This document shows, piece by piece, positions 1-64,000 of a stretch of DNA of 64,000 nt (its first letter is position 1; every line of letters begins with the position of its first letter). Made by a program: the position numbers and the translations under genes. The stretch lies in NCBI RefSeq assembly GCF_037971845.1, contig NZ_CP150227.1:1364001-1428000 (forward strand). The letters are read 5' to 3'. Under the pieces are notes generated by a model. That model was not told the DNA's origin, did not search any database, and saw only the letters and a list, made by a program, of their open reading frames with translations. Origin of the DNA: Paenibacillus sp. FSL R5-0766 (GTDB lineage: Bacteria; Bacillota; Bacilli; Paenibacillales; Paenibacillaceae).

Positions 1-153
1 GTCATCTCAACATTTGTCTATCGATCCGGTCTGGTCGATGCGCAGTACAGTTTCTCTACGGCGGTGGGATTGTTCAACTCCGTAGTGAATGCGATTCTGC
101 TTATTACCGTGAATCAGATTGCACGCCGCACCAGTGAAAACAGCCTGTGGTAA
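1..153 (+). CDS. Sugar ABC transporter permease, C-terminal end (LplB-like)
   Basis: The window opens inside a gene; the last 50 codons end at a TAA. The visible residues include YSFSTAVGLFNSVVNAILL and NQIARR, which is the last membrane segment and cytoplasmic tail usual for the first permease of LplB/YtcP-type oligosaccharide importers (family knowledge). The next permease starts 15 bases later behind a good ribosome binding site, so the two are co-transcribed and should form the membrane heterodimer of one importer. The start and most of the protein lie outside the window. Confidence 0.85.
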   Translation, partial: VISTFVYRSGLVDAQYSFSTAVGLFNSVVNAILLITVNQIARRTSENSLW

Positions 154-168
154 AAGGAGGGAATACAC

Positions 169-1077
169 ATGTCATCCGCTGTGAAGGAAAGCAGAAGTGA
201 TAAATTGTTTTTATTGTGCAATTACATCTATCTGACGGTAGCGCTCGTCATTGTGCTGTATCCGCTGTTATACATCATCAGTGCTTCAATCAGTGATCCC
301 AAATATGTAGCCTCCGGTGAGATGTGGCTGCTACCCAAAGGCATTACGTTTGAAGGTTACGCCCGGGTGTTTGAGAACACCAACATCTGGATTGGGTACA
401 AAAACACGATCATCTATACCGTTGTAGGCACCATCGTTAACCTGATTGTTACACTACCCGCAGCCTATGCGCTCAGCCGCTCGGACTTTGTGGGACGTGG
501 ATTCTTCATGGCGATGTTTATGGTAACGATGTTCTTCGGCGGAGGGCTTGTCCCAAGTTACCTGCTCGTTAAGGATCTTGGTATGGTGAACAGCATGTGG
601 GCACTTATTCTGCCTGGAGCTGCATCCATCTGGAATATTATCGTATGCCGGACGTTCTTCCAATCGACCATTCCCAAGGAGTTACAGGAAGCGGCGCATA
701 TTGATGGGTGTACCAACACCCGGTTGTTCATCAAGATTGTGCTCCCGCTTTCGATGCCAATCATTGCAGTGATGGCGCTCTTCTATGGAGTCGGACACTG
801 GAACAGCTATTTTAGTGCCATGATCTATCTGAATGATTCTTCCAAGTACCCACTGCAGCTCTTTCTGCGCCAGATTCTGGTGCTTCAAGAAATGGCGGCT
901 CAAGGGGGAGGCGCTATCGATACCTCTTCAGCAACAGCGATGAATACCAAAGCGGAGATCGCTGCACTGGTCAAATATGCTGTCATTATTGTTGCCACCC
1001 TACCGGTCATTGCGGTGTATCCATTCCTCCAGCGTTACTTTGTACAGGGTGTTATGATCGGTTCCGTTAAGGGATGA
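169..1077 (+). CDS. Carbohydrate ABC transporter permease (LplC/YtcP-like)
   Basis: A 302-residue inner-membrane permease that would pair with the partial permease upstream to import a glycan or oligosaccharide. It shows six hydrophobic segments and the EAA loop ELQEAAHIDGCTNTRLF near residues 170-185, which contacts the ATPase. The C-terminus QRYFVQGVMIGSVKG is the usual ending of LplC/YtcP-type permeases. The start ATG follows AAAAGGAGG. The binding lipoprotein gene follows 41 bases later. No ATPase gene is seen, as is normal for this class, which uses a shared MsmX-type ATPase (family knowledge). Confidence 0.93.
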   Translation: MSSAVKESRSDKLFLLCNYIYLTVALVIVLYPLLYIISASISDPKYVASGEMWLLPKGITFEGYARVFENTNIWIGYKNTIIYTVVGTIVNLIVTLPAAYALSRSDFVGRGFFMAMFMVTMFFGGGLVPSYLLVKDLGMVNSMWALILPGAASIWNIIVCRTFFQSTIPKELQEAAHIDGCTNTRLFIKIVLPLSMPIIAVMALFYGVGHWNSYFSAMIYLNDSSKYPLQLFLRQILVLQEMAAQGGGAIDTSSATAMNTKAEIAALVKYAVIIVATLPVIAVYPFLQRYFVQGVMIGSVKG

Positions 1078-1118
1078 TCTTAATCCATATACCACATTAA
1101 ACAAGGGGAGTTGTTGTT

Positions 1119-2714
1119 ATGAAAAAGCTTCGCAAGGCTTCATCCATTACACTCTGTCTCACCTTATTCGCAACATTGCTTGCAGCTTGTGGTTCAACCA
1201 ATGAGGACGGAAGCAAGACCTCCAAAGTAGAGGGGGTCAAAAAAGAAGGGTTCCCCATTGTAGACAAAACACTAACGTTAAAGGTCATGTCCCAGGATGC
1301 GGGCGTAGCCGATTGGAGCACCATGCCTGTGCTGCAAGAAATGGAGAAACTGTCGGGCATCAAGCTGGAATACCAGCTCTCACCAATCGACAGCTTTGAA
1401 ACGAAGAAGAATCTGGTTTTCGCCAGCGGGGACTTGCCAGATATGTTCTATGCTGCGGACCTCAAGCCAGCCGAGCAGGTGACTTATGGCAGCCAGGGCA
1501 TCCTGATTCCGTTGGAAAAATACATTGACGAAGGTTACGCACCCAATATCAAAAAGATTCTCGATGAGAACCCGGATGTCCGTAAATCATTTACAACACC
1601 TGATGGGCATATGTATGCACTCCCATTCATTGATAAAGCTGCCGTGTGGTATAGAGGCCCAATGTGGTACAACGGGGAATTCTTGAAGGCACTTAACGTA
1701 GAAGAGCCCAAGACTACGGAAGAATTGTATACGTATCTCAAGCGTGTAAAAGAAGAAGATCCCAATGGCAATGGCCAGCAAGATGAAATTCCGCTTACTT
1801 CTGTAAAACTGGATGATCTTCGCATGTTTTTCTTCGGCTTCTGGGGAATGTACAACGAAGGCATCTATTCCGATAAGGACGGTAAAGTTCACTATCCTTA
1901 TCAAGAAGAAGGTTACAAAGGTTATCTGACATTCATGAACCGCTTGTGGAAAGAAGACTTGCTGGATCATGAGACCTTTTCTCAAACAGGTGATCAGAAA
2001 AAAGCTAAAGGTGAAAGCAACAAACTTGCACTGTTCAACGATTACCATCCATACTTCACGCTCGGTGGTGAACCTGGCACGGATCATCCGCTGATGACAC
2101 CCGTGAAGAGCGAGGTGGCAGACTCTCCGGTATACGGCAAGCATCCGGGCATGTCGGCTCGCGGTACCTTTGCTATTACAAGCAGCAACCCGTCACCCGA
2201 GGCGACGATGCGATGGATCGATTACTTATACAGCTATGAAGGTGCGACACTGTTCAATCAAGGTCCGGAAGGTGTGCTGTGGAAATTCAAAGACAAGGAA
2301 AATCATGTGAAAGAGTGGCTCCCCGTTCCTGGCGGCGGGGATCGTGAGGAATACCGCGGTAAAATCACACCGAACTTTGGTATCCTGACACCGGGTATTA
2401 ATGATCCGGATGTAGCGAAGGGTCTTCGCACCGAATTTGATGAGTGGATTGACCAGCAGAATCAAGAGAAGTTGGTACCTATCGGAAAAGCACCATTTCC
2501 TAACGTTTATTTGACAAATGAAGAGCAAAACGAAGCAACCGCTCTATTGTCTGACCTGGATACGTACGTTAAACAGATGGAAGCGAAGTTTGTGACCGGC
2601 CAGGAACCACTTGAGAACTGGGATAAGTACATCGCACAGATGAAGAAAATGGGCAGTGACCGTATCATCGAACTATATCAGGGGGCATATGACCGCTGGA
2701 ATTCGGGGCAATAA
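1119..2714 (+). CDS. Extracellular solute-binding lipoprotein of the glycan ABC importer (LplA-like)
   Basis: A 531-residue lipoprotein with a basic start (MKKLRKAS), a hydrophobic core and a lipobox LLAAC, so that Cys24 would be lipidated. The rest is a family 1-type binding protein with the typical phrases FASGDLPDMFYA and EAGYAPNIKKILDENPDVRK-like helices. The length (about 500-560) is usual for the LplA group, which binds oligosaccharides. It would capture the glycan outside the membrane and hand it to the two permeases just upstream. The fucosidase gene follows 34 bases later, so the imported ligand is probably its substrate or a precursor of it (inference). Confidence 0.93.
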   Translation: MKKLRKASSITLCLTLFATLLAACGSTNEDGSKTSKVEGVKKEGFPIVDKTLTLKVMSQDAGVADWSTMPVLQEMEKLSGIKLEYQLSPIDSFETKKNLVFASGDLPDMFYAADLKPAEQVTYGSQGILIPLEKYIDEGYAPNIKKILDENPDVRKSFTTPDGHMYALPFIDKAAVWYRGPMWYNGEFLKALNVEEPKTTEELYTYLKRVKEEDPNGNGQQDEIPLTSVKLDDLRMFFFGFWGMYNEGIYSDKDGKVHYPYQEEGYKGYLTFMNRLWKEDLLDHETFSQTGDQKKAKGESNKLALFNDYHPYFTLGGEPGTDHPLMTPVKSEVADSPVYGKHPGMSARGTFAITSSNPSPEATMRWIDYLYSYEGATLFNQGPEGVLWKFKDKENHVKEWLPVPGGGDREEYRGKITPNFGILTPGINDPDVAKGLRTEFDEWIDQQNQEKLVPIGKAPFPNVYLTNEEQNEATALLSDLDTYVKQMEAKFVTGQEPLENWDKYIAQMKKMGSDRIIELYQGAYDRWNSGQ

Positions 2715-2748
2715 AAGAGCCTAATTCTCGGGGGAGGTGTGGCGCGTT

Positions 2749-4035
2749 ATGCAGAAATGGTTTGAAGAAGCCAAACTGGGGATATTCATCCACTATGGCA
2801 TCTATGCGGTGGACGGGGTTGCGGAATCCTGGTCCTTCTATAATGGCAGGATATCCTATGAAGAATATATGAAACAGTTGGATGGTTTTACGGCATCGAA
2901 ATTCAATGCGGAGAAGTGGGCGGACTTGATTGAGAAGTCTGGTGCCCGGTATGCCGTGTTAACAACGAAGCATCATGATGGCGTTGCGTTATGGGATACG
3001 CAATATAGCGATCTCAATGTTGTCAAACAGACACCAGCGAATCGTGACATTGTGAAGGAATATGCGGAAGCGATTCGGGAAAAGGGCATTCATCTGGGGA
3101 TGTATTACTCGCTCATTGATTGGTCACACCCGGATTATCCTAGCGTGTATGAAGGTGGGAAAGTACCGGAGGATCTCAGCAGTGTCAACCGGCATTCAAG
3201 TCCTGTGGACGGCGTTCAGGATCAGGAAAAGTGGCAGAAGTTCCTGCGATTCAATAACCATCAACTGGGAGAGATTTTAACAAATTACGGAAAGGTGGAT
3301 CTGCTGTGGTTTGATGGGGACTGGGAACGGAGCGCCCAACAGTGGAATCTGCCGGAGTTCAAGCATTACCTGCAATCCTTTAACCCGGATATCATCATCA
3401 ACTCCCGCCTTCAAGGTTATGGGGATTACAAAACGCCTGAGCAGGGCATTCCGATTACAAGACCGGAGGGACCCTGGGAATTCTGCACCACGATCAACAC
3501 ATCTTGGGGTTATGTGCCAACAGATCATAAATACAAATCGTTAATTCAGATCATTCGAATGTTCTGCGACTGCATTTCGATGGGCGGTAATATGTTGCTG
3601 GATATCGGTCCGCGTGAAGATGGCACCATCGATCAGAGGCAGGAGGATATTCTGCTTGGACTGGGAGCTTGGATCCGAACCCATGAAGAGGCCGTCTTTG
3701 GCACGGGTGAAGGCATTATGCCTCGCTATTATCTGGGGGGAAGCACCGTATCCGAGGATCGAAAGACGCTGTACCTGTTTGTGTATGACGATCCAAAAGA
3801 GAATGTGTGCATCAAGGGTCTCTGTAATCCGATCAAGAAAATTACCGTGCTGCATTCGGGCAAAGAGCTTCATCATGAGATTCATGGGGGCGTGCCTTGG
3901 TTCAATATCCCGGGGACAACGTGGATCAAGATGACCCCGGAGGACACGCATGAACAGGTGACCGTTCTTAAGCTCGAATTTGATGAGGAGCTGGAAATGT
4001 ACGGCGGCTCTGGAGCCGTTGTCACCCATAACTAA
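2749..4035 (+). CDS. GH29 alpha-L-fucosidase, cytoplasmic
   Basis: A 428-residue enzyme expected to release terminal alpha-L-fucose from glycans. GH29 marks are visible: WFEEAKLGIFIHYGIYAV at the N-terminus, AVLTTKHHDGVALW, and VDLLWFDGDW around residues 183-192, where Asp189 matches the family nucleophile. NMLLDIGPREDG closes the barrel. There is no signal peptide, so it should act inside the cell on imported glycan. The start chosen is ATG 2749, 11 bases after GGGGAGG; the in-frame GTG at 2737 overlaps that ribosome binding site and is unlikely. A short beta-domain follows the barrel. Specificity (alpha-1,2/3/4/6) cannot be read from sequence. Confidence 0.92.
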   Translation: MQKWFEEAKLGIFIHYGIYAVDGVAESWSFYNGRISYEEYMKQLDGFTASKFNAEKWADLIEKSGARYAVLTTKHHDGVALWDTQYSDLNVVKQTPANRDIVKEYAEAIREKGIHLGMYYSLIDWSHPDYPSVYEGGKVPEDLSSVNRHSSPVDGVQDQEKWQKFLRFNNHQLGEILTNYGKVDLLWFDGDWERSAQQWNLPEFKHYLQSFNPDIIINSRLQGYGDYKTPEQGIPITRPEGPWEFCTTINTSWGYVPTDHKYKSLIQIIRMFCDCISMGGNMLLDIGPREDGTIDQRQEDILLGLGAWIRTHEEAVFGTGEGIMPRYYLGGSTVSEDRKTLYLFVYDDPKENVCIKGLCNPIKKITVLHSGKELHHEIHGGVPWFNIPGTTWIKMTPEDTHEQVTVLKLEFDEELEMYGGSGAVVTHN

Positions 4036-4098
4036 CCATTACGGGGAGGGCGTGTGCTGGTAGATGCATGCCCTCCCTTACGAATTGGAGAGAGTGAC

Positions 4099-5121
4099 AT
4101 GAACAGAAGTGGAGTGCCAGAACCCAGGATTGAGTATGCTCCCAAACATTATATATGCAAGCGTGCGCAGGAACCGTTGGTGTTAGACGGTCGTGTGGAT
4201 AAGGGATTTTGGAATGCGGCTCATTGGACGGAGGATTTCGTTGATATCGAAGGTGATCTTCGTCCGAAGCCTGGGAAACAGACACGGGTAAAAATGCTGT
4301 GGGATGACGACTATTTCTATTTTGCTGCCGAGCTGATTGAAGATCAGATATGGGCTACCCTGACTGAACGTGATTCCGTTATTTTTTATGACAATGACTT
4401 CGAGATTTTTATCGACCCCGACGGGGATTCCCATCAATATTATGAGTTCGAGATCAATGCGCTCAATACGGTATGGGACCTGTTGTTAGTGAAGCCTTAT
4501 CGGGATGGTGGGCCTCCGGTTAACGGTTGGGATATCAGTGGTCTCAAGACGGCTGTATATATCGATGGGGAACTGAACAGACCTGGTGCAGAGAACCGGA
4601 AATGGAGCGTGGAAGTTGCGATTCCCTGGACCAGTCTAAAGGAATGCGCCGAGGGAAACCGTCCACCTGCGCCGGGTGAGTTCTGGCGTGTCAACTTCTC
4701 GCGTGTGGAGTGGCAGACCGAGGTACAGGGCGATGAGTACCGCAAAGTGCTGAATCCGGATACGGGCACCCCTTATCCGGAGGACAACTGGGTGTGGTCA
4801 CCTATGGGCATCATCAACATGCATTATCCAGAGTTGTGGGGTTATGTTGTATTCTCGGATGACGGAACGGATCAGTCATTTGAGTTGCCGGAAGACGAAC
4901 GAATCAAATGGGAGCTTCGCAAGCTTTATTACCGTGAACGTAATTATTATGAAAAGCATGGTGAATTTACCCAAGATATGAAGTTGCTTATGGGTGAGGA
5001 ATCGTGGAACTGTGAGCCTGTTATTGAAACGACTCGCAGCCAGTTCCAGATTACTGCGCCGTCTTCGGACGGAACGGCCTTGATCTGTATTCGGGAAGAC
5101 GGAAAGCTGTGGAAGGAGTGA
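4099..5121 (+). CDS. CBM9-like carbohydrate-binding family protein
   Basis: A 340-residue protein without a signal peptide. Residues about 15-240 look like the carbohydrate-binding family 9-like beta-sandwich: PLVLDGRVDKGFWNAA, TRVKMLWDDDYFYFAAEL, DNDFEIFIDPDGDSHQYYEFEINA, and FWRVNFSRVEW. No catalytic residues are known in this family, and the job of its cytoplasmic members is unclear. The start is ATG 4099, behind GGAGAG at 4088; an in-frame upstream start at 4054 would have no ribosome binding site. The transglutaminase-fold gene starts 7 bases after its stop, so expression is coupled. The last 70 residues are helical and charged and match nothing I recognise. Confidence 0.85.
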   Translation: MNRSGVPEPRIEYAPKHYICKRAQEPLVLDGRVDKGFWNAAHWTEDFVDIEGDLRPKPGKQTRVKMLWDDDYFYFAAELIEDQIWATLTERDSVIFYDNDFEIFIDPDGDSHQYYEFEINALNTVWDLLLVKPYRDGGPPVNGWDISGLKTAVYIDGELNRPGAENRKWSVEVAIPWTSLKECAEGNRPPAPGEFWRVNFSRVEWQTEVQGDEYRKVLNPDTGTPYPEDNWVWSPMGIINMHYPELWGYVVFSDDGTDQSFELPEDERIKWELRKLYYRERNYYEKHGEFTQDMKLLMGEESWNCEPVIETTRSQFQITAPSSDGTALICIREDGKLWKE

Positions 5122-5128
5122 GAACGCA

Positions 5129-7762
5129 ATGACCAGCCAAACCTTGGTATTTTCCCTTGATGCACAGTCATTGGAGAGGATTGAGCAGAAGTTCCAGGAG
5201 AAGGTACGTTTTGCAGAGACCCGCAAATCGGAATTGTTTCATATTTTTCAGCAGGAGCTAACACAAGAAGAGACATGGGCATTGAAGTATGTCTATGCCT
5301 ATATGCCGGTAAACGACATGGCTGATTATAACGGGGACTTGTTCTTGAGCCATGTGCGCCAGGCTTTGGACACCCGCAAACGTGTACCTTGGGGGGAATG
5401 TGTTCCTGATCATCTGTTCCTTCATTTTGTACTGCCCTATCGCATAAATACGGAAAATATTGAAGATTTCCGCGGTTTGATATATGACGAATTAGCCGAG
5501 CGGACAGCGAAGTTATCCATGGCGGATGCCATTCTGGAGACCAATTACTGGTGTCATGAGAAAGCGACCTATATTGGCAGCGATTTGCGCACGATATCAC
5601 CGCTGACGATGATCCGGAATGCTCGTGGTCGATGCGGCGAAGAATCCACGCTGGCGGTGGCCGCTCTTCGCAGTATCGGTATACCTGCCCGTCAGGTCTA
5701 CACACCACGCTGGGCTCACTGTGACAGTAACCATGCTTGGGTAGAAGCCTGGGCAAATGGTCAATGGTATTACATCGGGGCATGCGAGCCGGAAGCCCGT
5801 CTGAACCAAGGGTGGTTCAGCCCGCCAGCCCGCAGGGCCATGCTGATTAATACGAGGATCTATGCCGACTATCCCGGACCGGAGGATATTACGCTCTCCG
5901 AGAAGGGATTTACGGAAATTAATTTACTTGAGAACTATGCGCCCACACGTAACATCTATGTGAAGGTGAAAAATGGACAGGGAGAGCCCGTACCCGGCGC
6001 GAGTGTCCGTTTTGAGCTGTACAATACGGCTGAATTCTATCCGATTGCCGAGATTAGGACGGATGCACAAGGGGAAGCGATCTTTAAGACTGGCTGTGGT
6101 GACCTTTTGATTCGTGCGGTCAGCGGCGGCAAGTGGAGTGAGATCCTATTCAAGGCTCAGGAAAACAATGCTATAGAGCTAGTGCTGGACTCATCAGAGC
6201 AGCCCACAGGGATTGTAGATTTCGATATGGTTCCTCCTCCGGAAAGGGAGGGAGAGGTCATGGTTGCATTACCGGAAGAGAAAATTGAGATTCATAATCG
6301 TCGTCTGGAGGAAGGAGCGCAGACCCGGAGCGAGTATGAGGACACGTTCCTGAGTGAGGAGGAAGCTGTCTCGCTGGCTAAAAAGGTTGGACTGCCCTCG
6401 GTACGTGTATGGGATGTTCTCCGCAAGGCACGGGGGAACAGCCGGGAAATTGCAGCTTTTCTAGAGGAACGTTCCAATCCATACGGTGAGTGGCCGCTCC
6501 GGTTGCTCGAGTCTATGAATGAAAAAGATTTAATTGATACCTTTTGTCAGACGCTGGACGATCATCTGATCGGTGCACTCTCGCAGCAAGGATCATGGGC
6601 GGAAGATACGTTCGTGAGATACATCCTATGTCCGCGGATCTCCTATGAGTTGCTGGTCCCTTATCGAGGTGTATTCCAGAATGCCTTTTCGGCAGAGGAG
6701 GTAGTGACGTTTAGGGAAAATCCTGCGACGCTTGCCCGAATGCTGGAACAGGAATACGAATACTATGAAGATCTTTCTAATCTAAAAGGTAAAGGGAATC
6801 CGATCGGGACATTTAGTCTGAAGAAGGGGGACTCTCAGTCACTGGATATTTTGTTTGTGGCTGTATGTCGCAGTTTGGGTATTCCGGCCCGATTACATCC
6901 CAGCGCACAGAAACCACAGTATCTAAGTGACAGAGGCTGGGAGGATGCAGTGTTTAGTCTCACCTCACCTCAAACTCTGAAGAGCACAAGCTGGGGAATG
7001 CTCCAACTTCATAGGGATATAAAAGCTCCACACGATACACCTGAAGCATCTTATTTCGAGAACTTTACGTTTGCCCGTCTGGAAGATGGCGTCTACAAGA
7101 CATTGATTTATCCTTATGGCAGTACGGGTGTCTATAGTGAGCCATATGAGGTTGAGGCAGGAGCTTATCGTTTAACGACAGGCGTTCGTCTGAAAGATGG
7201 AACGGCAAAAGTACGATTCGTTTACTTTACCGTGAACGCCGGAGATACCGCTGAGGTTGTCTTGTCTTATCGCGAGACTGAGGTTGAGATTCCTGTACTG
7301 GGTAAACTGGCACCAGGAAGTATACTGACCCGTCTGGATGGTTCAGAGGTAGAACTGGAGGAACTTCTGGGATCGGAAGGTGCCATTGCTGCCTGGATTG
7401 AACCGGAGCGGGAACCGACCAAACATCTGATTCGTGAACTGTGCGAGCTGGCAAAGCCGCTGGATAAGCTTGGTATACCAATCGTGCTCATGATCGGAGA
7501 TATGGAATGGAACGCTGCCTTTAGTCCTGTTGGTTATCCGAATCTTCCTGTGCGCACGGTTTTTGTACGAGATTCCAGTTATGCTTCCTTGTCCGGCTTC
7601 ATTTCGAAGCCTGCAACTCACGAAGCGGGTTATCCACATCTGTTCGTGCTGGATACTCAGCATCAAGTTCGTTATTCGGCTTCCGGGTACAAGATTGGTA
7701 CCGGGAAGGAAGCCTTGCAGATTGCTGCTGCGATATCTCAATCATCGAACGGATCGGAGTGA
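5129..7762 (+). CDS. Large transglutaminase-fold protein, two core domains (second degenerate)
   Basis: An 877-residue protein without a signal peptide. Residues about 90-240 carry a transglutaminase-like core: RGRCGEESTLAVAALRSIGIPAR with Cys169, then CDSNHAWVEAW with His202, then YYIGACEPE where an acidic partner would lie. Residues about 260-345 look like a carboxypeptidase-regulatory beta domain (NGQGEPVPGASVRF). A second core at about 555-610 (KKGDSQSLDILFVAVCRSLGIPAR) has Asp568 where the nucleophile Cys should be, so it is probably inactive. The last 130 residues resemble a thioredoxin fold without CXXC. The superfamily includes proteases and peptide:N-glycanases; with fucosidase and GH18 neighbours an amidase acting on glycopeptides is possible (inference). 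The GH18 start overlaps its stop. Confidence 0.8.
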   Translation: MTSQTLVFSLDAQSLERIEQKFQEKVRFAETRKSELFHIFQQELTQEETWALKYVYAYMPVNDMADYNGDLFLSHVRQALDTRKRVPWGECVPDHLFLHFVLPYRINTENIEDFRGLIYDELAERTAKLSMADAILETNYWCHEKATYIGSDLRTISPLTMIRNARGRCGEESTLAVAALRSIGIPARQVYTPRWAHCDSNHAWVEAWANGQWYYIGACEPEARLNQGWFSPPARRAMLINTRIYADYPGPEDITLSEKGFTEINLLENYAPTRNIYVKVKNGQGEPVPGASVRFELYNTAEFYPIAEIRTDAQGEAIFKTGCGDLLIRAVSGGKWSEILFKAQENNAIELVLDSSEQPTGIVDFDMVPPPEREGEVMVALPEEKIEIHNRRLEEGAQTRSEYEDTFLSEEEAVSLAKKVGLPSVRVWDVLRKARGNSREIAAFLEERSNPYGEWPLRLLESMNEKDLIDTFCQTLDDHLIGALSQQGSWAEDTFVRYILCPRISYELLVPYRGVFQNAFSAEEVVTFRENPATLARMLEQEYEYYEDLSNLKGKGNPIGTFSLKKGDSQSLDILFVAVCRSLGIPARLHPSAQKPQYLSDRGWEDAVFSLTSPQTLKSTSWGMLQLHRDIKAPHDTPEASYFENFTFARLEDGVYKTLIYPYGSTGVYSEPYEVEAGAYRLTTGVRLKDGTAKVRFVYFTVNAGDTAEVVLSYRETEVEIPVLGKLAPGSILTRLDGSEVELEELLGSEGAIAAWIEPEREPTKHLIRELCELAKPLDKLGIPIVLMIGDMEWNAAFSPVGYPNLPVRTVFVRDSSYASLSGFISKPATHEAGYPHLFVLDTQHQVRYSASGYKIGTGKEALQIAAAISQSSNGSE

Positions 7763-8820
7763 AGAGGGTGACGAAATATATTGCTGCGGGTTATGCCGTT
7801 GATTCGGTTCTTCCCGATATGACACATGAAGACCTGTCGAAGTTAACACATCTGAACGTAGCCTTCGGACATGTCAAAAATGATGCAATCACCACCGAGC
7901 ATTTAAAAAACGGCCATGTGATCCGGAACATCAAGCGGGAGCATCCGAATCTTATGGTGCTGCTATCTGTTGGCGGATGGAGCGCTGGCGGTTTCTCAGA
8001 GGCCGCCTCAACTCAAGTGGGGAGGGACACCATGGCCGCATCGGCAGTCCGGGTGTTGGAGGAATACCCTTTTGACGGGATTGATCTGGACTGGGAGTAT
8101 CCTTGTTATGGTGAAGCTGGTATCGCATCCAGTCCTGATGATAAACGGAATTTCACCTTGCTACTCAAGACAATTCGGGAGTCACTGGATGCCAAGGGAG
8201 CCGAGGATAGCCGTCATTATCTGCTCACCATTGCGGCAGGGGCTGATCAATACTACGTTGATGGTACAGAGATGGCTGAGGTGCAGCAGTACCTGGACTA
8301 TGTTCAGTTGATGACCTATGATATGCGCGGCGGTTTTCAGGTTCTGACCGGACACCATACGAATCTGTACACGCCAACAGGAGATCTGTTTCGAATTAGT
8401 ACGGATGCTTCCGTGAACCTGTTTGTTCGCGCTGGTGTCCCGAAGGAGAAAATTGTGATCGGAGCTGCGTTCTATTCCCGGATCTGGAATGAGGTTCCTG
8501 ACCGAAACCACGGGCTCCATCAAATGGCTGGTAGCACAGGCGGCTACGGTCCGTCATTTGCCGAGCTGGAAGCGAAGTACATCAACAAGAATGGATACAT
8601 CCGTTATTGGGATGAGGAAGCCTGTGCACCGTTTTTGTTTAATGGGTCCAGCCTCATATCTTATGACGATGAAGAATCGATCCAATGCAAATGTGATTAC
8701 GTAAAGGATCAAGGTCTGGCCGGGATCATGTTCTGGGAGTACGGCTGTGATCCAACTCACCGTTTGCTGGGTGCAGTGCATCAAGGGCTGAAGGATCTTC
8801 CGGCTGGGAAAATCGGATAA
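7759..8820 (+). CDS. GH18 family glycosidase (chitinase/endo-N-acetylglucosaminidase type), cytoplasmic
   Basis: A 353-residue GH18 barrel. LMVLLSVGGWSAGG is the conserved third strand, and FDGIDLDWEYP at residues 105-115 is the DxxDxDxE catalytic motif, with Asp106, Asp109, Asp111 and the acid Glu113 all present. VQLMTYDMRGG and GIMFWEYGCD complete the barrel. There is no signal peptide or chitin-binding domain, so it should act in the cytoplasm on imported GlcNAc-containing glycan. GTG 7759 overlaps the TGA of the upstream gene; a second in-frame GTG at 7768 is also possible. It is the last gene of the operon, and a long perfect hairpin follows. Confidence 0.9.
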   Translation: MKRVTKYIAAGYAVDSVLPDMTHEDLSKLTHLNVAFGHVKNDAITTEHLKNGHVIRNIKREHPNLMVLLSVGGWSAGGFSEAASTQVGRDTMAASAVRVLEEYPFDGIDLDWEYPCYGEAGIASSPDDKRNFTLLLKTIRESLDAKGAEDSRHYLLTIAAGADQYYVDGTEMAEVQQYLDYVQLMTYDMRGGFQVLTGHHTNLYTPTGDLFRISTDASVNLFVRAGVPKEKIVIGAAFYSRIWNEVPDRNHGLHQMAGSTGGYGPSFAELEAKYINKNGYIRYWDEEACAPFLFNGSSLISYDDEESIQCKCDYVKDQGLAGIMFWEYGCDPTHRLLGAVHQGLKDLPAGKIG

Positions 8821-8870
8821 GGCCGCCGGCCGCGACGAATCAGATTATGTCTACGGACTAAAAACATACG

Positions 8871-8918
8871 AAGGGGCCGTCCTATACGTCATGCTCATGA
8901 CGTATAGGACGGCCCCTT
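8871..8918. terminator. Very long perfect hairpin between convergent genes
   Basis: Two 23-base arms (8871-8893 and 8896-8918) are perfectly complementary with only two bases between them. The outer part is AAGGGGCC/GGCCCCTT. It lies between the GH18 gene (+) and the AraC-type regulator (-), so it can end transcription from both sides. The T-run after it is weak (TTGTTTG), A-rich on the other side. Confidence 0.75.
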
Positions 8919-8971
8919 GTTTGCGATATTTTGGTCTAATGAATCTGGCACATGTTAGACGATATCATCAT

Positions 8972-11272
8972 TTATCCAATACATTCCTCGTCATCATCAT
9001 CAGGGGAATCGGCGGAGCCGTTGGGACGGTGCATTTTACGGTATTGCCCTGGGGTATAACCCGTTTCTTTTTTGAATTTGCGGATGAAGTTTGGTGTATC
9101 CAGGTAACCGACACGCGTGATGATATCTTTTAACGGATCGGTAGTATGAAGCAGTAGTCGAATGACCTCATCCATCCGTTTCTGCCAGATATATTGGGTA
9201 AAGTTCATGCCGATCTTTTCTTTGAAAGAACGACTGAAATAGGATGAAGAGATCGTGAATTTCGATGAAATCGTACCTAAACTGAGATCATAATCAGAGA
9301 AATTGGCATCGATATAAGCCACGATTTCATCCATAAGAGAGCTTTCTTCCGTCTCGCTCTTCGCCTCGACATGGGCGCAGATTTCGGCGGCAAGGCCTGT
9401 CAGTTTTTTCTCCAAATCCTCCAACGAGTCGTAGGAAGTGATCCTTGGAAGTTGATCAACCACATGATGGATTCCAAGCTCCGAAGCGGTTTTGAGCATT
9501 GTATTCAGAATATCAAAGCAGATGCAACGCAACAGCGGTACAGATGGCATTTCGGATTTCAGGGTATTCAACGCAGTTGATACCATCTGAACTGCCACAT
9601 CATAGCTGCCTTGTTTTAAGCTCTGAACCAGCTTCAACAATACATCCTTAGGGACCCAGAAGGAAGAATCCTGTACACCGGAACCGGAAAGGTTGTTAAA
9701 GTATGTACTGCTGCCCTGTCCATGCAGCATCGATGCTTCCAGAGCGGTCGAGGCCTCGATGTAGGACTGATTCAGCTGTTTCGGATAAGTGTACCGATTG
9801 CCTATCCCGATTGCGGGCGCGACCCCGGTGTGTTCTGTCACCATCCATTGCAGTTTTTCAACGATAGGCTCCATACGGGTATTCAGGCTAACTTCATGCC
9901 CGATTTCGGCATCGAATCCCACGATAAGGGCCAATTGGTCTGCCTGTGGCAGCTCTACGCCGTAAGCATATGCAGACAACTCCGGCAGCTCCACATCGTT
10001 CATCAGCTGTATGACAGTAGGTTGCTCGGGGTTATCACCGATAGGAAAAGCATGCATTTCCCAGCCCATGATCATGACAAAATAATGGGATCGGTTAAAG
10101 CGTATGCCAAGCTTATCCGTAAACTCAGAGGGGAAATCTCCGGTGTGACCATGCTTCAGCAACATGAGCAAAATGTGATTGCGAGCATAGGGCTCCTGAA
10201 GATCTACGCGCTGACTATAATCATGCAGTGTTTTCTTAATCCATTCCAGCTCGTTGGTGGTGGAGGATGGATCAGGATCATTTTTCAACCGAATGAACTC
10301 CATTAAGTCTGAAATCGGATGGTACTGTCTTCGGGCCAACATAATGGCGAGGAACGTGCCCATCACCACCATGAAGGAGAAAACGAGAACAACAAAGGTG
10401 CGAATATGAACGATTCGGCTAAAAAATTGGTTGCTGGGCATAGCGGTCACATAAGTCCAACCCGCATCCGATTTAACGGATACAACCGAATGTGGTTCTT
10501 GATTTAAGGAGATGCTGTGCGTCCCGGGTTCAAGGGCAAACAGAGCGTTGACTTCCTGTTCAGATATGATTTCTCCCTTGTAATTGGCTGCCAGTACTTG
10601 CCCGAAATTATCGAAGATATAAGTCATCCCGTGATAGTCGCTGAGGATGGAATCAATTAGGCCCGTCAGATTGGACTCGTGAATCAGGTACATGACGGTT
10701 CCATGGGCAGGAGTATTGTTAGGTGCAATCGGTACAAGGTATGCCAGCATGGAATTGGGTATTCTGGTTCCTTGGACGACCTGCTCCGCTGGACGTATTG
10801 TGGGGGACTGTACGTTATTCAAATCCCGGATCATGTCTGTTTTGTTCCACGTAGTAAATTTGTAGCGGCCAGTGAATACATCCAGGTTCTCAGAACCTTG
10901 AGAAGAATAGATGTTATCATCTCCGCGGAAGAACAGGAATAACTCATCGATAATGGAACTGGTGGCTTTGTATTTGACCAATGCGCCGATGGATTCCCGG
11001 CTATAGTACGGATGGTGGGTCCAATACCGCGTTAACTGCTCATCGTACGCGATGCGAAAAGCGATGTCTTGTAATTCCTTCATGCGATCATCGATGACGG
11101 TTTTGGCTTGAGTGAGCTGATTGACATTGGTCTGTTCAATCTCTGAACGGAGCGTGTTCACAGCGTTGTGATAAATAATGATGGTTAAAATAACAAGAGG
11201 GATAAGGAAAATGGAGATATAGGATAGTGTGTACTTAAGCAGAAGCTTGGACTTGAAGTGATTCCATTTCAT
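8972..11272 (-). CDS. Membrane-bound AraC-family regulator with extracytoplasmic sensor
   Basis: A 766-residue regulator. A membrane segment near residues 10-35 (YTLSYISIFLIPLVILTIII) and another near 290-315 (FVVLVFSFMVVMGTFLAIML) enclose an extracytoplasmic sensing region; the C-terminal 100 residues are an AraC double helix-turn-helix (DLSLGTISSKFTISSSYFSRSFKEKIG and a second unit ending in GYTPGQYRKM). Such YesN/AraC membrane regulators usually control a nearby glycan importer (family knowledge), here the operon at 1-8.8 kb or the GH43 gene next door. The start is ATG 11272, behind GGGAGG; the longer frame to 11320 has no such site. The tail ends in an acidic run DSPDDDDEECIG. Confidence 0.9.
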   Translation of the reverse strand: MKWNHFKSKLLLKYTLSYISIFLIPLVILTIIIYHNAVNTLRSEIEQTNVNQLTQAKTVIDDRMKELQDIAFRIAYDEQLTRYWTHHPYYSRESIGALVKYKATSSIIDELFLFFRGDDNIYSSQGSENLDVFTGRYKFTTWNKTDMIRDLNNVQSPTIRPAEQVVQGTRIPNSMLAYLVPIAPNNTPAHGTVMYLIHESNLTGLIDSILSDYHGMTYIFDNFGQVLAANYKGEIISEQEVNALFALEPGTHSISLNQEPHSVVSVKSDAGWTYVTAMPSNQFFSRIVHIRTFVVLVFSFMVVMGTFLAIMLARRQYHPISDLMEFIRLKNDPDPSSTTNELEWIKKTLHDYSQRVDLQEPYARNHILLMLLKHGHTGDFPSEFTDKLGIRFNRSHYFVMIMGWEMHAFPIGDNPEQPTVIQLMNDVELPELSAYAYGVELPQADQLALIVGFDAEIGHEVSLNTRMEPIVEKLQWMVTEHTGVAPAIGIGNRYTYPKQLNQSYIEASTALEASMLHGQGSSTYFNNLSGSGVQDSSFWVPKDVLLKLVQSLKQGSYDVAVQMVSTALNTLKSEMPSVPLLRCICFDILNTMLKTASELGIHHVVDQLPRITSYDSLEDLEKKLTGLAAEICAHVEAKSETEESSLMDEIVAYIDANFSDYDLSLGTISSKFTISSSYFSRSFKEKIGMNFTQYIWQKRMDEVIRLLLHTTDPLKDIITRVGYLDTPNFIRKFKKETGYTPGQYRKMHRPNGSADSPDDDDEECIG

Positions 11273-11458
11273 ATCTGCAACCTCCCGTTTTCTTTCGTGC
11301 TGCAGCGATAGCGCTCTCATATGGGCAGTGAAGTTATTGCCAAGATGGGAGCTGCTGGGGTGTTCCTTCTAAAAATACTAGGAGAACTTCTCTAATAAAG
11401 CAATGGTTCTTTTATAAATTCCAGTGCAATCCGTAAGAAAGATATAGCTATAGCAAAA

Positions 11459-11529
11459 TCCCCTCAAAGTTCACTCATTTCCTTATGCTACCACACAAGG
11501 CTTTTCAAAGAGTATCTACTTTAAGGGGA
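11459..11529. promoter_or_regulatory. Inverted repeat in the 314-bp gap between the regulator and the GH43 gene
   Basis: The gap 11273-11586 has no ORF with a ribosome binding site. It holds a 12-base inverted repeat with one mismatch (TCCCCTCAAAGT at 11459 and ACTTTAAGGGGA at 11518) and an AT-rich tract near 11535-11570. It could include the promoter of the minus-strand regulator or an operator, but I cannot assign it. Confidence 0.3.
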
Positions 11530-11586
11530 TGATTTTAGCTGATCATATATTATATTTTCTATTACTGAATATAGGAGTTAAAACGA

Positions 11587-13104
11587 TTATTCGTCCAGAG
11601 GTTCATAGTCAAACCAATCGTAACTTGCAGGCGTACACTCCCCCGATGGAGCATAAGCGTACATGGCGATCATCACACCTGTGAAACCACTTGCCACTTC
11701 GGTAGATAACAGATGTGTTTCTCCTGAACCCACTTCGATGGCATCGGATGAACCTTGCTGGTAGAGGAACGTGAAGTGATTACGGTCAGCCTTGATTTGT
11801 AATACAACCGGCCCCTTGTCACAGTTAAGCGCCTGTTCGGTTCGCAGAGAGCCGACGGTTCGCCGCAATACGATTTTCTTCTGCCCATCGACCTGTGTTA
11901 CAGCCAAATCGTAATGATATTTATCATTCATAAATAAGGTTATTCCAGCTTCCTCACCGTTCGCATTTGGCTCATAACGCAGCTCGGTTGCCATATTGCA
12001 TAAGAAATGGCTCAATCGACGCCCGACAAAGGCTGGATTTTGTCCATCATCGAGTGAAACCGAATGACCACGAAGGATGAGCTGCCCGGGATTTTCAGTG
12101 AGCGTCCAACTACCCGGAGCCGGATTACGTAAGAAGATCCAGTTCATGCCTAATGATGGCTCGTCAAAATCATCCCGAATAGCCTGGGGCGACCAAGGGT
12201 GCTCAGCCAGCAAAGGCCCAGTCATCTCCTGCTCAATATGTCCGTCCACGCCGATCATCGGCCAACCGGTATCCGTCCAAGTGACAGGTGCCAGGAACGT
12301 TTCACGTCCCAAATGGTGCCGCATGGGGTAACCTGCTGGACGGATTCCAAGAGATACGGCCCACCAGCTTCCATCCTGGATTTGGACAAGGTCTGCATGA
12401 CCGGTTGCATGAATGCTGGATTTCATGCTCCGATTGGACAGAATCGGATTATGTGGACACGGATCAAATGGTCCGTATGGCTCTGTGCTCCGAGCAATGG
12501 TCTCCATATGACCATACTCGGTTCCACCTTCGGCGATCATCAGATAGTAGAGGCCATTTATTTTATACATGTGGGGAGCTTCGGGTGCTGCTCCTCCGGT
12601 TCCAGTCCAGATCAATCGGCTATCGGTTAGTCTGGCTCCGGTCGTGATGTCTATCTCGCACTGATAGATGCCCTCACCTTCATCGCCGTTACAGGCCGTT
12701 TGAAAATACACATGTCCATCTTCATCGAAGAGAAAAGAGGGATCAATGCCGCCCTGATCAACAAAAATCGGAGCAGACCATGGTCCCTCGGGTTTGATAC
12801 TACGTACATAAAAATTTCCGCCGCCGCTGACATTGGTTGTTGTCATATAGAACCAGCCATCATGGTGCCGGAGTGTTGGGGCAAAAATGCCGCCAGAGCT
12901 ACCTGCGTTCGCTAGAGGGAGTTGCTCAGTTGTTGTGAGGACATGGCCGATCTGTTGCCAGTTCACAAGGTCTTTACTGTGGAAGATGGGCACACCAGGG
13001 AAATATTCAAAGGTACTGGTTACCAGATAATAGTCTTCATCTACACGGCAGATACTTGGATCTGGATAAAACCCCGGAATGACCGGATTGGTATATTTCA
13101 TCAT
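11587..13104 (-). CDS. GH43 glycosidase, beta-xylosidase/alpha-L-arabinofuranosidase type
   Basis: A 505-residue two-domain enzyme without a signal peptide. The N-terminal five-bladed propeller opens with NPVIPGFYPDPSICRV (catalytic base Asp in YPDPS) and DYYLVTSTFEYFPGVPIFHSKDLVNW; GGIDPSFLFDEDG holds the pKa-modulating Asp, and APEAPHMYKINGLYYLM the general acid Glu. The C-terminal 190 residues form a concanavalin-like domain (AIRDDFDEPSLGMNWIFLRNP), as in XynB-type GH43 enzymes. It should trim short xylo- or arabino-oligosaccharides in the cytoplasm. The first ATG follows AGGAG closely; the ATG three bases later is equally possible. It is divergent from an AraC regulator, its likely controller. 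Confidence 0.9.
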   Translation of the reverse strand: MMKYTNPVIPGFYPDPSICRVDEDYYLVTSTFEYFPGVPIFHSKDLVNWQQIGHVLTTTEQLPLANAGSSGGIFAPTLRHHDGWFYMTTTNVSGGGNFYVRSIKPEGPWSAPIFVDQGGIDPSFLFDEDGHVYFQTACNGDEGEGIYQCEIDITTGARLTDSRLIWTGTGGAAPEAPHMYKINGLYYLMIAEGGTEYGHMETIARSTEPYGPFDPCPHNPILSNRSMKSSIHATGHADLVQIQDGSWWAVSLGIRPAGYPMRHHLGRETFLAPVTWTDTGWPMIGVDGHIEQEMTGPLLAEHPWSPQAIRDDFDEPSLGMNWIFLRNPAPGSWTLTENPGQLILRGHSVSLDDGQNPAFVGRRLSHFLCNMATELRYEPNANGEEAGITLFMNDKYHYDLAVTQVDGQKKIVLRRTVGSLRTEQALNCDKGPVVLQIKADRNHFTFLYQQGSSDAIEVGSGETHLLSTEVASGFTGVMIAMYAYAPSGECTPASYDWFDYEPLDE

Positions 13105-13174
13105 TTATGCTCCTATTCATTGTGAGAGTTTAGTATGAATCTGGACACATTGAAAATCCCTGTTACAAGGCGAA

Positions 13175-13189
13175 TTATAACGCTTATAA
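13175..13189. promoter_or_regulatory. Palindromic element between GH43 and AraC genes
   Basis: TTATAACGCTTATAA lies near the middle of the 167-bp divergent intergenic region. It is a near-symmetric AT-rich site and a candidate operator for the AraC-type regulator that starts just to the right. It lacks the outer TG/CA of a normal cre site. Confidence 0.35.
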
Positions 13190-13271
13190 GTATATGGAAC
13201 CTTGATTTTTCGGTCCTGGAATAGCATGATATAGACATTCAACCCAACATGGTTTGCGGAGGGGAATGCTT

Positions 13272-14138
13272 TTGAGTAATGCATATTTGAGATGGTTTAC
13301 TTCAGATCATCAACAATTTCCGTTTTTTATTCAGTACGGTGGACATGTTGAGGACATGGAGCTTCATAATCATATGGATTTTACGGAACTTGTGATTGTC
13401 CTGAATGGTCATGCAACTCATGTGGTGAACACCGAAGAATTTTTTATCAAAAAAGGAAACGCGTTTGTGATTAATGGCGACACTCATCATGCGTATAAAG
13501 ACCCTCATGATTTTAGGATCTGTAACATTATGTTCAGTCCCGAGATGCTTGCTTCGGCTGGGCCCGATCTGAGAAAATCTAACGGCTTCCAGGCGCTGTT
13601 TGTTTTGGAACCGTTTTATCGTAATATTCACTCCTTTCCGAGTAAATTGGCGTTATCCATTTCCAGTCTGGAGTATGTAGAATCACTGATATCGTTCATG
13701 ATTGAGGAGTATCAGAGTAAACAGCAAGGGTATCAGACGATGTTGATCTCACGTCTTACGGAGATGGTTGTTTATTTGTCGAGGCAGTATGATACACAGG
13801 AAAAAGGGATCGAAGGTAATAATCTGATGCATCTGGCAAATGCCATTTCATTTATTGAAGATCATTATCTTGAGCCGCTGTCGCTAGAGGATATTGCGGG
13901 GAAGTCGAATATCTCAATAAGGCATCTGAACCGGATTTTCCGATCCTATTATCAGATGACCCCGATCTCTTATCTGCAAAAGTTGCGTCTGGAGAAGGCG
14001 TGTCATTTGTTGAAAAACGGGAATATGTCCATCACGGAAATATCGTATGAATGTGGATTTAACGACAGTAATTATTTCACCCGCCAGTTTAAGAAAGCCT
14101 TTGGCAAGTCTCCCAAAACATACAGGCAGACTCATTAA
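13272..14138 (+). CDS. AraC-family transcriptional regulator with cupin-type sensor domain
   Basis: A regulator of about 288 residues. The N-terminal half is a sugar-sensing cupin (HNHMDFTELVIVLNGHATHVV, FIKKGNAFVINGDTHHAYKD), and the last 100 residues are the two helix-turn-helix units (LSLEDIAGKSNISIRHLNRIFRSYYQMTPISYLQKLRL and ITEISYECGFNDSNYFTRQFKKAFGKSPKTYR). GGAGGGG at 13258 is 7 bases before TTG 13272, the start chosen here; ATG 13266 sits almost on top of the ribosome binding site. It is divergent from the GH43 gene and probably activates it with xylan or arabinan breakdown products (inference). Confidence 0.9.
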   Translation: MSNAYLRWFTSDHQQFPFFIQYGGHVEDMELHNHMDFTELVIVLNGHATHVVNTEEFFIKKGNAFVINGDTHHAYKDPHDFRICNIMFSPEMLASAGPDLRKSNGFQALFVLEPFYRNIHSFPSKLALSISSLEYVESLISFMIEEYQSKQQGYQTMLISRLTEMVVYLSRQYDTQEKGIEGNNLMHLANAISFIEDHYLEPLSLEDIAGKSNISIRHLNRIFRSYYQMTPISYLQKLRLEKACHLLKNGNMSITEISYECGFNDSNYFTRQFKKAFGKSPKTYRQTH

Positions 14139-14163
14139 TACATGACTGAATAAAAAAACAAAA

Positions 14164-14188
14164 TAGGGCCTCCTCATAGGGAGGTCCT
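14164..14188. terminator. Hairpin between convergent AraC and YdeI-like genes
   Basis: AGGGCCTCC and GGGAGGTCCT form a stem with a short loop. The A-rich run just left of it (14153-14167) becomes a T-run on the minus strand, so it best ends the YdeI-like transcript, and it may also stop the regulator transcript. Confidence 0.65.
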
Positions 14189-14216
14189 GTCTGCTGTCTC
14201 AGGGAAAAGGGGGAAT

Positions 14217-14786
14217 TCAATAGTCCAAAAGCCGTCCGTTGTCATGCCACTGACCGTACATTTTATTCTCCTTTGTGTTGGTTATGAACTTATCCAATCT
14301 GCTCTGGAATAATGCTGGCTGTTTCTTGACACTTTGGATCGTATCGATCCGAACGTTTTGGTACAGGGTAGGAAAGGACATGAAATTTGCATAAACCTGA
14401 TGGTCTTCTTTCAGCCTTTGTTCGATCACACCATCAATTATGAAAGCAGTCGGCTCCATAACAGGAAGAACCTGTCTACCCTCGTCATGCATGAAGCCCA
14501 ACTTTTCAAGACGACGGACACGTTCCTTGTTCAATTCAGTCCATGAGCTGCGTTTACTTCTAGGAGATAATCTCTGTGCTAATTGAGTCTCGGATATTTT
14601 CTTTTTGACTCCATCGATCCAGCCAAAGCACAGCGACTCCTCAACCACGTCCAAATACAGCAGGGTATTTGGCACGGGTTTTATGCTTATCATTACCCAG
14701 CAAGATTTCTCGACTTTTCCATGCGTCTGCAACCAATTTCTCAATTCATCCCTCGACGTCACGGGGATACAATGTACATTTTCCAT
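14217..14786 (-). CDS. YdeI/OmpD-associated family protein
   Basis: A 189-residue cytoplasmic protein of the YdeI/OmpD-associated family. Supporting phrases are RNWLQTHGKVEKSCWVMI, YLDVVEESLCFGWIDGVKKK and RLSPRSKRSSWTELNKERVRRL, the core of the family, whose biochemical role is not settled. The start lies 11 bases after the stop of the DinB gene, so the two are likely to be read from one message. The ribosome binding site is weak, which fits translational coupling. Confidence 0.85.
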   Translation of the reverse strand: MENVHCIPVTSRDELRNWLQTHGKVEKSCWVMISIKPVPNTLLYLDVVEESLCFGWIDGVKKKISETQLAQRLSPRSKRSSWTELNKERVRRLEKLGFMHDEGRQVLPVMEPTAFIIDGVIEQRLKEDHQVYANFMSFPTLYQNVRIDTIQSVKKQPALFQSRLDKFITNTKENKMYGQWHDNGRLLDY

Positions 14787-14797
14787 CCGATTATCAA

Positions 14798-15307
14798 CTA
14801 TACTTGAGCCGGTTCCTGATACCAGAAGAGTGAATAGTCATTCATGATGGAGTCATGCCCCAATTGACGCAGCATGGTAGAAACATTGCCTCGATGATAG
14901 GTTCCGTGGTTAACCACATGGATGACGATGTCCGATAAGCTGGTTTCGCGAACTCCTGCAAATGGATTATCGAGTAGAATAGTTTGCTCCAGATCAGCTT
15001 GTCCTCGTAACCACTCACTGTATTGTGCCGACAGGTCGGTAAAACATTGGATGTACTCATCCACAGAATCGTGAATTTCACTATTGAGTGGTATGCATGC
15101 TTGCAGTGCCTCGGGCATACCAGTGCCATTCAATACCTCGTACCACATTTTATCTACTGCGTAGATATGGCTGAGTGCGTGAGCAATGGTTGGAAATGAA
15201 CTGTTCACTTCCTGACTCAGTACAGAAGAGGGCAGTTCCTTGATTCTGCCCAGGATGGTTTGGTTGGCCCATGTGTGGTAGTTATACATTTGTTCCGGAT
15301 GATTCAT
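14798..15307 (-). CDS. DinB family protein
   Basis: A 169-residue four-helix DinB/YfiT-like protein. The expected metal-binding His residues are visible: HALSHIYAVDKMWYEVL in the second helix and DIVIHVVNHGTYHRGNV in the third (an HxxxH pair). Family members are metal-dependent and include thiol S-transferases, but this one cannot be assigned a substrate. It follows a WYL regulator on the same strand, separated by a clear terminator, and is followed by the YdeI-like gene. Confidence 0.9.
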   Translation of the reverse strand: MNHPEQMYNYHTWANQTILGRIKELPSSVLSQEVNSSFPTIAHALSHIYAVDKMWYEVLNGTGMPEALQACIPLNSEIHDSVDEYIQCFTDLSAQYSEWLRGQADLEQTILLDNPFAGVRETSLSDIVIHVVNHGTYHRGNVSTMLRQLGHDSIMNDYSLFWYQEPAQV

Positions 15308-15370
15308 TGATGATCGTCTCCTTTAATTTGGCTATAGATTGGGTTAACTTACTGAGATGATTATAAAAAA

Positions 15371-15400
15371 AGAAGTATGACAACAGCGTGTCATACTTCT
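15371..15400 (-). terminator. Intrinsic terminator overlapping the end of the WYL gene
   Basis: AGAAGTATGACA and TGTCATACTTCT form a perfect 12-bp stem with a 6-base loop. On the minus strand it is followed by a T-rich run (complement of 15361-15370). The stem includes the last codons of the WYL regulator gene, so that gene and the DinB gene should be separate transcripts. Confidence 0.8.
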
Positions 15401-16341
15401 TCATAGAGCTTAAGTGCGTTTCGAAGTTGTTCTTTCAGGATGTCTCTTAATTCAATCGGTTCAAGCACCTCGGCGCCACTGCCCAAACTAAGTAGAAAGG
15501 ACCATAACCACTTGGCTTGTAACGGTTGATGAACCTGGATACGCATCGTCATACTTCCATCCTCGTGAAATTGCTTATCTGCCTGTTGAAAATGATCCAT
15601 GGCTTCCGCGAGCGCTTCCGGGTTCACCCGAAATACCACATCACTTACCTGATCTTGCCATGACGGATCTGACACAACCGTCTCTTGGGGAAGCTCAAGG
15701 TGGGGTTGGAAGTGTTCCGATGTCAGTTGCACGTTCATCATCCGGGACAGTCGGAACTCGCGATAATCCTGCCGTGTCTGGCAAAATCCATATACATACC
15801 AATTACGATATTTAAAATGGAGTCTTACCGGTTCCAGATGGCGGGGTGTATGTTCATTCTTTGTATTGATGTAGTCAAAACGGACAACCTGATGATCCGT
15901 AATACCTTTACGCAGATGAGGAAGGGCATCCGGTTCTGTTCGGCGAGTCTCCAGATCCACCGATAGACTTGAGGTTTGATGCTCCGGTCCAATCGTTTGC
16001 AGACGTTCAATCGTGCCTTGTGCACGTTCATCTTCGAATACTGTGGATAGACTACTCAGGACCGTGATCAGGGAATCCACATCATAAGAACCGAGCAAGC
16101 TTTTATCCATCTTGTATCCGTCCATCATGCCGTAGCCGCCTTTGAGTCCCTGATGGGAGACGACCGGGAAGCCGGCGGCACAGATCACATCAATATCCCG
16201 ATAGATCGTTCTTGGGGACACCTGAAACTCTTCCGCCAAGGTGGAAGCAGACAATACTTCGTGGTTCAGCAGTTTGTATATGATTGAGATTAATCGCTCC
16301 AATTTCAAAAGGTATCCCCGCCCGTTATTCCATTTTGTCAT
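15391..16341 (-). CDS. WYL-domain transcriptional regulator (YafY type)
   Basis: A 316-residue regulator. The N-terminal helix-turn-helix is of HTH_11 type (LERLISIIYKLLNHEVLSASTLAEEFQVSPRTIYRDIDVICAAGFPVVSHQG), and the WYL domain spans about 135-225 (VRFDYINTKNEHTPRHLEPVRLHFKYRNWYVYGFCQTRQDYREFRLSRM), followed by the WCX tail. Such proteins sense ligands or nucleic acids through the WYL domain. The ATG used has a poor ribosome binding site; a TTG about 11 codons inside is possible. The DinB gene is the likely target, as pairs of YafY-type regulators and DinB proteins are common (family knowledge). Confidence 0.9.
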   Translation of the reverse strand: MTKWNNGRGYLLKLERLISIIYKLLNHEVLSASTLAEEFQVSPRTIYRDIDVICAAGFPVVSHQGLKGGYGMMDGYKMDKSLLGSYDVDSLITVLSSLSTVFEDERAQGTIERLQTIGPEHQTSSLSVDLETRRTEPDALPHLRKGITDHQVVRFDYINTKNEHTPRHLEPVRLHFKYRNWYVYGFCQTRQDYREFRLSRMMNVQLTSEHFQPHLELPQETVVSDPSWQDQVSDVVFRVNPEALAEAMDHFQQADKQFHEDGSMTMRIQVHQPLQAKWLWSFLLSLGSGAEVLEPIELRDILKEQLRNALKLYEEV

Positions 16342-16470
16342 TACAGGCCATTATTATATCACGCCGGGGTAAACAACATGGAGGATTACAGAGGGTCTAT
16401 AGGAGTCATACCATCCAGTATGTTTTGTTCCAACATGATTGGACAAGTTCTTCGGTGTGATGAAACAAAA

Positions 16471-16494
16471 AAAGAGTGCTGGATAGCACTCTTT
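16471..16494 (-). terminator. Intrinsic terminator for the ArsR-type gene
   Basis: AAAGAGTGCT and AGCACTCTTT form a 10-bp stem with a GGAT loop. The A-run just before it (16464-16473) is the T-run on the minus strand, about 85 bases after the regulator's stop codon. Confidence 0.8.
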
Positions 16495-16579
16495 CGAAGA
16501 CACATGATTGTCGTTGTGTTGAACAGTTACGTTAGCAGATCGGTCGAACTTCATATCGAGTGAATAGTCAGAGCCGGCT

Positions 16580-17497
16580 CTACTCTTCTTGCACGTTATA
16601 GAGAACCCGAGCGAGCAGATTCTGTCCATAGTTACCAAAGTTTTTACCAAAGATCGTTAAGCCCCGTTTGTTCAAAGGTTCGTCCGTAACCGCAATGCGG
16701 AAGTGAATATCGCTTTTGTAATCCAGCCCAATCTGGTCCAACGTCACATCCGAGATGCGGCATCCGTCGATATAGCTGCCTTCCTGTGTAATCCGGATCA
16801 GCTTCAGCATGCCGTACTGATTCAAGTGCGGAGGCCACCATTCCGGATTAAAGGTACCGCGTGTATTGCCAAAATCCCCCGGACTTGTCCAGCAGCCAAT
16901 CTCAATCCCATTGACATAGAAGTAAATATCCGAAGGGTAATTGTCACAAAAGCCAGGGGCCTCTGATCCCAGTTCCATCGACAACTGAATTTCGCTAAAG
17001 GACTGATTAGGTTTGAGATAGTTTGGAATCCGATACTCGAGATAACCTTCAGCCAGCCAGATCATCTCCGCATCAATTCGCAGTGGATCAGCAAAGTACC
17101 GCGGATCATCGAACTCTCCAACAATGCTGTCCCGGGTAGCGAGACCACATGTAGGTGCAGCCTGATAATCGCTGTAATGACCGACCTGAATTTCCACCTC
17201 ATAACGATTGTTAATCTCTTGTGAACGCAGATCAACCATCAATTTTTCCTCATTGAGATAACATATCTTCTGAATTCCATGTTTGCCAACGGCGGTGTTG
17301 ATCTCGATCAATCCGCTCTCTTCAAGCTTCTTGATATGCATCGTGATAGCGCCATTGCTCAGTCCAAGCTTGGTTGCAAGATCATTGAGATTAAGACTTT
17401 GGTTCTTGGCCAGCAGCTCGATGATCTGAATCCGGATTTCCGAACTGAGCGCTTTGAAGATATTCACACCCGACATCAGATCTTTAATATAAATCAT
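16580..17497 (-). CDS. ArsR-family winged-helix regulator with large C-terminal ligand domain
   Basis: A regulator of 305 residues. Residues about 1-75 are a winged helix of ArsR type (VNIFKALSSEIRIQIIELLAKNQSLNLNDLATKLGLSNGAITMHIKKLEESGLI). The remaining 220 residues are a beta-rich domain (EIQLSMELGSEAPGFCDNYPSDIYFYVNGIEIGCWTSPGDFG), long for ArsR proteins and probably the sugar or effector sensor (inference). The start is ATG 17497, behind AAAGGAAA; a longer frame to 17551 lacks such a site. It is divergent from the arabinan operon, separated by a region full of AT palindromes, so it probably controls that operon and itself. Confidence 0.85.
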   Translation of the reverse strand: MIYIKDLMSGVNIFKALSSEIRIQIIELLAKNQSLNLNDLATKLGLSNGAITMHIKKLEESGLIEINTAVGKHGIQKICYLNEEKLMVDLRSQEINNRYEVEIQVGHYSDYQAAPTCGLATRDSIVGEFDDPRYFADPLRIDAEMIWLAEGYLEYRIPNYLKPNQSFSEIQLSMELGSEAPGFCDNYPSDIYFYVNGIEIGCWTSPGDFGNTRGTFNPEWWPPHLNQYGMLKLIRITQEGSYIDGCRISDVTLDQIGLDYKSDIHFRIAVTDEPLNKRGLTIFGKNFGNYGQNLLARVLYNVQEE

Positions 17498-17649
17498 AGG
17501 TGGATTTCCTTTCCCCGTTCTGAACAAAGTCTTCGACACAGACATTTGCACATTTATATGTTTTATTTCAGATAATTATAAATCATTCCCTCATGGAAGG
17601 GAAGGGTGGAGAAATAGAAGCCAAAACCCTTGTATATAGCGCAAATACG

Positions 17650-17668
17650 AAAATATAATCTATATTTT
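17650..17668. promoter_or_regulatory. AT palindrome 1 upstream of the arabinan operon
   Basis: AAAATATA and TATATTTT are perfect inverted repeats around a 3-base centre. The site lies between the ArsR-type gene and the arabinanase promoter, and is a candidate operator of the regulator. Confidence 0.45.
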
Positions 17669-17708
17669 GTCCACTATTCCGGTTAAAATAAGTGTTAATC
17701 AGTTCACA

Positions 17709-17723
17709 TATATTTGAAATATA
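17709..17723. promoter_or_regulatory. AT palindrome 2 just upstream of the -35 box
   Basis: TATATTT G AAATATA is a perfect 7-1-7 palindrome ending 3 bases before the -35 box at 17727. A winged-helix repressor bound here would block RNA polymerase (inference). Confidence 0.5.
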
Positions 17724-17726
17724 CCA

Positions 17727-17755
17727 TTGAAATGTAATGTAACCGCTTTTATAAT
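17727..17755 (+). promoter_or_regulatory. SigA-type promoter of the arabinan operon with a cre-like site in its spacer
   Basis: TTGAAA (17727-17732) and a perfect TATAAT (17750-17755) are separated by 17 bases. TGTAACCGCTTTTA at 17738-17751 matches the CcpA box (cre) except for one core base and overlaps the -10 box, so catabolite repression by CcpA is likely. The gene start is about 75 bases downstream. Confidence 0.7.
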
Positions 17756-17828
17756 CCTATTATACCTAAATTGATTCAATACTTCATGAACCTAATTAAC
17801 CATTTGAACAGGAAAGGTGGAGTTTGGT

Positions 17829-18806
17829 TTGGAAAAGTTAAGCAATGTGAAGAGGTTTAAGTGGAAACGGTTGGCGTTACCGGCATTACTTGTGATGGTA
17901 TTACTGCTGGCAGGTCAGTCAAAAGCTTTGGCGGCATTCTGGAATCTGACCGGAGATACCGCTGTTCATGATCCGTCGATTATCAAAGAGGGCAGTTCAT
18001 GGTACACCTTTTCAACCGGCCCGGGCATTCAAGTATTGAAATCCGATAATGGATCGTCCTGGTATCGTGTTCCACAAATCTTCTTAAGTAAGCCATCCTG
18101 GTGGGCTTCTGCCGTTCCGGGACAAAGCGGATTGGATGTATGGGCACCGGATGTAGAGCAGTATAACGGAAAAGTATGGCTCTATTATTCGATCTCCACC
18201 TTTGGCTCCAATCGGTCTGCGATTGGTCTTGCTTCTGCGAACAGCATTGGAGCAGGGCAGTGGAAGGACGAAGGATTGGTGCTTCAAACCACGACCGCCA
18301 ATAATTATAATGCCATTGATCCGAATCTGGTCATTGATGCTTCAGGTAATCCATGGCTGGCCTTTGGTTCTTTCTGGAGCGGTCTGAAGATTGTCAAGCT
18401 GGACAAAAATACGATGAAACCAACGGGAAGTATAACTTCTATTGCTGCGCGTCCGAATAACGGAGGTGCTATTGAAGGACCAAGTATCGTATATCGTGGC
18501 GGTTATTACTACCTGTTTGCTTCCATTGATTCTTGCTGCCAAGGGGTGAACAGTACCTACAAAATGGTCTATGGACGTTCGACCAGTATAACAGGCCCTT
18601 ATGTGGACAAAAACGGAGTTAATATGCTGAATGGTGGCGGAACGATATTGGATACAGGCAATGTGAAATGGAAAGGTCCAGGTGGTCAGGACGTTTACAA
18701 CGGTAATGTCATCGCAAGACATGCCTATGATGCAGAGGATAATGGCAATCCAAAATTGCTGATTAATGACTTGCTTTGGGACTCGAATGGCTGGCCGAAA
18801 TACTGA
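17829..18806 (+). CDS. abnA: Secreted arabinan endo-1,5-alpha-L-arabinosidase, GH43
   Basis: A protein of 325 residues with a signal peptide (basic start, LALPALLVMVLLLAG, then SKALAA) and one GH43 propeller. Catalytic residues are visible in AVHDPSII (base Asp), YNAIDPNLVID (Asp) and AIEGPSIVYR (acid Glu). The length is that of single-domain endo-arabinanases such as B. subtilis AbnA. It should cut the alpha-1,5-arabinan backbone outside the cell. GGAAAGGTGGAG at 17811 points to TTG 17829 as start; GTG 17817 lies within that site. It is first in the arabinan operon. Confidence 0.92.
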   Translation: MEKLSNVKRFKWKRLALPALLVMVLLLAGQSKALAAFWNLTGDTAVHDPSIIKEGSSWYTFSTGPGIQVLKSDNGSSWYRVPQIFLSKPSWWASAVPGQSGLDVWAPDVEQYNGKVWLYYSISTFGSNRSAIGLASANSIGAGQWKDEGLVLQTTTANNYNAIDPNLVIDASGNPWLAFGSFWSGLKIVKLDKNTMKPTGSITSIAARPNNGGAIEGPSIVYRGGYYYLFASIDSCCQGVNSTYKMVYGRSTSITGPYVDKNGVNMLNGGGTILDTGNVKWKGPGGQDVYNGNVIARHAYDAEDNGNPKLLINDLLWDSNGWPKY

Positions 18807-18810
18807 TTTA

Positions 18811-18828
18811 TTTTATATAAATATAAAA
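18811..18828. promoter_or_regulatory. AT palindrome 3 after the arabinanase gene
   Basis: TTTTATAT AA ATATAAAA, 5 bases after the arabinanase stop codon and 15 bases before a second promoter. It resembles the two palindromes upstream of the operon and could be a third operator; it could also be a weak transcription stop. Confidence 0.35.
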
Positions 18829-18843
18829 TGTTTTATAAAAGTA

Positions 18844-18871
18844 TTGACTAAAGTGATCTGGATTTGATAAA
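18844..18871 (+). promoter_or_regulatory. Possible internal promoter before the binding-protein gene
   Basis: TTGACT (18844-18849) and GATAAA (18866-18871) are 16 bases apart in the 132-bp gap before the binding lipoprotein. It would allow the importer to be made independently of the arabinanase. The -10 box is not strong. Confidence 0.4.
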
Positions 18872-18938
18872 TTTAACAACAGAAATCTTATTTCATCCAA
18901 TTGAATACGGTTACAAGTCCAGATCAGGAGGGGTTCAG

Positions 18939-20279
18939 ATGGTAAAGAAAAAGAGTTGGGTCACATTTATGCTTCTTATGCTGGTAAGTGCACTGGTACT
19001 TGCGGGGTGCGGAGGAGGCAGCGGTGCAAGTGGGGACAAGGAGTTAACATTTATGTTCCGCGGCGGTACAGACGAGCAGAAAGCATACCAAGCGGTGGTC
19101 AAGAAATTCGAAGAGGATCATCCGGGTGTGAAAGTCAAAATTATCGTAACGGCTGCGGATCAATATGCAACCAAGCTCAGAGCGGCAATTACAGGCAACA
19201 GCTTGCCTGACGTATTTTATATCAATCCGGGCGACGTGAAAGCGTATGTGAACAGCAATGTGCTGATGAACCTCACTTCGTATATTGAAAACAATCCGGA
19301 TGTTGATCTCGATAATATCTGGAAATACGGCGTGGACCTGTATCGTTATGATGGAAAAATGGCAGGACAGGGCGATATCTACGGTATGCCGAAGGATCTG
19401 GGGCCATTTGCACTGGGCTACAACAAAACGTTGTTTGAAAAAGAGGGCATCCCACTCCCTGACAAGGATAAACCATACACATGGGAAGAGTTCATCAAGG
19501 TGAACCAGCAAGCGACCAAGGATACCAATGGAGATGGTAAACCGGATGTATACGGTACTGGATTCAACGTACAGTGGGCACTGCAATCCTTTGTATGGAG
19601 CAACGGTGGAGATTGGTTGGATGAGACCAAAACAAAAGTAACGATTGATGATCCAAAATTCGCTGAAGCACTGCAATTCTTCGCGGATATGCAGAACGTA
19701 TACAAAATTACACCTTCCATTGAGGAAGCGCAAACATTGGATACGTATCAACGCTGGATGAAAGGTGAAATGGCTTTCTTCCCTGTAGGCCCATGGGATA
19801 TGAGTACATTTGAGAAATTGCCTTTCGATTATGATTTGCTGCCATTCCCTGCGGGATCAACTGGCAAATCGGCAACGTGGATCGGATCTCTGGGAATCGG
19901 AGTATCCGCGAAAACGAAACATCCAGAAGAAGCAGCAGCATTGGTGAACTACCTTACGGCTTCGAAGGAAGGCATGCAGCAACTGGTAGATGCCAAGGTA
20001 CAAATTCCGAACTTGCTTGATATGGCAGACGAGTGGGCCAAAGATACATCCACGAAACCAGCCAACAAACAGGAATTCATTGATATTGTTGAAGATTACG
20101 GCCGGGCTCTGCCAGGTAACTACACGTACAATGCGGAATGGTATGACCTGTTCTTCACGGACATCCAGCCGGTATTGGATGGCAAGATTACAGCCGCAGA
20201 CTATGTGAAGCAGCAACAACCGAAAATGCAAAAACTGCTCGACAAAGCGGTTGAACAAGAAAAGAAATCTCAGAAATAG
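18939..20279 (+). CDS. Arabino-oligosaccharide-binding lipoprotein of an ABC importer
   Basis: A 446-residue lipoprotein: MVKKKSW, a hydrophobic core, then the lipobox VLAGC with Cys24. The body is a family 1 sugar-binding protein ([62 protein letters not shown]). The start is ATG 18939 behind AGGAGGGG; upstream in-frame starts have no such site. Placed between two endo-arabinanases and before its own two permeases, it most likely binds arabino-oligosaccharides (AraN-like role; inference from context). Confidence 0.92.
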
Positions 20280-20293
20280 TAGATAGGAAAGGG

Positions 20294-20410
20294 TGATGCC
20301 GGCAGCCTGCAATCATGCTGCTGGCATCATTCGTATTGGAAGTTATTGGATTCCATACGGGCATGTGGCATTCGTTGATCGACAAGGTTCAATCGAAGAA
20401 TGCCACATGC
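20294..20410 (+). promoter_or_regulatory. Two intergenic stem-loops between binding-protein and permease genes
   Basis: The first hairpin pairs 20295-20306 with 20317-20328 (12 bp, one wobble, 10-base loop) right after the binding-protein stop; no T-run follows. The second pairs 20361-20373 (GCATGTGGCATTC) perfectly with 20398-20410. Such structures commonly stabilise the binding-protein part of the message or cause partial termination, giving more binding protein than permease (established for other importers; inference here). Confidence 0.6.
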
Positions 20411-20436
20411 TGATACTAGAAACAGGGGTGAACGCC

Positions 20437-21327
20437 GTGATTACGAAATCGAGTTTGTATCGCAAAGAGATGCTGTACGGATATCTGTTTATTTTACCTC
20501 CGATTCTTGGATTGCTGATCTTTGTCATGTTCCCGTTCCTCTACTCCCTTTATGGTTCCTTTACGGATTGGGACGGACTGGGACAGATGAACTTTATCGG
20601 TTTGGCCAACTTCAAGGATTTACTCACGGATGACCTCTTCTACAAAGCGATGTTTAATACATTCTTCCTAATGCTTGGTATTCCGATTGGATTGTTACTC
20701 GCATTGTTGCTGGCAATGGGTCTGAATCGTAAAATTCCCGGCACAACGACATTCCGTGTGATCTATTACATTCCAGTTATTTCTTCCCTCGCTGCGGTGT
20801 CCATCATGTGGAACTGGGCGTACAACGGGGATTACGGTCTGGTGAACCAGTTCCTTGACCTGTTTGGAATTAAAGGGCCTAACTGGCTCGCGAACAAAGA
20901 CACGGTCAAACCGGCTCTGATTATTATGACGGTGTGGAAGGGTCTTGGATACACGATGTTATTGTACTTGGCGGCACTGCAAAGTGTATCACGTACATAC
21001 TATGAAGCGGCTGAGCTGGATGGAGCGAACGGGTTCCAAATCTTCCGCAATATCACCTGGCCTATGGTGAAGCCGGTTACCTTTTTCCTCATTGTTACAA
21101 ATATCATTGGTGGTTCCCAAATCTTCACCGAGATGAACATTATGACACCTACGGGCGGTCCTGAATATTCTTCGGCATCAATCGTTTTCTACATCTGGCA
21201 GAAAGCCTTCAGTAACTTGCAGATGGGTTATGCCTCAGCGATGGCCATGATTCTTGGTATTTTCATTTTTGTCATTACCCTGGTGCAATTCAAAATGAAC
21301 GAAAAATCAGCCTATGATGGGGATTGA
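20437..21327 (+). CDS. Sugar ABC transporter permease (UgpA/AraP type)
   Basis: A 296-residue inner-membrane permease with six hydrophobic segments and the ATPase-contact loop YYEAAELDGANGFQIF. It forms the importer channel with the next gene for arabino-oligosaccharides. The open frame reaches back to 20293, but that part overlaps the two intergenic hairpins and has no family match; GTG 20437, six bases after AGGGGTG, gives the usual family length. The C-terminal MNEKSAYDGD is typical of the class. Confidence 0.92.
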   Translation: MITKSSLYRKEMLYGYLFILPPILGLLIFVMFPFLYSLYGSFTDWDGLGQMNFIGLANFKDLLTDDLFYKAMFNTFFLMLGIPIGLLLALLLAMGLNRKIPGTTTFRVIYYIPVISSLAAVSIMWNWAYNGDYGLVNQFLDLFGIKGPNWLANKDTVKPALIIMTVWKGLGYTMLLYLAALQSVSRTYYEAAELDGANGFQIFRNITWPMVKPVTFFLIVTNIIGGSQIFTEMNIMTPTGGPEYSSASIVFYIWQKAFSNLQMGYASAMAMILGIFIFVITLVQFKMNEKSAYDGD

Positions 21328-21353
21328 TTGTCAAGGAAAGGAGTGAACCGGAG

Positions 21354-22196
21354 ATGTCTTACAGTCAAAAGAGGAAATTAACAAACTCGATCATTTTTAT
21401 CGTACTCGCGATTGGTGCGATTGCGATGATTGCACCACTGATCTGGATGTTGTCCACGTCATTGAAGGAGAAGCAGGATGTGTTCGCGCTTCCGCCTGTA
21501 TGGATACCTGAAGTATTCCAATTTGGAAAGTATAAAGAAATCTGGGAAGCCGGTCCCCTACTCAGCGGGATCAAAAACAGCCTCATCGTTGCGGTGAGTG
21601 TAACGGTGGTGGGTACGTTTACGTCCAGTATCGCAGCCTTTGCTTTTGCCAAATTAAGATTCCCGCACAAAAATAAACTGTTTCTTGCGTTGCTGGCATC
21701 CATGATGATTCCTTATCCAACAGTCATGATTCCGCAATTCATCATGTTTGCCAAGCTGGGCTGGGTGGATACGCTGTTACCACTGATTGTTCCTGGCCTG
21801 TTCGGTAACGTAATCATGATCTTCTTCCTGCGCCAATACCTGCTTAGTGTGCCTGATGCGATTATTGAGGCGGCCAAAATTGATGGAAGTTCCTACTTCC
21901 GGCTGTACTCCAGTATTACGTTTCCGCTCATCAAACCGGCGATTGCTGCACAGCTGATTCTCTGGTTCATGGGCATCTGGAACGATTATCTGGCACCGAT
22001 TATTTATCTGAATTCACCGGAGAAGCAGACGTTACAGCTCGTTATAGCAAACTTTAATGCCACGTATGCGATCCAGACGGATTATCCGCTTATTATGGCG
22101 GCGTCGATTGTGGCTCTGTTACCTGTATTAATCATCTTCCTGATCTTCCAGAAACAGATTATTGAATCGGTTGCCATTTCGGGAGTGAAGGGATGA
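21354..22196 (+). CDS. Carbohydrate ABC transporter permease (UgpE/AraQ type)
   Basis: A 280-residue partner permease with six membrane segments and the loop IIEAAKIDGSSYFRLYSSI that contacts the ATPase. The ending FQKQIIESVAISGVKG is characteristic of the MalG/AraQ branch. ATG 21354 follows AAGGAG at 21337; the TTG at 21324 has no ribosome binding site. The last codon overlaps the start of the second arabinanase gene (ATGA), so the two are translationally coupled. No ATPase is encoded here; an MsmX-like shared ATPase is expected. Confidence 0.92.
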   Translation: MSYSQKRKLTNSIIFIVLAIGAIAMIAPLIWMLSTSLKEKQDVFALPPVWIPEVFQFGKYKEIWEAGPLLSGIKNSLIVAVSVTVVGTFTSSIAAFAFAKLRFPHKNKLFLALLASMMIPYPTVMIPQFIMFAKLGWVDTLLPLIVPGLFGNVIMIFFLRQYLLSVPDAIIEAAKIDGSSYFRLYSSITFPLIKPAIAAQLILWFMGIWNDYLAPIIYLNSPEKQTLQLVIANFNATYAIQTDYPLIMAASIVALLPVLIIFLIFQKQIIESVAISGVKG

Positions 22197-23668
22197 ACCA
22201 GCGGAAGAAATTCCGACGGTGGTCGAATTCAGGAAAAGGAGTGGTTGCTTCCATGTTGTTATTGATGGTTGTTGGAGCTACGGGTTGTTCCGGAGAAGGA
22301 GAAACGGTGTCCCGTCCCGTCTTTCCTGAAGCTCCTCAAGATACTCAGTTGTATGACACTTCCATTTTGGACGATGAATCACGCTGGACGGTGAACAATG
22401 CGCATGATCCGGCCATTATCAAAACAGACCAAGGATACTACGTCTATTCCACAGACGTTCGTGTAGCAGGAGAAGCGAAACCCGGTGTCATGGTACGTAA
22501 ATCAGATGATCTGATCCACTGGACATGGGTAGGTCAGGCTCTGCCCGGGATTCCGCAAGAAGCGCTGGACTGGACAGGTGCGGTCAATCTGTGGGCACCG
22601 GATGTGATTCAGGCTGGTGATACCTATCGGATGTATTATTCGGCTTCTTCTTTTGGCAGTACCCAGTCGGCGATTGGTCTTCAGACATCCTCATCTCCCG
22701 AAGGTCCTTGGACAGATGAAGGACTGGTTGTGAAAACTTCTGCGAATGAACAGGACAAATTAAATGCCATTGATGCCAATCCCATTGTGGATGCCGAGGG
22801 TAATTCGTGGATGGTATACGGTTCATTCTTTGACGGAATCTACATTGCGCCACTTGATCCCGACACCGGGAAATTCAAGGACGAAGGTTACGGTACTCGC
22901 ATTGCCGCTCGGGATCGTGCTACGGAAGAAGGTGCAGTCGAAGGTCCATACATTGTGTATAACCCGGAGTTCAAAAAGTATTATCTGTTCGTCTCCTATG
23001 ATTCTTTATTCGAGGACTATAACGTGCGGGTTGCGCGTGCTGATTCAATCACAGGACCGTACACGGATATGAACGGCATGAACATGCTGGATACGGAGCA
23101 TCTGCCGCAATATGAGATCGGCACCAAAATTCTCGGCGGTTATCGCTTCACAGAAGGCGAGGGCTGGGTTGCGCCTGGACATAACTCCGTTCTGAGGGAC
23201 GGAGACGATTATTACATCGTGCATCATGCACGGGGTGAGACGGATAAAAACTGGCCCTATCTGCATGTACGCAAAATGTTATGGACCAAGGACGGCTGGC
23301 CTGTCGTTTCACCTGAACGTTACGCCGGTGAGACTACACAGGATATTCCGAAGTCCATGATTGTCGGGGAGTGGGAGGGTATGGCGCTTGATCCGTCCGT
23401 GGATGGGCAGATTCAAGCCGTGCCTTATACCCTAACAAGCAAGGGTAAAATTAAAAGCGAAAAAGGTTCAGGAACCTGGACATTTGATGGTAAACAAACA
23501 CTGACGTTGAAGTGGAAAGAAAGCCCATGGGGCGGAGCCTCCACGGAAGAGCTGAAGCTGCTCCCGTCTTGGGACTGGGAGCGAAGCCAGCCCGCGCTGG
23601 TGGTGACAGGCCTCAATGACCACGGCGTGGCGGTCTGGGGCAAGCAGATCAGCGCAGCGGAGGAGTAA
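22193..23668 (+). CDS. Second arabinan endo-1,5-alpha-L-arabinosidase, GH43 lipoprotein with C-terminal domain
   Basis: A 491-residue enzyme with an N-terminal hydrophobic segment and a lipobox-like VGATGC (Cys32), so it is probably anchored on the outer face of the membrane. The GH43 propeller shows NAHDPAIIK (base), LNAIDANPIVD, and AVEGPYIVYN (acid). The C-terminal 110 residues (KSMIVGEWEGMALDPSVDGQIQAV) are the extra beta domain of Abn2-type enzymes. It would trim arabinan fragments at the cell surface next to the importer. It differs from the first arabinanase by anchoring and by the extra domain. Confidence 0.92.
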   Translation: MNQRKKFRRWSNSGKGVVASMLLLMVVGATGCSGEGETVSRPVFPEAPQDTQLYDTSILDDESRWTVNNAHDPAIIKTDQGYYVYSTDVRVAGEAKPGVMVRKSDDLIHWTWVGQALPGIPQEALDWTGAVNLWAPDVIQAGDTYRMYYSASSFGSTQSAIGLQTSSSPEGPWTDEGLVVKTSANEQDKLNAIDANPIVDAEGNSWMVYGSFFDGIYIAPLDPDTGKFKDEGYGTRIAARDRATEEGAVEGPYIVYNPEFKKYYLFVSYDSLFEDYNVRVARADSITGPYTDMNGMNMLDTEHLPQYEIGTKILGGYRFTEGEGWVAPGHNSVLRDGDDYYIVHHARGETDKNWPYLHVRKMLWTKDGWPVVSPERYAGETTQDIPKSMIVGEWEGMALDPSVDGQIQAVPYTLTSKGKIKSEKGSGTWTFDGKQTLTLKWKESPWGGASTEELKLLPSWDWERSQPALVVTGLNDHGVAVWGKQISAAEE

Positions 23669-23669
23669 G

Positions 23670-24443
23670 GGGTTGAGCAGCGAGGTAAGAGCGAGCTGCC
23701 GCTCCGAGGGTGCACAAGCAGTGAGGGGGAGGAAGGAGTCGCAGGAGTGAGTTTGTCCTCCGATTTCAACCGCCAAGAGCGGTGGAAAAAGAAATCGGAG
23801 GACAAGAGAGCACCAAGGCCCTACGGCCCCCGAACGTCCGCTGTGCATGACAAAGCTGGCCAATAGCTCTGCGGCCAGTCCAGCATTACATGGGGAGAGT
23901 TGACCCTGCGAAGCGGTCAACCCCATAAGACCGAGCCAACAAAAAAAGGCTCGAAGTGAGGTTGTAACCCAGCGAGCGCGGTGAGAGCGAGCTGCTGCTC
24001 CGATGGTGCGCAAGCAGTGAGGGGGAGGAAGGAGCCGCAGGAGCGAGTTTGGCATCCGATTTCAACCGCTAGGAGCGGTGGGAAAAAGAAATCGGAGGAC
24101 AAGAGAGCACCAAGGCCCTACCGCCCCCGAACGTCCGCTGTGCATGACAAAGCTGGCCAATAGCTCTGCGGCCAGTCCAGTATTACATGGGGAGAGTTGA
24201 CCCTGCGAAGCGGTCAACCCCATAAGACCGAGCCAACAAAAAAGGCTCGAAGTGAGGTTGTAACCCAGCGAGCGCGGTAAGAGCGAGCTACCGCTTCGAT
24301 GGTGCACAAGCAGTGAGGGGGAGGAAGGAGCCGCAGGAGCGAGTTTGGCATCCGATTTCAACCGCAGAGAGCGGTAGTAAAAGAAATCGGAGGACAAGAG
24401 AGCACCAAGGCCCTGCCACCCCCGAACGTCCGCTGTGCACCAC
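23670..24443. repeat. Tandem 295-bp repeat, two full copies and one partial
   Basis: The marker AGTGAGGGGGAGGAAGGAG recurs at 23721, 24016 and 24312, giving periods of 295 and 296 bases. Copies run about 23670-23964, 23965-24260 and 24261-24443, the last lacking its 3' 110 bases. Within each copy there are strong inverted repeats: CCGATTTCAACCGC against GCGGT...AAATCGG, GGTTGACC-type arms around GTTGACCCTGCGAAGCGGTCAAC, and GAGCC...GGCTC. Copies differ at few sites. Open frames on the minus strand through the copies have no ribosome binding sites. The block lies between two co-directional GH43 genes, starting a few bases after a stop codon. Confidence 0.85.
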
Positions 24444-24525
24444 CCCAAAAGGGTTTTTGCTTTTTCGCAATTGGGTTACATCCCCAAACTTCGAGCTAAA
24501 CAACATTTGAAAGGGGAGCATTCCC

Positions 24526-25506
24526 ATGACTGATTCCATTACATTTACTAATCCTATCCTGGAGCAACGTGCTGATCCGTGGGTGTACCGTCATACAGAC
24601 GGTTACTATTATTTCTCCGCTTCCGTACCAGCCTTTGACCGGATCGAAATCCGGCGAACAGAGACGTTGGAAGAGTTAAGAGATGCTGAGCCGGTAACGG
24701 CTTGGATCAAGCGTGACACAGGGCCGATGAGTGCCAACATCTGGGCACCGGAGATTCATTTTATCGATGGAAAATGGTACATACATTACGCTGCGGCTCA
24801 CACCAGTGAGACCAACGAAGGTCTGTTCGATCACCGTATGTATGTCCTGGAGAACGATTCCGCGAATCCACTCGAAGGAGAGTGGGTAGAAAAGGGACAG
24901 ATACACACACGGTGGGAATCATTCGCGCTGGATGCAACAACCTTTGAACATAAGGGGATTCGCTATCTGGTCTGGGCGCAGAAAGATCCTGATATTGTGG
25001 GCAACTCCAATCTGTACATTGCCGAAATGGAAAACCCATGGACGCTACGCGGCGAACAGGTTATGATCTCTACGCCTGAGTACGATTGGGAAATCATCGG
25101 CTTTAAGGTGAATGAAGGCCCAGCCGTGATGCATCGGAATGGGCGGTTGTTTATCGGCTACTCGGCAAGCGCGACCGATTACAATTATTGCATGGGTCTG
25201 CTCACCGCAGATGAAAATGCCGATTTGCTTGATCCGGCCAGCTGGGTGAAATCACCCGAGCCGGTATTCCAGACTTGTGAAGCGAACGGCCAATACGGCC
25301 CGGGTCATAATAGCTTTACGGTGTCGCCGGATGGCAAGACCGATATTCTGATTTATCATGCGCGTAATTACAAAGACATCGAGGGTGATCCCTTGTATGA
25401 TCCGAACCGTCACGCCCGTGCTCAAGTGATTCATTGGCGTGAAGATGGCACACCTGATTTCGGTGTTCCTGTTCCAGATGGCAGCGCAGTAGCTGAAGCA
25501 AAATAA
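24526..25506 (+). CDS. GH43 alpha-L-arabinofuranosidase-type enzyme, cytoplasmic
   Basis: A 326-residue single-domain GH43 enzyme without a signal peptide. The base is in EQRADPWVYR, the modulating Asp in FALDATTF, and the acid Glu in VNEGPAVMHRNG. ANIWAPEIHFIDGKWYIHYAA and YGPGHNSFTVSPDGKTDILIYHAR are typical of exo-acting GH43 arabinofuranosidases. It should release arabinose from imported arabino-oligosaccharides. AAAGGGGAG precedes the ATG. It ends the arabinan locus, and the 295-bp repeat block separates it from the arabinanase, so it may need its own promoter. Confidence 0.88.
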   Translation: MTDSITFTNPILEQRADPWVYRHTDGYYYFSASVPAFDRIEIRRTETLEELRDAEPVTAWIKRDTGPMSANIWAPEIHFIDGKWYIHYAAAHTSETNEGLFDHRMYVLENDSANPLEGEWVEKGQIHTRWESFALDATTFEHKGIRYLVWAQKDPDIVGNSNLYIAEMENPWTLRGEQVMISTPEYDWEIIGFKVNEGPAVMHRNGRLFIGYSASATDYNYCMGLLTADENADLLDPASWVKSPEPVFQTCEANGQYGPGHNSFTVSPDGKTDILIYHARNYKDIEGDPLYDPNRHARAQVIHWREDGTPDFGVPVPDGSAVAEAK

Positions 25507-25529
25507 GAGGTAATGAAACCTTAAATACG

Positions 25530-25568
25530 AGAGTCCTTAGTTAGCGAGTGATGCTGATTAAGGGCTCT
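25530..25568 (+). terminator. Hairpin after the arabinan locus
   Basis: AGAGTCCTTA (25530-25539) pairs with TAAGGGCTCT (25559-25568) with one wobble, followed by TCTGT. It lies just after the GH43 stop and is a plausible but not strong terminator. Confidence 0.5.
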
Positions 25569-25701
25569 TCTGTATGTGAACGATAAGATAGAGCGGCCTG
25601 AACATATGAGTCCTGGACACAAAACAAAGCAACCACAACGATCATTTCTGCGTATGAGAAAGATACAGATTACGATGCAGAACCTACTAGGAGGATCACA
25701 G

Positions 25702-26547
25702 ATGGATTCACGCGAGACATTGGACAAGGAACTTGAACAGATTTTGAAATGGGAGAAACAACAGAAAGACTTGTTTATTTGGGATAAAATCGGGCGTTTG
25801 CCTTTTGCGATGTTGGATAAAGTGATGCCTAAAGCGCTGAAACAGAAGATCGGAGATTCCCTGAACGACGTGGGTCAGTATGTGCAGAATGGAGGCAAGT
25901 TCCTCGTACAGAAGAAAAAAGTAGCCAAGCTGCTGCAAGAGGAAGCCGAGAAGTCCGGTTATTCCATGATGGACACGACCTATCGTCTGGAGCAGGAAGC
26001 TGAAGCAGAGGGAGCAGCCAAGATTCATAGTGTAGAAAATCTGCCACTTCAGGTGCTGGACCAGGTGGCCGATAACATCACAGAGAGTCGAACCAAGTTT
26101 GCCGCGGCTCAGGGAGCAGCTACAGGTTTTGGTGGCATTGTAACCATTGCAGCAGATATTCCGATGGTGATGGGGCTTTCCTTGAAGGTACTGCAAGAGA
26201 TGGCTCTATGTTATGGTTATGATCCAGATGAACCGCTGGAGCGTATCTTTATTGTCAAATGTCTGCAATTCTCTTCCGCCGATATTGTAGGCAAGAAAGC
26301 GATCATTGAAGAACTCGCAGCTTACGACGATCCGGACAAGCCCATTGAGGTGGTATCGCAGATGCAGGGCTGGCGCGAAGTGTTTAACTCCTACAGTGAA
26401 TCTTTTGGCTGGAAGAAGCTGTTCCAACTCGTGCCGATTGCAGGCATGGTGTTTGGTTCGGTGAGCAACAAAAATACAATTCGAGATGTAGCTGAAGCAG
26501 GCAAAATGTTGTACAAAAAACGGCTGATCCTTCAGCGTTTGAAGTAA
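25702..26547 (+). CDS. EcsC family protein
   Basis: A 281-residue protein of the EcsC family. The long conserved stretch ESRTKFAAAQGAATGFGGIVTIAADIPMVMGLSLKVLQEMALCYGYDPDEPLER holds the glycine-rich amphipathic segment of the family. EcsC was named for a gene next to an ABC exporter in Bacillus; its action is unknown. The ATG at 25702 follows CTAGGAGG; an in-frame extension to 25576 has no ribosome binding site and no family match. It stands alone between two terminator-like or repeat elements. Confidence 0.9.
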   Translation: MDSRETLDKELEQILKWEKQQKDLFIWDKIGRLPFAMLDKVMPKALKQKIGDSLNDVGQYVQNGGKFLVQKKKVAKLLQEEAEKSGYSMMDTTYRLEQEAEAEGAAKIHSVENLPLQVLDQVADNITESRTKFAAAQGAATGFGGIVTIAADIPMVMGLSLKVLQEMALCYGYDPDEPLERIFIVKCLQFSSADIVGKKAIIEELAAYDDPDKPIEVVSQMQGWREVFNSYSESFGWKKLFQLVPIAGMVFGSVSNKNTIRDVAEAGKMLYKKRLILQRLK

Positions 26548-26567
26548 TATTACAGAAGAAGTTATAT

Positions 26568-26758
26568 TATATAAATTGAACTAAACATTAACACAAAACG
26601 GAGAGGACAGAAAGGACCTGAAGAAGCGGAGCGTTCGCCTTTATCCCCGGATTTCCCCTTTATAAAAGGAATCAAAAAAATCTGGGGATAACAGCGATCG
26701 GAAGGTTGTTCTGTCATCGGAGTGTGCAGTGTAAATATTCTTTAGTTCAATTTATATA
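26568..26758 (+). repeat. MITE-like element, copy 1 (short form, 191 bp)
   Basis: Perfect 18-bp terminal inverted repeats: TATATAAATTGAACTAAA (26568-26585) and TTTAGTTCAATTTATATA (26741-26758). Between them are the family core motifs ACGGAGAGGACAGAAA, GAAGAAGCGGAGCGTTCGCC, CTGGGGATAACAGCGATC and GGTTGTTCTGTCATCGGAG, and an internal inverted repeat (ATCCCCGGATTT...AAATCTGGGGAT). No coding capacity. It lies 36 bases upstream of the editing-domain gene. Confidence 0.85.
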
Positions 26759-26794
26759 GAGTAGAATATTTATATTGAAAGAGTTGAATTTGAT

Positions 26795-27283
26795 ATGTTA
26801 AACAAACAGGGTTTCTATGATCTTTTAGATCGAAATAATATCGTTTACGAAAGTATTGAACATCCCGCAGTATACACGATGGAGGAAATATTCTCTTATC
26901 AGATTCCACATACAGAATGTATCGTTAAAAATCTGTTTCTGCGTGATGACAAGAAGCACAACTATTATCTGGTGACGATTGCTGGAACGAAGTCCGTTGA
27001 TTTGAGAAGTTTAAGCGAAAAGATACCTAGCCGCAAATTAAGTTTTGCCAGTGAAAAGGATTTGTTGGAATTCCTCGGATTGGAAAAGGGCCATGTAAAT
27101 CCAATGGGAGTGTTTAATAACATACAGAAAAACGTGACCGTAGTTTTTGACAAGGATTTAGTTGGTCAGAAAATTGGAATTCATCCCATGGAAAATACGG
27201 CGACGGTATTTCTTGAATTTGAAGATGTGAAGGAACTAATTACAGCTCAAGGTAGCAACGTTGTCATGTGTGACGTTGAATAA
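26795..27283 (+). CDS. Free-standing prolyl-tRNA editing domain protein (YbaK/EbsC, PrdX-like)
   Basis: A 162-residue cytoplasmic protein of the YbaK/ProX superfamily, which removes wrong amino acids (mainly alanine) from tRNA-Pro. Supporting phrases are ESIEHPAVYTMEEI, TECIVKNLFLRDDKKHNYYLV with the conserved Lys, LSFASEKDLLEFLGLEKGHVNPMGVFNN, and IHPMENTATVFLEFEDV. This pattern is that of the PrdX group rather than YbaK proper. The full-length ProS later in the window has its own editing insert, so this is a second check. The message may begin inside the MITE-like element just upstream. The gene ends before a strong bidirectional terminator. Confidence 0.9.
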   Translation: MLNKQGFYDLLDRNNIVYESIEHPAVYTMEEIFSYQIPHTECIVKNLFLRDDKKHNYYLVTIAGTKSVDLRSLSEKIPSRKLSFASEKDLLEFLGLEKGHVNPMGVFNNIQKNVTVVFDKDLVGQKIGIHPMENTATVFLEFEDVKELITAQGSNVVMCDVE

Positions 27284-27320
27284 TACCTTTGAAGCTAAAT
27301 ACGAGAAAAACAAATATAAC

Positions 27321-27369
27321 AAAAAGGTTCCTGCCGTTCTGTATATACAGAGATGGCGGGAACCTTTTT
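27321..27369. terminator. Bidirectional terminator
   Basis: AAAAAGGTTCC at the left pairs with GGAACCTTTTT at the right, with further pairing of CTGCCGT/ATGGCGG type and a TGTATATACA centre. It separates the editing-domain gene (+) from the MFS gene (-) and has A/T runs on both sides. Confidence 0.9.
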
Positions 27370-27408
27370 CTTGCGATTCAAACATTTTATTTAGTCTGCA
27401 GATGTAGG

Positions 27409-28683
27409 TTACTCTTCACTACCGTTTTCTTTCGCCCAGATATTGAGTAATTTATCGGATGGAAGCAGGAATGTGAAAATCCCGAGCAGTGGCAGGAAGC
27501 TGCACATCTGCATTACCGGTGATACGCCGAAGACGTCAATCCAGTTGCCCAGCACGAGTGCGCCCAGGCCGCCCATACCAAATGCCAGACCAGTAATTAG
27601 ACCGGAAACCGTTCCGATTTTGCCTGGAATCAGCATTTGTGCGTATACAACCGTAACCGAGAAGCTGGATAACATGATAAAACCAATAATGGTTAGCAGT
27701 ACACCTGTCCAGAACAGATTCGCATAGGGCAGCAACAGAGCCAGTGGAGCAGCTCCAGCCATGGACAGGAAGATCAGATTACGTTTGCCGAATCGATCTG
27801 CCAGTGGGCCTCCGAAGAACGTACCAAGCGCCCCGGCAGCCAGGAACAGGAAGATATAGATTTGCGCGTCCTCTGTGGACAATCCAAAAGTATCTTTCAG
27901 ATTAAACGCATAGAAGCTGCCGATGGAAGCGATATACCAGGAACGAACAAAGACGAGCAAGATCAATAGCGTAATGGCGGCAGTAATCTTTTTGCGCAAA
28001 GCAGGATTGGGTGCACGACGAGCAGCAGCCTGTCTACGCAGATATCCTCCCGATTGCAGCATACGTCCATACCAACGGGCGATGTAGATCTGAACTGCAA
28101 TCCCCATGGCAGCAATGCCTGTAAATCCAATGGCACCGAACAGTCCAAACGGGATAAAGATCCAACGTGTAAGCAATGGGGCAAGGGATTGCCCAGCGTT
28201 ACCACCGACTTGGAAGATGGACTGTGCCAGTCCACGGCGTTGCCCGGCAGCCATGTGTGATACACGCGAACCTTCCGGATGGAAAGCAGCGGAACCCAGA
28301 CCGACAAAGATAACGGAAATCAGGACAGCCATATAACTGTCAGCGAAGGCCAACAACAACATGCCGGTAAATGTAAAACCCATGCCAATGGGCAGGATAG
28401 ATGGTGTCGGTTTTTTATCAGCAAACCAGCCTACGACAGGCTGCATAATGGATGCGGTAAAGTTAATAGCAAATGAGATCCATCCGATCTGAGTATACGT
28501 GAGATGCATGGAATCTTTTAGAATCGGAAAAATGGCGGGAATAACCGACTGGATCGAATCATTGAAGAGATGAACCAAACTGATGGCAATGAGTATCCGG
28601 TAAACGGTGCTTTGGGCATCCGATCCGGGTGGGGCTTTCGAACGCGCTGTGGCGTCCTTGGTTAAAGTGGATTGAGTAGACAT
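27409..28683 (-). CDS. MFS exporter of the fosmidomycin-resistance (Fsr) group
   Basis: A 424-residue inner-membrane protein with twelve predicted membrane segments. It begins, after a polar tail, with RILIAISLVHLFNDSIQSVIPAIFPILKD and LTYTQIGWISFAINFTASIMQPVVGWFADKKP, and has GLGSAAFHPEGSRVSH, which are hallmarks of the Fsr group. Members export fosmidomycin and perhaps other small acids; the natural substrate is not known. ATG 28683 follows AAAGGAG; an upstream ATG at 28710 has no such site. A single-gene unit. Confidence 0.88.
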   Translation of the reverse strand: MSTQSTLTKDATARSKAPPGSDAQSTVYRILIAISLVHLFNDSIQSVIPAIFPILKDSMHLTYTQIGWISFAINFTASIMQPVVGWFADKKPTPSILPIGMGFTFTGMLLLAFADSYMAVLISVIFVGLGSAAFHPEGSRVSHMAAGQRRGLAQSIFQVGGNAGQSLAPLLTRWIFIPFGLFGAIGFTGIAAMGIAVQIYIARWYGRMLQSGGYLRRQAAARRAPNPALRKKITAAITLLILLVFVRSWYIASIGSFYAFNLKDTFGLSTEDAQIYIFLFLAAGALGTFFGGPLADRFGKRNLIFLSMAGAAPLALLLPYANLFWTGVLLTIIGFIMLSSFSVTVVYAQMLIPGKIGTVSGLITGLAFGMGGLGALVLGNWIDVFGVSPVMQMCSFLPLLGIFTFLLPSDKLLNIWAKENGSEE

Positions 28684-29075
28684 GTACAATTCTCCTTTGG
28701 TCGCGGTCACGAGGGATCAGCGCCTGATGTTGTAATATATGCGTGTAAGCATATTGTTACATAATAGGATAGATTGATTGGACCGACAAGGGGAACAAGG
28801 GAAAACGGTAGTGAGAGAAGACTACTAACTGACCTCTAAGAATTTAAAAATGCAGTAGCTACTATAGATGTTAATCAGGCAACAGCCTGAGAATGTTTTT
28901 TTGTAGGCAATTATTAAATAAAGAAAACAGATAACCGAACCATGGAATCCAATCCTTCGTGTAAGCGTATTATACGGTTTCTCAAAGTTATGGAGAGTTG
29001 GGTAAATCTGAAACACAGCTACCCCTTTGGAATCTAAAATTCGTACAGCATATGAATCTTAAGTAGCTTATCTGT

Positions 29076-29300
29076 ATGGCCGCTGAAGCCAAAGTTACAG
29101 CGTAATGGATTGGTCCATATGTGGACACACATTGTTCCAAAGCAGGAGCAGTCCTTACGATTGAAGATATTGCAGCAGATGCCTTGACTACCAAATACAG
29201 TGATGAAGGTAACAACGCAGGTGATTCTAAATTCAGTCTGGGCAAAATAGTAGCGATGGTCAACACGGGGCATGGTGAATTTTCCACAACCAATCCGTAG
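29076..29300 (+). pseudogene. Decayed coding fragment with internal stop
   Basis: Reads MAAEAKVTA, then TAA at 29103 (one change from CAA), then 64 codons in the same frame including WIGPYVDTHC, AVLTIEDIAADALTTKYSDEG and KFSLGKIVAMVNTGHGEF up to TAG. The composition is that of a real protein, but the family is not recognised. No ribosome binding site is seen. Confidence 0.45.
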
Positions 29301-29672
29301 AACAAATCTCAGTACCCTTAACCATTCTGCTGGGTAGGTAATTCGAATGTTGTGAACACAATGCTCCTAGTGCAAAGTGCGAATGCAGAGAGAGAGACTG
29401 GATCCTCGAGTAGTCACACGAATGTGGAAATTATTACTGTTTATTTTTTTGCTTATGTATTTGAGCTTGGAGAGAGCCTCGTTTTGCAGCATGCATGCCC
29501 GATTGGATGTAAATGGTGGTTGTGTATTGGCAACGTCTCTGTCGCCAGCTAATCTGAATGACCCGGCCAACTCTGAGCTTAAGCAACCAACTTATGAAGA
29601 GGTTGATAACATATAGTTAACTGATGAGTACAGCGACTACGCTGCTAATAGAAGGCATACACGGAACTTTTG

Positions 29673-29959
29673 ATGTTTGGTTTTAAACAAATCGGTCCCA
29701 TGACAGCTCCAATGAATCTTCAAAAAGGTGCAGAAATATTACTTGAAACGCATCTGCATTAGTTTCTGGTAAAACCAATGTGTTGAGTATCGCGAAAACG
29801 GCAACGATCGGTAGCATATTTTATCTTACTTCAAAGGAAGTTATATTATAACATTTGATGAAAGTGTAGGAATTTTTTACTATGAAGGTATCTGGTCTGA
29901 CAAGCACAATTAAAGTTAGTGTGGTCTACAAAGCAGACAGCATTGTGAACCAAAAGTAA
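29673..29959 (+). pseudogene. Decayed coding fragment with frameshift and two stops
   Basis: MFGFKQIGPMTAPMNLQKGAEILLET is followed, after a one-base shift, by SALVSGKTNVLSIAKTATIG and then MKVSGLTSTIKVSVVYKAD with stops between. The pieces look like parts of one former small protein with a hydrophobic segment. The family is unknown. Confidence 0.4.
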
Positions 29960-30288
29960 CTAAATAATTTAGTAGTGGAATTAACTATATAACACATCAA
30001 TAAAAAAGAGAAAACACCTACAGAATAGTGTGGATCACCAATCGTGATGATTCTTCATCTATTTCTGGGATGCTTTTTAGGTTTGATGTATTTAAATTTA
30101 CCTTATATGAATAGTTACAGAGACAAAGGTCTTGAAGATAATTACAATACTTCCTCTTTAATAAATAATTATAGGTAAATAGTACCTTTTATCCTTTTAT
30201 TGCCCATTTTATTGAATAGTTCGTGTAACATTGTATATGCGCTCGGATTAATATGTGGCGTAAAATAACGGGAAAATCAGGAGGGTTT

Positions 30289-31173
30289 ATGAAAAAATTA
30301 GCGGTTACTATTTCTTCTGTAATGTTGCTGTCCACATTATCATCCTTTTCTACAAATATTCATGCCGAAAAAGTTATGGGTTCTCAAGATGAAGGAATTC
30401 AATATAATGTTTCAAAAGATGGTGCTAGGCTAGAATATAGTACATCTTATGAAGAAAAAGATACGGGGCTAAATGTGGAACTTAAAATTACTGAAGAGGG
30501 TGACATTCGTAAAGTAGAGCATTATGTTGACAATAAGTTTTTTTCTGAAGCGACTTATAATAAAGCTGAAGATCAAGTGGTAACTAAGCTGGCTAATGGT
30601 GATGAAATTATACAAAAGGCTAGTGACCTTGTTATGGAATTACCTGAGCATGAAATTCTCTCGGAAGAAAAATCCGAATCTGATTCTGATATGGGAAAAA
30701 ATGAAATTGATTCTATGACGGAATTTGCTTTAAATGCATCCCCAGGCTATAATTTCGTGAGGACAAAATATAATACAGCTTGGAATCAATATGGTTCAAT
30801 TTATCAAAAGCAGTCACTTGTGGATACAAAAGTTTACCGATTGAATATATCAGCCGGGACCGTCGTATCTACCATTGCTTCGATTATAGACATTTTTGCA
30901 ACAAAAGGTAAGGTGACAGCTCTGTTTAGAACATTACTTTATTCGACGTCTGGTGTAATTGTTGATACAATTGTTGGCCAAATGGATGCTAAAAAGCATT
31001 TGACACAAGTTGAAGTGTATTCACAAGGATTGCTTGGTTTAAGATCAGAAAGATACATTGTCACTGCGAATATTAACGGTAGAACAGCGCAGATTATTGA
31101 TACTGGGGACGAAAGAACCTATGATGAGTTAATTGACATTGGCGTATATAATGTGGTACTTCAGAAATTATAA
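30289..31173 (+). CDS. Secreted protein of unknown function, AT-rich
   Basis: A 294-residue protein with a signal peptide (MKKLAVTISSVMLLSTLSSFSTNIHA). The mature part has a charged, acidic N-terminal half (ENVELKITEEGDIRK-type strands, an acidic run EILSEEKSESDSDMGKNEID near residues 120-140) and a hydrophobic segment around residues 195-240 (GTVVSTIASIIDIFATKG, LLYSTSGVIVDTIVGQ). I recognise no family. ATG 30289 follows AGGAGGG. Codon use is AT-richer than in neighbouring genes. The next gene, a small membrane protein, starts within about 15 bases of the stop, so the pair may work together, for example as secreted effector and membrane partner (inference). Confidence 0.75.
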   Translation: MKKLAVTISSVMLLSTLSSFSTNIHAEKVMGSQDEGIQYNVSKDGARLEYSTSYEEKDTGLNVELKITEEGDIRKVEHYVDNKFFSEATYNKAEDQVVTKLANGDEIIQKASDLVMELPEHEILSEEKSESDSDMGKNEIDSMTEFALNASPGYNFVRTKYNTAWNQYGSIYQKQSLVDTKVYRLNISAGTVVSTIASIIDIFATKGKVTALFRTLLYSTSGVIVDTIVGQMDAKKHLTQVEVYSQGLLGLRSERYIVTANINGRTAQIIDTGDERTYDELIDIGVYNVVLQKL

Positions 31174-31186
31174 AGGAATGATGAAG

Positions 31187-31399
31187 ATGAAATCGCTATC
31201 ACCCTATGTTCTTGCCAAACGTAACTTGGCGATGACCATTTTATTCATGGCAGTCATGACTTTCCTGGCTATTTATGTTGCATCTACATCTGTGTACTTT
31301 GCTATTGGATTTTTTGTAGTTGTTCAATCGATTGGTGTGCTGATGTTGAGACATTACGTCAAAAAAGTCAGAGAACTAAAGGAAGAACAGTCTACTTGA
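31187..31399 (+). CDS. Small membrane protein with two transmembrane helices
   Basis: About 70 residues with two hydrophobic helices (LAMTILFMAVMTFLAIYVA and VYFAIGFFVVVQSIGVLML) and a basic C-terminal tail KKVRELKEEQ. ATG 31187 is ten bases after AAAGGA; ATG 31181 is nearly as good. It directly follows the unknown secreted protein and ends before a strong terminator, so the two form one unit. The size and topology are those of many immunity or holin-like partners, but nothing proves either. Confidence 0.65.
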   Translation: MKSLSPYVLAKRNLAMTILFMAVMTFLAIYVASTSVYFAIGFFVVVQSIGVLMLRHYVKKVRELKEEQST

Positions 31400-31451
31400 A
31401 CGCATTGCGATCCCATTGTATTGAGAGACTGAGGTTCTAAAGGTTTATACT

Positions 31452-31491
31452 AAAAAGCCGAACTCCTTCAGATTTGAAGAGTTCGGCTTTT
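31452..31491. terminator. Bidirectional terminator before queF
   Basis: AAAAGCCGAACTC and GAGTTCGGCTTTT form a 13-bp stem with a 13-base loop, with A and T runs on both sides. It ends the secreted/membrane pair (+) and the queF message (-). Confidence 0.9.
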
Positions 31492-31542
31492 CTGTGTCTT
31501 ATAATTTATTTTAGTTATAGCAGAGCTTATTTACCCGCCAGT

Positions 31543-32034
31543 TTAACGATTATCAATCGTCTCCGGATACATATCATGATTCATCATGCGGTGCTCAGCC
31601 ATTTGCTCATACTTCGTTCCTGGCTTACCATAGTTCGTGTAAGGGTCAATGGAAATGCCGCCGCGCGGTGTGAATTTGCCCCATACTTCGATGTAGCGCG
31701 GGTCCATCAGCTTGATCAGATCGTTCATGATGATGTTCACACAGTCCTCGTGGAAATCACCATGGTTACGGAAGCTGAACAGGTACAGCTTGAGCGATTT
31801 GCTCTCCACCATTTTGATATCCGGAATGTAGCTGATATAGATCGTTGCAAAGTCCGGCTGACCCGTAATCGGGCACAGGCTGGTGAACTCCGGGCAGTTG
31901 AATTTCACAAAATAATCGCGGTACGGATGTTTGTTATCAAAGCTCTCCAGGATGCCCGGATCATATTCAAATGTATATTTTACGTTCTGGTTGCCCAGCA
32001 ACGTCACATCTTGCATTTCATCAGGTTGTCTCAT
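31543..32034 (-). CDS. queF: NADPH-dependent 7-cyano-7-deazaguanine reductase
   Basis: A 163-residue cytosolic enzyme that reduces the nitrile of preQ0 to preQ1, the last small-molecule step before insertion into tRNA. The active-site Cys54 and Asp61 are in [13 protein letters not shown], and the family motif for NADPH binding is VESKSLKLY. The length fits the short, unimodular YkvM type of Bacillota. AAGGAG precedes the ATG. It is the last gene of the queCDEF set, separated from queE by 150 bases that contain a small hairpin (AGGCAAAATTGCCT), so it may have its own promoter. Confidence 0.96.
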
Positions 32035-32184
32035 CGGTTATTAAACGCTCCTTGTTTCCGTCGAAGCCCAAAGCCTCGCGGTATATAATAAATAGGCAAT
32101 TTTGCCTGTATAACTCTCTTCATTGTCTAAGGACCTTTCGCCCTCATCCTTACATCACGCCGCCCATTCCACCCATACTGCCCA

Positions 32185-32967
32185 TCACACACCGCGTTTG
32201 TTGCCCCATACCAGCGTATGAAGCTGTGGAAGCACACGAACATCATTCAGGTCATCGGAGGCGCTGACTTGGTCAATCAGCCACTCATAACGAGCAAGCA
32301 GGGAGGACGCCAGATCTGGCGTGTCGGCGGAAGTCACATCCGGGTTCCCGGTTTGTAAAAATAAATCCGTGCCCGGATACCGCGCATGCACACGGCGGGC
32401 ATAGTCCAGGTCTGTCTCATCGAAGATCACGATCTTCAGACTATAGCTTCGTTCTACCGGGCCAGCGGCCAACCGTTCGATCAGATCATCCAGCACGGCC
32501 CAATCGGTGTCCATGCCGGAGCTGGGTGGCTTGGGCGAGACGGTGACTTCGTCAATGTCCGCCAGCCAAGGCTGCCAGCGGGAGCCCTGCGTCTCCACCG
32601 CGGTGCGGATACCGTTCTCCCGCAGCAAGGCAACCAATCCGCCCAGCGAAGCGAGCAGGGCGGGATTGCCGCCAGAGATGGTGACATGGGAGAAACGGGT
32701 GCCGCCAACGCGGCGCAATTCTTCCCATACATCCTCTGGCGTAATCATCCGAATCTGGTCCTTGCCACTGCCGTCCCAGGTAAAGGCCGAGTCGCACCAG
32801 GAGCAGCGATAATCGCAGCCCGCGGTGCGAACAAACATCGTTTTTTGCCCGATGACCATGCCTTCGCCTTGAACCGTCGGACCAAAAATCTCCATCACGG
32901 GAATACGAGCTTCTTTGCGAGATCCCGTCTCATTCACCGTATGCTTCTGCTGTGTCACACTACTCAT
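32185..32967 (-). CDS. queE: 7-carboxy-7-deazaguanine synthase (radical SAM)
   Basis: A 260-residue radical SAM enzyme that contracts carboxytetrahydropterin to 7-carboxy-7-deazaguanine. The iron-sulfur motif is the CX3CX2C of RTAGCDYRCSWCDSAFTW (Cys51, Cys55, Cys58), and EIFGPTVQGEGMVIGQKTMFVRT is the conserved N-terminal loop. VTISGGNPAL is the SAM-binding stretch. Its start overlaps the end of queD by 8 bases, so translation is coupled. This segment is markedly GC-richer than its surroundings, as is common for queE in this operon. Confidence 0.95.
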   Translation of the reverse strand: MSSVTQQKHTVNETGSRKEARIPVMEIFGPTVQGEGMVIGQKTMFVRTAGCDYRCSWCDSAFTWDGSGKDQIRMITPEDVWEELRRVGGTRFSHVTISGGNPALLASLGGLVALLRENGIRTAVETQGSRWQPWLADIDEVTVSPKPPSSGMDTDWAVLDDLIERLAAGPVERSYSLKIVIFDETDLDYARRVHARYPGTDLFLQTGNPDVTSADTPDLASSLLARYEWLIDQVSASDDLNDVRVLPQLHTLVWGNKRGV

Positions 32968-33451
32968 CGATCATCCACTCCCGTCTCGCTTCCGCGTAAC
33001 TGGTGGGTGTCTCGAAGAGTCGGACAAACTCCGTCCGCCCACCATCGGTCAGCCCGGCATAGGGCTCCGTCTGGAGCGCATGTTCCATCTGTTCAAACAG
33101 CCAAACGACCATATTTTCAGCCGTTGTATTCATTAAAGGAAGTGTCTCGTTAAGGTACTGATGATCCAGATATCCCTCAATTTGAGTTTTCCATATATCT
33201 TTGATATGTCCAAAATCAACTGTCAGCCCGGTTTCACCCGGATAACCGCTGATACCAAAAATAACTTTATACGTATGACCGTGCAAGTTCTTGCATTTGC
33301 CTTCATAACAATGCAGGTGATGTGCTGCGTCAAAGGTGAATTCTTTGCTTACAAGCACACGTTTGCGGTGATAGCGCAGCTGGGTGGGTAGAATATCTTC
33401 TCCGATGCGTTGCAGATGCTCTACAATACGGAATGTTCCTGGCTCTCTCAT
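32960..33451 (-). CDS. queD: 6-carboxy-5,6,7,8-tetrahydropterin synthase
   Basis: A 163-residue enzyme that turns dihydroneopterin triphosphate into carboxytetrahydropterin. The zinc His residues are seen in [24 protein letters not shown]; the catalytic Cys lies in the same segment. LDHQYLN and [13 protein letters not shown] complete the PTPS fold. The N-terminal 25 residues before [14 protein letters not shown] are longer than usual. Its start overlaps the queC stop (ATGA), and its end overlaps queE. Confidence 0.95.
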
Positions 33452-34131
33452 CGTACATCCACTCCCGCCGATTCAGCAGCAGTACGTTGCTGTACATAGC
33501 GATCCAGTCCAGCTTTGCGCAGTTTGCATGCGGGGCAATCTCCGCATCCATCGCCAATCACGCCGTTATAACAGGTCAGGGTACGCTCGCGTACATAATC
33601 AAAGGCACCGAGATCGTCCGCCATCTTCCACGTTTGGGCTTTGTCCAGCCACATGAGCGGGGTGTGAATGACAAATGGATAGTCCATGGACAGATTAAGT
33701 GTCACATTCATTGATTTCACAAATGAATCCCGGCAATCCGGGTATCCGCTGAAATCCGTCTCGCATACACCTGTAACCAGGTGACGTGCTCCTTTTTGCT
33801 TTGCCATGATGGCCGCAAAACTGAGGAACAGCAAATTTCGTCCATCTACAAATGTACTTGGCAGTTCGCCTTCTTCATGCGTAATCTCGACATCCGTGCG
33901 AGTGAGCGCATTGGGGGCAAGCTGATTTAACAGGCTCATATCGAGTACCGTTTGCTGTACACCCAGATCACGAGCGATTTCCGCTGCGCATTCAATCTCC
34001 AGCTTGTGGCGCTGACCGTAATCGAACGTAACAACCTCGACTTCGGCAAACTGTTGTTTGGCCCAGAACAGACACGTGGTACTATCCTGACCTCCGCTGA
34101 ATACAACGACTGCTTTTTCTTCGTTCAACAT
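33448..34131 (-). CDS. queC: 7-cyano-7-deazaguanine synthase
   Basis: A 227-residue ATP-dependent enzyme that makes preQ0 from 7-carboxy-7-deazaguanine and ammonia. The PP-loop [17 protein letters not shown] is at residues 8-24, and a four-Cys zinc site near the C-terminus is formed by TLTCYNG and [24 protein letters not shown] and [17 protein letters not shown] are standard. AGAGG precedes the ATG. It is the first gene of the operon, behind a structured leader that resembles a preQ1 riboswitch. Confidence 0.96.
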
Positions 34132-34207
34132 AAAAAAACCTCTCTATCTTCTTGAGATCAAACCATGCACATAGGCACAGAGTGTCGGAAGAACAGAGAA
34201 GTTCATG

Positions 34208-34382
34208 AACTGGCATCCATCAAAAAACACACCTTCTCTATATCTGCTTCAAAAAAAGCAGGCAAGAGTAAGTGTCCTTAGTTTTTTACGTACATAATTG
34301 CATGGTGACCGCAACGTGTACGCAAGACTTATACTGACCATCACATGGTCAAGTCTTATAGAGGGAGTTCGCGAACCTCTCC
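34208..34382 (-). promoter_or_regulatory. preQ1-riboswitch-like leader with terminator, containing an extra hairpin insertion
   Basis: On the minus strand the leader reads AGAGGTTCGCGAACTCCCTC (complement of 34362-34381), matching the P1 stem strands of class I preQ1 riboswitches, and later AAAAAACTAAGGAC (34274-34287), the A-rich tail motif. In Bacillus these two parts are adjacent; here about 68 bases with two hairpins lie between them (34288-34355). Downstream, complementary arms around 34230-34276 followed by TTTTTT (34222-34227) form a terminator. The position before queC supports control by preQ1, but the loop lacks the usual complement to the tail, so it is either a variant or another structure. 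Confidence 0.65.
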
Positions 34383-34424
34383 CACGCCCTAGGGCATGGA
34401 TTTTCTTCTTCAATTGTCTGAACC

Positions 34425-34452
34425 ATTATAACATGAAACGGTGTGGTGACCA
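34425..34452 (-). promoter_or_regulatory. Possible promoter of the queCDEF operon
   Basis: On the minus strand TATAAT (34425-34430) is preceded 16 bases upstream by TGGTCA (34447-34452), a weak -35. It would start the message about 290 bases before queC, so that the whole leader is transcribed. Confidence 0.5.
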
Positions 34453-34516
34453 CCCCACTGGAGCATAGTGGCAGCTAATCGGTCGGCTCCATCAACTAAA
34501 AGCTTATTTGATCAGT

Positions 34517-35221
34517 TTATTTGATCAATACATTGCCGAAAGGGATCACTTCTTTCAGGATTCGTTTGAACAGTCCCTCATCGTTAAGATCCTGTTCCAA
34601 GCGGTGATTCTCACGTCCAGCCTGAAAGAGTACAGATCCATGCCCGGTCATCTTCCAATGATAATTCATATGCTGACTGGCAAGGTTGTTACCATATACG
34701 GTGAGTTCCAGATGTGCATTTTCGGGATAGGCAATAATGCTGCCAGCATCCACATAGAGTGGAGCTGTTGGGTGAAGTTCCTGTTGGCAGACCTGGCCTT
34801 GAGTGAGCAATCCGATTTTGCCTTTGCCGGAAAATTTCATTTTCACTGCATCACGGGTGATCAGCATATTTTTGATTTTCTGAATTTTGGTATGCATGGT
34901 TACACCATCAGAGTAGAAGAACAGGTGGCGGAAGTCATAGAGCAGATCACTGTCCTCCGTGAGCTCCACTTCCTTCATGGTGAATCCGGGAGGCAGGGCA
35001 GCCACAAATTGGCAAGGTCCGGTGATTTCGGATTTAATCAGCTTTTTTTTGCGATATATGCCCGTGATATTCATGAATTTATCATTGCGATTCCCACTTG
35101 GACCGCGAAAGGCCACAATCTGCTGCGGATGCAAAATATGAAGGCGGTCATCTTTAATCAGTGAAAATGTGACGACTTGTCCTGCTCCGCCTGCTTCAGC
35201 ATTGTTCAGGTGTATGTTCAT
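34517..35221 (-). CDS. AIM24 family protein
   Basis: A 234-residue all-beta protein of the AIM24/TIGR00266 family (double-stranded beta-helix). Phrases such as KIQKIKNMLITRDAVKMKFSGKGKIGLLTQG and PTAPLYVDAGSIIAYPENAHLELTV are typical. Bacterial members have no settled function. AGGAG lies 7 bases before the ATG. It follows the coiled-coil membrane protein gene by 18 bases on the same strand, so the two are probably co-transcribed. Confidence 0.85.
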   Translation of the reverse strand: MNIHLNNAEAGGAGQVVTFSLIKDDRLHILHPQQIVAFRGPSGNRNDKFMNITGIYRKKKLIKSEITGPCQFVAALPPGFTMKEVELTEDSDLLYDFRHLFFYSDGVTMHTKIQKIKNMLITRDAVKMKFSGKGKIGLLTQGQVCQQELHPTAPLYVDAGSIIAYPENAHLELTVYGNNLASQHMNYHWKMTGHGSVLFQAGRENHRLEQDLNDEGLFKRILKEVIPFGNVLIK

Positions 35222-35239
35222 GCAGTTGCTCCTGTTCTT

Positions 35240-35695
35240 TTATACTCGGCCTGAACGGCGACGCATTCCCCAGCGCATCACACGAATCAGAACAAAGTAA
35301 CCCAATATGAGAGAAACGACAGTGATGATCATCGTCTGAATTCGTTTGGTAGTAGCTGCTTTGGCATTCTGGTCGTCCTGTAATTTACTTACCATTTCAG
35401 TGAGTTTCTGGTTCTGAGCCAGTAGTTTTTCGTTCTGGGTCTTAAATGCTTCGACATTGGCCTGGGCTTGTCCCAACTGAGCAGATGTTTGATTTAATTG
35501 CTCCATCGTTTGCTTATAACTTTCCTGCAGAGCGTTCACTTCTCCGGGCAATTCGGAGACTCGCTCCCATCCGCTATATATATCCGTGAAAATATTGGCA
35601 CTGGCTGCACTTACTGTCGAAGCGATCGAAACGGTAAATAGAATGCATGTGGTGAATAACACCCGAATGAAATAACCCTGAATGGATTTTGGCAT
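35240..35695 (-). CDS. Envelope protein with signal segment, coiled coil and C-terminal membrane helix
   Basis: About 151 residues: an N-terminal hydrophobic signal or anchor (VLFTTCILFTVSIASTVSAASA), a coiled coil near residues 45-110 (EVNALQESYKQTMEQLNQTSAQLGQAQANVEAFKTQNEKL), then a membrane helix (MIITVVSLILGYFVLI) and a basic tail RWGMRRRSGRV. It is probably extracytoplasmic and tethered. No family is recognised. ATG 35695 follows GAGGTG; the ATG three codons upstream is less well placed. It is in one unit with the AIM24 gene. Confidence 0.75.
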   Translation of the reverse strand: MPKSIQGYFIRVLFTTCILFTVSIASTVSAASANIFTDIYSGWERVSELPGEVNALQESYKQTMEQLNQTSAQLGQAQANVEAFKTQNEKLLAQNQKLTEMVSKLQDDQNAKAATTKRIQTMIITVVSLILGYFVLIRVMRWGMRRRSGRV

Positions 35696-36025
35696 CGTTA
35701 ACACCTCTTTCTTCGGTTAGATAGATCAATCGCCGAATTCGTCGTCTATTGTTGAAATACGGCTCTTACATTATACGTCAAAACCGGGACGATGGGTTCA
35801 AGATGATATCGTTTTATTACCCGAAATATTTAAAATGATTTAGGAACAGGGCTGTTTAGCTTACAAATCTGTGGGGTAATAGAACGATAGGCAAGCACAC
35901 CGGACCGTTTTACAGATCTTTTACTTCAGTTCCGGGTGCATGCTATTCACAAATGCGCAATTTAATGAACGATGCCAATATATCCGATTGAATATAAGAT
36001 CGTGAACATGAAGGAGTAGAAAGAT

Positions 36026-36193
36026 ATGTATACAACAGATCAGAACACATCAACCAAAACAATCATGATCACTGTTAATGGAGAGCCAGTAGGACGTAAG
36101 CTGGTCATTGATAGTGTCACTTATGCTCCGGTAACCGAAGCAGATAGCACACAATATTTACACAAAATGGGAATCGATCATCCTACTGTTTAA
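36026..36193 (+). CDS. Small hypothetical protein, 55 residues
   Basis: ATG 36026 is 9 bases after AAGGAG, and the frame ends at TAA 36191. The protein has TIMITVNGEPVGRKLVIDSVTYAPV, which resembles the beta-hairpin unit of copper-amine-oxidase-like N-terminal (stalk) domains. There is no signal peptide. A hairpin terminator follows directly, which supports a real transcription unit. Function unknown. Confidence 0.6.
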   Translation: MYTTDQNTSTKTIMITVNGEPVGRKLVIDSVTYAPVTEADSTQYLHKMGIDHPTV

Positions 36194-36222
36194 TTTGGGA
36201 CTTGTCATAGATAAGTGATTGA

Positions 36223-36249
36223 AAAGCTTGGCATAGCGCCAGGCTTTTT
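36223..36249 (+). terminator. Terminator after the 55-residue gene
   Basis: AAAGCTTGGC and GCCAGGCTTTTT form a stem with one wobble and a short loop (ATAGC), followed by T's. Confidence 0.65.
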
Positions 36250-36400
36250 CGTCGTTTATTGTCGTATTGAGACGGATTTAAGGAGATAGAACTAATATAT
36301 TGGAAAAATTTAATGAGAACATGTGTTCCGTGACAATATAGTGTCCATTCACCCTGATAACTTAGAAGATAATACATATAAATCGGGGGAGAGACTACCA

Positions 36401-37105
36401 GTGAACTCAGTCTTTGAAGTATCTTATTCGTGGAATAAAGAGGCCATACCGACAGGGGGAGCCGACCCCGTATATATGATGGTAGAGTGGCGTAACGGTG
36501 CCCCTGCCAAAAGACTTAGGAAAATAGCACCCAAAATTGTATCAAGAGATTTGGAACTTTTGCTCAAACCGGAATATGGAGTACAGCTAAAAGGTATCTA
36601 TGGATGTCGTTCCAAAGAAACGGATATTGGCTGGGTACTGAGGCTTGGCGATATATACAAGGGGGAAAGCAAGCAAATTTTGCTTGAATTCGTCATGGGA
36701 CCCCGTGCATCAGGAAAAGCTGCCGTATGTTCAGCCTATTGGAGCACAAGGAAGTTGAAACAAAGTCAACGCGTATTGTTACGAAGAGAACAGTTGTATA
36801 TTCAGTACACCAGTCATCTAGGCATGCTGAGACAGCCTGAAGATCCCAAGGTGGAAAAGACGATCAAATTAAGTGAAACGGTGCCCTTGATCAAACAAGC
36901 CCTGCGCGCTTACGAAAGAGGACGGGTTCAAGAGGGAAACAATATGTTGCGTCGTCATGCAGATGCATTGTTAATTGAAGCTGCACGGAAACAGGATCTG
37001 GACTATTACGCGGAAGCCGAGATCGTCGAAAAGCTGCGTTATCACTACGAGATCACATTTACAACAGGATATCATGATCGTGAAAAAAAGATACTAGGGG
37101 AATAG
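36401..37105 (+). CDS. Hypothetical protein resembling the C-terminal part of VWA-domain proteins
   Basis: About 234 residues from GTG 36401, which follows GGGGGAGAG by 7 bases; a longer frame to 36323 lacks a ribosome binding site. The middle (GWVLRLGDIYKGESKQILLEFVMG followed by a beta-strand region) and the helical end (EKTIKLSETVPLIKQALRAYERGRVQEGNNMLRRHADALLIEAA) resemble the region that follows the von Willebrand A domain in a group of bacterial VWA proteins. The VWA domain itself, with its MIDAS residues, is missing, so this is either a trimmed paralogue or an N-terminally truncated gene. Function unknown. Confidence 0.55.
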   Translation: MNSVFEVSYSWNKEAIPTGGADPVYMMVEWRNGAPAKRLRKIAPKIVSRDLELLLKPEYGVQLKGIYGCRSKETDIGWVLRLGDIYKGESKQILLEFVMGPRASGKAAVCSAYWSTRKLKQSQRVLLRREQLYIQYTSHLGMLRQPEDPKVEKTIKLSETVPLIKQALRAYERGRVQEGNNMLRRHADALLIEAARKQDLDYYAEAEIVEKLRYHYEITFTTGYHDREKKILGE

Positions 37106-37255
37106 GGTTGATTTCAAATGGTAACGGTTAGAGTGAGTCTACATATTTGAAGGTGAAGTTTAGGAGAAGGTCGAATGTATGTATCAATATCATATTAAAC
37201 AATGGATGGAGTTGTATCAAATTTATTGAAACAACATCGTGGAGGGTCCGGCAAA

Positions 37256-38227
37256 ATGACAGACCGACTGATCCGATTAATGCGCATTATAACGCTGGTA
37301 CAGGCCAAGCCGGGTATTCTGGCACGTGAGCTTGCCGAGCGATGCGAGACGACGGAAAGGACGATATACCGCGACATGGAGGCCCTCAGTGCAATGCATA
37401 TCCCGATCGCCAATATGGGACACGGGCAAGGGTACATGTTTATCAGCCAGTTTGCTATGTATCCGCTAAATTGGTCTGATGAAGAAGCCCAAGCTTTCAT
37501 GCATCTTGCTGAAGTTATGGAGAATATTCGTCCTTTGCTAAAACCTGCTTTTGAGAGCGCCTATGAGAAAGTGGTTGCTGCGAGTCAGAAAAACAAAACA
37601 GAACGAGTGGAATGGTCGGAGCATATTAGTAGCTTGTTTAAACTGGGGTTGCCTGCATGGCAAAATGAGAGAAATGATCCACAGAATCAATCTCTAATTC
37701 CCCTGCTTCAGGCTGGCATTTCACAGAACACCATTGAAGGGGAATATCTGTCTCAAGGTAAAAAAGGGATCGTACGCATAGATCCTTACTGTCTTATCCC
37801 TCGCGAGTACAGATTTGAGCTGTTAGCATATTGTCACCTGTCGGAGAAACTTCGAATCTTTCAGGTAAGTCGGCTGCAGAGGATACGAATATTGCCACGC
37901 ACGTTTCGCAAAGAGGATCATCTCATACAATCGCATTTCCGCATTCCTTGGGCATACGAGGGAAGTACGGAGTGGACAGCGTTCAAAATTCGATTTGCCC
38001 CCCATGCTGTGGAGCGTGTGATGCAGGAGCAATTTTTTATGCGACCGATCCTAACCATTGAACCGGAAGGTAGCCTGTTATTTGAAGCCATATTAAGTGA
38101 TGTTGACGAATTTCTCGTATGGATTTCTAAATATGGACCTGATGCGGAAATCCTCGAACCGGAGATCTGCCGCATCAAGATGAAAGAACGTCTGAATGAT
38201 TGGCAACAAATGTACAATAAAAGTTGA
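37256..38227 (+). CDS. WYL-domain transcriptional regulator
   Basis: A 323-residue regulator with an HTH_11 domain (TDRLIRLMRIITLVQAKPGILARELAERCETTERTIYRDMEALSAMHIPI) and a WYL domain at about residues 150-225 (IEGEYLSQGKKGIVRIDPYCLIPREYRFELLAYCHLSEKLRIFQVSRLQRI). The usual W-Y-L residues are partly replaced in this copy. The C-terminal part is a WCX domain. ATG 37256 is 9 bases after GGAGGG. The regulated genes are not evident; it stands alone between unrelated genes. Confidence 0.88.
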   Translation: MTDRLIRLMRIITLVQAKPGILARELAERCETTERTIYRDMEALSAMHIPIANMGHGQGYMFISQFAMYPLNWSDEEAQAFMHLAEVMENIRPLLKPAFESAYEKVVAASQKNKTERVEWSEHISSLFKLGLPAWQNERNDPQNQSLIPLLQAGISQNTIEGEYLSQGKKGIVRIDPYCLIPREYRFELLAYCHLSEKLRIFQVSRLQRIRILPRTFRKEDHLIQSHFRIPWAYEGSTEWTAFKIRFAPHAVERVMQEQFFMRPILTIEPEGSLLFEAILSDVDEFLVWISKYGPDAEILEPEICRIKMKERLNDWQQMYNKS

Positions 38228-38284
38228 GATTAGAATGCCATCCATTCTAAGGCAAAACACGATTAAGTACTGTGCTTTGGACAG

Positions 38285-38956
38285 TTATTCTTTGGTTTTG
38301 AAAAGGCTTGCCAGATTGCCAAATGGAGATTCTTTCTCTTCATCTTCTGTGGAGCTGGAATAGACAACCTTGGATGTAATGCCCTCATCATCGGCTGCAC
38401 AGTTGTTTTCCAGAGTGAATCGGTCAAATTGATGCATAAATACCTTTGCTGTATTGATGGCATCATCCAAGGCACGGTGCTGGGTACCATCAAATTCGAT
38501 TCCGCAGATTTCAAGAGCCTGAGCGAGTCCGAGTTGACGGAATTTGCCTTCTTTGCGGACGGTGCGGGACCATTGTTGCTGGAGATCGTTATGATTGGTG
38601 ATCCAGGCCACATCAAGTTGATGGGTACGACAATGAGAGATCAGTTTGCTGCGGTCATCGGGTCCCCAGGAACACATGTAATAGGGGTCACTTCCCATCC
38701 AGGCAATGAATTGATTCAGTGCTGCCGGGAAAAGGGGGGCTGCATCAATATCTTTCTGCGTGATACCTGTAAATTGAATCGTGTCAGTGGACAGCACGGA
38801 CTTGTTGGAAGGACGAACATACGTATGGAACGTATCCGTTACGACCAATCCATCGGCACTTTCCGTAACTTTGACGGCACCGATATCAATAATTTCAGAA
38901 GAATAGCGAGTATTGCGGCTTACCGTGAATTCAAGATCATATATGATATATGGCAT
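38285..38956 (-). CDS. DEDDh 3'-5' exonuclease
   Basis: A 223-residue exonuclease of the ERI1/KapD branch. YIIYDLEFTVS carries the first acidic pair (DxE), FTGITQKDIDAAPLF the conserved Thr/Asp region, MCSWGPDDRSKL the second Asp, and QHRALDDAINTAKVF the His-Asp of the Exo III motif. These residues bind two metal ions and cut RNA or DNA ends. AAAGGAG precedes the ATG. The last 30 residues are acidic and unrelated to the fold. Confidence 0.88.
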   Translation of the reverse strand: MPYIIYDLEFTVSRNTRYSSEIIDIGAVKVTESADGLVVTDTFHTYVRPSNKSVLSTDTIQFTGITQKDIDAAPLFPAALNQFIAWMGSDPYYMCSWGPDDRSKLISHCRTHQLDVAWITNHNDLQQQWSRTVRKEGKFRQLGLAQALEICGIEFDGTQHRALDDAINTAKVFMHQFDRFTLENNCAADDEGITSKVVYSSSTEDEEKESPFGNLASLFKTKE

Positions 38957-39079
38957 AGGACAAGCTCCTTTATCGATTAATACCTGTGATAGATTTCTAT
39001 TTCTCTATATTACAGGGAACGTGCTGCCATGTCAGCCATCGCTAGAGAATTCATTGTACTTTATGTTAACGTGGTATGG

Positions 39080-39108
39080 TTGACAATTACTTGTAAATGA
39101 ACTAATGT
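39080..39108 (+). promoter_or_regulatory. Promoter of the proS T-box leader
   Basis: TTGACA (39080-39085) and TAATGT (39103-39108) are separated by 17 bases, with transcription expected from about 39115, right before the T-box stem I. Confidence 0.7.
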
Positions 39109-39111
39109 GGT

Positions 39112-39390
39112 CAAAAATGAGAACAGCGTTATAACGAGGACATGATTGTGCAAGCCAGCTTCAACAGAGAGGGAACAGTGTGGTGCAAGGTTCCTGTAGC
39201 TGCTTCATAAATTCCTACCTCGCGAGCTGCGGAAGAGAATGCCCAGACAGGGTTGCAACCTCCGCCGGCAGGGCCCGTTATGCCCCGTAGGACTGCATGC
39301 TACAGATCGCATAGGTTGCGAACGGATTAATTTGCAGTTAAATAAGGGTGGTACCACGACACATTCGTCCCTTGACGGATGTGTCTTTTT
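39112..39390 (+). promoter_or_regulatory. T-box riboswitch of proS
   Basis: The T-box sequence AAGGGTGGTACCACGA is at 39343-39358, followed by a 12-bp terminator stem (GACACATTCGTC/GACGGATGTGTC) and TTTTT. Upstream are stem I features, including an AGAGAGGG purine loop. A candidate specifier is the proline codon CCT at 39214-39216, followed by A. Uncharged tRNA-Pro would favour the antiterminator and turn on proS (family knowledge). Confidence 0.9.
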
Positions 39391-39440
39391 GCTGTTTATG
39401 CGCCGTATTTAATAACAAAAAGGAAGATTAGGAGTGTGTT

Positions 39441-41228
39441 ATGATGCGTCAAAGTGAAATGCTTGTCCCAACATTACGTGAAGCGCCAGCGGAGGCGGAT
39501 GCAGCGGGACATCGCTGGTTACTGCGTTCCGGTATGATTCGCCAACTTGCTGCGGGAATTTACAGTTACCTGCCCCTTGGACGGCGTATATTGTTAAATG
39601 TTGAACGGATCGTTCGTGAAGAGATGGATCGTGCTGGATGTCAGGAAGTGTTGCTGCCGATTATGCAGCCTGCGGAGTTGTGGGAAGAATCCGGAAGATA
39701 CACACAGTATGGTCCCGAATTGATGCGTCTGAAGGATCGTCATGCACGGGAATTTGCTCTTGGACCAACACATGAGGAAGTCGTAACCGCTTTAGCGCGG
39801 GACGAGGTGAGTTCGTATCGTAAGCTGCCATTCACCCTGTACCAGATCGGAACCAAGTTCCGGGATGAGCGCCGTCCTCGATTTGGATTGCTGCGTGGAC
39901 GTGAGTTCATCATGAAGGATGCGTACTCTTTTGCTTCGGACTGGGAAGAGCTTGATCGTACTTATCAGGCGATGAACAAGGCGTATAGCCGCATTCTGGA
40001 GCGTTGTGGTCTGGACTATATCCGTGTTGAGGCGGACGCGGGAACGATTGGCGGTCAAGGTGAAACACACGAGTTCATGGCTCTTGCTGATGTGGGTGAG
40101 GACACAATTGTAACCTGCAAACATTGTGGATATGCTGCGAATCTGGAGAAAGCGGGTTATCAGACTTCTGGAGATATGGAGAAAAAAGAAGGAAGCTTGG
40201 AAGTTCCAGCCGACTCTGCGAGTGCAGACTCCGCGCTTCAAACGGATGAACATTCAGGAGCGGAAAACGTAGTACGTATCTCGACTCCTGACGTTCGTAC
40301 GATCGCAGAGTTAAGTTCCTTTGTGGGCGAAGGTGCTGAGAATATGATCAAAACGCTGCTTTATGTGGCAGATGGTCAGCTCGTCGCTGCGCTTGTGCGT
40401 GGAGATCATGAACTGAATGACATCGCATTGAAACAGGTGCTTGGGGCAGAGGAACTGATCCTTGCAGACGATGCAGCCATTGCGGCACATCCAAATCTGA
40501 AGGTAGGATTCCTGGGTCCGATTGGACTAAATCTGCCGATGGTGGTGGACGCTGACGTGGCAGTGATGAAGAGTGCAATTACAGGAGTCAATGAAGTGGA
40601 TGTGCATGTTTCCGGCGTACGCCCAGGGGTTGATTTTGCATTGGAGCGAGTAGAACGAATCCGCTTTGCTGCGGAAGGGGATGCTTGTCCAACATGTGGA
40701 TCGCCACTTGTGTTTACCAAAGGCATCGAGGTTGGCCATATTTTCAAATTGGGAACGAAATATAGTGATGCCATGGGCGCTTCATTCCTGGATCGTAATG
40801 GTCGTCAGTGTGCGCCCGTCATGGGATGTTACGGCATTGGCGTATCCCGCCTGATGGCCGCTATAGCTGAACAATATGCAGGAGATGATGGCATAAAATG
40901 GCCTGCTGCTGTTGCGCCTTATGATGTGCATCTGATTACAGTAAGTTGGAAGGATGAGCAGCAACGCCAGCTTACCCTTGAACTGGAACAACAATTGATC
41001 GATGGCGGTTACTCTGTACTGGTTGATGACCGGGATGAACGTCCAGGTGTGAAATTCAAGGATGCAGAGTTGATCGGATTGCCTGTGCAGATCGTTATTG
41101 GCCGAGGAGCAGCAGAAGGACAGGTCGAACTGGGATCACACGCACTTGCAGCATCAGGCGAGTCGAAACGAATCGGGATGACGGCACAGGAGGCTGTGCT
41201 TTATGTGAAAGAACAGCTCACTTCCTAG
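39441..41228 (+). CDS. proS: Prolyl-tRNA synthetase
   Basis: A 595-residue class II synthetase of the bacterial type with an editing insert. Motif 2 is in FTLYQIGTKFRDERRPRFGLLRGREFIMKDAYSF, and motif 3 in APVMGCYGIGVSRLMAAI. The insert, about residues 225-405, includes VRISTPDVRTIAELSSFVG and MIKTLLYVADGQLVAALVRGDHELND. The anticodon-binding domain closes the protein. The insert contains a Ser/Ala-rich spacer (about 245-270) that makes it slightly longer than the usual 565-575. AGGAG precedes the first ATG. Expression is under the T-box. The TAG stop is at the very edge of a MITE-like element. Confidence 0.97.
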   Translation: MMRQSEMLVPTLREAPAEADAAGHRWLLRSGMIRQLAAGIYSYLPLGRRILLNVERIVREEMDRAGCQEVLLPIMQPAELWEESGRYTQYGPELMRLKDRHAREFALGPTHEEVVTALARDEVSSYRKLPFTLYQIGTKFRDERRPRFGLLRGREFIMKDAYSFASDWEELDRTYQAMNKAYSRILERCGLDYIRVEADAGTIGGQGETHEFMALADVGEDTIVTCKHCGYAANLEKAGYQTSGDMEKKEGSLEVPADSASADSALQTDEHSGAENVVRISTPDVRTIAELSSFVGEGAENMIKTLLYVADGQLVAALVRGDHELNDIALKQVLGAEELILADDAAIAAHPNLKVGFLGPIGLNLPMVVDADVAVMKSAITGVNEVDVHVSGVRPGVDFALERVERIRFAAEGDACPTCGSPLVFTKGIEVGHIFKLGTKYSDAMGASFLDRNGRQCAPVMGCYGIGVSRLMAAIAEQYAGDDGIKWPAAVAPYDVHLITVSWKDEQQRQLTLELEQQLIDGGYSVLVDDRDERPGVKFKDAELIGLPVQIVIGRGAAEGQVELGSHALAASGESKRIGMTAQEAVLYVKEQLTS

Positions 41229-41456
41229 ATAAGTTGAACTAATCATATACACAGAAACGGAGAGGACAGAAAAAACTGAAAAAGCGAAGCGTTCGCCTAA
41301 AAGCTTTCTGAAAGAAAGCTGCATCGGAAGCATACGCTATCTCCGGATTTTTCCCTTCAGCAAAGGGAATCAAAAAAATCTGGGGATAACAGCGATTGGA
41401 AGGTTATTCTGTCATCGGAGTGTCCGTGTGGACATATCTTTAGTTCAACTTATATA
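41225..41456 (+). repeat. MITE-like element, copy 2 (long form), abutting the proS stop codon
   Basis: Left end TAGATAAGTTGAACTAA and right end TTAGTTCAACTTATATA are inverted repeats with one mismatch. The core motifs of the family are all present, plus the long-form module AAAGCTTTCTGAAAGAAAGC. The TAG stop of proS (41226-41228) is within the first bases of the terminal repeat. Confidence 0.85.
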
Positions 41457-41930
41457 GATCAAGGGGATTCGTTAATTATATGAGTTCATATAATAGTACC
41501 GAATATGATGCGGTAGATGATTTTGATTGCTGAAATTCCAATGTGAGCATGAAAAAGAGGGCTATAGGCATGCAATTTGGCAGGATTTTATGAGTGATAT
41601 CATACGAAATAACTATATTTGGATCTATGTATTTAGTATGCAAATGATTTTATGATTAAGGATTTGAAGATGATCATACTCAGGCGGATCTATGTGCAAG
41701 TATGCAATTTTGAGAAGATAGAGATGTCGGAATTAAATGTACAATAACCGCATGAACACGGTCATTCCGGAGAGTTTTTATATAGTTCGGTGTCGAAGTT
41801 ACATGATAAAGTTGGTCCGTAAAGGCTGCGCTGGGATTTATTTTTGCCTCAGAGGATTGTCAGGATCAGCAGGATATGTCCACAGGAAATGTTGAAGTAT
41901 CTGATGTGGATGGATGTTTAAGAACGGAGA
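41457..41930. other. Intergenic stretch without recognised genes
   Basis: About 470 AT-rich bases between the MITE-like element and a terminator. Short frames lack ribosome binding sites, and I see no family match or clear promoter. Confidence 0.5.
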
Positions 41931-41933
41931 TAC

Positions 41934-41980
41934 AAAAGGGTGTCCCCTTAACCAGTAATCTGGCTTGGGGGACACCCTTT
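41934..41980. terminator. Bidirectional terminator after the nucleotidase gene
   Basis: AAAAGGGTGTCCCC at the left pairs with GGGGACACCCTTTT at the right, around a smaller inner hairpin (CCAGTAATCTGG). It serves the minus-strand nucleotidase gene, whose stop is 80 bases away. Confidence 0.85.
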
Positions 41981-42057
41981 TGGTATGACAAGATAGATTC
42001 ATTATGTTGTTGCGCCATATAAGCGATCATGCCTATATGCACTTTGCTTTGCTGAGC

Positions 42058-43857
42058 TTAAGAAGCGGCAGGCAATTTCAATTGTTGACCTGGATAAATC
42101 CAGTGTGGATTTTTGATATTATTCAGCTTCTGCAATGCCTGCCAAGTTGTGCCGTATTGTTTGGAGATAGAGTACAGGGAATCTCCGGATTTCACAACAT
42201 GCAGTTTGGCTGGAGCTGGTTTGCTTGGTGTTGGTTTAGACGGTTTTTCCGGTTTTGGTGTTTCTGGTTTTGGCTTGGTTGGAGCTGGTGTTTCTGTTAC
42301 CGGAGTTTCCGGCTCTACTGCTGGTTTTTTCGCTTCACTGATTCGACCATCTGTTTTGATGTCTACAGCGCCAAGCTTCTGCATGTAATTGATCAATGCT
42401 TCATCCAATGCGCCGTACATACCTGTTGTAGCATATTTGGTGAACATGGTGTACTCGTCACCGCCAACAGCTGTGAAATCATTGGTTGCCAGCGTGTATG
42501 TTGCTTCCGGATCAAGGGCTTTATCTCCCACGGTTACGGAATGTACACGGCTACCTTCTGCAGCGGAAGTGTCGATTTTGAACTTGATTCCAGATACTTG
42601 CGGGAATCCACCGCTTGGTTCCGGGTAGGAAGCTACACCAACTTCAAGGGCTGCCAGAATATCAGACCCTTTCACCTCAAGGGTTACCACTTGATTACCA
42701 AAAGGAAGCACTGTGATAACATCACCTTTGGTTACGATACCCTTTTCAATGGAAGCACGGATACCACCGCCGTTAGTCAGGGCAATATCGGCATTGCTTA
42801 CATCACGAATTGCATCTGCAAGCAGGTCACCCAGGTTGGTTTCACCTGCACGTACCTGTTCACGTTTACCATCCAGCAGAATGGCTGTATTGGCTACTTC
42901 TTCTTTCAAAATAGGCTCTTGTTCTTTTTGAATGGAGTTCACGAGAGCCGCGACTTTCTCATTCGGTTTGATGTCTTTTGCTTCAGTTTCATCAATCAAA
43001 GTTGCTTGTTTCTTCGTTACTTTACCACCGTCTACCCACAGGTCTATGACACCTACGTAGTTAGTGTATTCTCCTGCACTTGCGATCAATGTTCCGTTAT
43101 CGGATACAAGACCGTCCTGCAGTATTGTGTGGCTGTGACCATCAATGAATACATCGATGCCAGGCACTTCTTTAACTACTTTTAAACTAGTATCCGTGCT
43201 GGAAGCGTCTTGTCCAAGGTGTCCCAATACCACAACAACATCTACTTTGCTGCGGATCTCGTTTACCAAAACTTTAGCTTCCGCAGATGGGTCTGTAATA
43301 TCAAGACCTTCTACATTTTTCGGATTCGTTTTGTACATCGTTTCAGGTGTGGACAGGGCAATGATTCCAACCTTTACACCATCAATTTCTTCAATCAGGT
43401 AAGGATCGAAGAGACGAGTTCCGTCTTTTTTCTTCACGTTGGCACTAATCATTGGGAAGTTCATCATGTCTGCCAGTTCGATCAAGCGATCCGAACCATA
43501 GTTGAATTCGTGGTTACCCGGTACGATGGCTTGGTAGCCCATTTCATTCATCAGTTTCACGATACTCTCACCGTTCACGAGAGTGGCAAACGTTGTACCA
43601 TGTACAGCATCTCCAGCATCAAGCAAGAGTGTGTTCGGGTTTTCGCTGCGATATTTGTCAGCGATTCCAGCTACCTTGGCAAAACCCATAGCAGGTGAAG
43701 ATTCAACTGCACGGGCATGCGTATCATTCGTATGTAGAATGGTAATGTGTGTGCCTTTGCCCGGAGTGGTGTCCGTAGCAGCCGCGGCAATACCTGCACT
43801 GCCAAACAGCAAACAGACCGTTAGCAGAAGTGAAACGTAATTCTTCCAGATTTTCAT
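42058..43857 (-). CDS. Secreted 5'-nucleotidase (UshA family) with C-terminal LysM domain
   Basis: A 599-residue protein: signal peptide ([22 protein letters not shown]), metallophosphatase domain with [39 protein letters not shown] and VFIDGHSHT (all metal ligands present), then the 5'-nucleotidase C-terminal domain ([23 protein letters not shown]). A Pro/Lys/Glu-rich linker of about 40 residues leads to one LysM unit ([29 protein letters not shown]) that would hold it in the wall. It hydrolyses extracellular nucleotides for phosphate and nucleoside salvage (family knowledge). ATG 43857 is behind GGGGAGG; upstream starts add a polar stretch that would spoil the signal. Confidence 0.94.
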
Positions 43858-44038
43858 ATGAATCCGAAACCTCCCCAAATAATAATCTACTTGAGCGTTT
43901 ACACAGCTCACGTAGTATTTTAACAGACTATTTTTAGGAAATCTCGCGAATTACGTAAAAATAAGTAACCTGAAAGTGACATGTAAATCTTCTAATGGTT
44001 AATAGAGATAAAATAATCCTCTTTAAGAACATATGTTC

Positions 44039-44455
44039 TTAAAGGGTGTAAAAAAAATGCTGCGCTTCACGCGGCAGTCCGGTACGTAAACAAAATTTCT
44101 CCAATGATTCATCCGGTTCAGGCATCACTCCGGAGGTTAGCAATTGAATGGCAAAACGATTGGCCTGTCTTTCCAGCTTGCCTGGAGCAAAATAGGAGTG
44201 TTCCTCCAGGAAGAACCGATTAATCCCTTTATGAAGCCGGTCGTGTCCAAGCTCATGGGCGCACACGAACCGTTGCCATTCCGGCGGCAAGTCATTGTGT
44301 ATGACGATAAACCTGCGCCGGAGCTTGCGAAAGTACAGTCCCTTGGTGGACTTCCCCAAATTGGCGAAACGGATCTGTATTCCAACCGAGCGGGCAATGC
44401 TGAAAGGGCAGTTGGTCCGGTGTTTTCGAATCAGTTTTGTTACAATGTCATCCAT
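44039..44455 (-). CDS. ImmA/IrrE family metalloprotease
   Basis: A 138-residue protein with the zinc motif HExxH in FVCAHELGHDRLHKGINRFF. ImmA-type proteases cleave or inactivate an XRE-type repressor after DNA damage and so induce mobile elements (established for ICEBs1). The XRE repressor-like gene is directly upstream on the same strand, 42 bases away, which is the usual ImmR-ImmA layout. The element it controls is not next to it; an ArpU-type gene follows divergently, and a tail cluster lies 11 kb away. Confidence 0.88.
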   Translation of the reverse strand: MDDIVTKLIRKHRTNCPFSIARSVGIQIRFANLGKSTKGLYFRKLRRRFIVIHNDLPPEWQRFVCAHELGHDRLHKGINRFFLEEHSYFAPGKLERQANRFAIQLLTSGVMPEPDESLEKFCLRTGLPREAQHFFYTL

Positions 44456-44497
44456 ATGATCTCACCTGCTGCTTCATTAAATTCAGTGGGTCATGCC

Positions 44498-44938
44498 TCA
44501 TGGGCGATTGTCCGATTCGTCTGTCTTTTTGCGTTTGTTCATCTGTTTGGCTTCCCAGAACAGACCTGTCAGCACATCCTTGATTCGTTTCTTGTCCTCT
44601 TCATCGAGTGGAATGCCGTCAAACATCAGATCATCATCGTCTTCCAGCATCTTTTTGAAATCACGACGGTCTTTGTATGTAGCCCATTCCGGCACATTCT
44701 GAAGTTCAGTGGAACTCCCTGGTTCAATATATCCGGCATGCTTCATCATCTCTGTATAGGGAACCGAGAGTGCATCTGAAATCTTGCGGATGGTCGCAGG
44801 TTTGGGCACACCCCGCACCCCGTTCTCAATACGTGAAATCTGTGAGTTGCTTATTCCGGCTGCTTCGGCGAGCTGATTGATGCTGTATCCCTGTTGCTCG
44901 CGCAGTTGTTTCATATAAGGACCAAAAGCGTGCTCCAC
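44498..44938 (-). CDS. XRE-family repressor (ImmR-like)
   Basis: A protein of 146 residues with an XRE helix-turn-helix at about residues 8-70 (YMKQLREQQGYSINQLAEAAGISNSQISRIENGVRGVPKPATIRKISDALSVPYTEMMKHAGY). The rest is acidic and helical (DDDDLMFDGIPLDEEDKKRIKDVLTGLFWEAKQMNKRKK). GTG 44938 follows AAGGAG; the longer frame from 45007 lacks a ribosome binding site. Paired with the ImmA/IrrE protease, it is most likely a phage-type repressor whose cleavage or release induces target genes, perhaps the ArpU gene and the tail cluster (inference). Confidence 0.88.
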   Translation of the reverse strand: MEHAFGPYMKQLREQQGYSINQLAEAAGISNSQISRIENGVRGVPKPATIRKISDALSVPYTEMMKHAGYIEPGSSTELQNVPEWATYKDRRDFKKMLEDDDDLMFDGIPLDEEDKKRIKDVLTGLFWEAKQMNKRKKTDESDNRP

Positions 44939-45052
44939 AATTATGCCAACTCCTTCGATTCGTACAAGTGCTTGAGTTAATATTAAGAAGAAAGTTGAAT
45001 GCGACAACTCCTAAACCCTCTGCGGGTGCGCCGTTCCGGATTCGGATCGATC

Positions 45053-45155
45053 TTTTGATCGCTGTTATCCCCGGATTTCCTGTTTCCCTTTCCTAAAGGG
45101 TGAAATCCGTTGATAAAGGCGAACGCTTCGCTTCTTCAGAATCGATTCCGTCTCC
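45053..45155 (-). repeat. MITE-like element, copy 3 (partial, inverted, decayed)
   Basis: The minus strand reads GAAGAAGCGAAGCGTTCGCC, then a TTTATC...GGATTT stretch, AAAGGGAAACAGG, and GGGGATAACAGCGATC, as in the family core. Terminal repeats are missing. It lies in the 930-bp gap between the repressor and ArpU-type genes. Confidence 0.65.
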
Positions 45156-45593
45156 TTCACTACGTATGCGCTTGATATGTACCTTAGCGGCATTAAGGAG
45201 AAGGGGAACTTCTTAATATTAAAAATCAAATGACTTATACGGAAGTTCATTAATTAAACAGTACTATAACGTATATATACCATTAGGTAAAGGGATATGA
45301 AACAATTATGCCAAAAGGCATAGGAAATGAGAGCGAAGGTTTTATTTTATCGTCAAAACGAACCAAAATGGAGGTTTACTCTGATCTCCAGAAAGTGGTA
45401 TCCTCAAATAGAAATACGAACACTATACGAACAAAATGTAAAATTGATACAGGTTAGAGTTTGGGGAAGCACATTCCGAACAATGGAATTCCGCGAAATA
45501 TAGCGGTTTGGATTGATTCCAAAAGGCAACAGGGAAAATTGAAGAAATGTCGTTACTTTTTTAGAAAACTGAACAACTCTATGAATAATACCT

Positions 45594-45645
45594 TTTTGCT
45601 ATCGTCCAAAGAACGATAGCAAAACAATATCATGTGAACGATAGA
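45594..45645. promoter_or_regulatory. Repeated ACGATAG half-sites upstream of the ArpU-type gene
   Basis: TTTTGCTATCGT (45594-45605) and ACGATAGCAAAA (45613-45624) form a perfect 12-bp inverted repeat with a 7-base loop; a third ACGATAG is at 45639-45645 in direct orientation. This layout fits a repressor operator, with the XRE-type repressor as candidate, or a terminator-like hairpin. Confidence 0.45.
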
Positions 45646-45701
45646 GTGACTTAATTGATTAATGAGAAGAAGTGCGGGAGATGAGATGGTTGCATGTTTA
45701 A

Positions 45702-45805
45702 CTATATAGTTGAACGGAAACGTAGAGGATAGAAATAACCTGAAGAAGCGGAGTTGAAAGTTTTCTGAAAGAAAGCTGCATCGGAAGCTTGTTCTATCAT
45801 CAGAG
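45702..45805 (+). repeat. MITE-like element, copy 4 (internally deleted)
   Basis: The left end CTATATAGTTGAAC and the motifs GAAGAAGCGGAG, TTTTCTGAAAGAAAGCTGCATCGGAAGC are followed at once by TTGTTCTATCATCAGAGTG. The part between the two ATCGGAAG sequences of intact copies is missing, as if lost by recombination between them. The right terminal repeat is not kept. Confidence 0.7.
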
Positions 45806-45865
45806 TGAATATGCGTAGCTACTAGACTTTCATTCTATAGCGAATACTGAAGGAGGAAGATAAAT

Positions 45866-46348
45866 ATGGAATTGATGCTGCCCGAATTGGACCGACGCAA
45901 AACGCAAACAGCTGTTGAAGCTGCGCTGGAAAAATACCGAATTTATAAAACCATTGCATTTGAAGAACGAGAGGTTATGGTGACGGCAAGTTATGCCGAG
46001 CGTTTCCACGGTGCAACCAATGTGACGGGGGATTCCACGGCGAGAACGGCGATCTACAATGTGGACGTGCAGCGCGCGCGTCAGGCATATTGCGATACGA
46101 TCGATTTTATTGTGTCCCGGCTGAGTGAGAAGGAGCGTGTACTCGTCTGTGAGCGATATCTGAAGGACGATGATGTGTTTGACTATAAAGTGTATAACCA
46201 TGTGTTTGATCCGCCTGTCAGCAAGGATACGTATACGAAGATTCGTACGCGTGCTTTCTACAAAATGGCGCTGGCTCTGTCAGATCGTGGTCTGATTAAT
46301 ATGGAGCCTTTGTCTGTGTCACGGAAAGAGCGTCAGAAGCTGGGGTGA
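45866..46348 (+). CDS. ArpU-family phage-type transcriptional regulator
   Basis: A 160-residue protein with the C-terminal sigma-factor-4-like region of ArpU/late-gene regulators: DFIVSRLSEKERVLVCERYLKDDDVFDYKVYNHVFDPPVSKDTYTKIRTRAFYKMALAL. In phages and PBSX-like elements such proteins activate packaging, structural or lysis genes (family knowledge). AAGGAGG lies 9 bases before the ATG. No phage gene adjoins it; only the XRE/ImmA pair lies to the left. It may activate the tail cluster 9 kb downstream (inference). Confidence 0.85.
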   Translation: MELMLPELDRRKTQTAVEAALEKYRIYKTIAFEEREVMVTASYAERFHGATNVTGDSTARTAIYNVDVQRARQAYCDTIDFIVSRLSEKERVLVCERYLKDDDVFDYKVYNHVFDPPVSKDTYTKIRTRAFYKMALALSDRGLINMEPLSVSRKERQKLG

Positions 46349-46448
46349 GTGAGGGATAGAAGAAGTTGATCCTTTAATATCCAGAGTGGATTGGTTACAA
46401 TAGTTGAACAAACCACAGTTGGCATTAGCCAAAGGAGAGAAATCTGCC

Positions 46449-48116
46449 ATGTCAGAAGAAGTCGGAATGCAGGAAATGGTCACGCTCAAGACAATCGCAG
46501 AAACGCTCAATACGTCCAATGATCTGAACCTTATGCTGGATACCGTGGTCGGCAAATTGCTGGAGTTGACCGGACTAACGGCAGGCTGGATGTTTCTGAT
46601 TAATGAACGTGGAGACTATACCTGTGTTTCGGATTACAATCTGCCCCCGGCATTAGTACGTAAAGATAAAGAGCCCATGCGAACGGGCACCTGCTGGTGT
46701 GTGAACCGCTTCAAGGACGTTCGTCTGAATCATGCGGTCAACATCATTAACTGTAAACGGTTGGAGGATGCGGTGGAGTTCCAATGGGGAGACACCCATG
46801 ATATTACCCACCATGCGACCGTTCCGCTGCGGTCAGGGGACAAGATGCTCGGCCTGCTCAATGTGGCTGCGCCAGCCAAGGAACATTTCAGCGACAGTGA
46901 ACTGGCACTGTTACAGGGCGTGGCGTACCAGATTGGTAGTGCGATGGATCGGATGAGATTGTATCTTGCGGAGCAGCGAAGAGCTGATCTGTATGCCAAA
47001 CTGGGGGAGTTCAGCACGGCCTTGGGTCTTGCAGTGAACGAATGCAGCAATTCGGATGCTTTTTCTTTAAAAGTTGTACAGCTGCTTGGGCAGCATTATG
47101 ACTGGCCTTTTGCCGCAATCTTTCAGCAGAAAAGCGGAATGTTCGTTTTGCAGGCAGCCTATGCAAATGATACGGTTCGAACGTTATCAAGTACTCCGTT
47201 ATCTTCCGAAGTGACGAGCCACATTAACCATGTAATCAATAGTCATCGTGTAACATCTCTGTCTGGGACACAGGTCGCTGAGATATTTACCTTGTGCAAA
47301 CCTGACCAGGTTATGAATTCCATTGCCTCTGGAATTGCTGCTCCCCTTCCGTACCATACGCCAGGGGAAACGGGAATTCTGGTAATCGGAATAGGAACAT
47401 CAGGTCCTGCGCAGGCAGACCGTGAAGTGCTGGAGGCATTGGCCGAACATATTGCGGCCTCATGGGAGAGTCTGAAGCTGGCGGAGAATCGCCGCGAACT
47501 TGCACGAATGGAAGAGAGAAACCGGTTGGCTCGCGATCTGCATGATTCGGTTAATCAGATTTTATTTTCACTATCGTTAACGGCTAAAGGCGCGGAAAGT
47601 ATGTTATCCAGCTCGGAACAGTTGCACCCGGCAGCGGAAGCGATGAAGGATATTCGGGCTTTGTCTCAGGAGGCTCTCAAGGAAATGCGCGCATTGATTA
47701 TGCAGCTCCGTCCCGCGGGACTGGAAGCAGGGCTGCTCCATGCGCTACAGGAATATGGCACCAGCCAGGGGCTTCAAGTGGTGATGAATCGGACGGGAAT
47801 GCGGTCTTTACCACGTAATATAGAAGAAGCATTGTGGCGAATCGGACAGGAAGCGCTGAATAATGTACGGAAACACGCGGATGTTCCTTCTGCTGAGGTC
47901 ACCCTCAAGTTAAGTGATCATGAAGTGATGTTCACCGTCACAGATCAGGGAAAAGGTGGTGCGAAGAGTCCAAAAGCGTCGTCTGGAAGCTCCCTTGGCC
48001 TGTCCATTATGAAGGAACGGGCTCAATCGCTCGGTGGCAGCTTAGAAATAGTGAGCTCTTCCCGCAAGGGAACAACAGTAACGGCAGTCATTCCACTTCC
48101 GTTCGAATCTGTATAA
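46449..48116 (+). CDS. GAF-domain sensor histidine kinase (HisKA_3, NarX/LiaS-like)
   Basis: A 555-residue soluble kinase. Two GAF domains are seen at about residues 10-170 (SNDLNLMLDTVVGKLLELTGLTAGWMFLI; a Cys-containing TGTCWCVNRF) and 185-340. The phosphoacceptor helix is RNRLARDLHDSVNQILFSLSLTAK with His365, followed by an ATPase domain (EALNNVRKHADVPSAEVTL, SLGLSIMKERAQSLGG). No membrane segment is present, so it senses a cytoplasmic signal. AAAGGAGAG precedes ATG 46449. The response regulator follows 18 bases later. The Cys-rich GAF could bind an iron-sulfur cluster or haem, but this is only a guess. Confidence 0.93.
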   Translation: MSEEVGMQEMVTLKTIAETLNTSNDLNLMLDTVVGKLLELTGLTAGWMFLINERGDYTCVSDYNLPPALVRKDKEPMRTGTCWCVNRFKDVRLNHAVNIINCKRLEDAVEFQWGDTHDITHHATVPLRSGDKMLGLLNVAAPAKEHFSDSELALLQGVAYQIGSAMDRMRLYLAEQRRADLYAKLGEFSTALGLAVNECSNSDAFSLKVVQLLGQHYDWPFAAIFQQKSGMFVLQAAYANDTVRTLSSTPLSSEVTSHINHVINSHRVTSLSGTQVAEIFTLCKPDQVMNSIASGIAAPLPYHTPGETGILVIGIGTSGPAQADREVLEALAEHIAASWESLKLAENRRELARMEERNRLARDLHDSVNQILFSLSLTAKGAESMLSSSEQLHPAAEAMKDIRALSQEALKEMRALIMQLRPAGLEAGLLHALQEYGTSQGLQVVMNRTGMRSLPRNIEEALWRIGQEALNNVRKHADVPSAEVTLKLSDHEVMFTVTDQGKGGAKSPKASSGSSLGLSIMKERAQSLGGSLEIVSSSRKGTTVTAVIPLPFESV

Positions 48117-48134
48117 AGTCAGGGGGAAGAAGAG

Positions 48135-48869
48135 ATGCCGATTACGATTTTGCTCGCAGATGATCATGCGATGGTGAGACGGGGGTTGCACGTTTTTTTG
48201 ACCACACAGCAAGACATGGAGGTTGTTGGTGAAGCATCGAACGGGCAGGAAGCACTGGCGCAGGCGGAAGCGTTAAAACCTGACGTGGTATTAATGGATC
48301 TGCATATGCCGGTCATGGACGGAATTGAAACAGCAAGACGATTGCGAGCATTAATGCCAGAAACGCGAATTATTGTACTCACCTCGTTTTCGGATCAGGA
48401 TCATGTCGTTCCTGCTGTACGTGCAGGGGTGAAGGGGTATCTACTCAAGGATATTGAACCGGAGGATCTGGCTGTGGCCATTCGCAATGTGCATGCAGGT
48501 CAGGTAGAATTGCATCCCGCCGCAGCAGGTCAATTGATGCATGTGATGGCTTCATCCGATTGGTCTATAAATGAACAGCAACCACAGCATATACCGACAG
48601 ATCGGTCAGTAGATAGTCAACTCCAAGAGCTGAAGCAGGTTGGAAAATCAAATGAAACATCCCTTGGTGGTCCGGATATGCTCACTCGCCGTGAACAAGA
48701 GGTATTGGGGCTGATTGCTCAAGGACTGAGCAACAAGGAAATTGCGGTTCAATTGGTCATCACCGAAAAAACGGTCAAAACCCATGTCAGTCATCTGCTC
48801 GACAAACTGGGGCTGGCGGATCGGACACAAGCGGCTCTTCATGCCGTAAGAAATGGCTGGGTCGTCTGA
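48135..48869 (+). CDS. NarL/LuxR-family response regulator
   Basis: A 244-residue DNA-binding regulator. The receiver domain (residues 1-125) has the acidic pair in LLADDHAMVRRGL and Asp55 in VVLMDLHMPVMDGIE as phosphorylation site. The C-terminal 65 residues are a LuxR helix-turn-helix (LTRREQEVLGLIAQGLSNKEIAVQLVITEKTVKTHVSHLLDKLGL). A linker of about 45 polar residues is longer than usual. It is the partner of the kinase just upstream; both end before a terminator at 48904. Confidence 0.95.
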   Translation: MPITILLADDHAMVRRGLHVFLTTQQDMEVVGEASNGQEALAQAEALKPDVVLMDLHMPVMDGIETARRLRALMPETRIIVLTSFSDQDHVVPAVRAGVKGYLLKDIEPEDLAVAIRNVHAGQVELHPAAAGQLMHVMASSDWSINEQQPQHIPTDRSVDSQLQELKQVGKSNETSLGGPDMLTRREQEVLGLIAQGLSNKEIAVQLVITEKTVKTHVSHLLDKLGLADRTQAALHAVRNGWVV

Positions 48870-48903
48870 CCAATTCCGACATATGTTCATACTTAAGTCG
48901 TAT

Positions 48904-48930
48904 AAACTCAACCTAAAGGTTGAGTTTTTT
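48904..48930 (+). terminator. Intrinsic terminator of the two-component operon
   Basis: AAACTCAACCT and AGGTTGAGTTT form an 11-bp stem with a 2-base loop, followed by TTT. Confidence 0.85.
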
Positions 48931-49056
48931 GGTATTTCAAGTTAAGTCTATCTGCTGACGATTTGGATGCAAAAGAAAGGTAAGATAAGAGTAGAAATAA
49001 CAGATCGGTTGAAACATGAGAGTTTAAATTATTAAAAAACCAAGGAGAGTGACTTT

Positions 49057-49632
49057 ATGAATATCGTTATTTTGGCAGGCAGTAATCGGAACAATGCAAC
49101 CAGTACACGTCTGGGAGAGTATGCTGTGGAGATTATTCGAGGTCAGGGACATCAGGCCAGCCTGTTTGATCTGTATCAGACACCACTTCCATTCTATGCA
49201 CCAGATGAAAAACAAGCGGATCATGAACATCTGGCAGATCTGAATACACGTATGCTCGCGGCTGATGCGATCATCCTGTCTACACCAGAGTATCATGGCA
49301 GTATAAGTGGTGTGCTCAAAAATGCACTGGATCACCTGAGTCAGGCTCATTTCAGCGGCAAGCCCGTCCTGTCCATCAGCTCCTCTGGCGGGACGGTGGG
49401 GGTAAGCTCGCTTTTACAACTGCAAGCGATTGTTCGCAATCTGCATGGCATCAATGCCCAAGAGTGGATATCCATTGGGGGTGCGCAGCGCAGACGATTC
49501 GAAGCGACATTTGACGGATACGAGGAGTACGAAGGCAGTCAGGATATAGAGGACCGGGTGCAGCGGGTTATTGGATCGTTTTTAAATCTGGCCCAGACGT
49601 TAACGAATGCGCGGAATTCTACCATGAGTTGA
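49057..49632 (+). CDS. NAD(P)H-dependent FMN reductase
   Basis: A 191-residue flavodoxin-fold enzyme. The flavin phosphate loop is AGSNRNNATSTRLGEY, and STPEYHGSISGVLKNALDHLS is the second FMN-binding motif of the SsuE/YieF type. SISSSGGTVGVSSLLQLQAIVRNL completes the fold. It reduces flavins or quinones with NAD(P)H. AAGGAGAG precedes the ATG. It heads a small unit with two VOC-family genes, which may share a detoxification role (inference). Confidence 0.9.
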   Translation: MNIVILAGSNRNNATSTRLGEYAVEIIRGQGHQASLFDLYQTPLPFYAPDEKQADHEHLADLNTRMLAADAIILSTPEYHGSISGVLKNALDHLSQAHFSGKPVLSISSSGGTVGVSSLLQLQAIVRNLHGINAQEWISIGGAQRRRFEATFDGYEEYEGSQDIEDRVQRVIGSFLNLAQTLTNARNSTMS

Positions 49633-49679
49633 GAACCCAGGAAGATGAAAAATCGGAAAAGGAAAAGAGGTTGAGCATT

Positions 49680-50138
49680 ATGATTACAGGCATATTTGAA
49701 ACACATTTAAACGTGACGGATCTGGAGAGATCCCATCATTTCTATGAAACGGTCCTGGGTTTACCTCATGCCTACGGGCAGAAAGAACGTGGGAACTCCT
49801 TCTACTGGATTGGTGGAAAAGGCAATGCCATGCTGGGATTGTGGCAAAAGGAACCTTCCGAGGTGAAACGTCAGCACTTTGCTTTTCATGTATCTCTGGA
49901 GGATATGAAACATGCGGTGGCTCACTTGGAGAACAAAGGGATCAAGACACAGAACTTCCTGAATGATGATATCGGTGAACTGTACGTCTTCGGCTGGATG
50001 CCTGCGGTATCTGTATATTTTAACGATCCGGATGGTCATATGCTTGAATTCATCGCCATGCTCCCGGATGAAGCGAAGCCTGAACTTGGCATGGTGCCGT
50101 GGAGTCAGTGGGAGGAGATGCAGGAGAAGACCGTATGA
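49680..50138 (+). CDS. VOC (glyoxalase/bleomycin resistance) family protein
   Basis: A protein of 152 residues with two paired beta-alpha-beta-beta-beta units. FETHLNVTDLERSHHFYETVLGLPHAYG opens the fold, and AVSVYFNDPDGHMLEFIAML closes it with the metal-binding Glu. Members bind metals and handle lactoylglutathione, fosfomycin or other small electrophiles; the substrate is unknown here. ATG 49680 follows AGAGG; the frame extends upstream to 49629 without a ribosome binding site. It overlaps the next gene by 4 bases. Confidence 0.88.
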   Translation: MITGIFETHLNVTDLERSHHFYETVLGLPHAYGQKERGNSFYWIGGKGNAMLGLWQKEPSEVKRQHFAFHVSLEDMKHAVAHLENKGIKTQNFLNDDIGELYVFGWMPAVSVYFNDPDGHMLEFIAMLPDEAKPELGMVPWSQWEEMQEKTV

Positions 50139-50770
50139 TGATTGAAGAATTACAGTTATATACAACACGGCTGGAGGACCTCAAGCATTTTTATCGTGAT
50201 ACGTTGGGAATGGAGGTGTCCAATGCGACAGATCAGACCTTCAACCTGCAGGTTGGAAGGACAAAGATGATTTTCAAACAGGGTGAAACAGATCATGAGT
50301 CTTTTTATCATGTGGCCTGGTTGATTCCAACGAATCGGTTCAAGGAAGCGAAGCAGTGGGCTGCATCACGTGTTGTTTTAAGCAGGGAAGGACATCGGGA
50401 TGAGACGTACTCTGCTAATTGGGACTCTCATTCTCTCTATTTCGAAGATCCGGCAGGCAATATTATCGAGCTGATTGCTCATCATCGTATGCAGAACGAG
50501 AGTGACCATGACTTCTCGACTCAAGATATATTACAGGTGTGTGAGGTTGGACTGGTGGCGGATGATGTTCTGTCTACGGTGAATGAGCTTCAGCGGATTG
50601 GACTCACGCGCTGGGGTGAGGTTAGTGATACCTTTGCTCCTGTAGGAGATGTACATGGTTTATTTATTGTGGTGAAGAAGGATCGGACGTGGTTTTTCTC
50701 CAAGCAAAAAGCAGAGATCTATCCGCTGGAAGTATCCATCCGTGGCGTGGGCAAGCTTCGAATTGGCTAA
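50135..50770 (+). CDS. VOC-family protein, two-unit
   Basis: A protein of about 212 residues. ELQLYTTRLEDLKHFYRDTLGMEV starts the first unit, and DSHSLYFEDPAGNIIELIAHH carries its metal-binding Glu. The second unit (VCEVGLVADDVLSTVNELQRIG to GDVHGLFIVVK) is less complete. ATG 50135 overlaps the previous stop (ATGA), so translation is coupled. It may work with the FMN reductase and the other VOC protein. Substrate unknown. Confidence 0.85.
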   Translation: MMIEELQLYTTRLEDLKHFYRDTLGMEVSNATDQTFNLQVGRTKMIFKQGETDHESFYHVAWLIPTNRFKEAKQWAASRVVLSREGHRDETYSANWDSHSLYFEDPAGNIIELIAHHRMQNESDHDFSTQDILQVCEVGLVADDVLSTVNELQRIGLTRWGEVSDTFAPVGDVHGLFIVVKKDRTWFFSKQKAEIYPLEVSIRGVGKLRIG

Positions 50771-50853
50771 ACTTTGCATTCCGGGGCAAAACGGGCATAT
50801 GTGGAGCATTTCCATCATGTTATAGAAGTAAACGCTTTATTTATTAATTAGGA

Positions 50854-51079
50854 TATATAAGTTGAACTAAATTTACACGATAACGGAGAGGACAGAAAAA
50901 AACGAAAAAGCGAAGCTAAAAGCTTTCTGAAAGAAAGCTACTTCGTAAGCATAATCACACATTTATCACCGGATTTTTTCTTAGGAAAGGGAATCAAAAA
51001 AAATCTGGGGATAACAGTGATTGGAAGGTTGTTCTGTCATCGTAGTGTCAGTGTAAATAATCTTAGTTCAACTTATATA
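50854..51079 (+). repeat. MITE-like element, copy 5 (long form, 226 bp)
   Basis: Perfect 17-bp terminal inverted repeats TATATAAGTTGAACTAA (50854-50870) and TTAGTTCAACTTATATA (51063-51079). It has the long-form module AAAGCTTTCTGAAAGAAAGC and the common core. No coding capacity. Confidence 0.9.
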
Positions 51080-51110
51080 GTTTCTCTGATGGACTTACAT
51101 ATGATGAAGG

Positions 51111-52073
51111 GTGGTGGCAGGCTTGGATCGACGTTTGTTGGAAGAGGGACTAGCGATTATCGTTTCCAGTCGGGAACGTACAGGAGATCTGTGGCACGCC
51201 CATTATGGGGCGGGTGCGATTGCGGCATATTTTTGGTTACGGGAAAATCGTCTCACTGCCCTTGCCGCCGGCAGTGTTACGGCCGAAGCAAAAGCCATGC
51301 TTCGCCAGCATGGAATCAGCCGTGGTCAGACCTCTCCGATTGGTGAGATGATGCCCAGGGAAGATGCCGAAGCGCGTATTACGGACGCATTGGATCGAAC
51401 GATTGGAGAACTGCACTGGGTTGGACACCAGGCCATCTACGGGGCAATCAGTCTGAAAGCCATTCGCGAACTGGATGGATGGGGCACTGCGGAGGATATT
51501 AGTCGGCTGGTTGAACTGATCGATTCATTCGATCGAACCATCCCGGGAAGATCCTGGATGAACACAACGATGAAAGAAATTCGCAGTCTCAAGCCGGAAA
51601 AAAGCGATGGTTTCCCCGAGATCGAAGATCCAGTTCAGTTGTCACGCCTGATTCTGGATGAGCTTGGGGCGTTTCAGACTATCTATCACGCGGAAGCGCA
51701 TCATGATCTAATCGGTCATATGCTCACCTATGGACATGCGCTTAACATATTATATGAATTGGGTTATCCGGCATTATTCCACAAAGGCATTCCGCCTTTC
51801 CTTACCATGGTGAAGGCACTACGCTTAAGCCGAGATGTGGATATTGAACAGGAGATGCCAACATTGCAATCACCCGTAGACCTGCTGCCACTGGAACGAG
51901 CGGAACGATCAGTGGCGCTCCCTCATGAACTGGAATATTGGCTCACCGACAGACGTTCCCGTGACTGGAACGGAGGTCATGTATTCAAATTCCCGTTCAG
52001 TTTCTATCATCATGCGAAGAACGGGGAACCTATACCGGAAACGTGGGAGAACTTTCGTTATATCATCGCGTGA
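51111..52073 (+). CDS. Conserved-looking hypothetical protein, His-rich, about 320 residues
   Basis: A soluble helical protein with no signal peptide or membrane segment. It has many His residues in helix-like settings: GDLWHAHYGAGAIAAYFWL, GELHWVGHQAIYGAIS, and FQTIYHAEAHHDLIGHMLTYGHALNI. These could bind a metal or a cofactor, but I recognise no family. The start is uncertain: GTG 51111, GTG 51114 or TTG 51123; the last is 8 bases after AGGGTGG and the most plausible. It directly follows a MITE-like element, which must supply part of its leader, and ends before a perfect palindrome. Confidence 0.7.
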   Translation: MVAGLDRRLLEEGLAIIVSSRERTGDLWHAHYGAGAIAAYFWLRENRLTALAAGSVTAEAKAMLRQHGISRGQTSPIGEMMPREDAEARITDALDRTIGELHWVGHQAIYGAISLKAIRELDGWGTAEDISRLVELIDSFDRTIPGRSWMNTTMKEIRSLKPEKSDGFPEIEDPVQLSRLILDELGAFQTIYHAEAHHDLIGHMLTYGHALNILYELGYPALFHKGIPPFLTMVKALRLSRDVDIEQEMPTLQSPVDLLPLERAERSVALPHELEYWLTDRRSRDWNGGHVFKFPFSFYHHAKNGEPIPETWENFRYIIA

Positions 52074-52092
52074 GATTAAACATACATTTCAG

Positions 52093-52122
52093 AAGGGGTG
52101 TCCGTCATGACGGACACCCCTT
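52093..52122. terminator. Perfect 30-base palindrome, bidirectional terminator
   Basis: AAGGGGTGTCCGTCA is followed at once by its exact reverse complement. It lies between the His-rich gene (+) and the membrane-protein gene (-). Its outer AAGGGG/CCCCTT and GTCATGAC-like centre resemble the hairpin at 8871. Confidence 0.8.
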
Positions 52123-52168
52123 GTAGGCATTATTCTGGTCTACCGAATTATGGGCATCCTGAACCTTT

Positions 52169-52657
52169 CTAACGAGGCCAAATTTCAAGGATAAACAGGA
52201 TCAAAATGACTCTGGACACAAGCATGTATGGTGATTTTCGTACGGGCTGACGCGCTGCCCATATTCCCCAGGAACTCATAAGTGCAATACTCCCCCAGAA
52301 CATCCATAAGGAGATGCCTTCTGGCGTAAATAGAAAGGACAGCTTGGGCAGTCCCCTGTTGCCAGCCCCAAGAAGAACAGTGGTCATATAGACGAGCACA
52401 ATGAAAAACAACTCGAAGAGCAGGGTTTGTAGCCAGAAATAATAGATGTTGAACACTCGTAGCATGATGACTGTGATCAGGATGAACAGGATACCAACGG
52501 ATAAGAATGTTGCCGCGGTCCATCCAATGAGAGATGTTGTTATAACATCTGTTTCCTGATATAAGATGTACATTGCCAACGCATACATAGCGGGACCCGC
52601 CATATAACTGGTGACAGCAATCCAAAGATAAAAGAAATACCTCTTTTTCATGGTCAT
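52169..52657 (-). CDS. Small multi-pass membrane protein
   Basis: About 162 residues with five hydrophobic segments (YFFYLWIAVTSYMAGPAMYALAMYI, TSLIGWTAATFLSVGILFILITVIML, YYFWLQTLLFELFFIVLVYMTTVLL, ISLWMFWGSIALMSSWGIWA, MLVSRVILILFILEI). No charged catalytic motif is seen and no family is recognised. The start is one of three nearby ATGs; the one at 52657 is best spaced from AAAGGA. It forms a single-gene unit. Confidence 0.7.
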   Translation of the reverse strand: MTMKKRYFFYLWIAVTSYMAGPAMYALAMYILYQETDVITTSLIGWTAATFLSVGILFILITVIMLRVFNIYYFWLQTLLFELFFIVLVYMTTVLLGAGNRGLPKLSFLFTPEGISLWMFWGSIALMSSWGIWAARQPVRKSPYMLVSRVILILFILEIWPR

Positions 52658-52789
52658 ATCCATCCTTTATTGTTCGTAGGATTTGAAAGCTACTTATGTC
52701 ATATAAACATCATCAGGATGAGTTTGGTTGGACTATCGATAGGAGTTTCTCGCGAGAAATCGACATTTAACCGCCATAGAGACGACTAC

Positions 52790-52945
52790 ATTCAGGCGTA
52801 ATTCATCCCGTTTACCATCAGCGTGAGTGTGAAAAGGCGGTAAAATGGTATTATCGGATCAGCAGCAAGGAAGACACACCGACAGCTCATACGCTAACGT
52901 ACAGCCGGCTAGGGGGCCGGTTTTTTAATTCGGTGATTGCATCCT
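52790..52945 (+). pseudogene. Decayed copy of the 38-codon terminator-containing leader gene
   Basis: From 52846 the sequence reads YYRISSK, then with a frame change GRHTDSSYANVQ, closely matching YYRINNKGRTESTYANVQ at 55411. The start codon is lost (TGG in place of TTG). The hairpin CCGGC...GCCGG followed by TTTTTT (52913-52926) is kept. Similarity begins upstream of the ORF, near 52790. It precedes DUF4127 by about 50 bases. Confidence 0.65.
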
Positions 52946-52995
52946 TGCCCTGATCGGGTATTAAAGACTAAACAGATAACAGGAGGCTACGTGAT

Positions 52996-54846
52996 ATGAA
53001 AACAGTATTGTATGTTCCACTGGATGATCGTCCAGCGAATCTGGATGATGTGATTGTGCAAGGGAAAGCAGCCGGTATCCATATCGTTACACCGAACCTG
53101 AGTGATATTAAGAATCGTCTGGACTCGGAGAAAACCGTAGATGGCACAACGTTGCTCGGCACCTCCACGCCGGTTTATGGCAAACCTTCCAAGATTCACG
53201 ACTTTATTCTGAAACATGCTGCCAAGGTCGACGGATTCATTATCTCATCCGATATGCTCGCCTATGGCGGTCTGATTGGCAGTCGTCAGCTCCGCGAAGA
53301 TGGAGGAGGCACCTATCCAGAATACGATGATGAGACGACGAGGTTGCTGGATGTGATTCGCGTGATCAAGCAGAAATATCCACGCAAACCCGTATTTGTA
53401 ATGGATACCATCATGCGTTTGGCTACGACCTCGTTTGCAGATGGCTTGGCGCTTGATGCATATAATGAGTCCCGTGCGTTGATGCAGCAGCCACGTCAGA
53501 CATACACTGAGTTTGAGGATATTATCGAAGGTTATAACCTGTCCCCGGATGGAGTGGAATATGGGACAACGACCTATTTTGATAAAGAACAGTATTACAA
53601 TACAAGACAACATAAGTTCAAAACAAATCTGTACATTTTGGATCAGCTGGCTCGCACAGGTTATATCGATTTCCTCGCGGTTGGAGTCGACGATGCCAAC
53701 ACGCAGGGTGTACAGATCAATGAAATCAAATATGTAGAAGCGCGGATCAATGAATGGCTGGGTGGAACCAATGGACAAAATCCGGATCGTGCTATCGTCT
53801 TACCTGATGCGGATGGTCTGGGGCACGCTTTGGTTGCTCGCATGGCGAACCAGTTGTTCCGAGGCGGGGCGAGGACACGTTATGGAGTGAAATATTTTGG
53901 TCCTCACGGCAATACCATCATTAACACGTATGAATACATGGATGTACACGAGAATGTGGTTCGTCATGTGGATATTGTAGGTGGTGTGCTTGTAGCGGAT
54001 TCGGCATATCCTGAACCGGAGGTGGTGACGGATGCGGGTGCTGGCTTGGAAAATGAACAGCTAGTGGCTGTAGCAGCCGATCAAGTTGTCCCGTTTGACA
54101 TGACCTCCGAACTGGATCGTATGACGAAGGGTCACCCAGGTAATTCCGGGGAGAACACGGGCATCGACATTGAGATTATCGCCATTACGGCTCTGGATCA
54201 GGTGCAGGCTGCGTTGGAGCAATTGACGCTGAATAGTGAGCAAGGTCTGCCTTCGGTATTGATTGATTTTGTGGGTAAAGGACCAGCGAATGTTGATGTT
54301 GCTGAAGCGATGCTCAACAGTCCATATACCGGACGGGTTCTGGGTTATAGTGCATGGAATACGCCAGGTAACAAGATCGGTATTGCCGTAGGCATGGGGC
54401 AGTCGAGGTACGCGTTGATCACAACAGAGAAGCATGAGCATAAGTTGCGCGATGCGATGAACGCGCATGGCTCGTTGTTGTTTAAGCGTTTCCTGAAGGA
54501 TTACTACTACAAAGCGGTAGCGATTGCAGAGATTCGCACGTATTCCCGAGCTCATGCGCTGTATACCAACGTGGCTACCCTTTCGGATCAAAATATGTTG
54601 CTGTTCAACTCAGAGGAAGACTATGCCCATTTGCAAACATTGCTTCGTGACTTGATGCAAACTTACACAACGGCACTCGGGAATAAGACAGCCTTCCAGA
54701 CAGGTAATGTGGCGATCAAGCAGATCTGTGATGACGAATTGTCCTATGCGACGTATAGCAGTGCGCTGCTGGATTATGCGAATCCTGATTTCATCTGGGG
54801 CCGTGCATTTGAGATCACATTGAATCCGAAGGTTATGCTGAACTAA
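52996..54846 (+). CDS. DUF4127 family protein
   Basis: A 616-residue cytoplasmic protein of the DUF4127 family, recognised by VLYVPLDDRPANLDDVI at the N-terminus and VDGFIISSDMLAYGGLIGSRQ, followed by VFVMDTIMRLATTSFADGLALDAYNESRALM. The DDRP motif and the conserved Asp/Asn/Gly-rich blocks (VGVDDANTQGVQINEIKY, VLPDADGLGHALVARM) suggest an enzyme, but no activity is known to me. AGGAGG lies 11 bases before the ATG. The hairpin of a decayed leader lies about 70 bases upstream. It converges on the DUF3139 gene with no terminator between them. Confidence 0.88.
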   Translation: MKTVLYVPLDDRPANLDDVIVQGKAAGIHIVTPNLSDIKNRLDSEKTVDGTTLLGTSTPVYGKPSKIHDFILKHAAKVDGFIISSDMLAYGGLIGSRQLREDGGGTYPEYDDETTRLLDVIRVIKQKYPRKPVFVMDTIMRLATTSFADGLALDAYNESRALMQQPRQTYTEFEDIIEGYNLSPDGVEYGTTTYFDKEQYYNTRQHKFKTNLYILDQLARTGYIDFLAVGVDDANTQGVQINEIKYVEARINEWLGGTNGQNPDRAIVLPDADGLGHALVARMANQLFRGGARTRYGVKYFGPHGNTIINTYEYMDVHENVVRHVDIVGGVLVADSAYPEPEVVTDAGAGLENEQLVAVAADQVVPFDMTSELDRMTKGHPGNSGENTGIDIEIIAITALDQVQAALEQLTLNSEQGLPSVLIDFVGKGPANVDVAEAMLNSPYTGRVLGYSAWNTPGNKIGIAVGMGQSRYALITTEKHEHKLRDAMNAHGSLLFKRFLKDYYYKAVAIAEIRTYSRAHALYTNVATLSDQNMLLFNSEEDYAHLQTLLRDLMQTYTTALGNKTAFQTGNVAIKQICDDELSYATYSSALLDYANPDFIWGRAFEITLNPKVMLN

Positions 54847-54850
54847 TCTG

Positions 54851-55195
54851 TTATCTCACCATGGGCTCCTCATGTTTGGGATCATCACTGGTATGACTGT
54901 ACTGCTTAATCTCTCTGTTGTTAAAAATGATATATTGATACTTCGCTTCGAGTTCATCCGCGAATGTTACTGAGGCACCGTAAGGTGCTTCAGAACTTTT
55001 TGAGGAGTAAGTACCTTGTACTTCGATAAGCTGTTCGGGTGAGTAACCTTTCTCTTCAATCAGGTAAGTGGTTACCTGTTGTTCAGCATCATTTTTCTTG
55101 AGCGGATTACCAAACAGTCCGAAGTAGGCCCAGCAGGATATCCCGAGTATAAATGCTAAGACAGCAAGTGAAGTAATCTTGAATGTTTTACTCAT
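54851..55195 (-). CDS. DUF3139 family small secreted/anchored protein
   Basis: About 114 residues: an N-terminal membrane or signal segment (FKITSLAVLAFILGISCWAYFGLFG) and an extracytoplasmic domain (AEQQVTTYLIEEKGYSPEQLIEVQGTYSSKSSEAPYGASVTFADE) typical of DUF3139. GAAGGAG precedes ATG 55195; a longer frame to 55240 has no such site. It lies tail to tail with the DUF4127 gene, 4 bases apart. Function unknown. Confidence 0.82.
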   Translation of the reverse strand: MSKTFKITSLAVLAFILGISCWAYFGLFGNPLKKNDAEQQVTTYLIEEKGYSPEQLIEVQGTYSSKSSEAPYGASVTFADELEAKYQYIIFNNREIKQYSHTSDDPKHEEPMVR

Positions 55196-55410
55196 AGGTA
55201 TTTCTCCTTCTTTTACGTAAGCCACAATGAATTTGATCATGAAATATTAATGTATTTGGATAAATTTATCAATTCTTTGAACTTAATGCTTATTTATTTG
55301 TTCGTTAAAATGATGATTCCAGAATCGTCTTTTTTCCACCCGAACGACGCCCTTAATCGCACCTAAGTCGTACGGAACACCATCCGCGCTAGGAATGAAA
55401 GGGTGTAAGA

Positions 55411-55527
55411 TTGTATTATCGGATCAATAACAAAGGACGCACCGAAAGCACATACGCTAATGTACAGACCGGCCAGGTGGCCGGTCTTTTTGATGCGGTG
55501 AATGTAGTCCCGGTACTGGTTCGATAG
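55411..55527 (+). CDS. 38-codon leader ORF upstream of the tail cluster
   Basis: TTG 55411 is 7 bases after AAAGGG, and the frame ends at TAG 55525. It reads YYRINNKGRTESTYANVQTG, then a hydrophobic end GLFDAVNVVPVLVR. Comparison with the decayed copy at 52846 shows mainly third-base and conservative changes (Ser/Asn, Asp/Glu, Ser/Thr), a protein-coding signature. A perfect terminator hairpin lies inside the reading frame. It could be a small structural protein or a leader peptide; no family is recognised. Confidence 0.55.
   Translation: MYYRINNKGRTESTYANVQTGQVAGLFDAVNVVPVLVR
55467..55492 (+). terminator. Intrinsic terminator inside the leader ORF
   Basis: GACCGGCC AGGT GGCCGGTC is a perfect 8-bp GC-rich stem with a 4-base loop, followed by TTTTT. 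It lies upstream of all tail genes, inside a translated frame, so ribosome progress or an antiterminator could decide read-through (inference). Confidence 0.65.
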
Positions 55528-55623
55528 CAATACAGACTCTGAGTTAAAAGGGGGAGTCTACTGCTGCTGCACTGTCGCTGCATCGTGTGGGCAGATCTCA
55601 AACTTGCAGCTAAAGGGGGCGAA

Positions 55624-56553
55624 ATGAATGTGTCTATGAGAAATGAGATTAGCACTGCCATGAGCGCCAGTAAATTAAGTACGCTCATTAAAAAAACGCT
55701 GAAACAGAAGCTCGCGTTACTTGTTCCAGATTGGGGCGGTCGTGTGCTGGATGTACCTGGGCCAGGCGAAGTGTTGGCTGGGCCTTGTGCAGTCGTTGCG
55801 TTTGCCGAAGAGGTGCCGAAGTCTGCTTGGGCGGGATATCGAAGGATTATTAAAATCTCACCATACGCACGTCCGGAAGATGGTGGCGCTGAACAAGTGG
55901 AATCTTGGTCAGCCCTTCTAATTGAAGGGTTACACCAGGTAAGACTGGTGGATGAAGCAGGTGAGGCCTTCACTTGCATCTATTTGGGTTCTTCAGATAG
56001 TGACCGGGTGGATGCAGGGTCTGGAATGCTTACACGCAGTCTGCGGTTCGGAGTGTATGTTCCCGAAGACTCGGGAGCTGCTCTGGCTGAAACAGGGAAC
56101 GCGTGGTTAGCTGCGCTTCAAGGCTGGACACAGCAAGAGCTTGGCTCGAACTGGTCGGTATATGGGGATGTATGGCCCGGTGGATACGATATGCCGTCTG
56201 TGTTATGGCGATTGGCTGGATACAGCACGTCTATGGCAGGCACTTCGGCATTGGAGGTTCGACAACAGTGGATTGGGCATGTGCTCACCGATCATTCGGT
56301 GCTAACACGGCAGACCGTTACTCGGTTGGTCCGGCAACTTGCAGTGCAATCTCGTCTTGCCGTCACTAAAACGGGTGGCGAAGAGCAAGAAGGTAACACG
56401 CGATATATCACAGTGGATGAAGTCACAGCAGATTTACAGGCAGATGCCTATCTGAACGGACAGATTCGTCTGACGTTGCAACAGCGGATTCGTCGTCCGG
56501 GTACAAATGTACCTTTGATCCGTGAGATTTACCATAGCAAAGGGATGGAGTAA
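55624..56553 (+). CDS. Tail-cluster protein of unknown role (position of PBSX XkdI/J)
   Basis: A protein of 310 residues from ATG 55624, behind AAAGGGGGCG. Phrases include KTLKQKLALLVPDWGGRVLDVPGPGEVLAGPCAVVAF and RRIIKISPYARPEDGGAEQVESWS. No family is recognised for sure. In PBSX-type clusters the genes before the sheath encode head-tail joining or tail-completion proteins, so this may be a tail terminator (inference). The C-terminal 80 residues look like a separate domain. A 0.4-kb gap with another repeat follows. Confidence 0.6.
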   Translation: MNVSMRNEISTAMSASKLSTLIKKTLKQKLALLVPDWGGRVLDVPGPGEVLAGPCAVVAFAEEVPKSAWAGYRRIIKISPYARPEDGGAEQVESWSALLIEGLHQVRLVDEAGEAFTCIYLGSSDSDRVDAGSGMLTRSLRFGVYVPEDSGAALAETGNAWLAALQGWTQQELGSNWSVYGDVWPGGYDMPSVLWRLAGYSTSMAGTSALEVRQQWIGHVLTDHSVLTRQTVTRLVRQLAVQSRLAVTKTGGEEQEGNTRYITVDEVTADLQADAYLNGQIRLTLQQRIRRPGTNVPLIREIYHSKGME

Positions 56554-56585
56554 ACGTTAGTCCAGAGGAACCTTTTATTAGAGGT

Positions 56586-56791
56586 TGTTCAAAAAGGCCC
56601 GCTTTTGATTACAAAGGATGCCTAACGGCATCATCAGCATCGAATATGGAATTCAGCCGAATAAGCATATGCTTACGATGATTGTTTCCTTCGGAAACAT
56701 GTAGTTGCTCACGTAGTTTTCCCTACGCTCTGCTACTCCATTTCTAACTTCATCCCATCTTCTCGGTACTGAAAACCGATCTTTTTGAACA
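56586..56791. repeat. Second type of inverted-repeat element
   Basis: TGTTCAAAAAG (56586-56596) and CTTTTTGAACA (56781-56791) are perfect 11-bp terminal inverted repeats of a 206-bp stretch with several inner hairpins (GTTTCCTTCGGAAAC, AAGCATATGCTT, GATGCCTAACGGCATC). No coding capacity is seen. It is unrelated to the other MITE-like family. The rest of the gap to 56955 is AT-rich, without features. Confidence 0.7.
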
Positions 56792-56955
56792 TGCACTTTT
56801 TAAGAGTGGTTCCAGATTATAGCTTTGAAATGATAGATGTAGCTTCAACATTATAGCTTCAAATTCATAGGTTCATAGGATCAAAAATTCATAGATCAAG
56901 CTTAAAGATCATCGTTTAACGAAATCAGTAGTCCAACAAATGAGGTGAGATGGCA

Positions 56956-57156
56956 ATGGCAAGCTCAGTGAAAAAAAGCAAACAGACAGGCCCGCGGTAT
57001 ACACGGGCAGAACTGATGAATCATGCAGAAGCCCTCTTTGCCGTTAAGGCAGAGGTGCTGTACGGTGCGCTGTACGAAGCGGCGCAAGAGACGTTTTCCA
57101 TTGAAGAAACGCAAGAACGAATTAACCAATTTATGAAAGCGAAGGTGAAGGGATAA
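56956..57156 (+). CDS. YqzN/YkzM-type small phage protein
   Basis: A 66-residue protein. RYTRAELMNHAEALFAVKAEVLYGALYEAAQETFSIEETQERINQFMKAKVKG matches the pattern of the YqzN/YkzM domain found next to sheath genes in PBSX and skin elements; the role is not known to me. ATG 56956 is spaced correctly from GAGGTGAG; the ATG six bases earlier is too close. The stop overlaps the sheath start (TAATG). Confidence 0.75.
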   Translation: MASSVKKSKQTGPRYTRAELMNHAEALFAVKAEVLYGALYEAAQETFSIEETQERINQFMKAKVKG

Positions 57157-58619
57157 TGGCAGGTGGAACTTGGGAGCAAACGAATCGTCCGGTCCTTCCG
57201 GGCTTATATATGAATTTTCAGGCGGCAGCATCTTCGGCCATTCAAGCGGGTACACGGGGAACGGTCGTTGTGCCAATCAAGGCCAACTGGGGTCCAGTAG
57301 GGACTTTTGTTGAAGTAGGGAGCGAAGCGGCGATTGAACGTATCTATGCGGCGAATGTGCTGGACAACGGTACGGCTTATACGTCCTTGAAGCTCGCCCT
57401 GTTGGGTGGGCCGAAGAAGTTGCTTGCTTATCGGGTAGCAAGTGCTGCGGCCAAAACAGCCACGCTTACCTTGAAGGACAGCAGTGATGCCAATGTGCTG
57501 CAACTGGATGCGAAGTATCCGGGAGATCGTGCAAATGGATTCTACGTCACCATCCAGCCAGGTGTGATTGATAATACGAAGCATGAAGTGCGTCTCTTCG
57601 AAGGTAACCGGATGTTGTATGCGCTCCTGACAGCGGATATTACAGCAGCTTCTCTGGCAAAAGAGATTAACGCGGATGAACAAAATGTCTGGGTAACGGC
57701 TCAGGCGATTGGCGATGGTGCAGGTGTAGTTGCAACAATTGCGGGTGCGGCATTCAAAGGCGGCGTAAGTGGCAACGATGACCTGACCAATGCAGAATAC
57801 ATTGCTGTACAGGGTGCGCTGGAAGGGGAGCAATTCGACGTCTTGGCTTTGGATCAGGCGGCAGATGCACCTCTGCTTGCGAGTTTTGCGGTATGGGTGA
57901 AACGTGTGCGTAGTGAAGGTAAAGCGGTGGTGGCTGTATTTGGCGGTTCCGCAGCGGATGACACTTCTGCTACAGCAGCACAAAAAGCAGCAGCACGTTC
58001 GCTTACGCTCAACCATGAAGGTGTGATTAATGTCGGTACAGGCGTGCGTCTTGGAGATGCATTCTATAGCTCGGCAGAAACGTCTGCTTATGTTGCAGGA
58101 CTGATCGCTGGACAACGCCTGAACCAATCCACAACTTATGCTGCTACTCCGTTCGATGATGTGACACGTCGCTGGACGCGTGCAGAACAGGAGCAGGCGG
58201 TACAGAATGGCGTATTTATTTTCTTCCATGATGGACGTCAGGTGAAAGCACTTCGCGGTGTAAACACACTGGTAACGCCAGCCGCTGGACAGAATAATGC
58301 TTGGAAAAAAATCCGTTCCATTCGTGTGTTGGACGCGATCAACATGGATCTGCAGCGCTCCGCGGAAGATACGTATATCGGTAAAGTGAACAATACCGAA
58401 GAGGGTCGTCAGGCATTGATTAGTGCCATGAAGGCCTATTTGGCGCTGCTCGCACAGAGCAATGTAATTGAAGCGGACAGTTATGATGTCATTCTCGATC
58501 CGGCATATTACGGCGCGGCACCAGTTCTCAAACCGGAAGCGGATCAAGTGTTCCTTCAATGGAATGTGAATCTGACGGATGTGATGGAGCAGTTGTTTGG
58601 TACATTTTACGTGCAATAA
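57156..58619 (+). CDS. Contractile tail sheath protein (XkdK-like)
   Basis: A 487-residue sheath subunit of the PBSX XkdK type. TWEQTNRPVLPGLYMNFQAAASSAIQAGTRGTVVVPIKANWGPVG is the typical N-terminus, and VTRRWTRAEQEQAVQNGVFIFFHDGRQVKALRGVNTLV and IRSIRVLDAINMDLQRSAEDTYIGKVNN the conserved C-terminal sheath domain. The sheath contracts around the tube and drives it into the target envelope. Its presence shows a myovirus-type tail. A MITE-like element follows immediately after the stop. Confidence 0.93.
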   Translation: MAGGTWEQTNRPVLPGLYMNFQAAASSAIQAGTRGTVVVPIKANWGPVGTFVEVGSEAAIERIYAANVLDNGTAYTSLKLALLGGPKKLLAYRVASAAAKTATLTLKDSSDANVLQLDAKYPGDRANGFYVTIQPGVIDNTKHEVRLFEGNRMLYALLTADITAASLAKEINADEQNVWVTAQAIGDGAGVVATIAGAAFKGGVSGNDDLTNAEYIAVQGALEGEQFDVLALDQAADAPLLASFAVWVKRVRSEGKAVVAVFGGSAADDTSATAAQKAAARSLTLNHEGVINVGTGVRLGDAFYSSAETSAYVAGLIAGQRLNQSTTYAATPFDDVTRRWTRAEQEQAVQNGVFIFFHDGRQVKALRGVNTLVTPAAGQNNAWKKIRSIRVLDAINMDLQRSAEDTYIGKVNNTEEGRQALISAMKAYLALLAQSNVIEADSYDVILDPAYYGAAPVLKPEADQVFLQWNVNLTDVMEQLFGTFYVQ

Positions 58620-58637
58620 GGTTTCTAGAATAATTAC

Positions 58638-58823
58638 TATATGTTGAACTGATGGTTTACACGATAACGGAGAGGGCAGAAAAAATCTGAAGAAGCGAAG
58701 CGCTCGCCTTTATCACCGGATTTTCCCTTTTTGAAAAGGAATCAAAAAAATCTGGGGATAACAGCGATGGGAAGATTGTTCTGACTGCGGAGTTATACCG
58801 TGTAATATTTATTAGTTCAACCA
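58638..58823 (+). repeat. MITE-like element, copy 6 (short form), between sheath and tube genes
   Basis: Left end TATATGTTGAACTGA and right end TTAGTTCAAC are imperfect inverted repeats. The family core is complete (ACGATAACGGAGAGGGCAGA, GAAGAAGCGAAGCGCTCGCC, CTGGGGATAACAGCGAT). It starts about 18 bases after the sheath stop and ends next to the tube gene's AAGGAGG. Confidence 0.85.
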
Positions 58824-58841
58824 ACCCAAGGAGGAAAATAT

Positions 58842-59249
58842 ATGTTGGATGCGTCAAGAGTAATTCTCGGTACCCATGGTCAGCTGCATATCGATGGTAT
58901 GTGGCAGACAAACATTAACAAGTTGGAAGCGAGTGTGGAGATTGAAAAGCGTGAGCTGAATCTGGTTGGTAACGACTGGAAGGTGCACAAGAATGGCGCA
59001 AAAAAAGGAACAGGCACGATGACCGGCTACAAAGTAACTTCCGATATGATCCAGCGCGGCTTCACCAAATTCGAGATTATTTCCAAGCTAAACGACCCTG
59101 AATCGTATGGACACGAGAGTGTTTTGCTGAAAGGTTGCATGGTGGACAAAATCCAGCTTGCCAACTGGACAGCGGGTGAGGAAGTACCGGAGGAAACAGG
59201 CTTTACGTTTGAAGGATTTGAATTGCTGAATCCGATTGTGGCGAACTAA
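58842..59249 (+). CDS. Tail tube protein (XkdM-like)
   Basis: A 135-residue tube subunit of the XkdM/DUF2001 type: ILGTHGQLHIDGMWQTNINKLEASVEIEKRELNLVGNDWKVHKNGAKKGTGTMTGYKVTSDM and FTFEGFELLNPI are the family pattern. It forms the inner tube of the contractile tail. AAGGAGG is 10 bases before the ATG, at the very edge of the MITE-like element. It follows the sheath gene as in PBSX. Confidence 0.92.
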   Translation: MLDASRVILGTHGQLHIDGMWQTNINKLEASVEIEKRELNLVGNDWKVHKNGAKKGTGTMTGYKVTSDMIQRGFTKFEIISKLNDPESYGHESVLLKGCMVDKIQLANWTAGEEVPEETGFTFEGFELLNPIVAN

Positions 59250-59314
59250 AAAGGACTTTAATGGAGGCCGAGATGATCTCGGTCTCTTTGTTGTCTACTT
59301 AAAGCAAATTTAGT

Positions 59315-59500
59315 ATCTACACGATAACGGAGAGGACAGAAATAACGTGAAGAAGCGGAGCGTTCGCCTAAAAGCTTTCTGAAAGAAAGCTGCATCGGAA
59401 GCATAGGCTATCCCCGGATTTTCCCTTGAAGAGGGGAATCAAAAAATCTGGGGATAACAGCGATCGGAAGGTTATTCTGTCATCGGAGTGGCTAGTGTAC
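59315..59500 (+). repeat. MITE-like element, copy 7 (long form, no terminal repeats)
   Basis: The core (ACGATAACGGAGAGGACAG, GAAGAAGCGGAGCGTTCGCC, AAAGCTTTCTGAAAGAAAGC, CTGGGGATAACAGCGATC, TTCTGTCATCGGAG) is intact, but the TTGAAC/GTTCAA ends are not found, so the copy is probably old or trimmed. It lies between the tube gene and the tail-chaperone gene. Confidence 0.8.
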
Positions 59501-59543
59501 CATTATGATTGCCAAATGTGAAACAAGAAGGAGATAACGCCCG

Positions 59544-59978
59544 ATGAGTATGAATGAAAATATGTCCGAAGAACAGATTTTGGATCAGTTGTTTGAAGCA
59601 GCAGAACGTTTGCCAGAGGAGAATGTGCGGATTCAGCGTCTGGATCTGTTGTTGACCTTGCGTGGACTGACGTCTTCCAAAGTGGATCACATTCGCGAAC
59701 GCTGTACGATTCGTAAAACGACCAAAGGCCGCACCGAGGAAAAGGTGGACACCGAAACGTTTAACGCGTTGCTCATTTCTGAAGCAACCGTGAAATTAAA
59801 AGTCCGCAGCCTGGAATTGTCCGGCTGGGGTGACACCCGTATTACCGGCCGCATGAAGTTGTCCGGTGGCGAACAGGCGGTACGTCGTATGTTGCTGGCG
59901 GGTGAATTGGATGCCGTAGGTGATAAAGTGTTGGAGCTGTCCGGCTTTGGTGTGGAGATTGAAGACCTAAAAAACTGA
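59544..59978 (+). CDS. Tail assembly chaperone (XkdN-like), frame 0 product
   Basis: A 144-residue XkdN-type protein, the equivalent of phage gpG: MSEEQILDQLFEAAERLPEENVRIQRLDLLLTLRGLTSSKVDHIRERC and ITGRMKLSGGEQAVRRMLLAGELDAVGDKVLELSGFGVEI. It coats the tape measure during tail assembly (family knowledge). AAGGAG lies 10 bases before the ATG. Just before the stop the message contains A AAA AAC, a standard -1 slippery site, and the -1 frame stays open for 53 further codons. Confidence 0.9.
   Translation: MSMNENMSEEQILDQLFEAAERLPEENVRIQRLDLLLTLRGLTSSKVDHIRERCTIRKTTKGRTEEKVDTETFNALLISEATVKLKVRSLELSGWGDTRITGRMKLSGGEQAVRRMLLAGELDAVGDKVLELSGFGVEIEDLKN
59969..59975 (+). promoter_or_regulatory. Programmed -1 frameshift site, A AAA AAC
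   Basis: The heptamer is in phase with the chaperone frame (last base of CTA, then AAA, AAC) directly before its TGA stop. Slippage joins the chaperone to LIHSGGMTTFLYHMWVRH and onward, giving a 197-residue fusion as in phage gpGT. A GC-rich stretch follows, but no clear pseudoknot was worked out. Confidence 0.75.
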
Positions 59979-60136
59979 TTCACTCCGGCGGGATGACCAC
60001 GTTCCTGTATCACATGTGGGTGCGTCATCATCTCCGGCCCGGAGAGTTCTGGTCTTTGCCACGTGGGGAGCGCTCGCTGTTAATTGCGTTCTCGGAAGAG
60101 GAAATGTCAGCGATAACTTCGCAAATGAATCGATAA
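59975..60136 (+). CDS. -1 frame extension of the tail chaperone (gpT-like)
   Basis: Read in the -1 frame from CTG 59975, it gives 53 residues (TTFLYHMWVRHHLRPGEF, SLPRGERSLLIAFSEEEMSAI) to TAA 60134. It contains an ATG at 59993, so a 47-residue free product is also possible, but the ribosome binding site there is poor. The place between chaperone and tape measure is that of gpT in long-tailed phages. In those, the fused form recruits tube protein to the tape measure (established knowledge). Confidence 0.7.
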   Translation: MIHSGGMTTFLYHMWVRHHLRPGEFWSLPRGERSLLIAFSEEEMSAITSQMNR

Positions 60137-60160
60137 CGAAATAGGGCAGGAGGTGAAAAA

Positions 60161-61834
60161 ATGGCAGAAATGATTGTAGGTCTATCCAAATCCAACACAC
60201 AAATGAAGACGACACTTCGTTACCTCGATCAAATCCAGCGATCCACTGACCGATTAAACCGGGTTCGCTATCAGGGACTGATCAAAGTAAACAATGAGCT
60301 GAGAATGACTGGGCGCAGACTGGAAAGTATCTATAGTACCGCTGTACGCTTGAGTCGATTGAGAATCACACCAACGATTGGTCTTAATGATCAAGCTACT
60401 CCAGTACTCCATGGTTTGATTGGGAAAATGAAACAGATTCGTTCTAAGCTGTTGCACGCTACAGCCAAAGTACAGTTTAAAGTCAGACATCAAATCTCAG
60501 GAGTATCCGTTAATGTAAATTCTCAGCCACTGATGGATGCTTTAAATACGAATACGATATCAATTCTTAAGCTTAGTGCCAAACTGGATTCTCTTAATAT
60601 TGCAGCAGGAGGAAAAGAGGAGAAACCGAAAACTTTTTTGCAGAAGATGAAAGGTATGTTTGATCGTGGGAAATCAATCTCATCTGGTGTGGGGAAAGTC
60701 TTTGATGCAAGAAATAGTGGGAAGAAGCTATGGAAAGAAATCACAACACCTGCCACACCGGGGAATAAATTGAAAAAGGCGTTCAAGGTTACGAAACGCG
60801 GAGCTGCTTTTGTGAATGATTTCTCGTCCGCAGGGTCCGATTTGATCGGTGGATTCGATGGATTGTGGGGCGATGTAAAAGGTCTCTTTGGTGGAGGTGG
60901 AAGCGGAAGTGGGGCAGGAGGCAGTGGTGGGTCTGGCATCATAAGCAAGCTTGGTGGCAACCTCGTTAAAGGAGCGGGAAAATTGTTCGCACCACTCCGT
61001 ATGTATAACAATATTAAAGAACTTGCAAGCGCCCCACCTGAGGATCGTGCTCGTGCGGTGGGTTCGGTTGCTGGTAATGCAGTAGGAACAGCTATTGGTA
61101 CCGTACTTGGCAGTGTAATTCCAATTCCGGTGGTTGGGAACATGCTGGGCGGTTCGATAGGCGGTTGGCTGGGTGAAAAGGCAGGCGGTTGGCTGGGTGA
61201 CAAGGTAGGTGGATTCCTAAAAAACAACGCGGAAGACATCTCAAAAGTGGCAAAATTTGCTTCTGAGGGAGCGAGTTTCGTGGCGGAGAAAACGACGAAT
61301 TTGTTCAATGGGGTTGCAGGTTTTTTTGGTTTCGGTTCTAAAAAGGAAGAGCAGACCGCCCCAGCCGCAGCGGTCATAACGTCACCCTCAACACCTGTAG
61401 CAACGCAGACACCACCCCCTCCACCGATAGCACCTCAGATGCCGCCTCCATACAGGCCGGCAGTTCTATCGATCACCGGTCCAGAAGCCTACATGAACAA
61501 TCGATTTGGTTCACCGACGGCTGCGGGTCTTATGGGAACAAGTGTGATGCAATCCCAAGCGGTAGCAATGAATAACGCGGGTCAACCCAATGAGAAAGCT
61601 TCGCCGCTCACAGTGCGTATTTCCGAAGAACAGATGAGCAGTCTGGCAGGTTACCTTAAGGATTTCAAAACGGAAACGACGAACCAGATTGCTGTGAATA
61701 TTGCACCGGGTACGGTACAAGTGACCGTTCGGGAGAACGCTATTGATTATGACGCAGTTTCTCACCAGGTGGGGCAACGGATCTCTAACGAGTTCCGTCG
61801 TGCGATGCAAAATCGCAAAACAATTATGGCCTAA
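60161..61834 (+). CDS. Tail tape measure protein, short
   Basis: A 557-residue tape measure. The N-terminal 230 residues are helical and basic (RSTDRLNRVRYQGLIKVNNELRMTGRRLESIY). Residues about 235-370 are Gly-rich and hydrophobic (GNAVGTAIGTVLGSVIPIPVVGNMLGG, GGWLGEKAGGWLGDKVGGFL), probably the membrane-inserting part. A Pro-rich linker (about 405-430) leads to a beta-type end (INVNIAPGTVQVTVRENAIDYDAVSHQVGQRISNEFRRAM). The short length predicts a short tail. AGGAGGTG precedes the ATG. PBSX XkdO is more than twice as long. Confidence 0.85.
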   Translation: MAEMIVGLSKSNTQMKTTLRYLDQIQRSTDRLNRVRYQGLIKVNNELRMTGRRLESIYSTAVRLSRLRITPTIGLNDQATPVLHGLIGKMKQIRSKLLHATAKVQFKVRHQISGVSVNVNSQPLMDALNTNTISILKLSAKLDSLNIAAGGKEEKPKTFLQKMKGMFDRGKSISSGVGKVFDARNSGKKLWKEITTPATPGNKLKKAFKVTKRGAAFVNDFSSAGSDLIGGFDGLWGDVKGLFGGGGSGSGAGGSGGSGIISKLGGNLVKGAGKLFAPLRMYNNIKELASAPPEDRARAVGSVAGNAVGTAIGTVLGSVIPIPVVGNMLGGSIGGWLGEKAGGWLGDKVGGFLKNNAEDISKVAKFASEGASFVAEKTTNLFNGVAGFFGFGSKKEEQTAPAAAVITSPSTPVATQTPPPPPIAPQMPPPYRPAVLSITGPEAYMNNRFGSPTAAGLMGTSVMQSQAVAMNNAGQPNEKASPLTVRISEEQMSSLAGYLKDFKTETTNQIAVNIAPGTVQVTVRENAIDYDAVSHQVGQRISNEFRRAMQNRKTIMA

Positions 61835-61854
61835 GCAGAAAGGAGGCCGCAGAT

Positions 61855-62523
61855 ATGTCAGTACTTGAAGATAAAGTTGGTCCTAACAAAATGTCATTTA
61901 CGTTGAAGGACGGCAACACTCCATTTCAATTCCCAGTGAACCCTGAAGAAGTTAATATTTCCAGGTCTAAGGGATATGAAACGGTCAATATGTTGGAGCA
62001 TGGCGAGTTTGATTTTGCACAAGGGGAGAAGGTGAAGGAGATCACCTTCTCTTCTTTTTTTCCCAAGAGATTTGATCCGTCCTATTGCATGGATGAAAAA
62101 TCTTTTCTAGATCCACGTGTGGCGATGAATGTGTTGAACACCTTTCTGATCTCCAAAAAGCCGCTGCGTTTCATCATTTCAGAGACGGGCGTGAACGTGC
62201 CTGTTTTTATTGTTTCGCTTAATTCGAGCTTTCGTGGGGGGGAGACAGGGGATATTTACTTCGACCTTACCCTGCGAACATGGCGGGATTCCAAGGTGGA
62301 GAAGGTGGGCTCTGCGGCATCCGGGAGCAAGTCAGGTTCTCGTACCGATTTGAAAAAGAGTAGCAAGACCTACACCGTCAAATCTGGCGACTCCCTGTCC
62401 AAAATAGCAAAGCTGGAGCTGGGCAGCAGTTCCAAATGGAACGAGATCTACAAGCTCAACGCAAAGATCATCGGGAGTGATCCGAACCGGATCAAGCCCG
62501 GACAAAAGCTGGTGATGCCATGA
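61855..62523 (+). CDS. LysM tail protein (XkdP-like)
   Basis: A 222-residue protein. The N-terminal part (FQFPVNPEEVNISRSKGYETVNMLEHGEFDFAQGEKVKEITFSSFFP) is the XkdP pattern, and the C-terminal 50 residues are one LysM unit (TYTVKSGDSLSKIAKLELGSSSKWNEIYKLNAKIIG). It lies at the tube-baseplate junction in PBSX-like tails and may touch peptidoglycan. AAAGGAGG precedes the ATG. The stop overlaps the XkdQ start (ATGA). Confidence 0.92.
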   Translation: MSVLEDKVGPNKMSFTLKDGNTPFQFPVNPEEVNISRSKGYETVNMLEHGEFDFAQGEKVKEITFSSFFPKRFDPSYCMDEKSFLDPRVAMNVLNTFLISKKPLRFIISETGVNVPVFIVSLNSSFRGGETGDIYFDLTLRTWRDSKVEKVGSAASGSKSGSRTDLKKSSKTYTVKSGDSLSKIAKLELGSSSKWNEIYKLNAKIIGSDPNRIKPGQKLVMP

Positions 62524-63506
62524 CCTACAAGGTCATTGTCGACGACAAATACGACATCACCAAGCTGGTGGAGACGATTACGCTGAAGGACTCGCTTGAC
62601 CAGATTGCCTATCAGGCTAACATCCGGCTGGCGGTGTCTGCATCTTCCGGTCTGCCTTCGATCTCACCGGGTATGGCGGTGCGGATTAGCGGGGTTCCTT
62701 TTGGCGAAAAATCCATGGTTCACTTGCTGCATCCTGCGGTCATCTGGGAGGTGGAAAGCTCAAACAGCGGCACCAAGCGGCTATCCCTCACGGTGTACGA
62801 CCGGATGATCTATCTGGAAAAATCAGAGGACGAGTTCCTATTGCCGAAGGATCAGACGGCTACGCAACGACTTAAAACCTACGCCAAAGAGTGGAAGATT
62901 CCATACGCTACATTGCCAGAAACCAAGACAAAGCTGGGAAAAGCCGTGTATCGGTCACAGACGATTTTTTCGATGATCTTTGCTGATCTGAAGGAAACGG
63001 CGAAGTCAGGCGGGGAGATGTATCATCCACGGATGACACCCGGCGGGCTGCAGCTTTTCCAGGTCGGAAGTAATGCGAAGGTATACGAGCTGGATCGACT
63101 GATTGATCTGACCCAGATGCGTACGCTCGAAGGGGCGGTTACCAAAGTTAAAGTCATGGCAGCGTCGGAGTCTACAAGTGGCAAAGAAGTTCCTTCCAAA
63201 GTGCTCGCGATTGAGCAGGATAATGTGGAAGAACTGGGCACATTGCAAAAGCTGGTCGAGGACGATCAGGTGAAATCGACAACCGCCGCCAAGAAACTGG
63301 CGAAAAGTCATCTGACGGGTATTCAGGAGACCTTTACGATATCCGCACCGGATGTCAATACGATTCGGGCCGGGGACGCGATGTTGTTAAAAGGGCTGAA
63401 GCTAATCGTCATGTCGGTCAGCCGTGATCTATCTGCCGGGCCTGGAACGATGACGTTAGAGCTGGGGACGGCTGAGCTGGTGAAAAGGAGGTATTACCTT
63501 GAATAA
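62520..63506 (+). CDS. Tail hub/baseplate protein (XkdQ-like)
   Basis: A 328-residue protein of the XkdQ/YqbQ type (gpD-like hub). YKVIVDDKYDITKLVETITLKDSLDQIAYQANIRLAV and QTIFSMIFADLKETAKSGGEMYHPRMTPGGLQLFQVG are characteristic. It forms the hub that starts the baseplate. It overlaps the XkdP stop by 4 bases and the XkdR start by 8 bases, so the three are translated as a block. Confidence 0.9.
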   Translation: MTYKVIVDDKYDITKLVETITLKDSLDQIAYQANIRLAVSASSGLPSISPGMAVRISGVPFGEKSMVHLLHPAVIWEVESSNSGTKRLSLTVYDRMIYLEKSEDEFLLPKDQTATQRLKTYAKEWKIPYATLPETKTKLGKAVYRSQTIFSMIFADLKETAKSGGEMYHPRMTPGGLQLFQVGSNAKVYELDRLIDLTQMRTLEGAVTKVKVMAASESTSGKEVPSKVLAIEQDNVEELGTLQKLVEDDQVKSTTAAKKLAKSHLTGIQETFTISAPDVNTIRAGDAMLLKGLKLIVMSVSRDLSAGPGTMTLELGTAELVKRRYYLE

Positions 63507-63909
63507 AGATGATCCGTATGGGCATTTTGCCGACGTCATGCGGGGTGCGATGAGTACACATTCCCGTCAGGCCGTGAGCGGGCTGGGCGCGGTACTTGGC
63601 ACGATGACCTCATCCGGCGTGAAGCTGGATGATTTCAAGCACGAAGTGCAGGATTATCTCGTGGCCGAGTTGCCGGGCACGCTTGGACTGCCGGAGCGCG
63701 AGGCTGCTGGCGCGATTTCCGGTATACCTGACGTGGCAAACGGCGGAACGACGGGCACGGGACGGTTTCTTTTGCAAGAAGAGGAAGTTGAAGAAGCGGT
63801 GTGGTCTCTTGATAAGGGATTAAAAGCGGGAGATCGCGTACTGGCGATGCGGGTGAATGGCGGTAATGACATTGTGGTGCTGTGTAAGGTGGTGAGTGCG
63901 CATGCCTAG
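63499..63909 (+). CDS. DUF2577 tail protein (XkdR-like)
   Basis: A 136-residue protein of the XkdR/DUF2577 type, a baseplate component: PYGHFADVMRGAMSTHSRQAVSGLGAVLGTMTSSGVKLDDFKHEVQDYLVAELPG and the end LKAGDRVLAMRVNGGNDIVVLCKVV. The start is TTG 63499, 8 bases after AAAGGAGG. A 90-residue spacer with a Gly-rich loop (GGTTGTGRFL) varies among relatives. It overlaps the next gene by 8 bases. Confidence 0.88.
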   Translation: MNKDDPYGHFADVMRGAMSTHSRQAVSGLGAVLGTMTSSGVKLDDFKHEVQDYLVAELPGTLGLPEREAAGAISGIPDVANGGTTGTGRFLLQEEEVEEAVWSLDKGLKAGDRVLAMRVNGGNDIVVLCKVVSAHA

Positions 63910-64000
63910 TTTGTTTCCGGAAACGGGAGTGGTATGGGGGGATGAGGAGGATTTGTCGGGGGCGGCTTCGGAAGAGGTACGCTTTGGACGGAGCTGGCGA
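63902..64000 (+). CDS. DUF2634 tail protein (XkdS-like), partial
   Basis: The first 33 codons of the next tail gene, cut by the window end: PSLFPETGVVWGDEEDLSG and VRFGRSWR match the start of XkdS/DUF2634, a wedge or gp25-like baseplate protein. The ATG overlaps the XkdR stop region. The order XkdQ-R-S is that of PBSX. Confidence 0.85.
   Translation, partial: MPSLFPETGVVWGDEEDLSGAASEEVRFGRSWR

What the first reader, a model, noticed from the sequence alone, without database searches (positions are those of the whole stretch)
26568..59500. A new-looking MITE-type family: seven copies in 33 kb with 17-18 bp terminal inverted repeats
Seen: copies at 26568-26758, 41225-41456, 45053-45155 (inverted, partial), 45702-45805 (deleted), 50854-51079, 58638-58823 and 59315-59500. 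Ends are TATATAAGTTGAACTAA and its complement, the core includes CTGGGGATAACAGCGATC. All are intergenic and six point the same way. The short form (about 190 bp) and long form (about 226-232 bp) differ by one module with the hairpin AGCTTTCTGAAAGAAAGCT. No transposase is in the window. TA-rich ends would fit a Tc1/IS630-type source (inference).
Basis: partly seen in the sequence, partly recalled or inferred. Interest (0 to 1): 0.7.

Follow-up and report, generated by a model that had tools for sequence, protein, structure and literature searches.

The report
Jumping DNA carrying a folded RNA
A short repeat found many times over in soil bacteria of the Paenibacillus group behaves like a hitchhiking transposon whose middle folds into a conserved RNA seen in many genera of the same bacterial order, so what looks like junk DNA may be an unrecognised mobile RNA.

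Summary
All seven copies are real; the window's genome has 188 core matches (control 0). The MITE reading holds: 17-18 bp inverted ends, TA targets (often C-TA-G), empty sites in relatives, and ~1.17-kb IS630-type elements with the same ends in related genomes. The own genome has no DDE_3 transposase match. The reading is incomplete. The interior is a structured RNA that appears selected on one strand: G·U pairs exceed A·C mismatches 102:25 in the arms but 36:33 in the terminal helix, and copies between same-direction genes face with them 75:13. A covariance model finds it in 182 of 246 genomes of the order (27 of 46 genera); among 299 genomes drawn from the class its 27 hits all lie in the window's own family. 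In 34 distant matches 39 of 45 pairs show compensatory change (shuffles 27). No Rfam 15 family reached its threshold over the copies tested. Some relatives lack these ends; in one genome copies sit in an IS1182-like element. An optional 39-bp arm comes and goes in place, as in pneumococcal BOX. Best reading: an uncatalogued structured-RNA family spread as a MITE by IS630-type transposases; its function is inferred only.

The parts
26568..26758 (+). copy 1, short form (no module), both terminal repeats intact; between an EcsC-family gene and a tRNA_edit-domain gene, same direction
   Evidence: empty site with TA duplication in G002
26568..26584 (+). left terminal repeat of copy 1
26742..26758 (-). 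right terminal repeat of copy 1
26682..26699 (+). conserved core of copy 1, 3' side of the central hairpin and junction
41226..41456 (+). copy 2, long form (one module); overlaps the upstream stop codon by 3 bases
   Evidence: empty CTAG site in G016
45037..45151 (-). copy 3, interior only, no IS630-type ends; shared in place with G008, G011, G016
45694..45804 (+). copy 4, internally deleted, keeps the module but not the central hairpin
50854..51079 (+). copy 5, long form, both terminal repeats intact
   Evidence: G011 lacks it at GTAG
58638..58824 (+). copy 6, short form, right end decayed; upstream of a phage tail tube gene; shortened in place in G008, G011 and G016
59300..59500 (+). copy 7, carries the module, both ends decayed; the same insertion lacks the module in L260 (G016), L161 and L166

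Best explanation
It is a non-autonomous transposon (MITE) of the IS630/Tc1 type whose cargo is a structured RNA. DNA layer: inverted ends (C|TATATAARTTGAACTAA) inserted at TA, preferably CTAG, with TA duplication (shown by flanks and empty sites); mobilisation in trans by an IS630-type transposase is inferred from shared ends and target. RNA layer: the interior (about 130 nt, plus an optional 39-nt arm) folds on the sense strand into an outer stem, a small junction hairpin and a long central hairpin with near-invariant junction sequences (fold shown by compensatory changes; sense strand shown by G·U excess). Copies between co-directional genes mostly face with transcription (shown). Inferred: the sense element is tolerated, or used, inside mRNA because it stays compact and lets transcription through, most likely serving as an RNA processing or stability site, while the reverse orientation is selected against. 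The own genome has no DDE_3 source left and carries an orphan, decaying population.
For: Ends, target, empty sites. Full-length IS630-type elements with the same ends. No DDE_3 in own genome. Orientation with genes 75:13 in the own genome, 64:10 in named species, 22:6 in distant genera; no replication-strand bias between convergent or divergent genes (16:12). Covariation. G·U against A·C 102:25 in arms, 36:33 in the terminal helix, same direction in lagging-strand copies 8:2 and anti-oriented copies 6:0, 41:13 in distant matches. Order-wide spread. Arms change less than adjoining DNA after insertion, 3.8% against 5.8%.
Against: No transcript, structure probing or transposition data. Individual copies lose large pieces in place, and the 5' side of the central hairpin changes as fast as flanking DNA after insertion (6.0%). 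In the core helices A·C exceeded G·U 63:23, a set skewed by retrieval on an exact core and by the long form's alignment. Orientation bias is as strong in copies with intact ends (21:3) as in decayed ones (38:6), so selection after insertion is not distinguished from a biased insertion. Only 7 tandem cases lie on the lagging strand (5 with the gene, 2 against).
Confidence: 0.72

Rival explanations
1. An ordinary parasitic MITE: the fold matters only as DNA (a cruciform or hairpin helping transposition), and RNA plays no part.
For: Same ends as an IS630-type element and TA-duplicating insertion; copies decay in place.
Against: A DNA-level fold predicts equal G·U and A·C; the arms show 102:25 while the terminal helix, which should be DNA-constrained, shows 36:33. 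The interior also exists without these ends in other genera and in copy 3 of the window.
Confidence: 0.13
2. A host regulatory RNA of the order that was later captured by transposon ends: the ancestral form acts at particular genes and the MITE is a derivative.
For: Order-wide covarying fold with near-invariant junction; 10 of the 13 matched genomes of genus g34 have exactly one match; end-less copies in several genera.
Against: High and variable copy number elsewhere; no conserved neighbouring gene was sought or found.
Confidence: 0.25
3. The orientation bias arises only because the antisense strand carries an intrinsic terminator that would shut off downstream genes.
For: Terminator-like sites in 28 of 97 full-length copies antisense against 3 of 97 sense (shuffles 11% and 5%).
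Against: Most copies lack one, and anti-oriented survivors carry it more often (7 of 11) than co-oriented copies (13 of 57).
Confidence: 0.2
4. The orientation bias follows replication (leading strand), not transcription.
For: 93 of 121 own copies have the sense strand on the leading strand.
Against: The excess vanishes where neighbouring genes converge or diverge (16:12), while tandem contexts keep it (p 0.012).
Confidence: 0.08

Closest known systems
BOX elements of Streptococcus pneumoniae, boxA-(boxB)n-boxC (PMC3049150: passages and section 6 read)
   Same: Intergenic, high copy, predicted RNA fold, ends resembling an insertion sequence, and an optional internal module in 0, 1 or 2 copies that changes in place.
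   Different: Different sequence and genus. BOX is reported as over-represented between convergent genes with 60.8% on the leading strand; here 88 of 116 placed own copies lie between co-directional genes (background 90 of 148 gene pairs) and 75 of 88 face with them. The source here is IS630-type; that paper links BOX to ISSpn2.
RUP, 107-bp repeat of S. pneumoniae with ends like IS630-Spn1 (PMC3049150, passages)
   Same: Small non-autonomous repeat with IS630-type ends.
   Different: Other sequence; longer here, modular, with an interior conserved across an order.
IS630/Tc1-mariner insertion sequences (ISY100, PMC2170065: passages read)
   Same: DDE_3 transposase and TA duplication in the full-length relatives; the paper's reference list cites CTAG preference of IS630 (Tenzen and Ohtsubo 1991, title only seen). 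Nearest annotated plasmid relatives: 78% identity in a Paenibacillus larvae plasmid, 67% in Geobacillus copies annotated ISBs2 family.
   Different: The repeat has no gene and shares only the ends (about 20 bp each).
Rfam structured RNA families (release 15)
   Same: Like a curated RNA family it has a covarying fold and near-invariant junction.
   Different: No family reached its gathering score over the copies searched: the window, and 15 loci in E-value mode; three sub-threshold miRNA-model hits fell on the elements.

Membership tests
IS630-type MITE | terminal inverted repeats shared with a full-length IS630-type element | tested here: met
   8 elements of 1166-1171 bp in G006, G043 (2), G058 (3), G035, G050 with the same ends at 0-3 mismatches
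IS630-type MITE | transposase of the source carries a DDE_3 domain | tested here: met
   PF13358 E 4.7e-37, helix-turn-helix domains in the first frame
IS630-type MITE | TA target, TA duplicated, CTAG preferred | tested here: met
   Single-TA empty sites at six own loci: CTAG at four, TTAG and GTAG at one each; C outside each end in 56 of 81 copies, both sides in 38
IS630-type MITE | no coding capacity | tested here: met
   187-231 bp copies; 5 of 121 own copies overlap an ORF of 80 aa or more
IS630-type MITE | interior derived from the source element | tested here: not met
   Only the terminal ~20 bp match by eye; not required of every MITE
IS630-type MITE | mobilised in trans by the transposase | not testable with these tools
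   needs a transposition assay
BOX-type modular repeat | optional internal module of variable number at a given site | tested here: met
   97 own full-length copies: 57 none, 38 one, 2 two; clean in-place presence/absence at six orthologous loci
BOX-type modular repeat | BOX sequence | not tested
   no BOX sequence was compared; the likeness is architectural
structured RNA family | compensatory base changes across relatives | tested here: met
   39 of 45 pairs, 303 cells (shuffles 27 and 82; slid 18-26 and 52-70) on an alignment fitted to the model; independent fold 33 of 40 pairs
structured RNA family | selection acts on RNA rather than DNA | tested here: met
   G·U against A·C 102:25 in arms, 36:33 in the terminal helix; statistical, no transcript data
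structured RNA family | known Rfam family | tested here: not met

The most novel reading that the evidence does not exclude
The unit under selection is the RNA, not the transposon: a structured RNA of the order that has repeatedly acquired different DNA vehicles (IS630-type ends in at least four genera, an IS1182-like element in another, none in others) and acts on the mRNAs in which it lands, a mobile RNA module of a kind not yet catalogued.
Probability: 0.35. Interest if true: 0.85.

Novelty: new variant of a known kind. Interest (0 to 1): 0.65.

Why it matters
It appears to be an uncatalogued structured RNA with up to 188 copies in a genome and an identified kind of vehicle, so it offers a natural experiment: many insertions of one folded RNA next to genes, with empty-site controls in sister species. 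It makes the old question whether small bacterial repeats such as BOX are selected as RNA directly testable, since the same G·U-against-A·C count can be run on them.

Tried and rejected
Autonomous element in the own genome: a 1676-bp pair of ends at 5559574-5561249 proved to be an ordinary 190-bp copy plus a lone end around a gene.

In-place inversion: two sites carry opposite orientations in the own genome and G011, but the copies (90% and 82% identical) are not clearly closer to each other than to other copies (best 89% and 93%), so independent insertion fits as well or better.

Antisense terminator as sole cause of the orientation bias: not supported. Replication strand as the cause: not supported, on small numbers.

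Mutation bias as the cause of the G·U excess: copies with the sense strand on the lagging strand show the same direction (8:2), and unpaired columns show only mild asymmetry (C>T 23.8 and G>A 20.6 changes per column, A>G 16.0 and T>C 14.1).

Conservation of the core (0.8% substitutions) was not used: loci L039-L158 and L287-L346 were retrieved around exact core matches.

Module counts: of 34 pairs 15 differ; 10 of these (8 loci) are nearest to each other and 5 are ambiguous. I dropped two of the 8 loci: L012/L102 is a large deletion, and L272/L285 looks like a miscount of a mutated second module. Six remain.

Collections: the short copy gave no match in phages and one weak partial hit in a Paenibacillus cellulosilyticus record of the plasmid set. 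Literature: no held paper joins Paenibacillus, MITE and IS630; three papers join Paenibacillus with 'miniature inverted' and look unrelated from their listings; no paper holds the four motif strings; two wider searches listed RNA-discovery papers, of which I saw passages of PMC8632094 only, with no Paenibacillus mention. The MITE review PMC10969869 was seen in two passages only.

Full report
Observation. The seven copies are real and beyond chance. The window is 1364001-1428000 of a single-contig 7.0-Mb genome. That genome has 188 core matches with at most two mismatches, the highest of the 75 genomes of the genus searched; 67 of 75 have at least one and 48 have 20 or more.

DNA level. Copies end in TATATAARTTGAACTAA. 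In 28 low-copy congeners the ends were searched and pairs about 1166 bp apart appeared. They bracket a gene for an IS630-type transposase (DDE_3 plus helix-turn-helix domains). Eight such elements were laid out, in G006, G043 (two), G058 (three), G035 and G050. G187 and G134, of two other genera, have transposase genes of 78% identity between ends within 0-2 bases of the same 20-mer. Repeat and insertion sequence share only about 20 bp at each end. A relative of the transposase's second half at E<=1e-20 occurs in 16 of 75 congeneric genomes: 5 of the 48 high-copy and 11 of the 27 others. The own genome has no DDE_3 match; other transposase families were not scanned.

Insertion. Copy 1 is absent in G002, which reads ATATTAGAG where the window has ATAT-TA-element-TA-GAG. 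Copy 2 is absent in G016 at CTAG and in G011 at CTAA. Copy 5 is absent in G011 at GTAG. Three further own loci have empty CTAG sites. In one search, 28 of 164 queried elements had a candidate empty site and 15 aligned with at most two gaps at the junction; of these 15, several are weak or diverged and do not show a TA. Of 148 near-full-length copies, 81 had both ends readable: C lies outside the left end in 56, outside the right end (read inwards) in 56, and on both sides in 38.

Position and orientation. I held 121 own copies. Five overlap an ORF of 80 aa or more, 88 lie between co-directional genes (75 with, 13 against) and 28 between convergent or divergent genes. Genes were called by a greedy longest-ORF script. 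Median distances of the 75 are 41 nt to the upstream and 37 nt to the downstream gene. In 130 copies from named species the split is 64 to 10, with 32 between convergent or divergent genes, 8 over ORFs and 16 at edges. In 64 of the 69 distant loci it is 22 to 6, with 20 and 4 in the two other arrangements and 12 over ORFs. GC skew changes sign between the loci below 3.4 Mb and those above; the overall leading-strand excess, 93 of 121, is not seen outside tandem contexts (16 of 28).

Module. It extends the small junction hairpin. Of 97 own full-length copies 57 have none, 38 one and 2 two. Six orthologous loci show a clean in-place difference (after the two exclusions told under Tried and rejected). 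Copies with such a module also occur in G114, G240 and G168.

RNA level. In 45 of the 49 own short copies at hand 97.6% of pair cells are standard and 12 of 45 pairs have changes on both sides (shuffles 3.5, slid controls 4-6). In 201 non-redundant copies G·U exceeds A·C 102 to 25 in 24 arm pairs (19 pairs against 2, p 2e-4), but is 36 to 33 in the four pairs of the terminal helix and 23 to 63 in the 17 core pairs, which are skewed by retrieval and alignment. DNA-level constraint or none predicts equality.

Beyond the genus. A covariance model of 192 positions hits 182 of 246 genomes of the order at E<=1e-3 per genome, in 27 of 46 genera and four families. Of 299 genomes drawn from the class 27 match at E<=1e-4, all in the window's own family (strict filters in both). 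From 19 chosen genomes of 17 other genera, 30 loci gave 34 matches. There 39 of 45 pairs have compensatory changes (shuffles 27; 303 cells, shuffles 82). One row is a reverse-strand match of a palindromic copy, and the alignment was fitted to the model, but a fold predicted afresh on it recovers 40 pairs, 33 of them compensated. Near-invariant stretches at the junction are AGAAGCG, GCGKTCGCCTTT and AACAGCGATCG. G·U against A·C is 41:13 inside and 12:9 in the terminal zone.

Vehicles. G204, of another family, has 90 matches at E<=1e-6; the 14 aligned copies are nearly uniform with ends CTATATAARATGAAC. G240 and G187 copies also have such ends. Copies aligned from G114 and G168 lack them, as does copy 3. 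In G134 three identical loci (L410, L411, L413) and a deletion derivative (L412) carry the RNA beside a transposase gene with DUF772 and DDE_Tnp_1_6 domains, an IS1182-like make-up by my recall, antiparallel to it; L412 shows both ends GGGGCTGTCCC/GGGACAGCCCC, and L416 has near-identical ends about 350 bp apart around the RNA.

After insertion. In 18 orthologous loci substitutions are 3.8% in arms, 1.8% in the module, 4.7% in terminal repeats, 6.0% on the 5' side of the central hairpin, 6.6% in its loop and 5.8% in the adjoining 40 nt (arms against flank p 0.009). Many copies nevertheless lose large pieces. Selection is visible mainly at the level of the family.

Conclusion. I rate the DNA account at about 0.9, RNA-level selection at about 0.8, and any particular effect on mRNA at about 0.4.

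Noticed in passing
L204, L205, L226, L228, L241, L248 (insertion-sequence copies in relatives): In 6 of 8 copies laid out, the two transposase frames overlap in the -1 relation with a run of seven A and a G near the overlap, which suggests programmed -1 frameshifting; L204 and L205 have a further stop.
   Followed up: partly
window 57156-59975: Phage-tail-like locus (sheath, tube, XkdN-like chaperone) with element copies on both sides of the tube gene; similar pairs occur in IMG/VR stretches L161, L162 and L164.
   Followed up: partly
genus g34 genomes (no loci listed): Ten of 13 matched genomes have exactly one match to the RNA model, which could be a single-copy ancestral locus.
   Followed up: no
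L410, L411, L413, L412, L416 (genome G134): RNA copies inside an IS1182-like element, and a probable ~350-bp MITE with the same kind of ends.
   Followed up: partly
75 congeneric genomes: The transposase relative is commoner in low-copy genomes (11 of 27) than in high-copy ones (5 of 48).
   Followed up: no
window 26682-26699 and other cores: GGGGATAACAG resembles, by recall only, a conserved stretch of 23S rRNA; not tested and may be chance.
   Followed up: no
   Followed up: no
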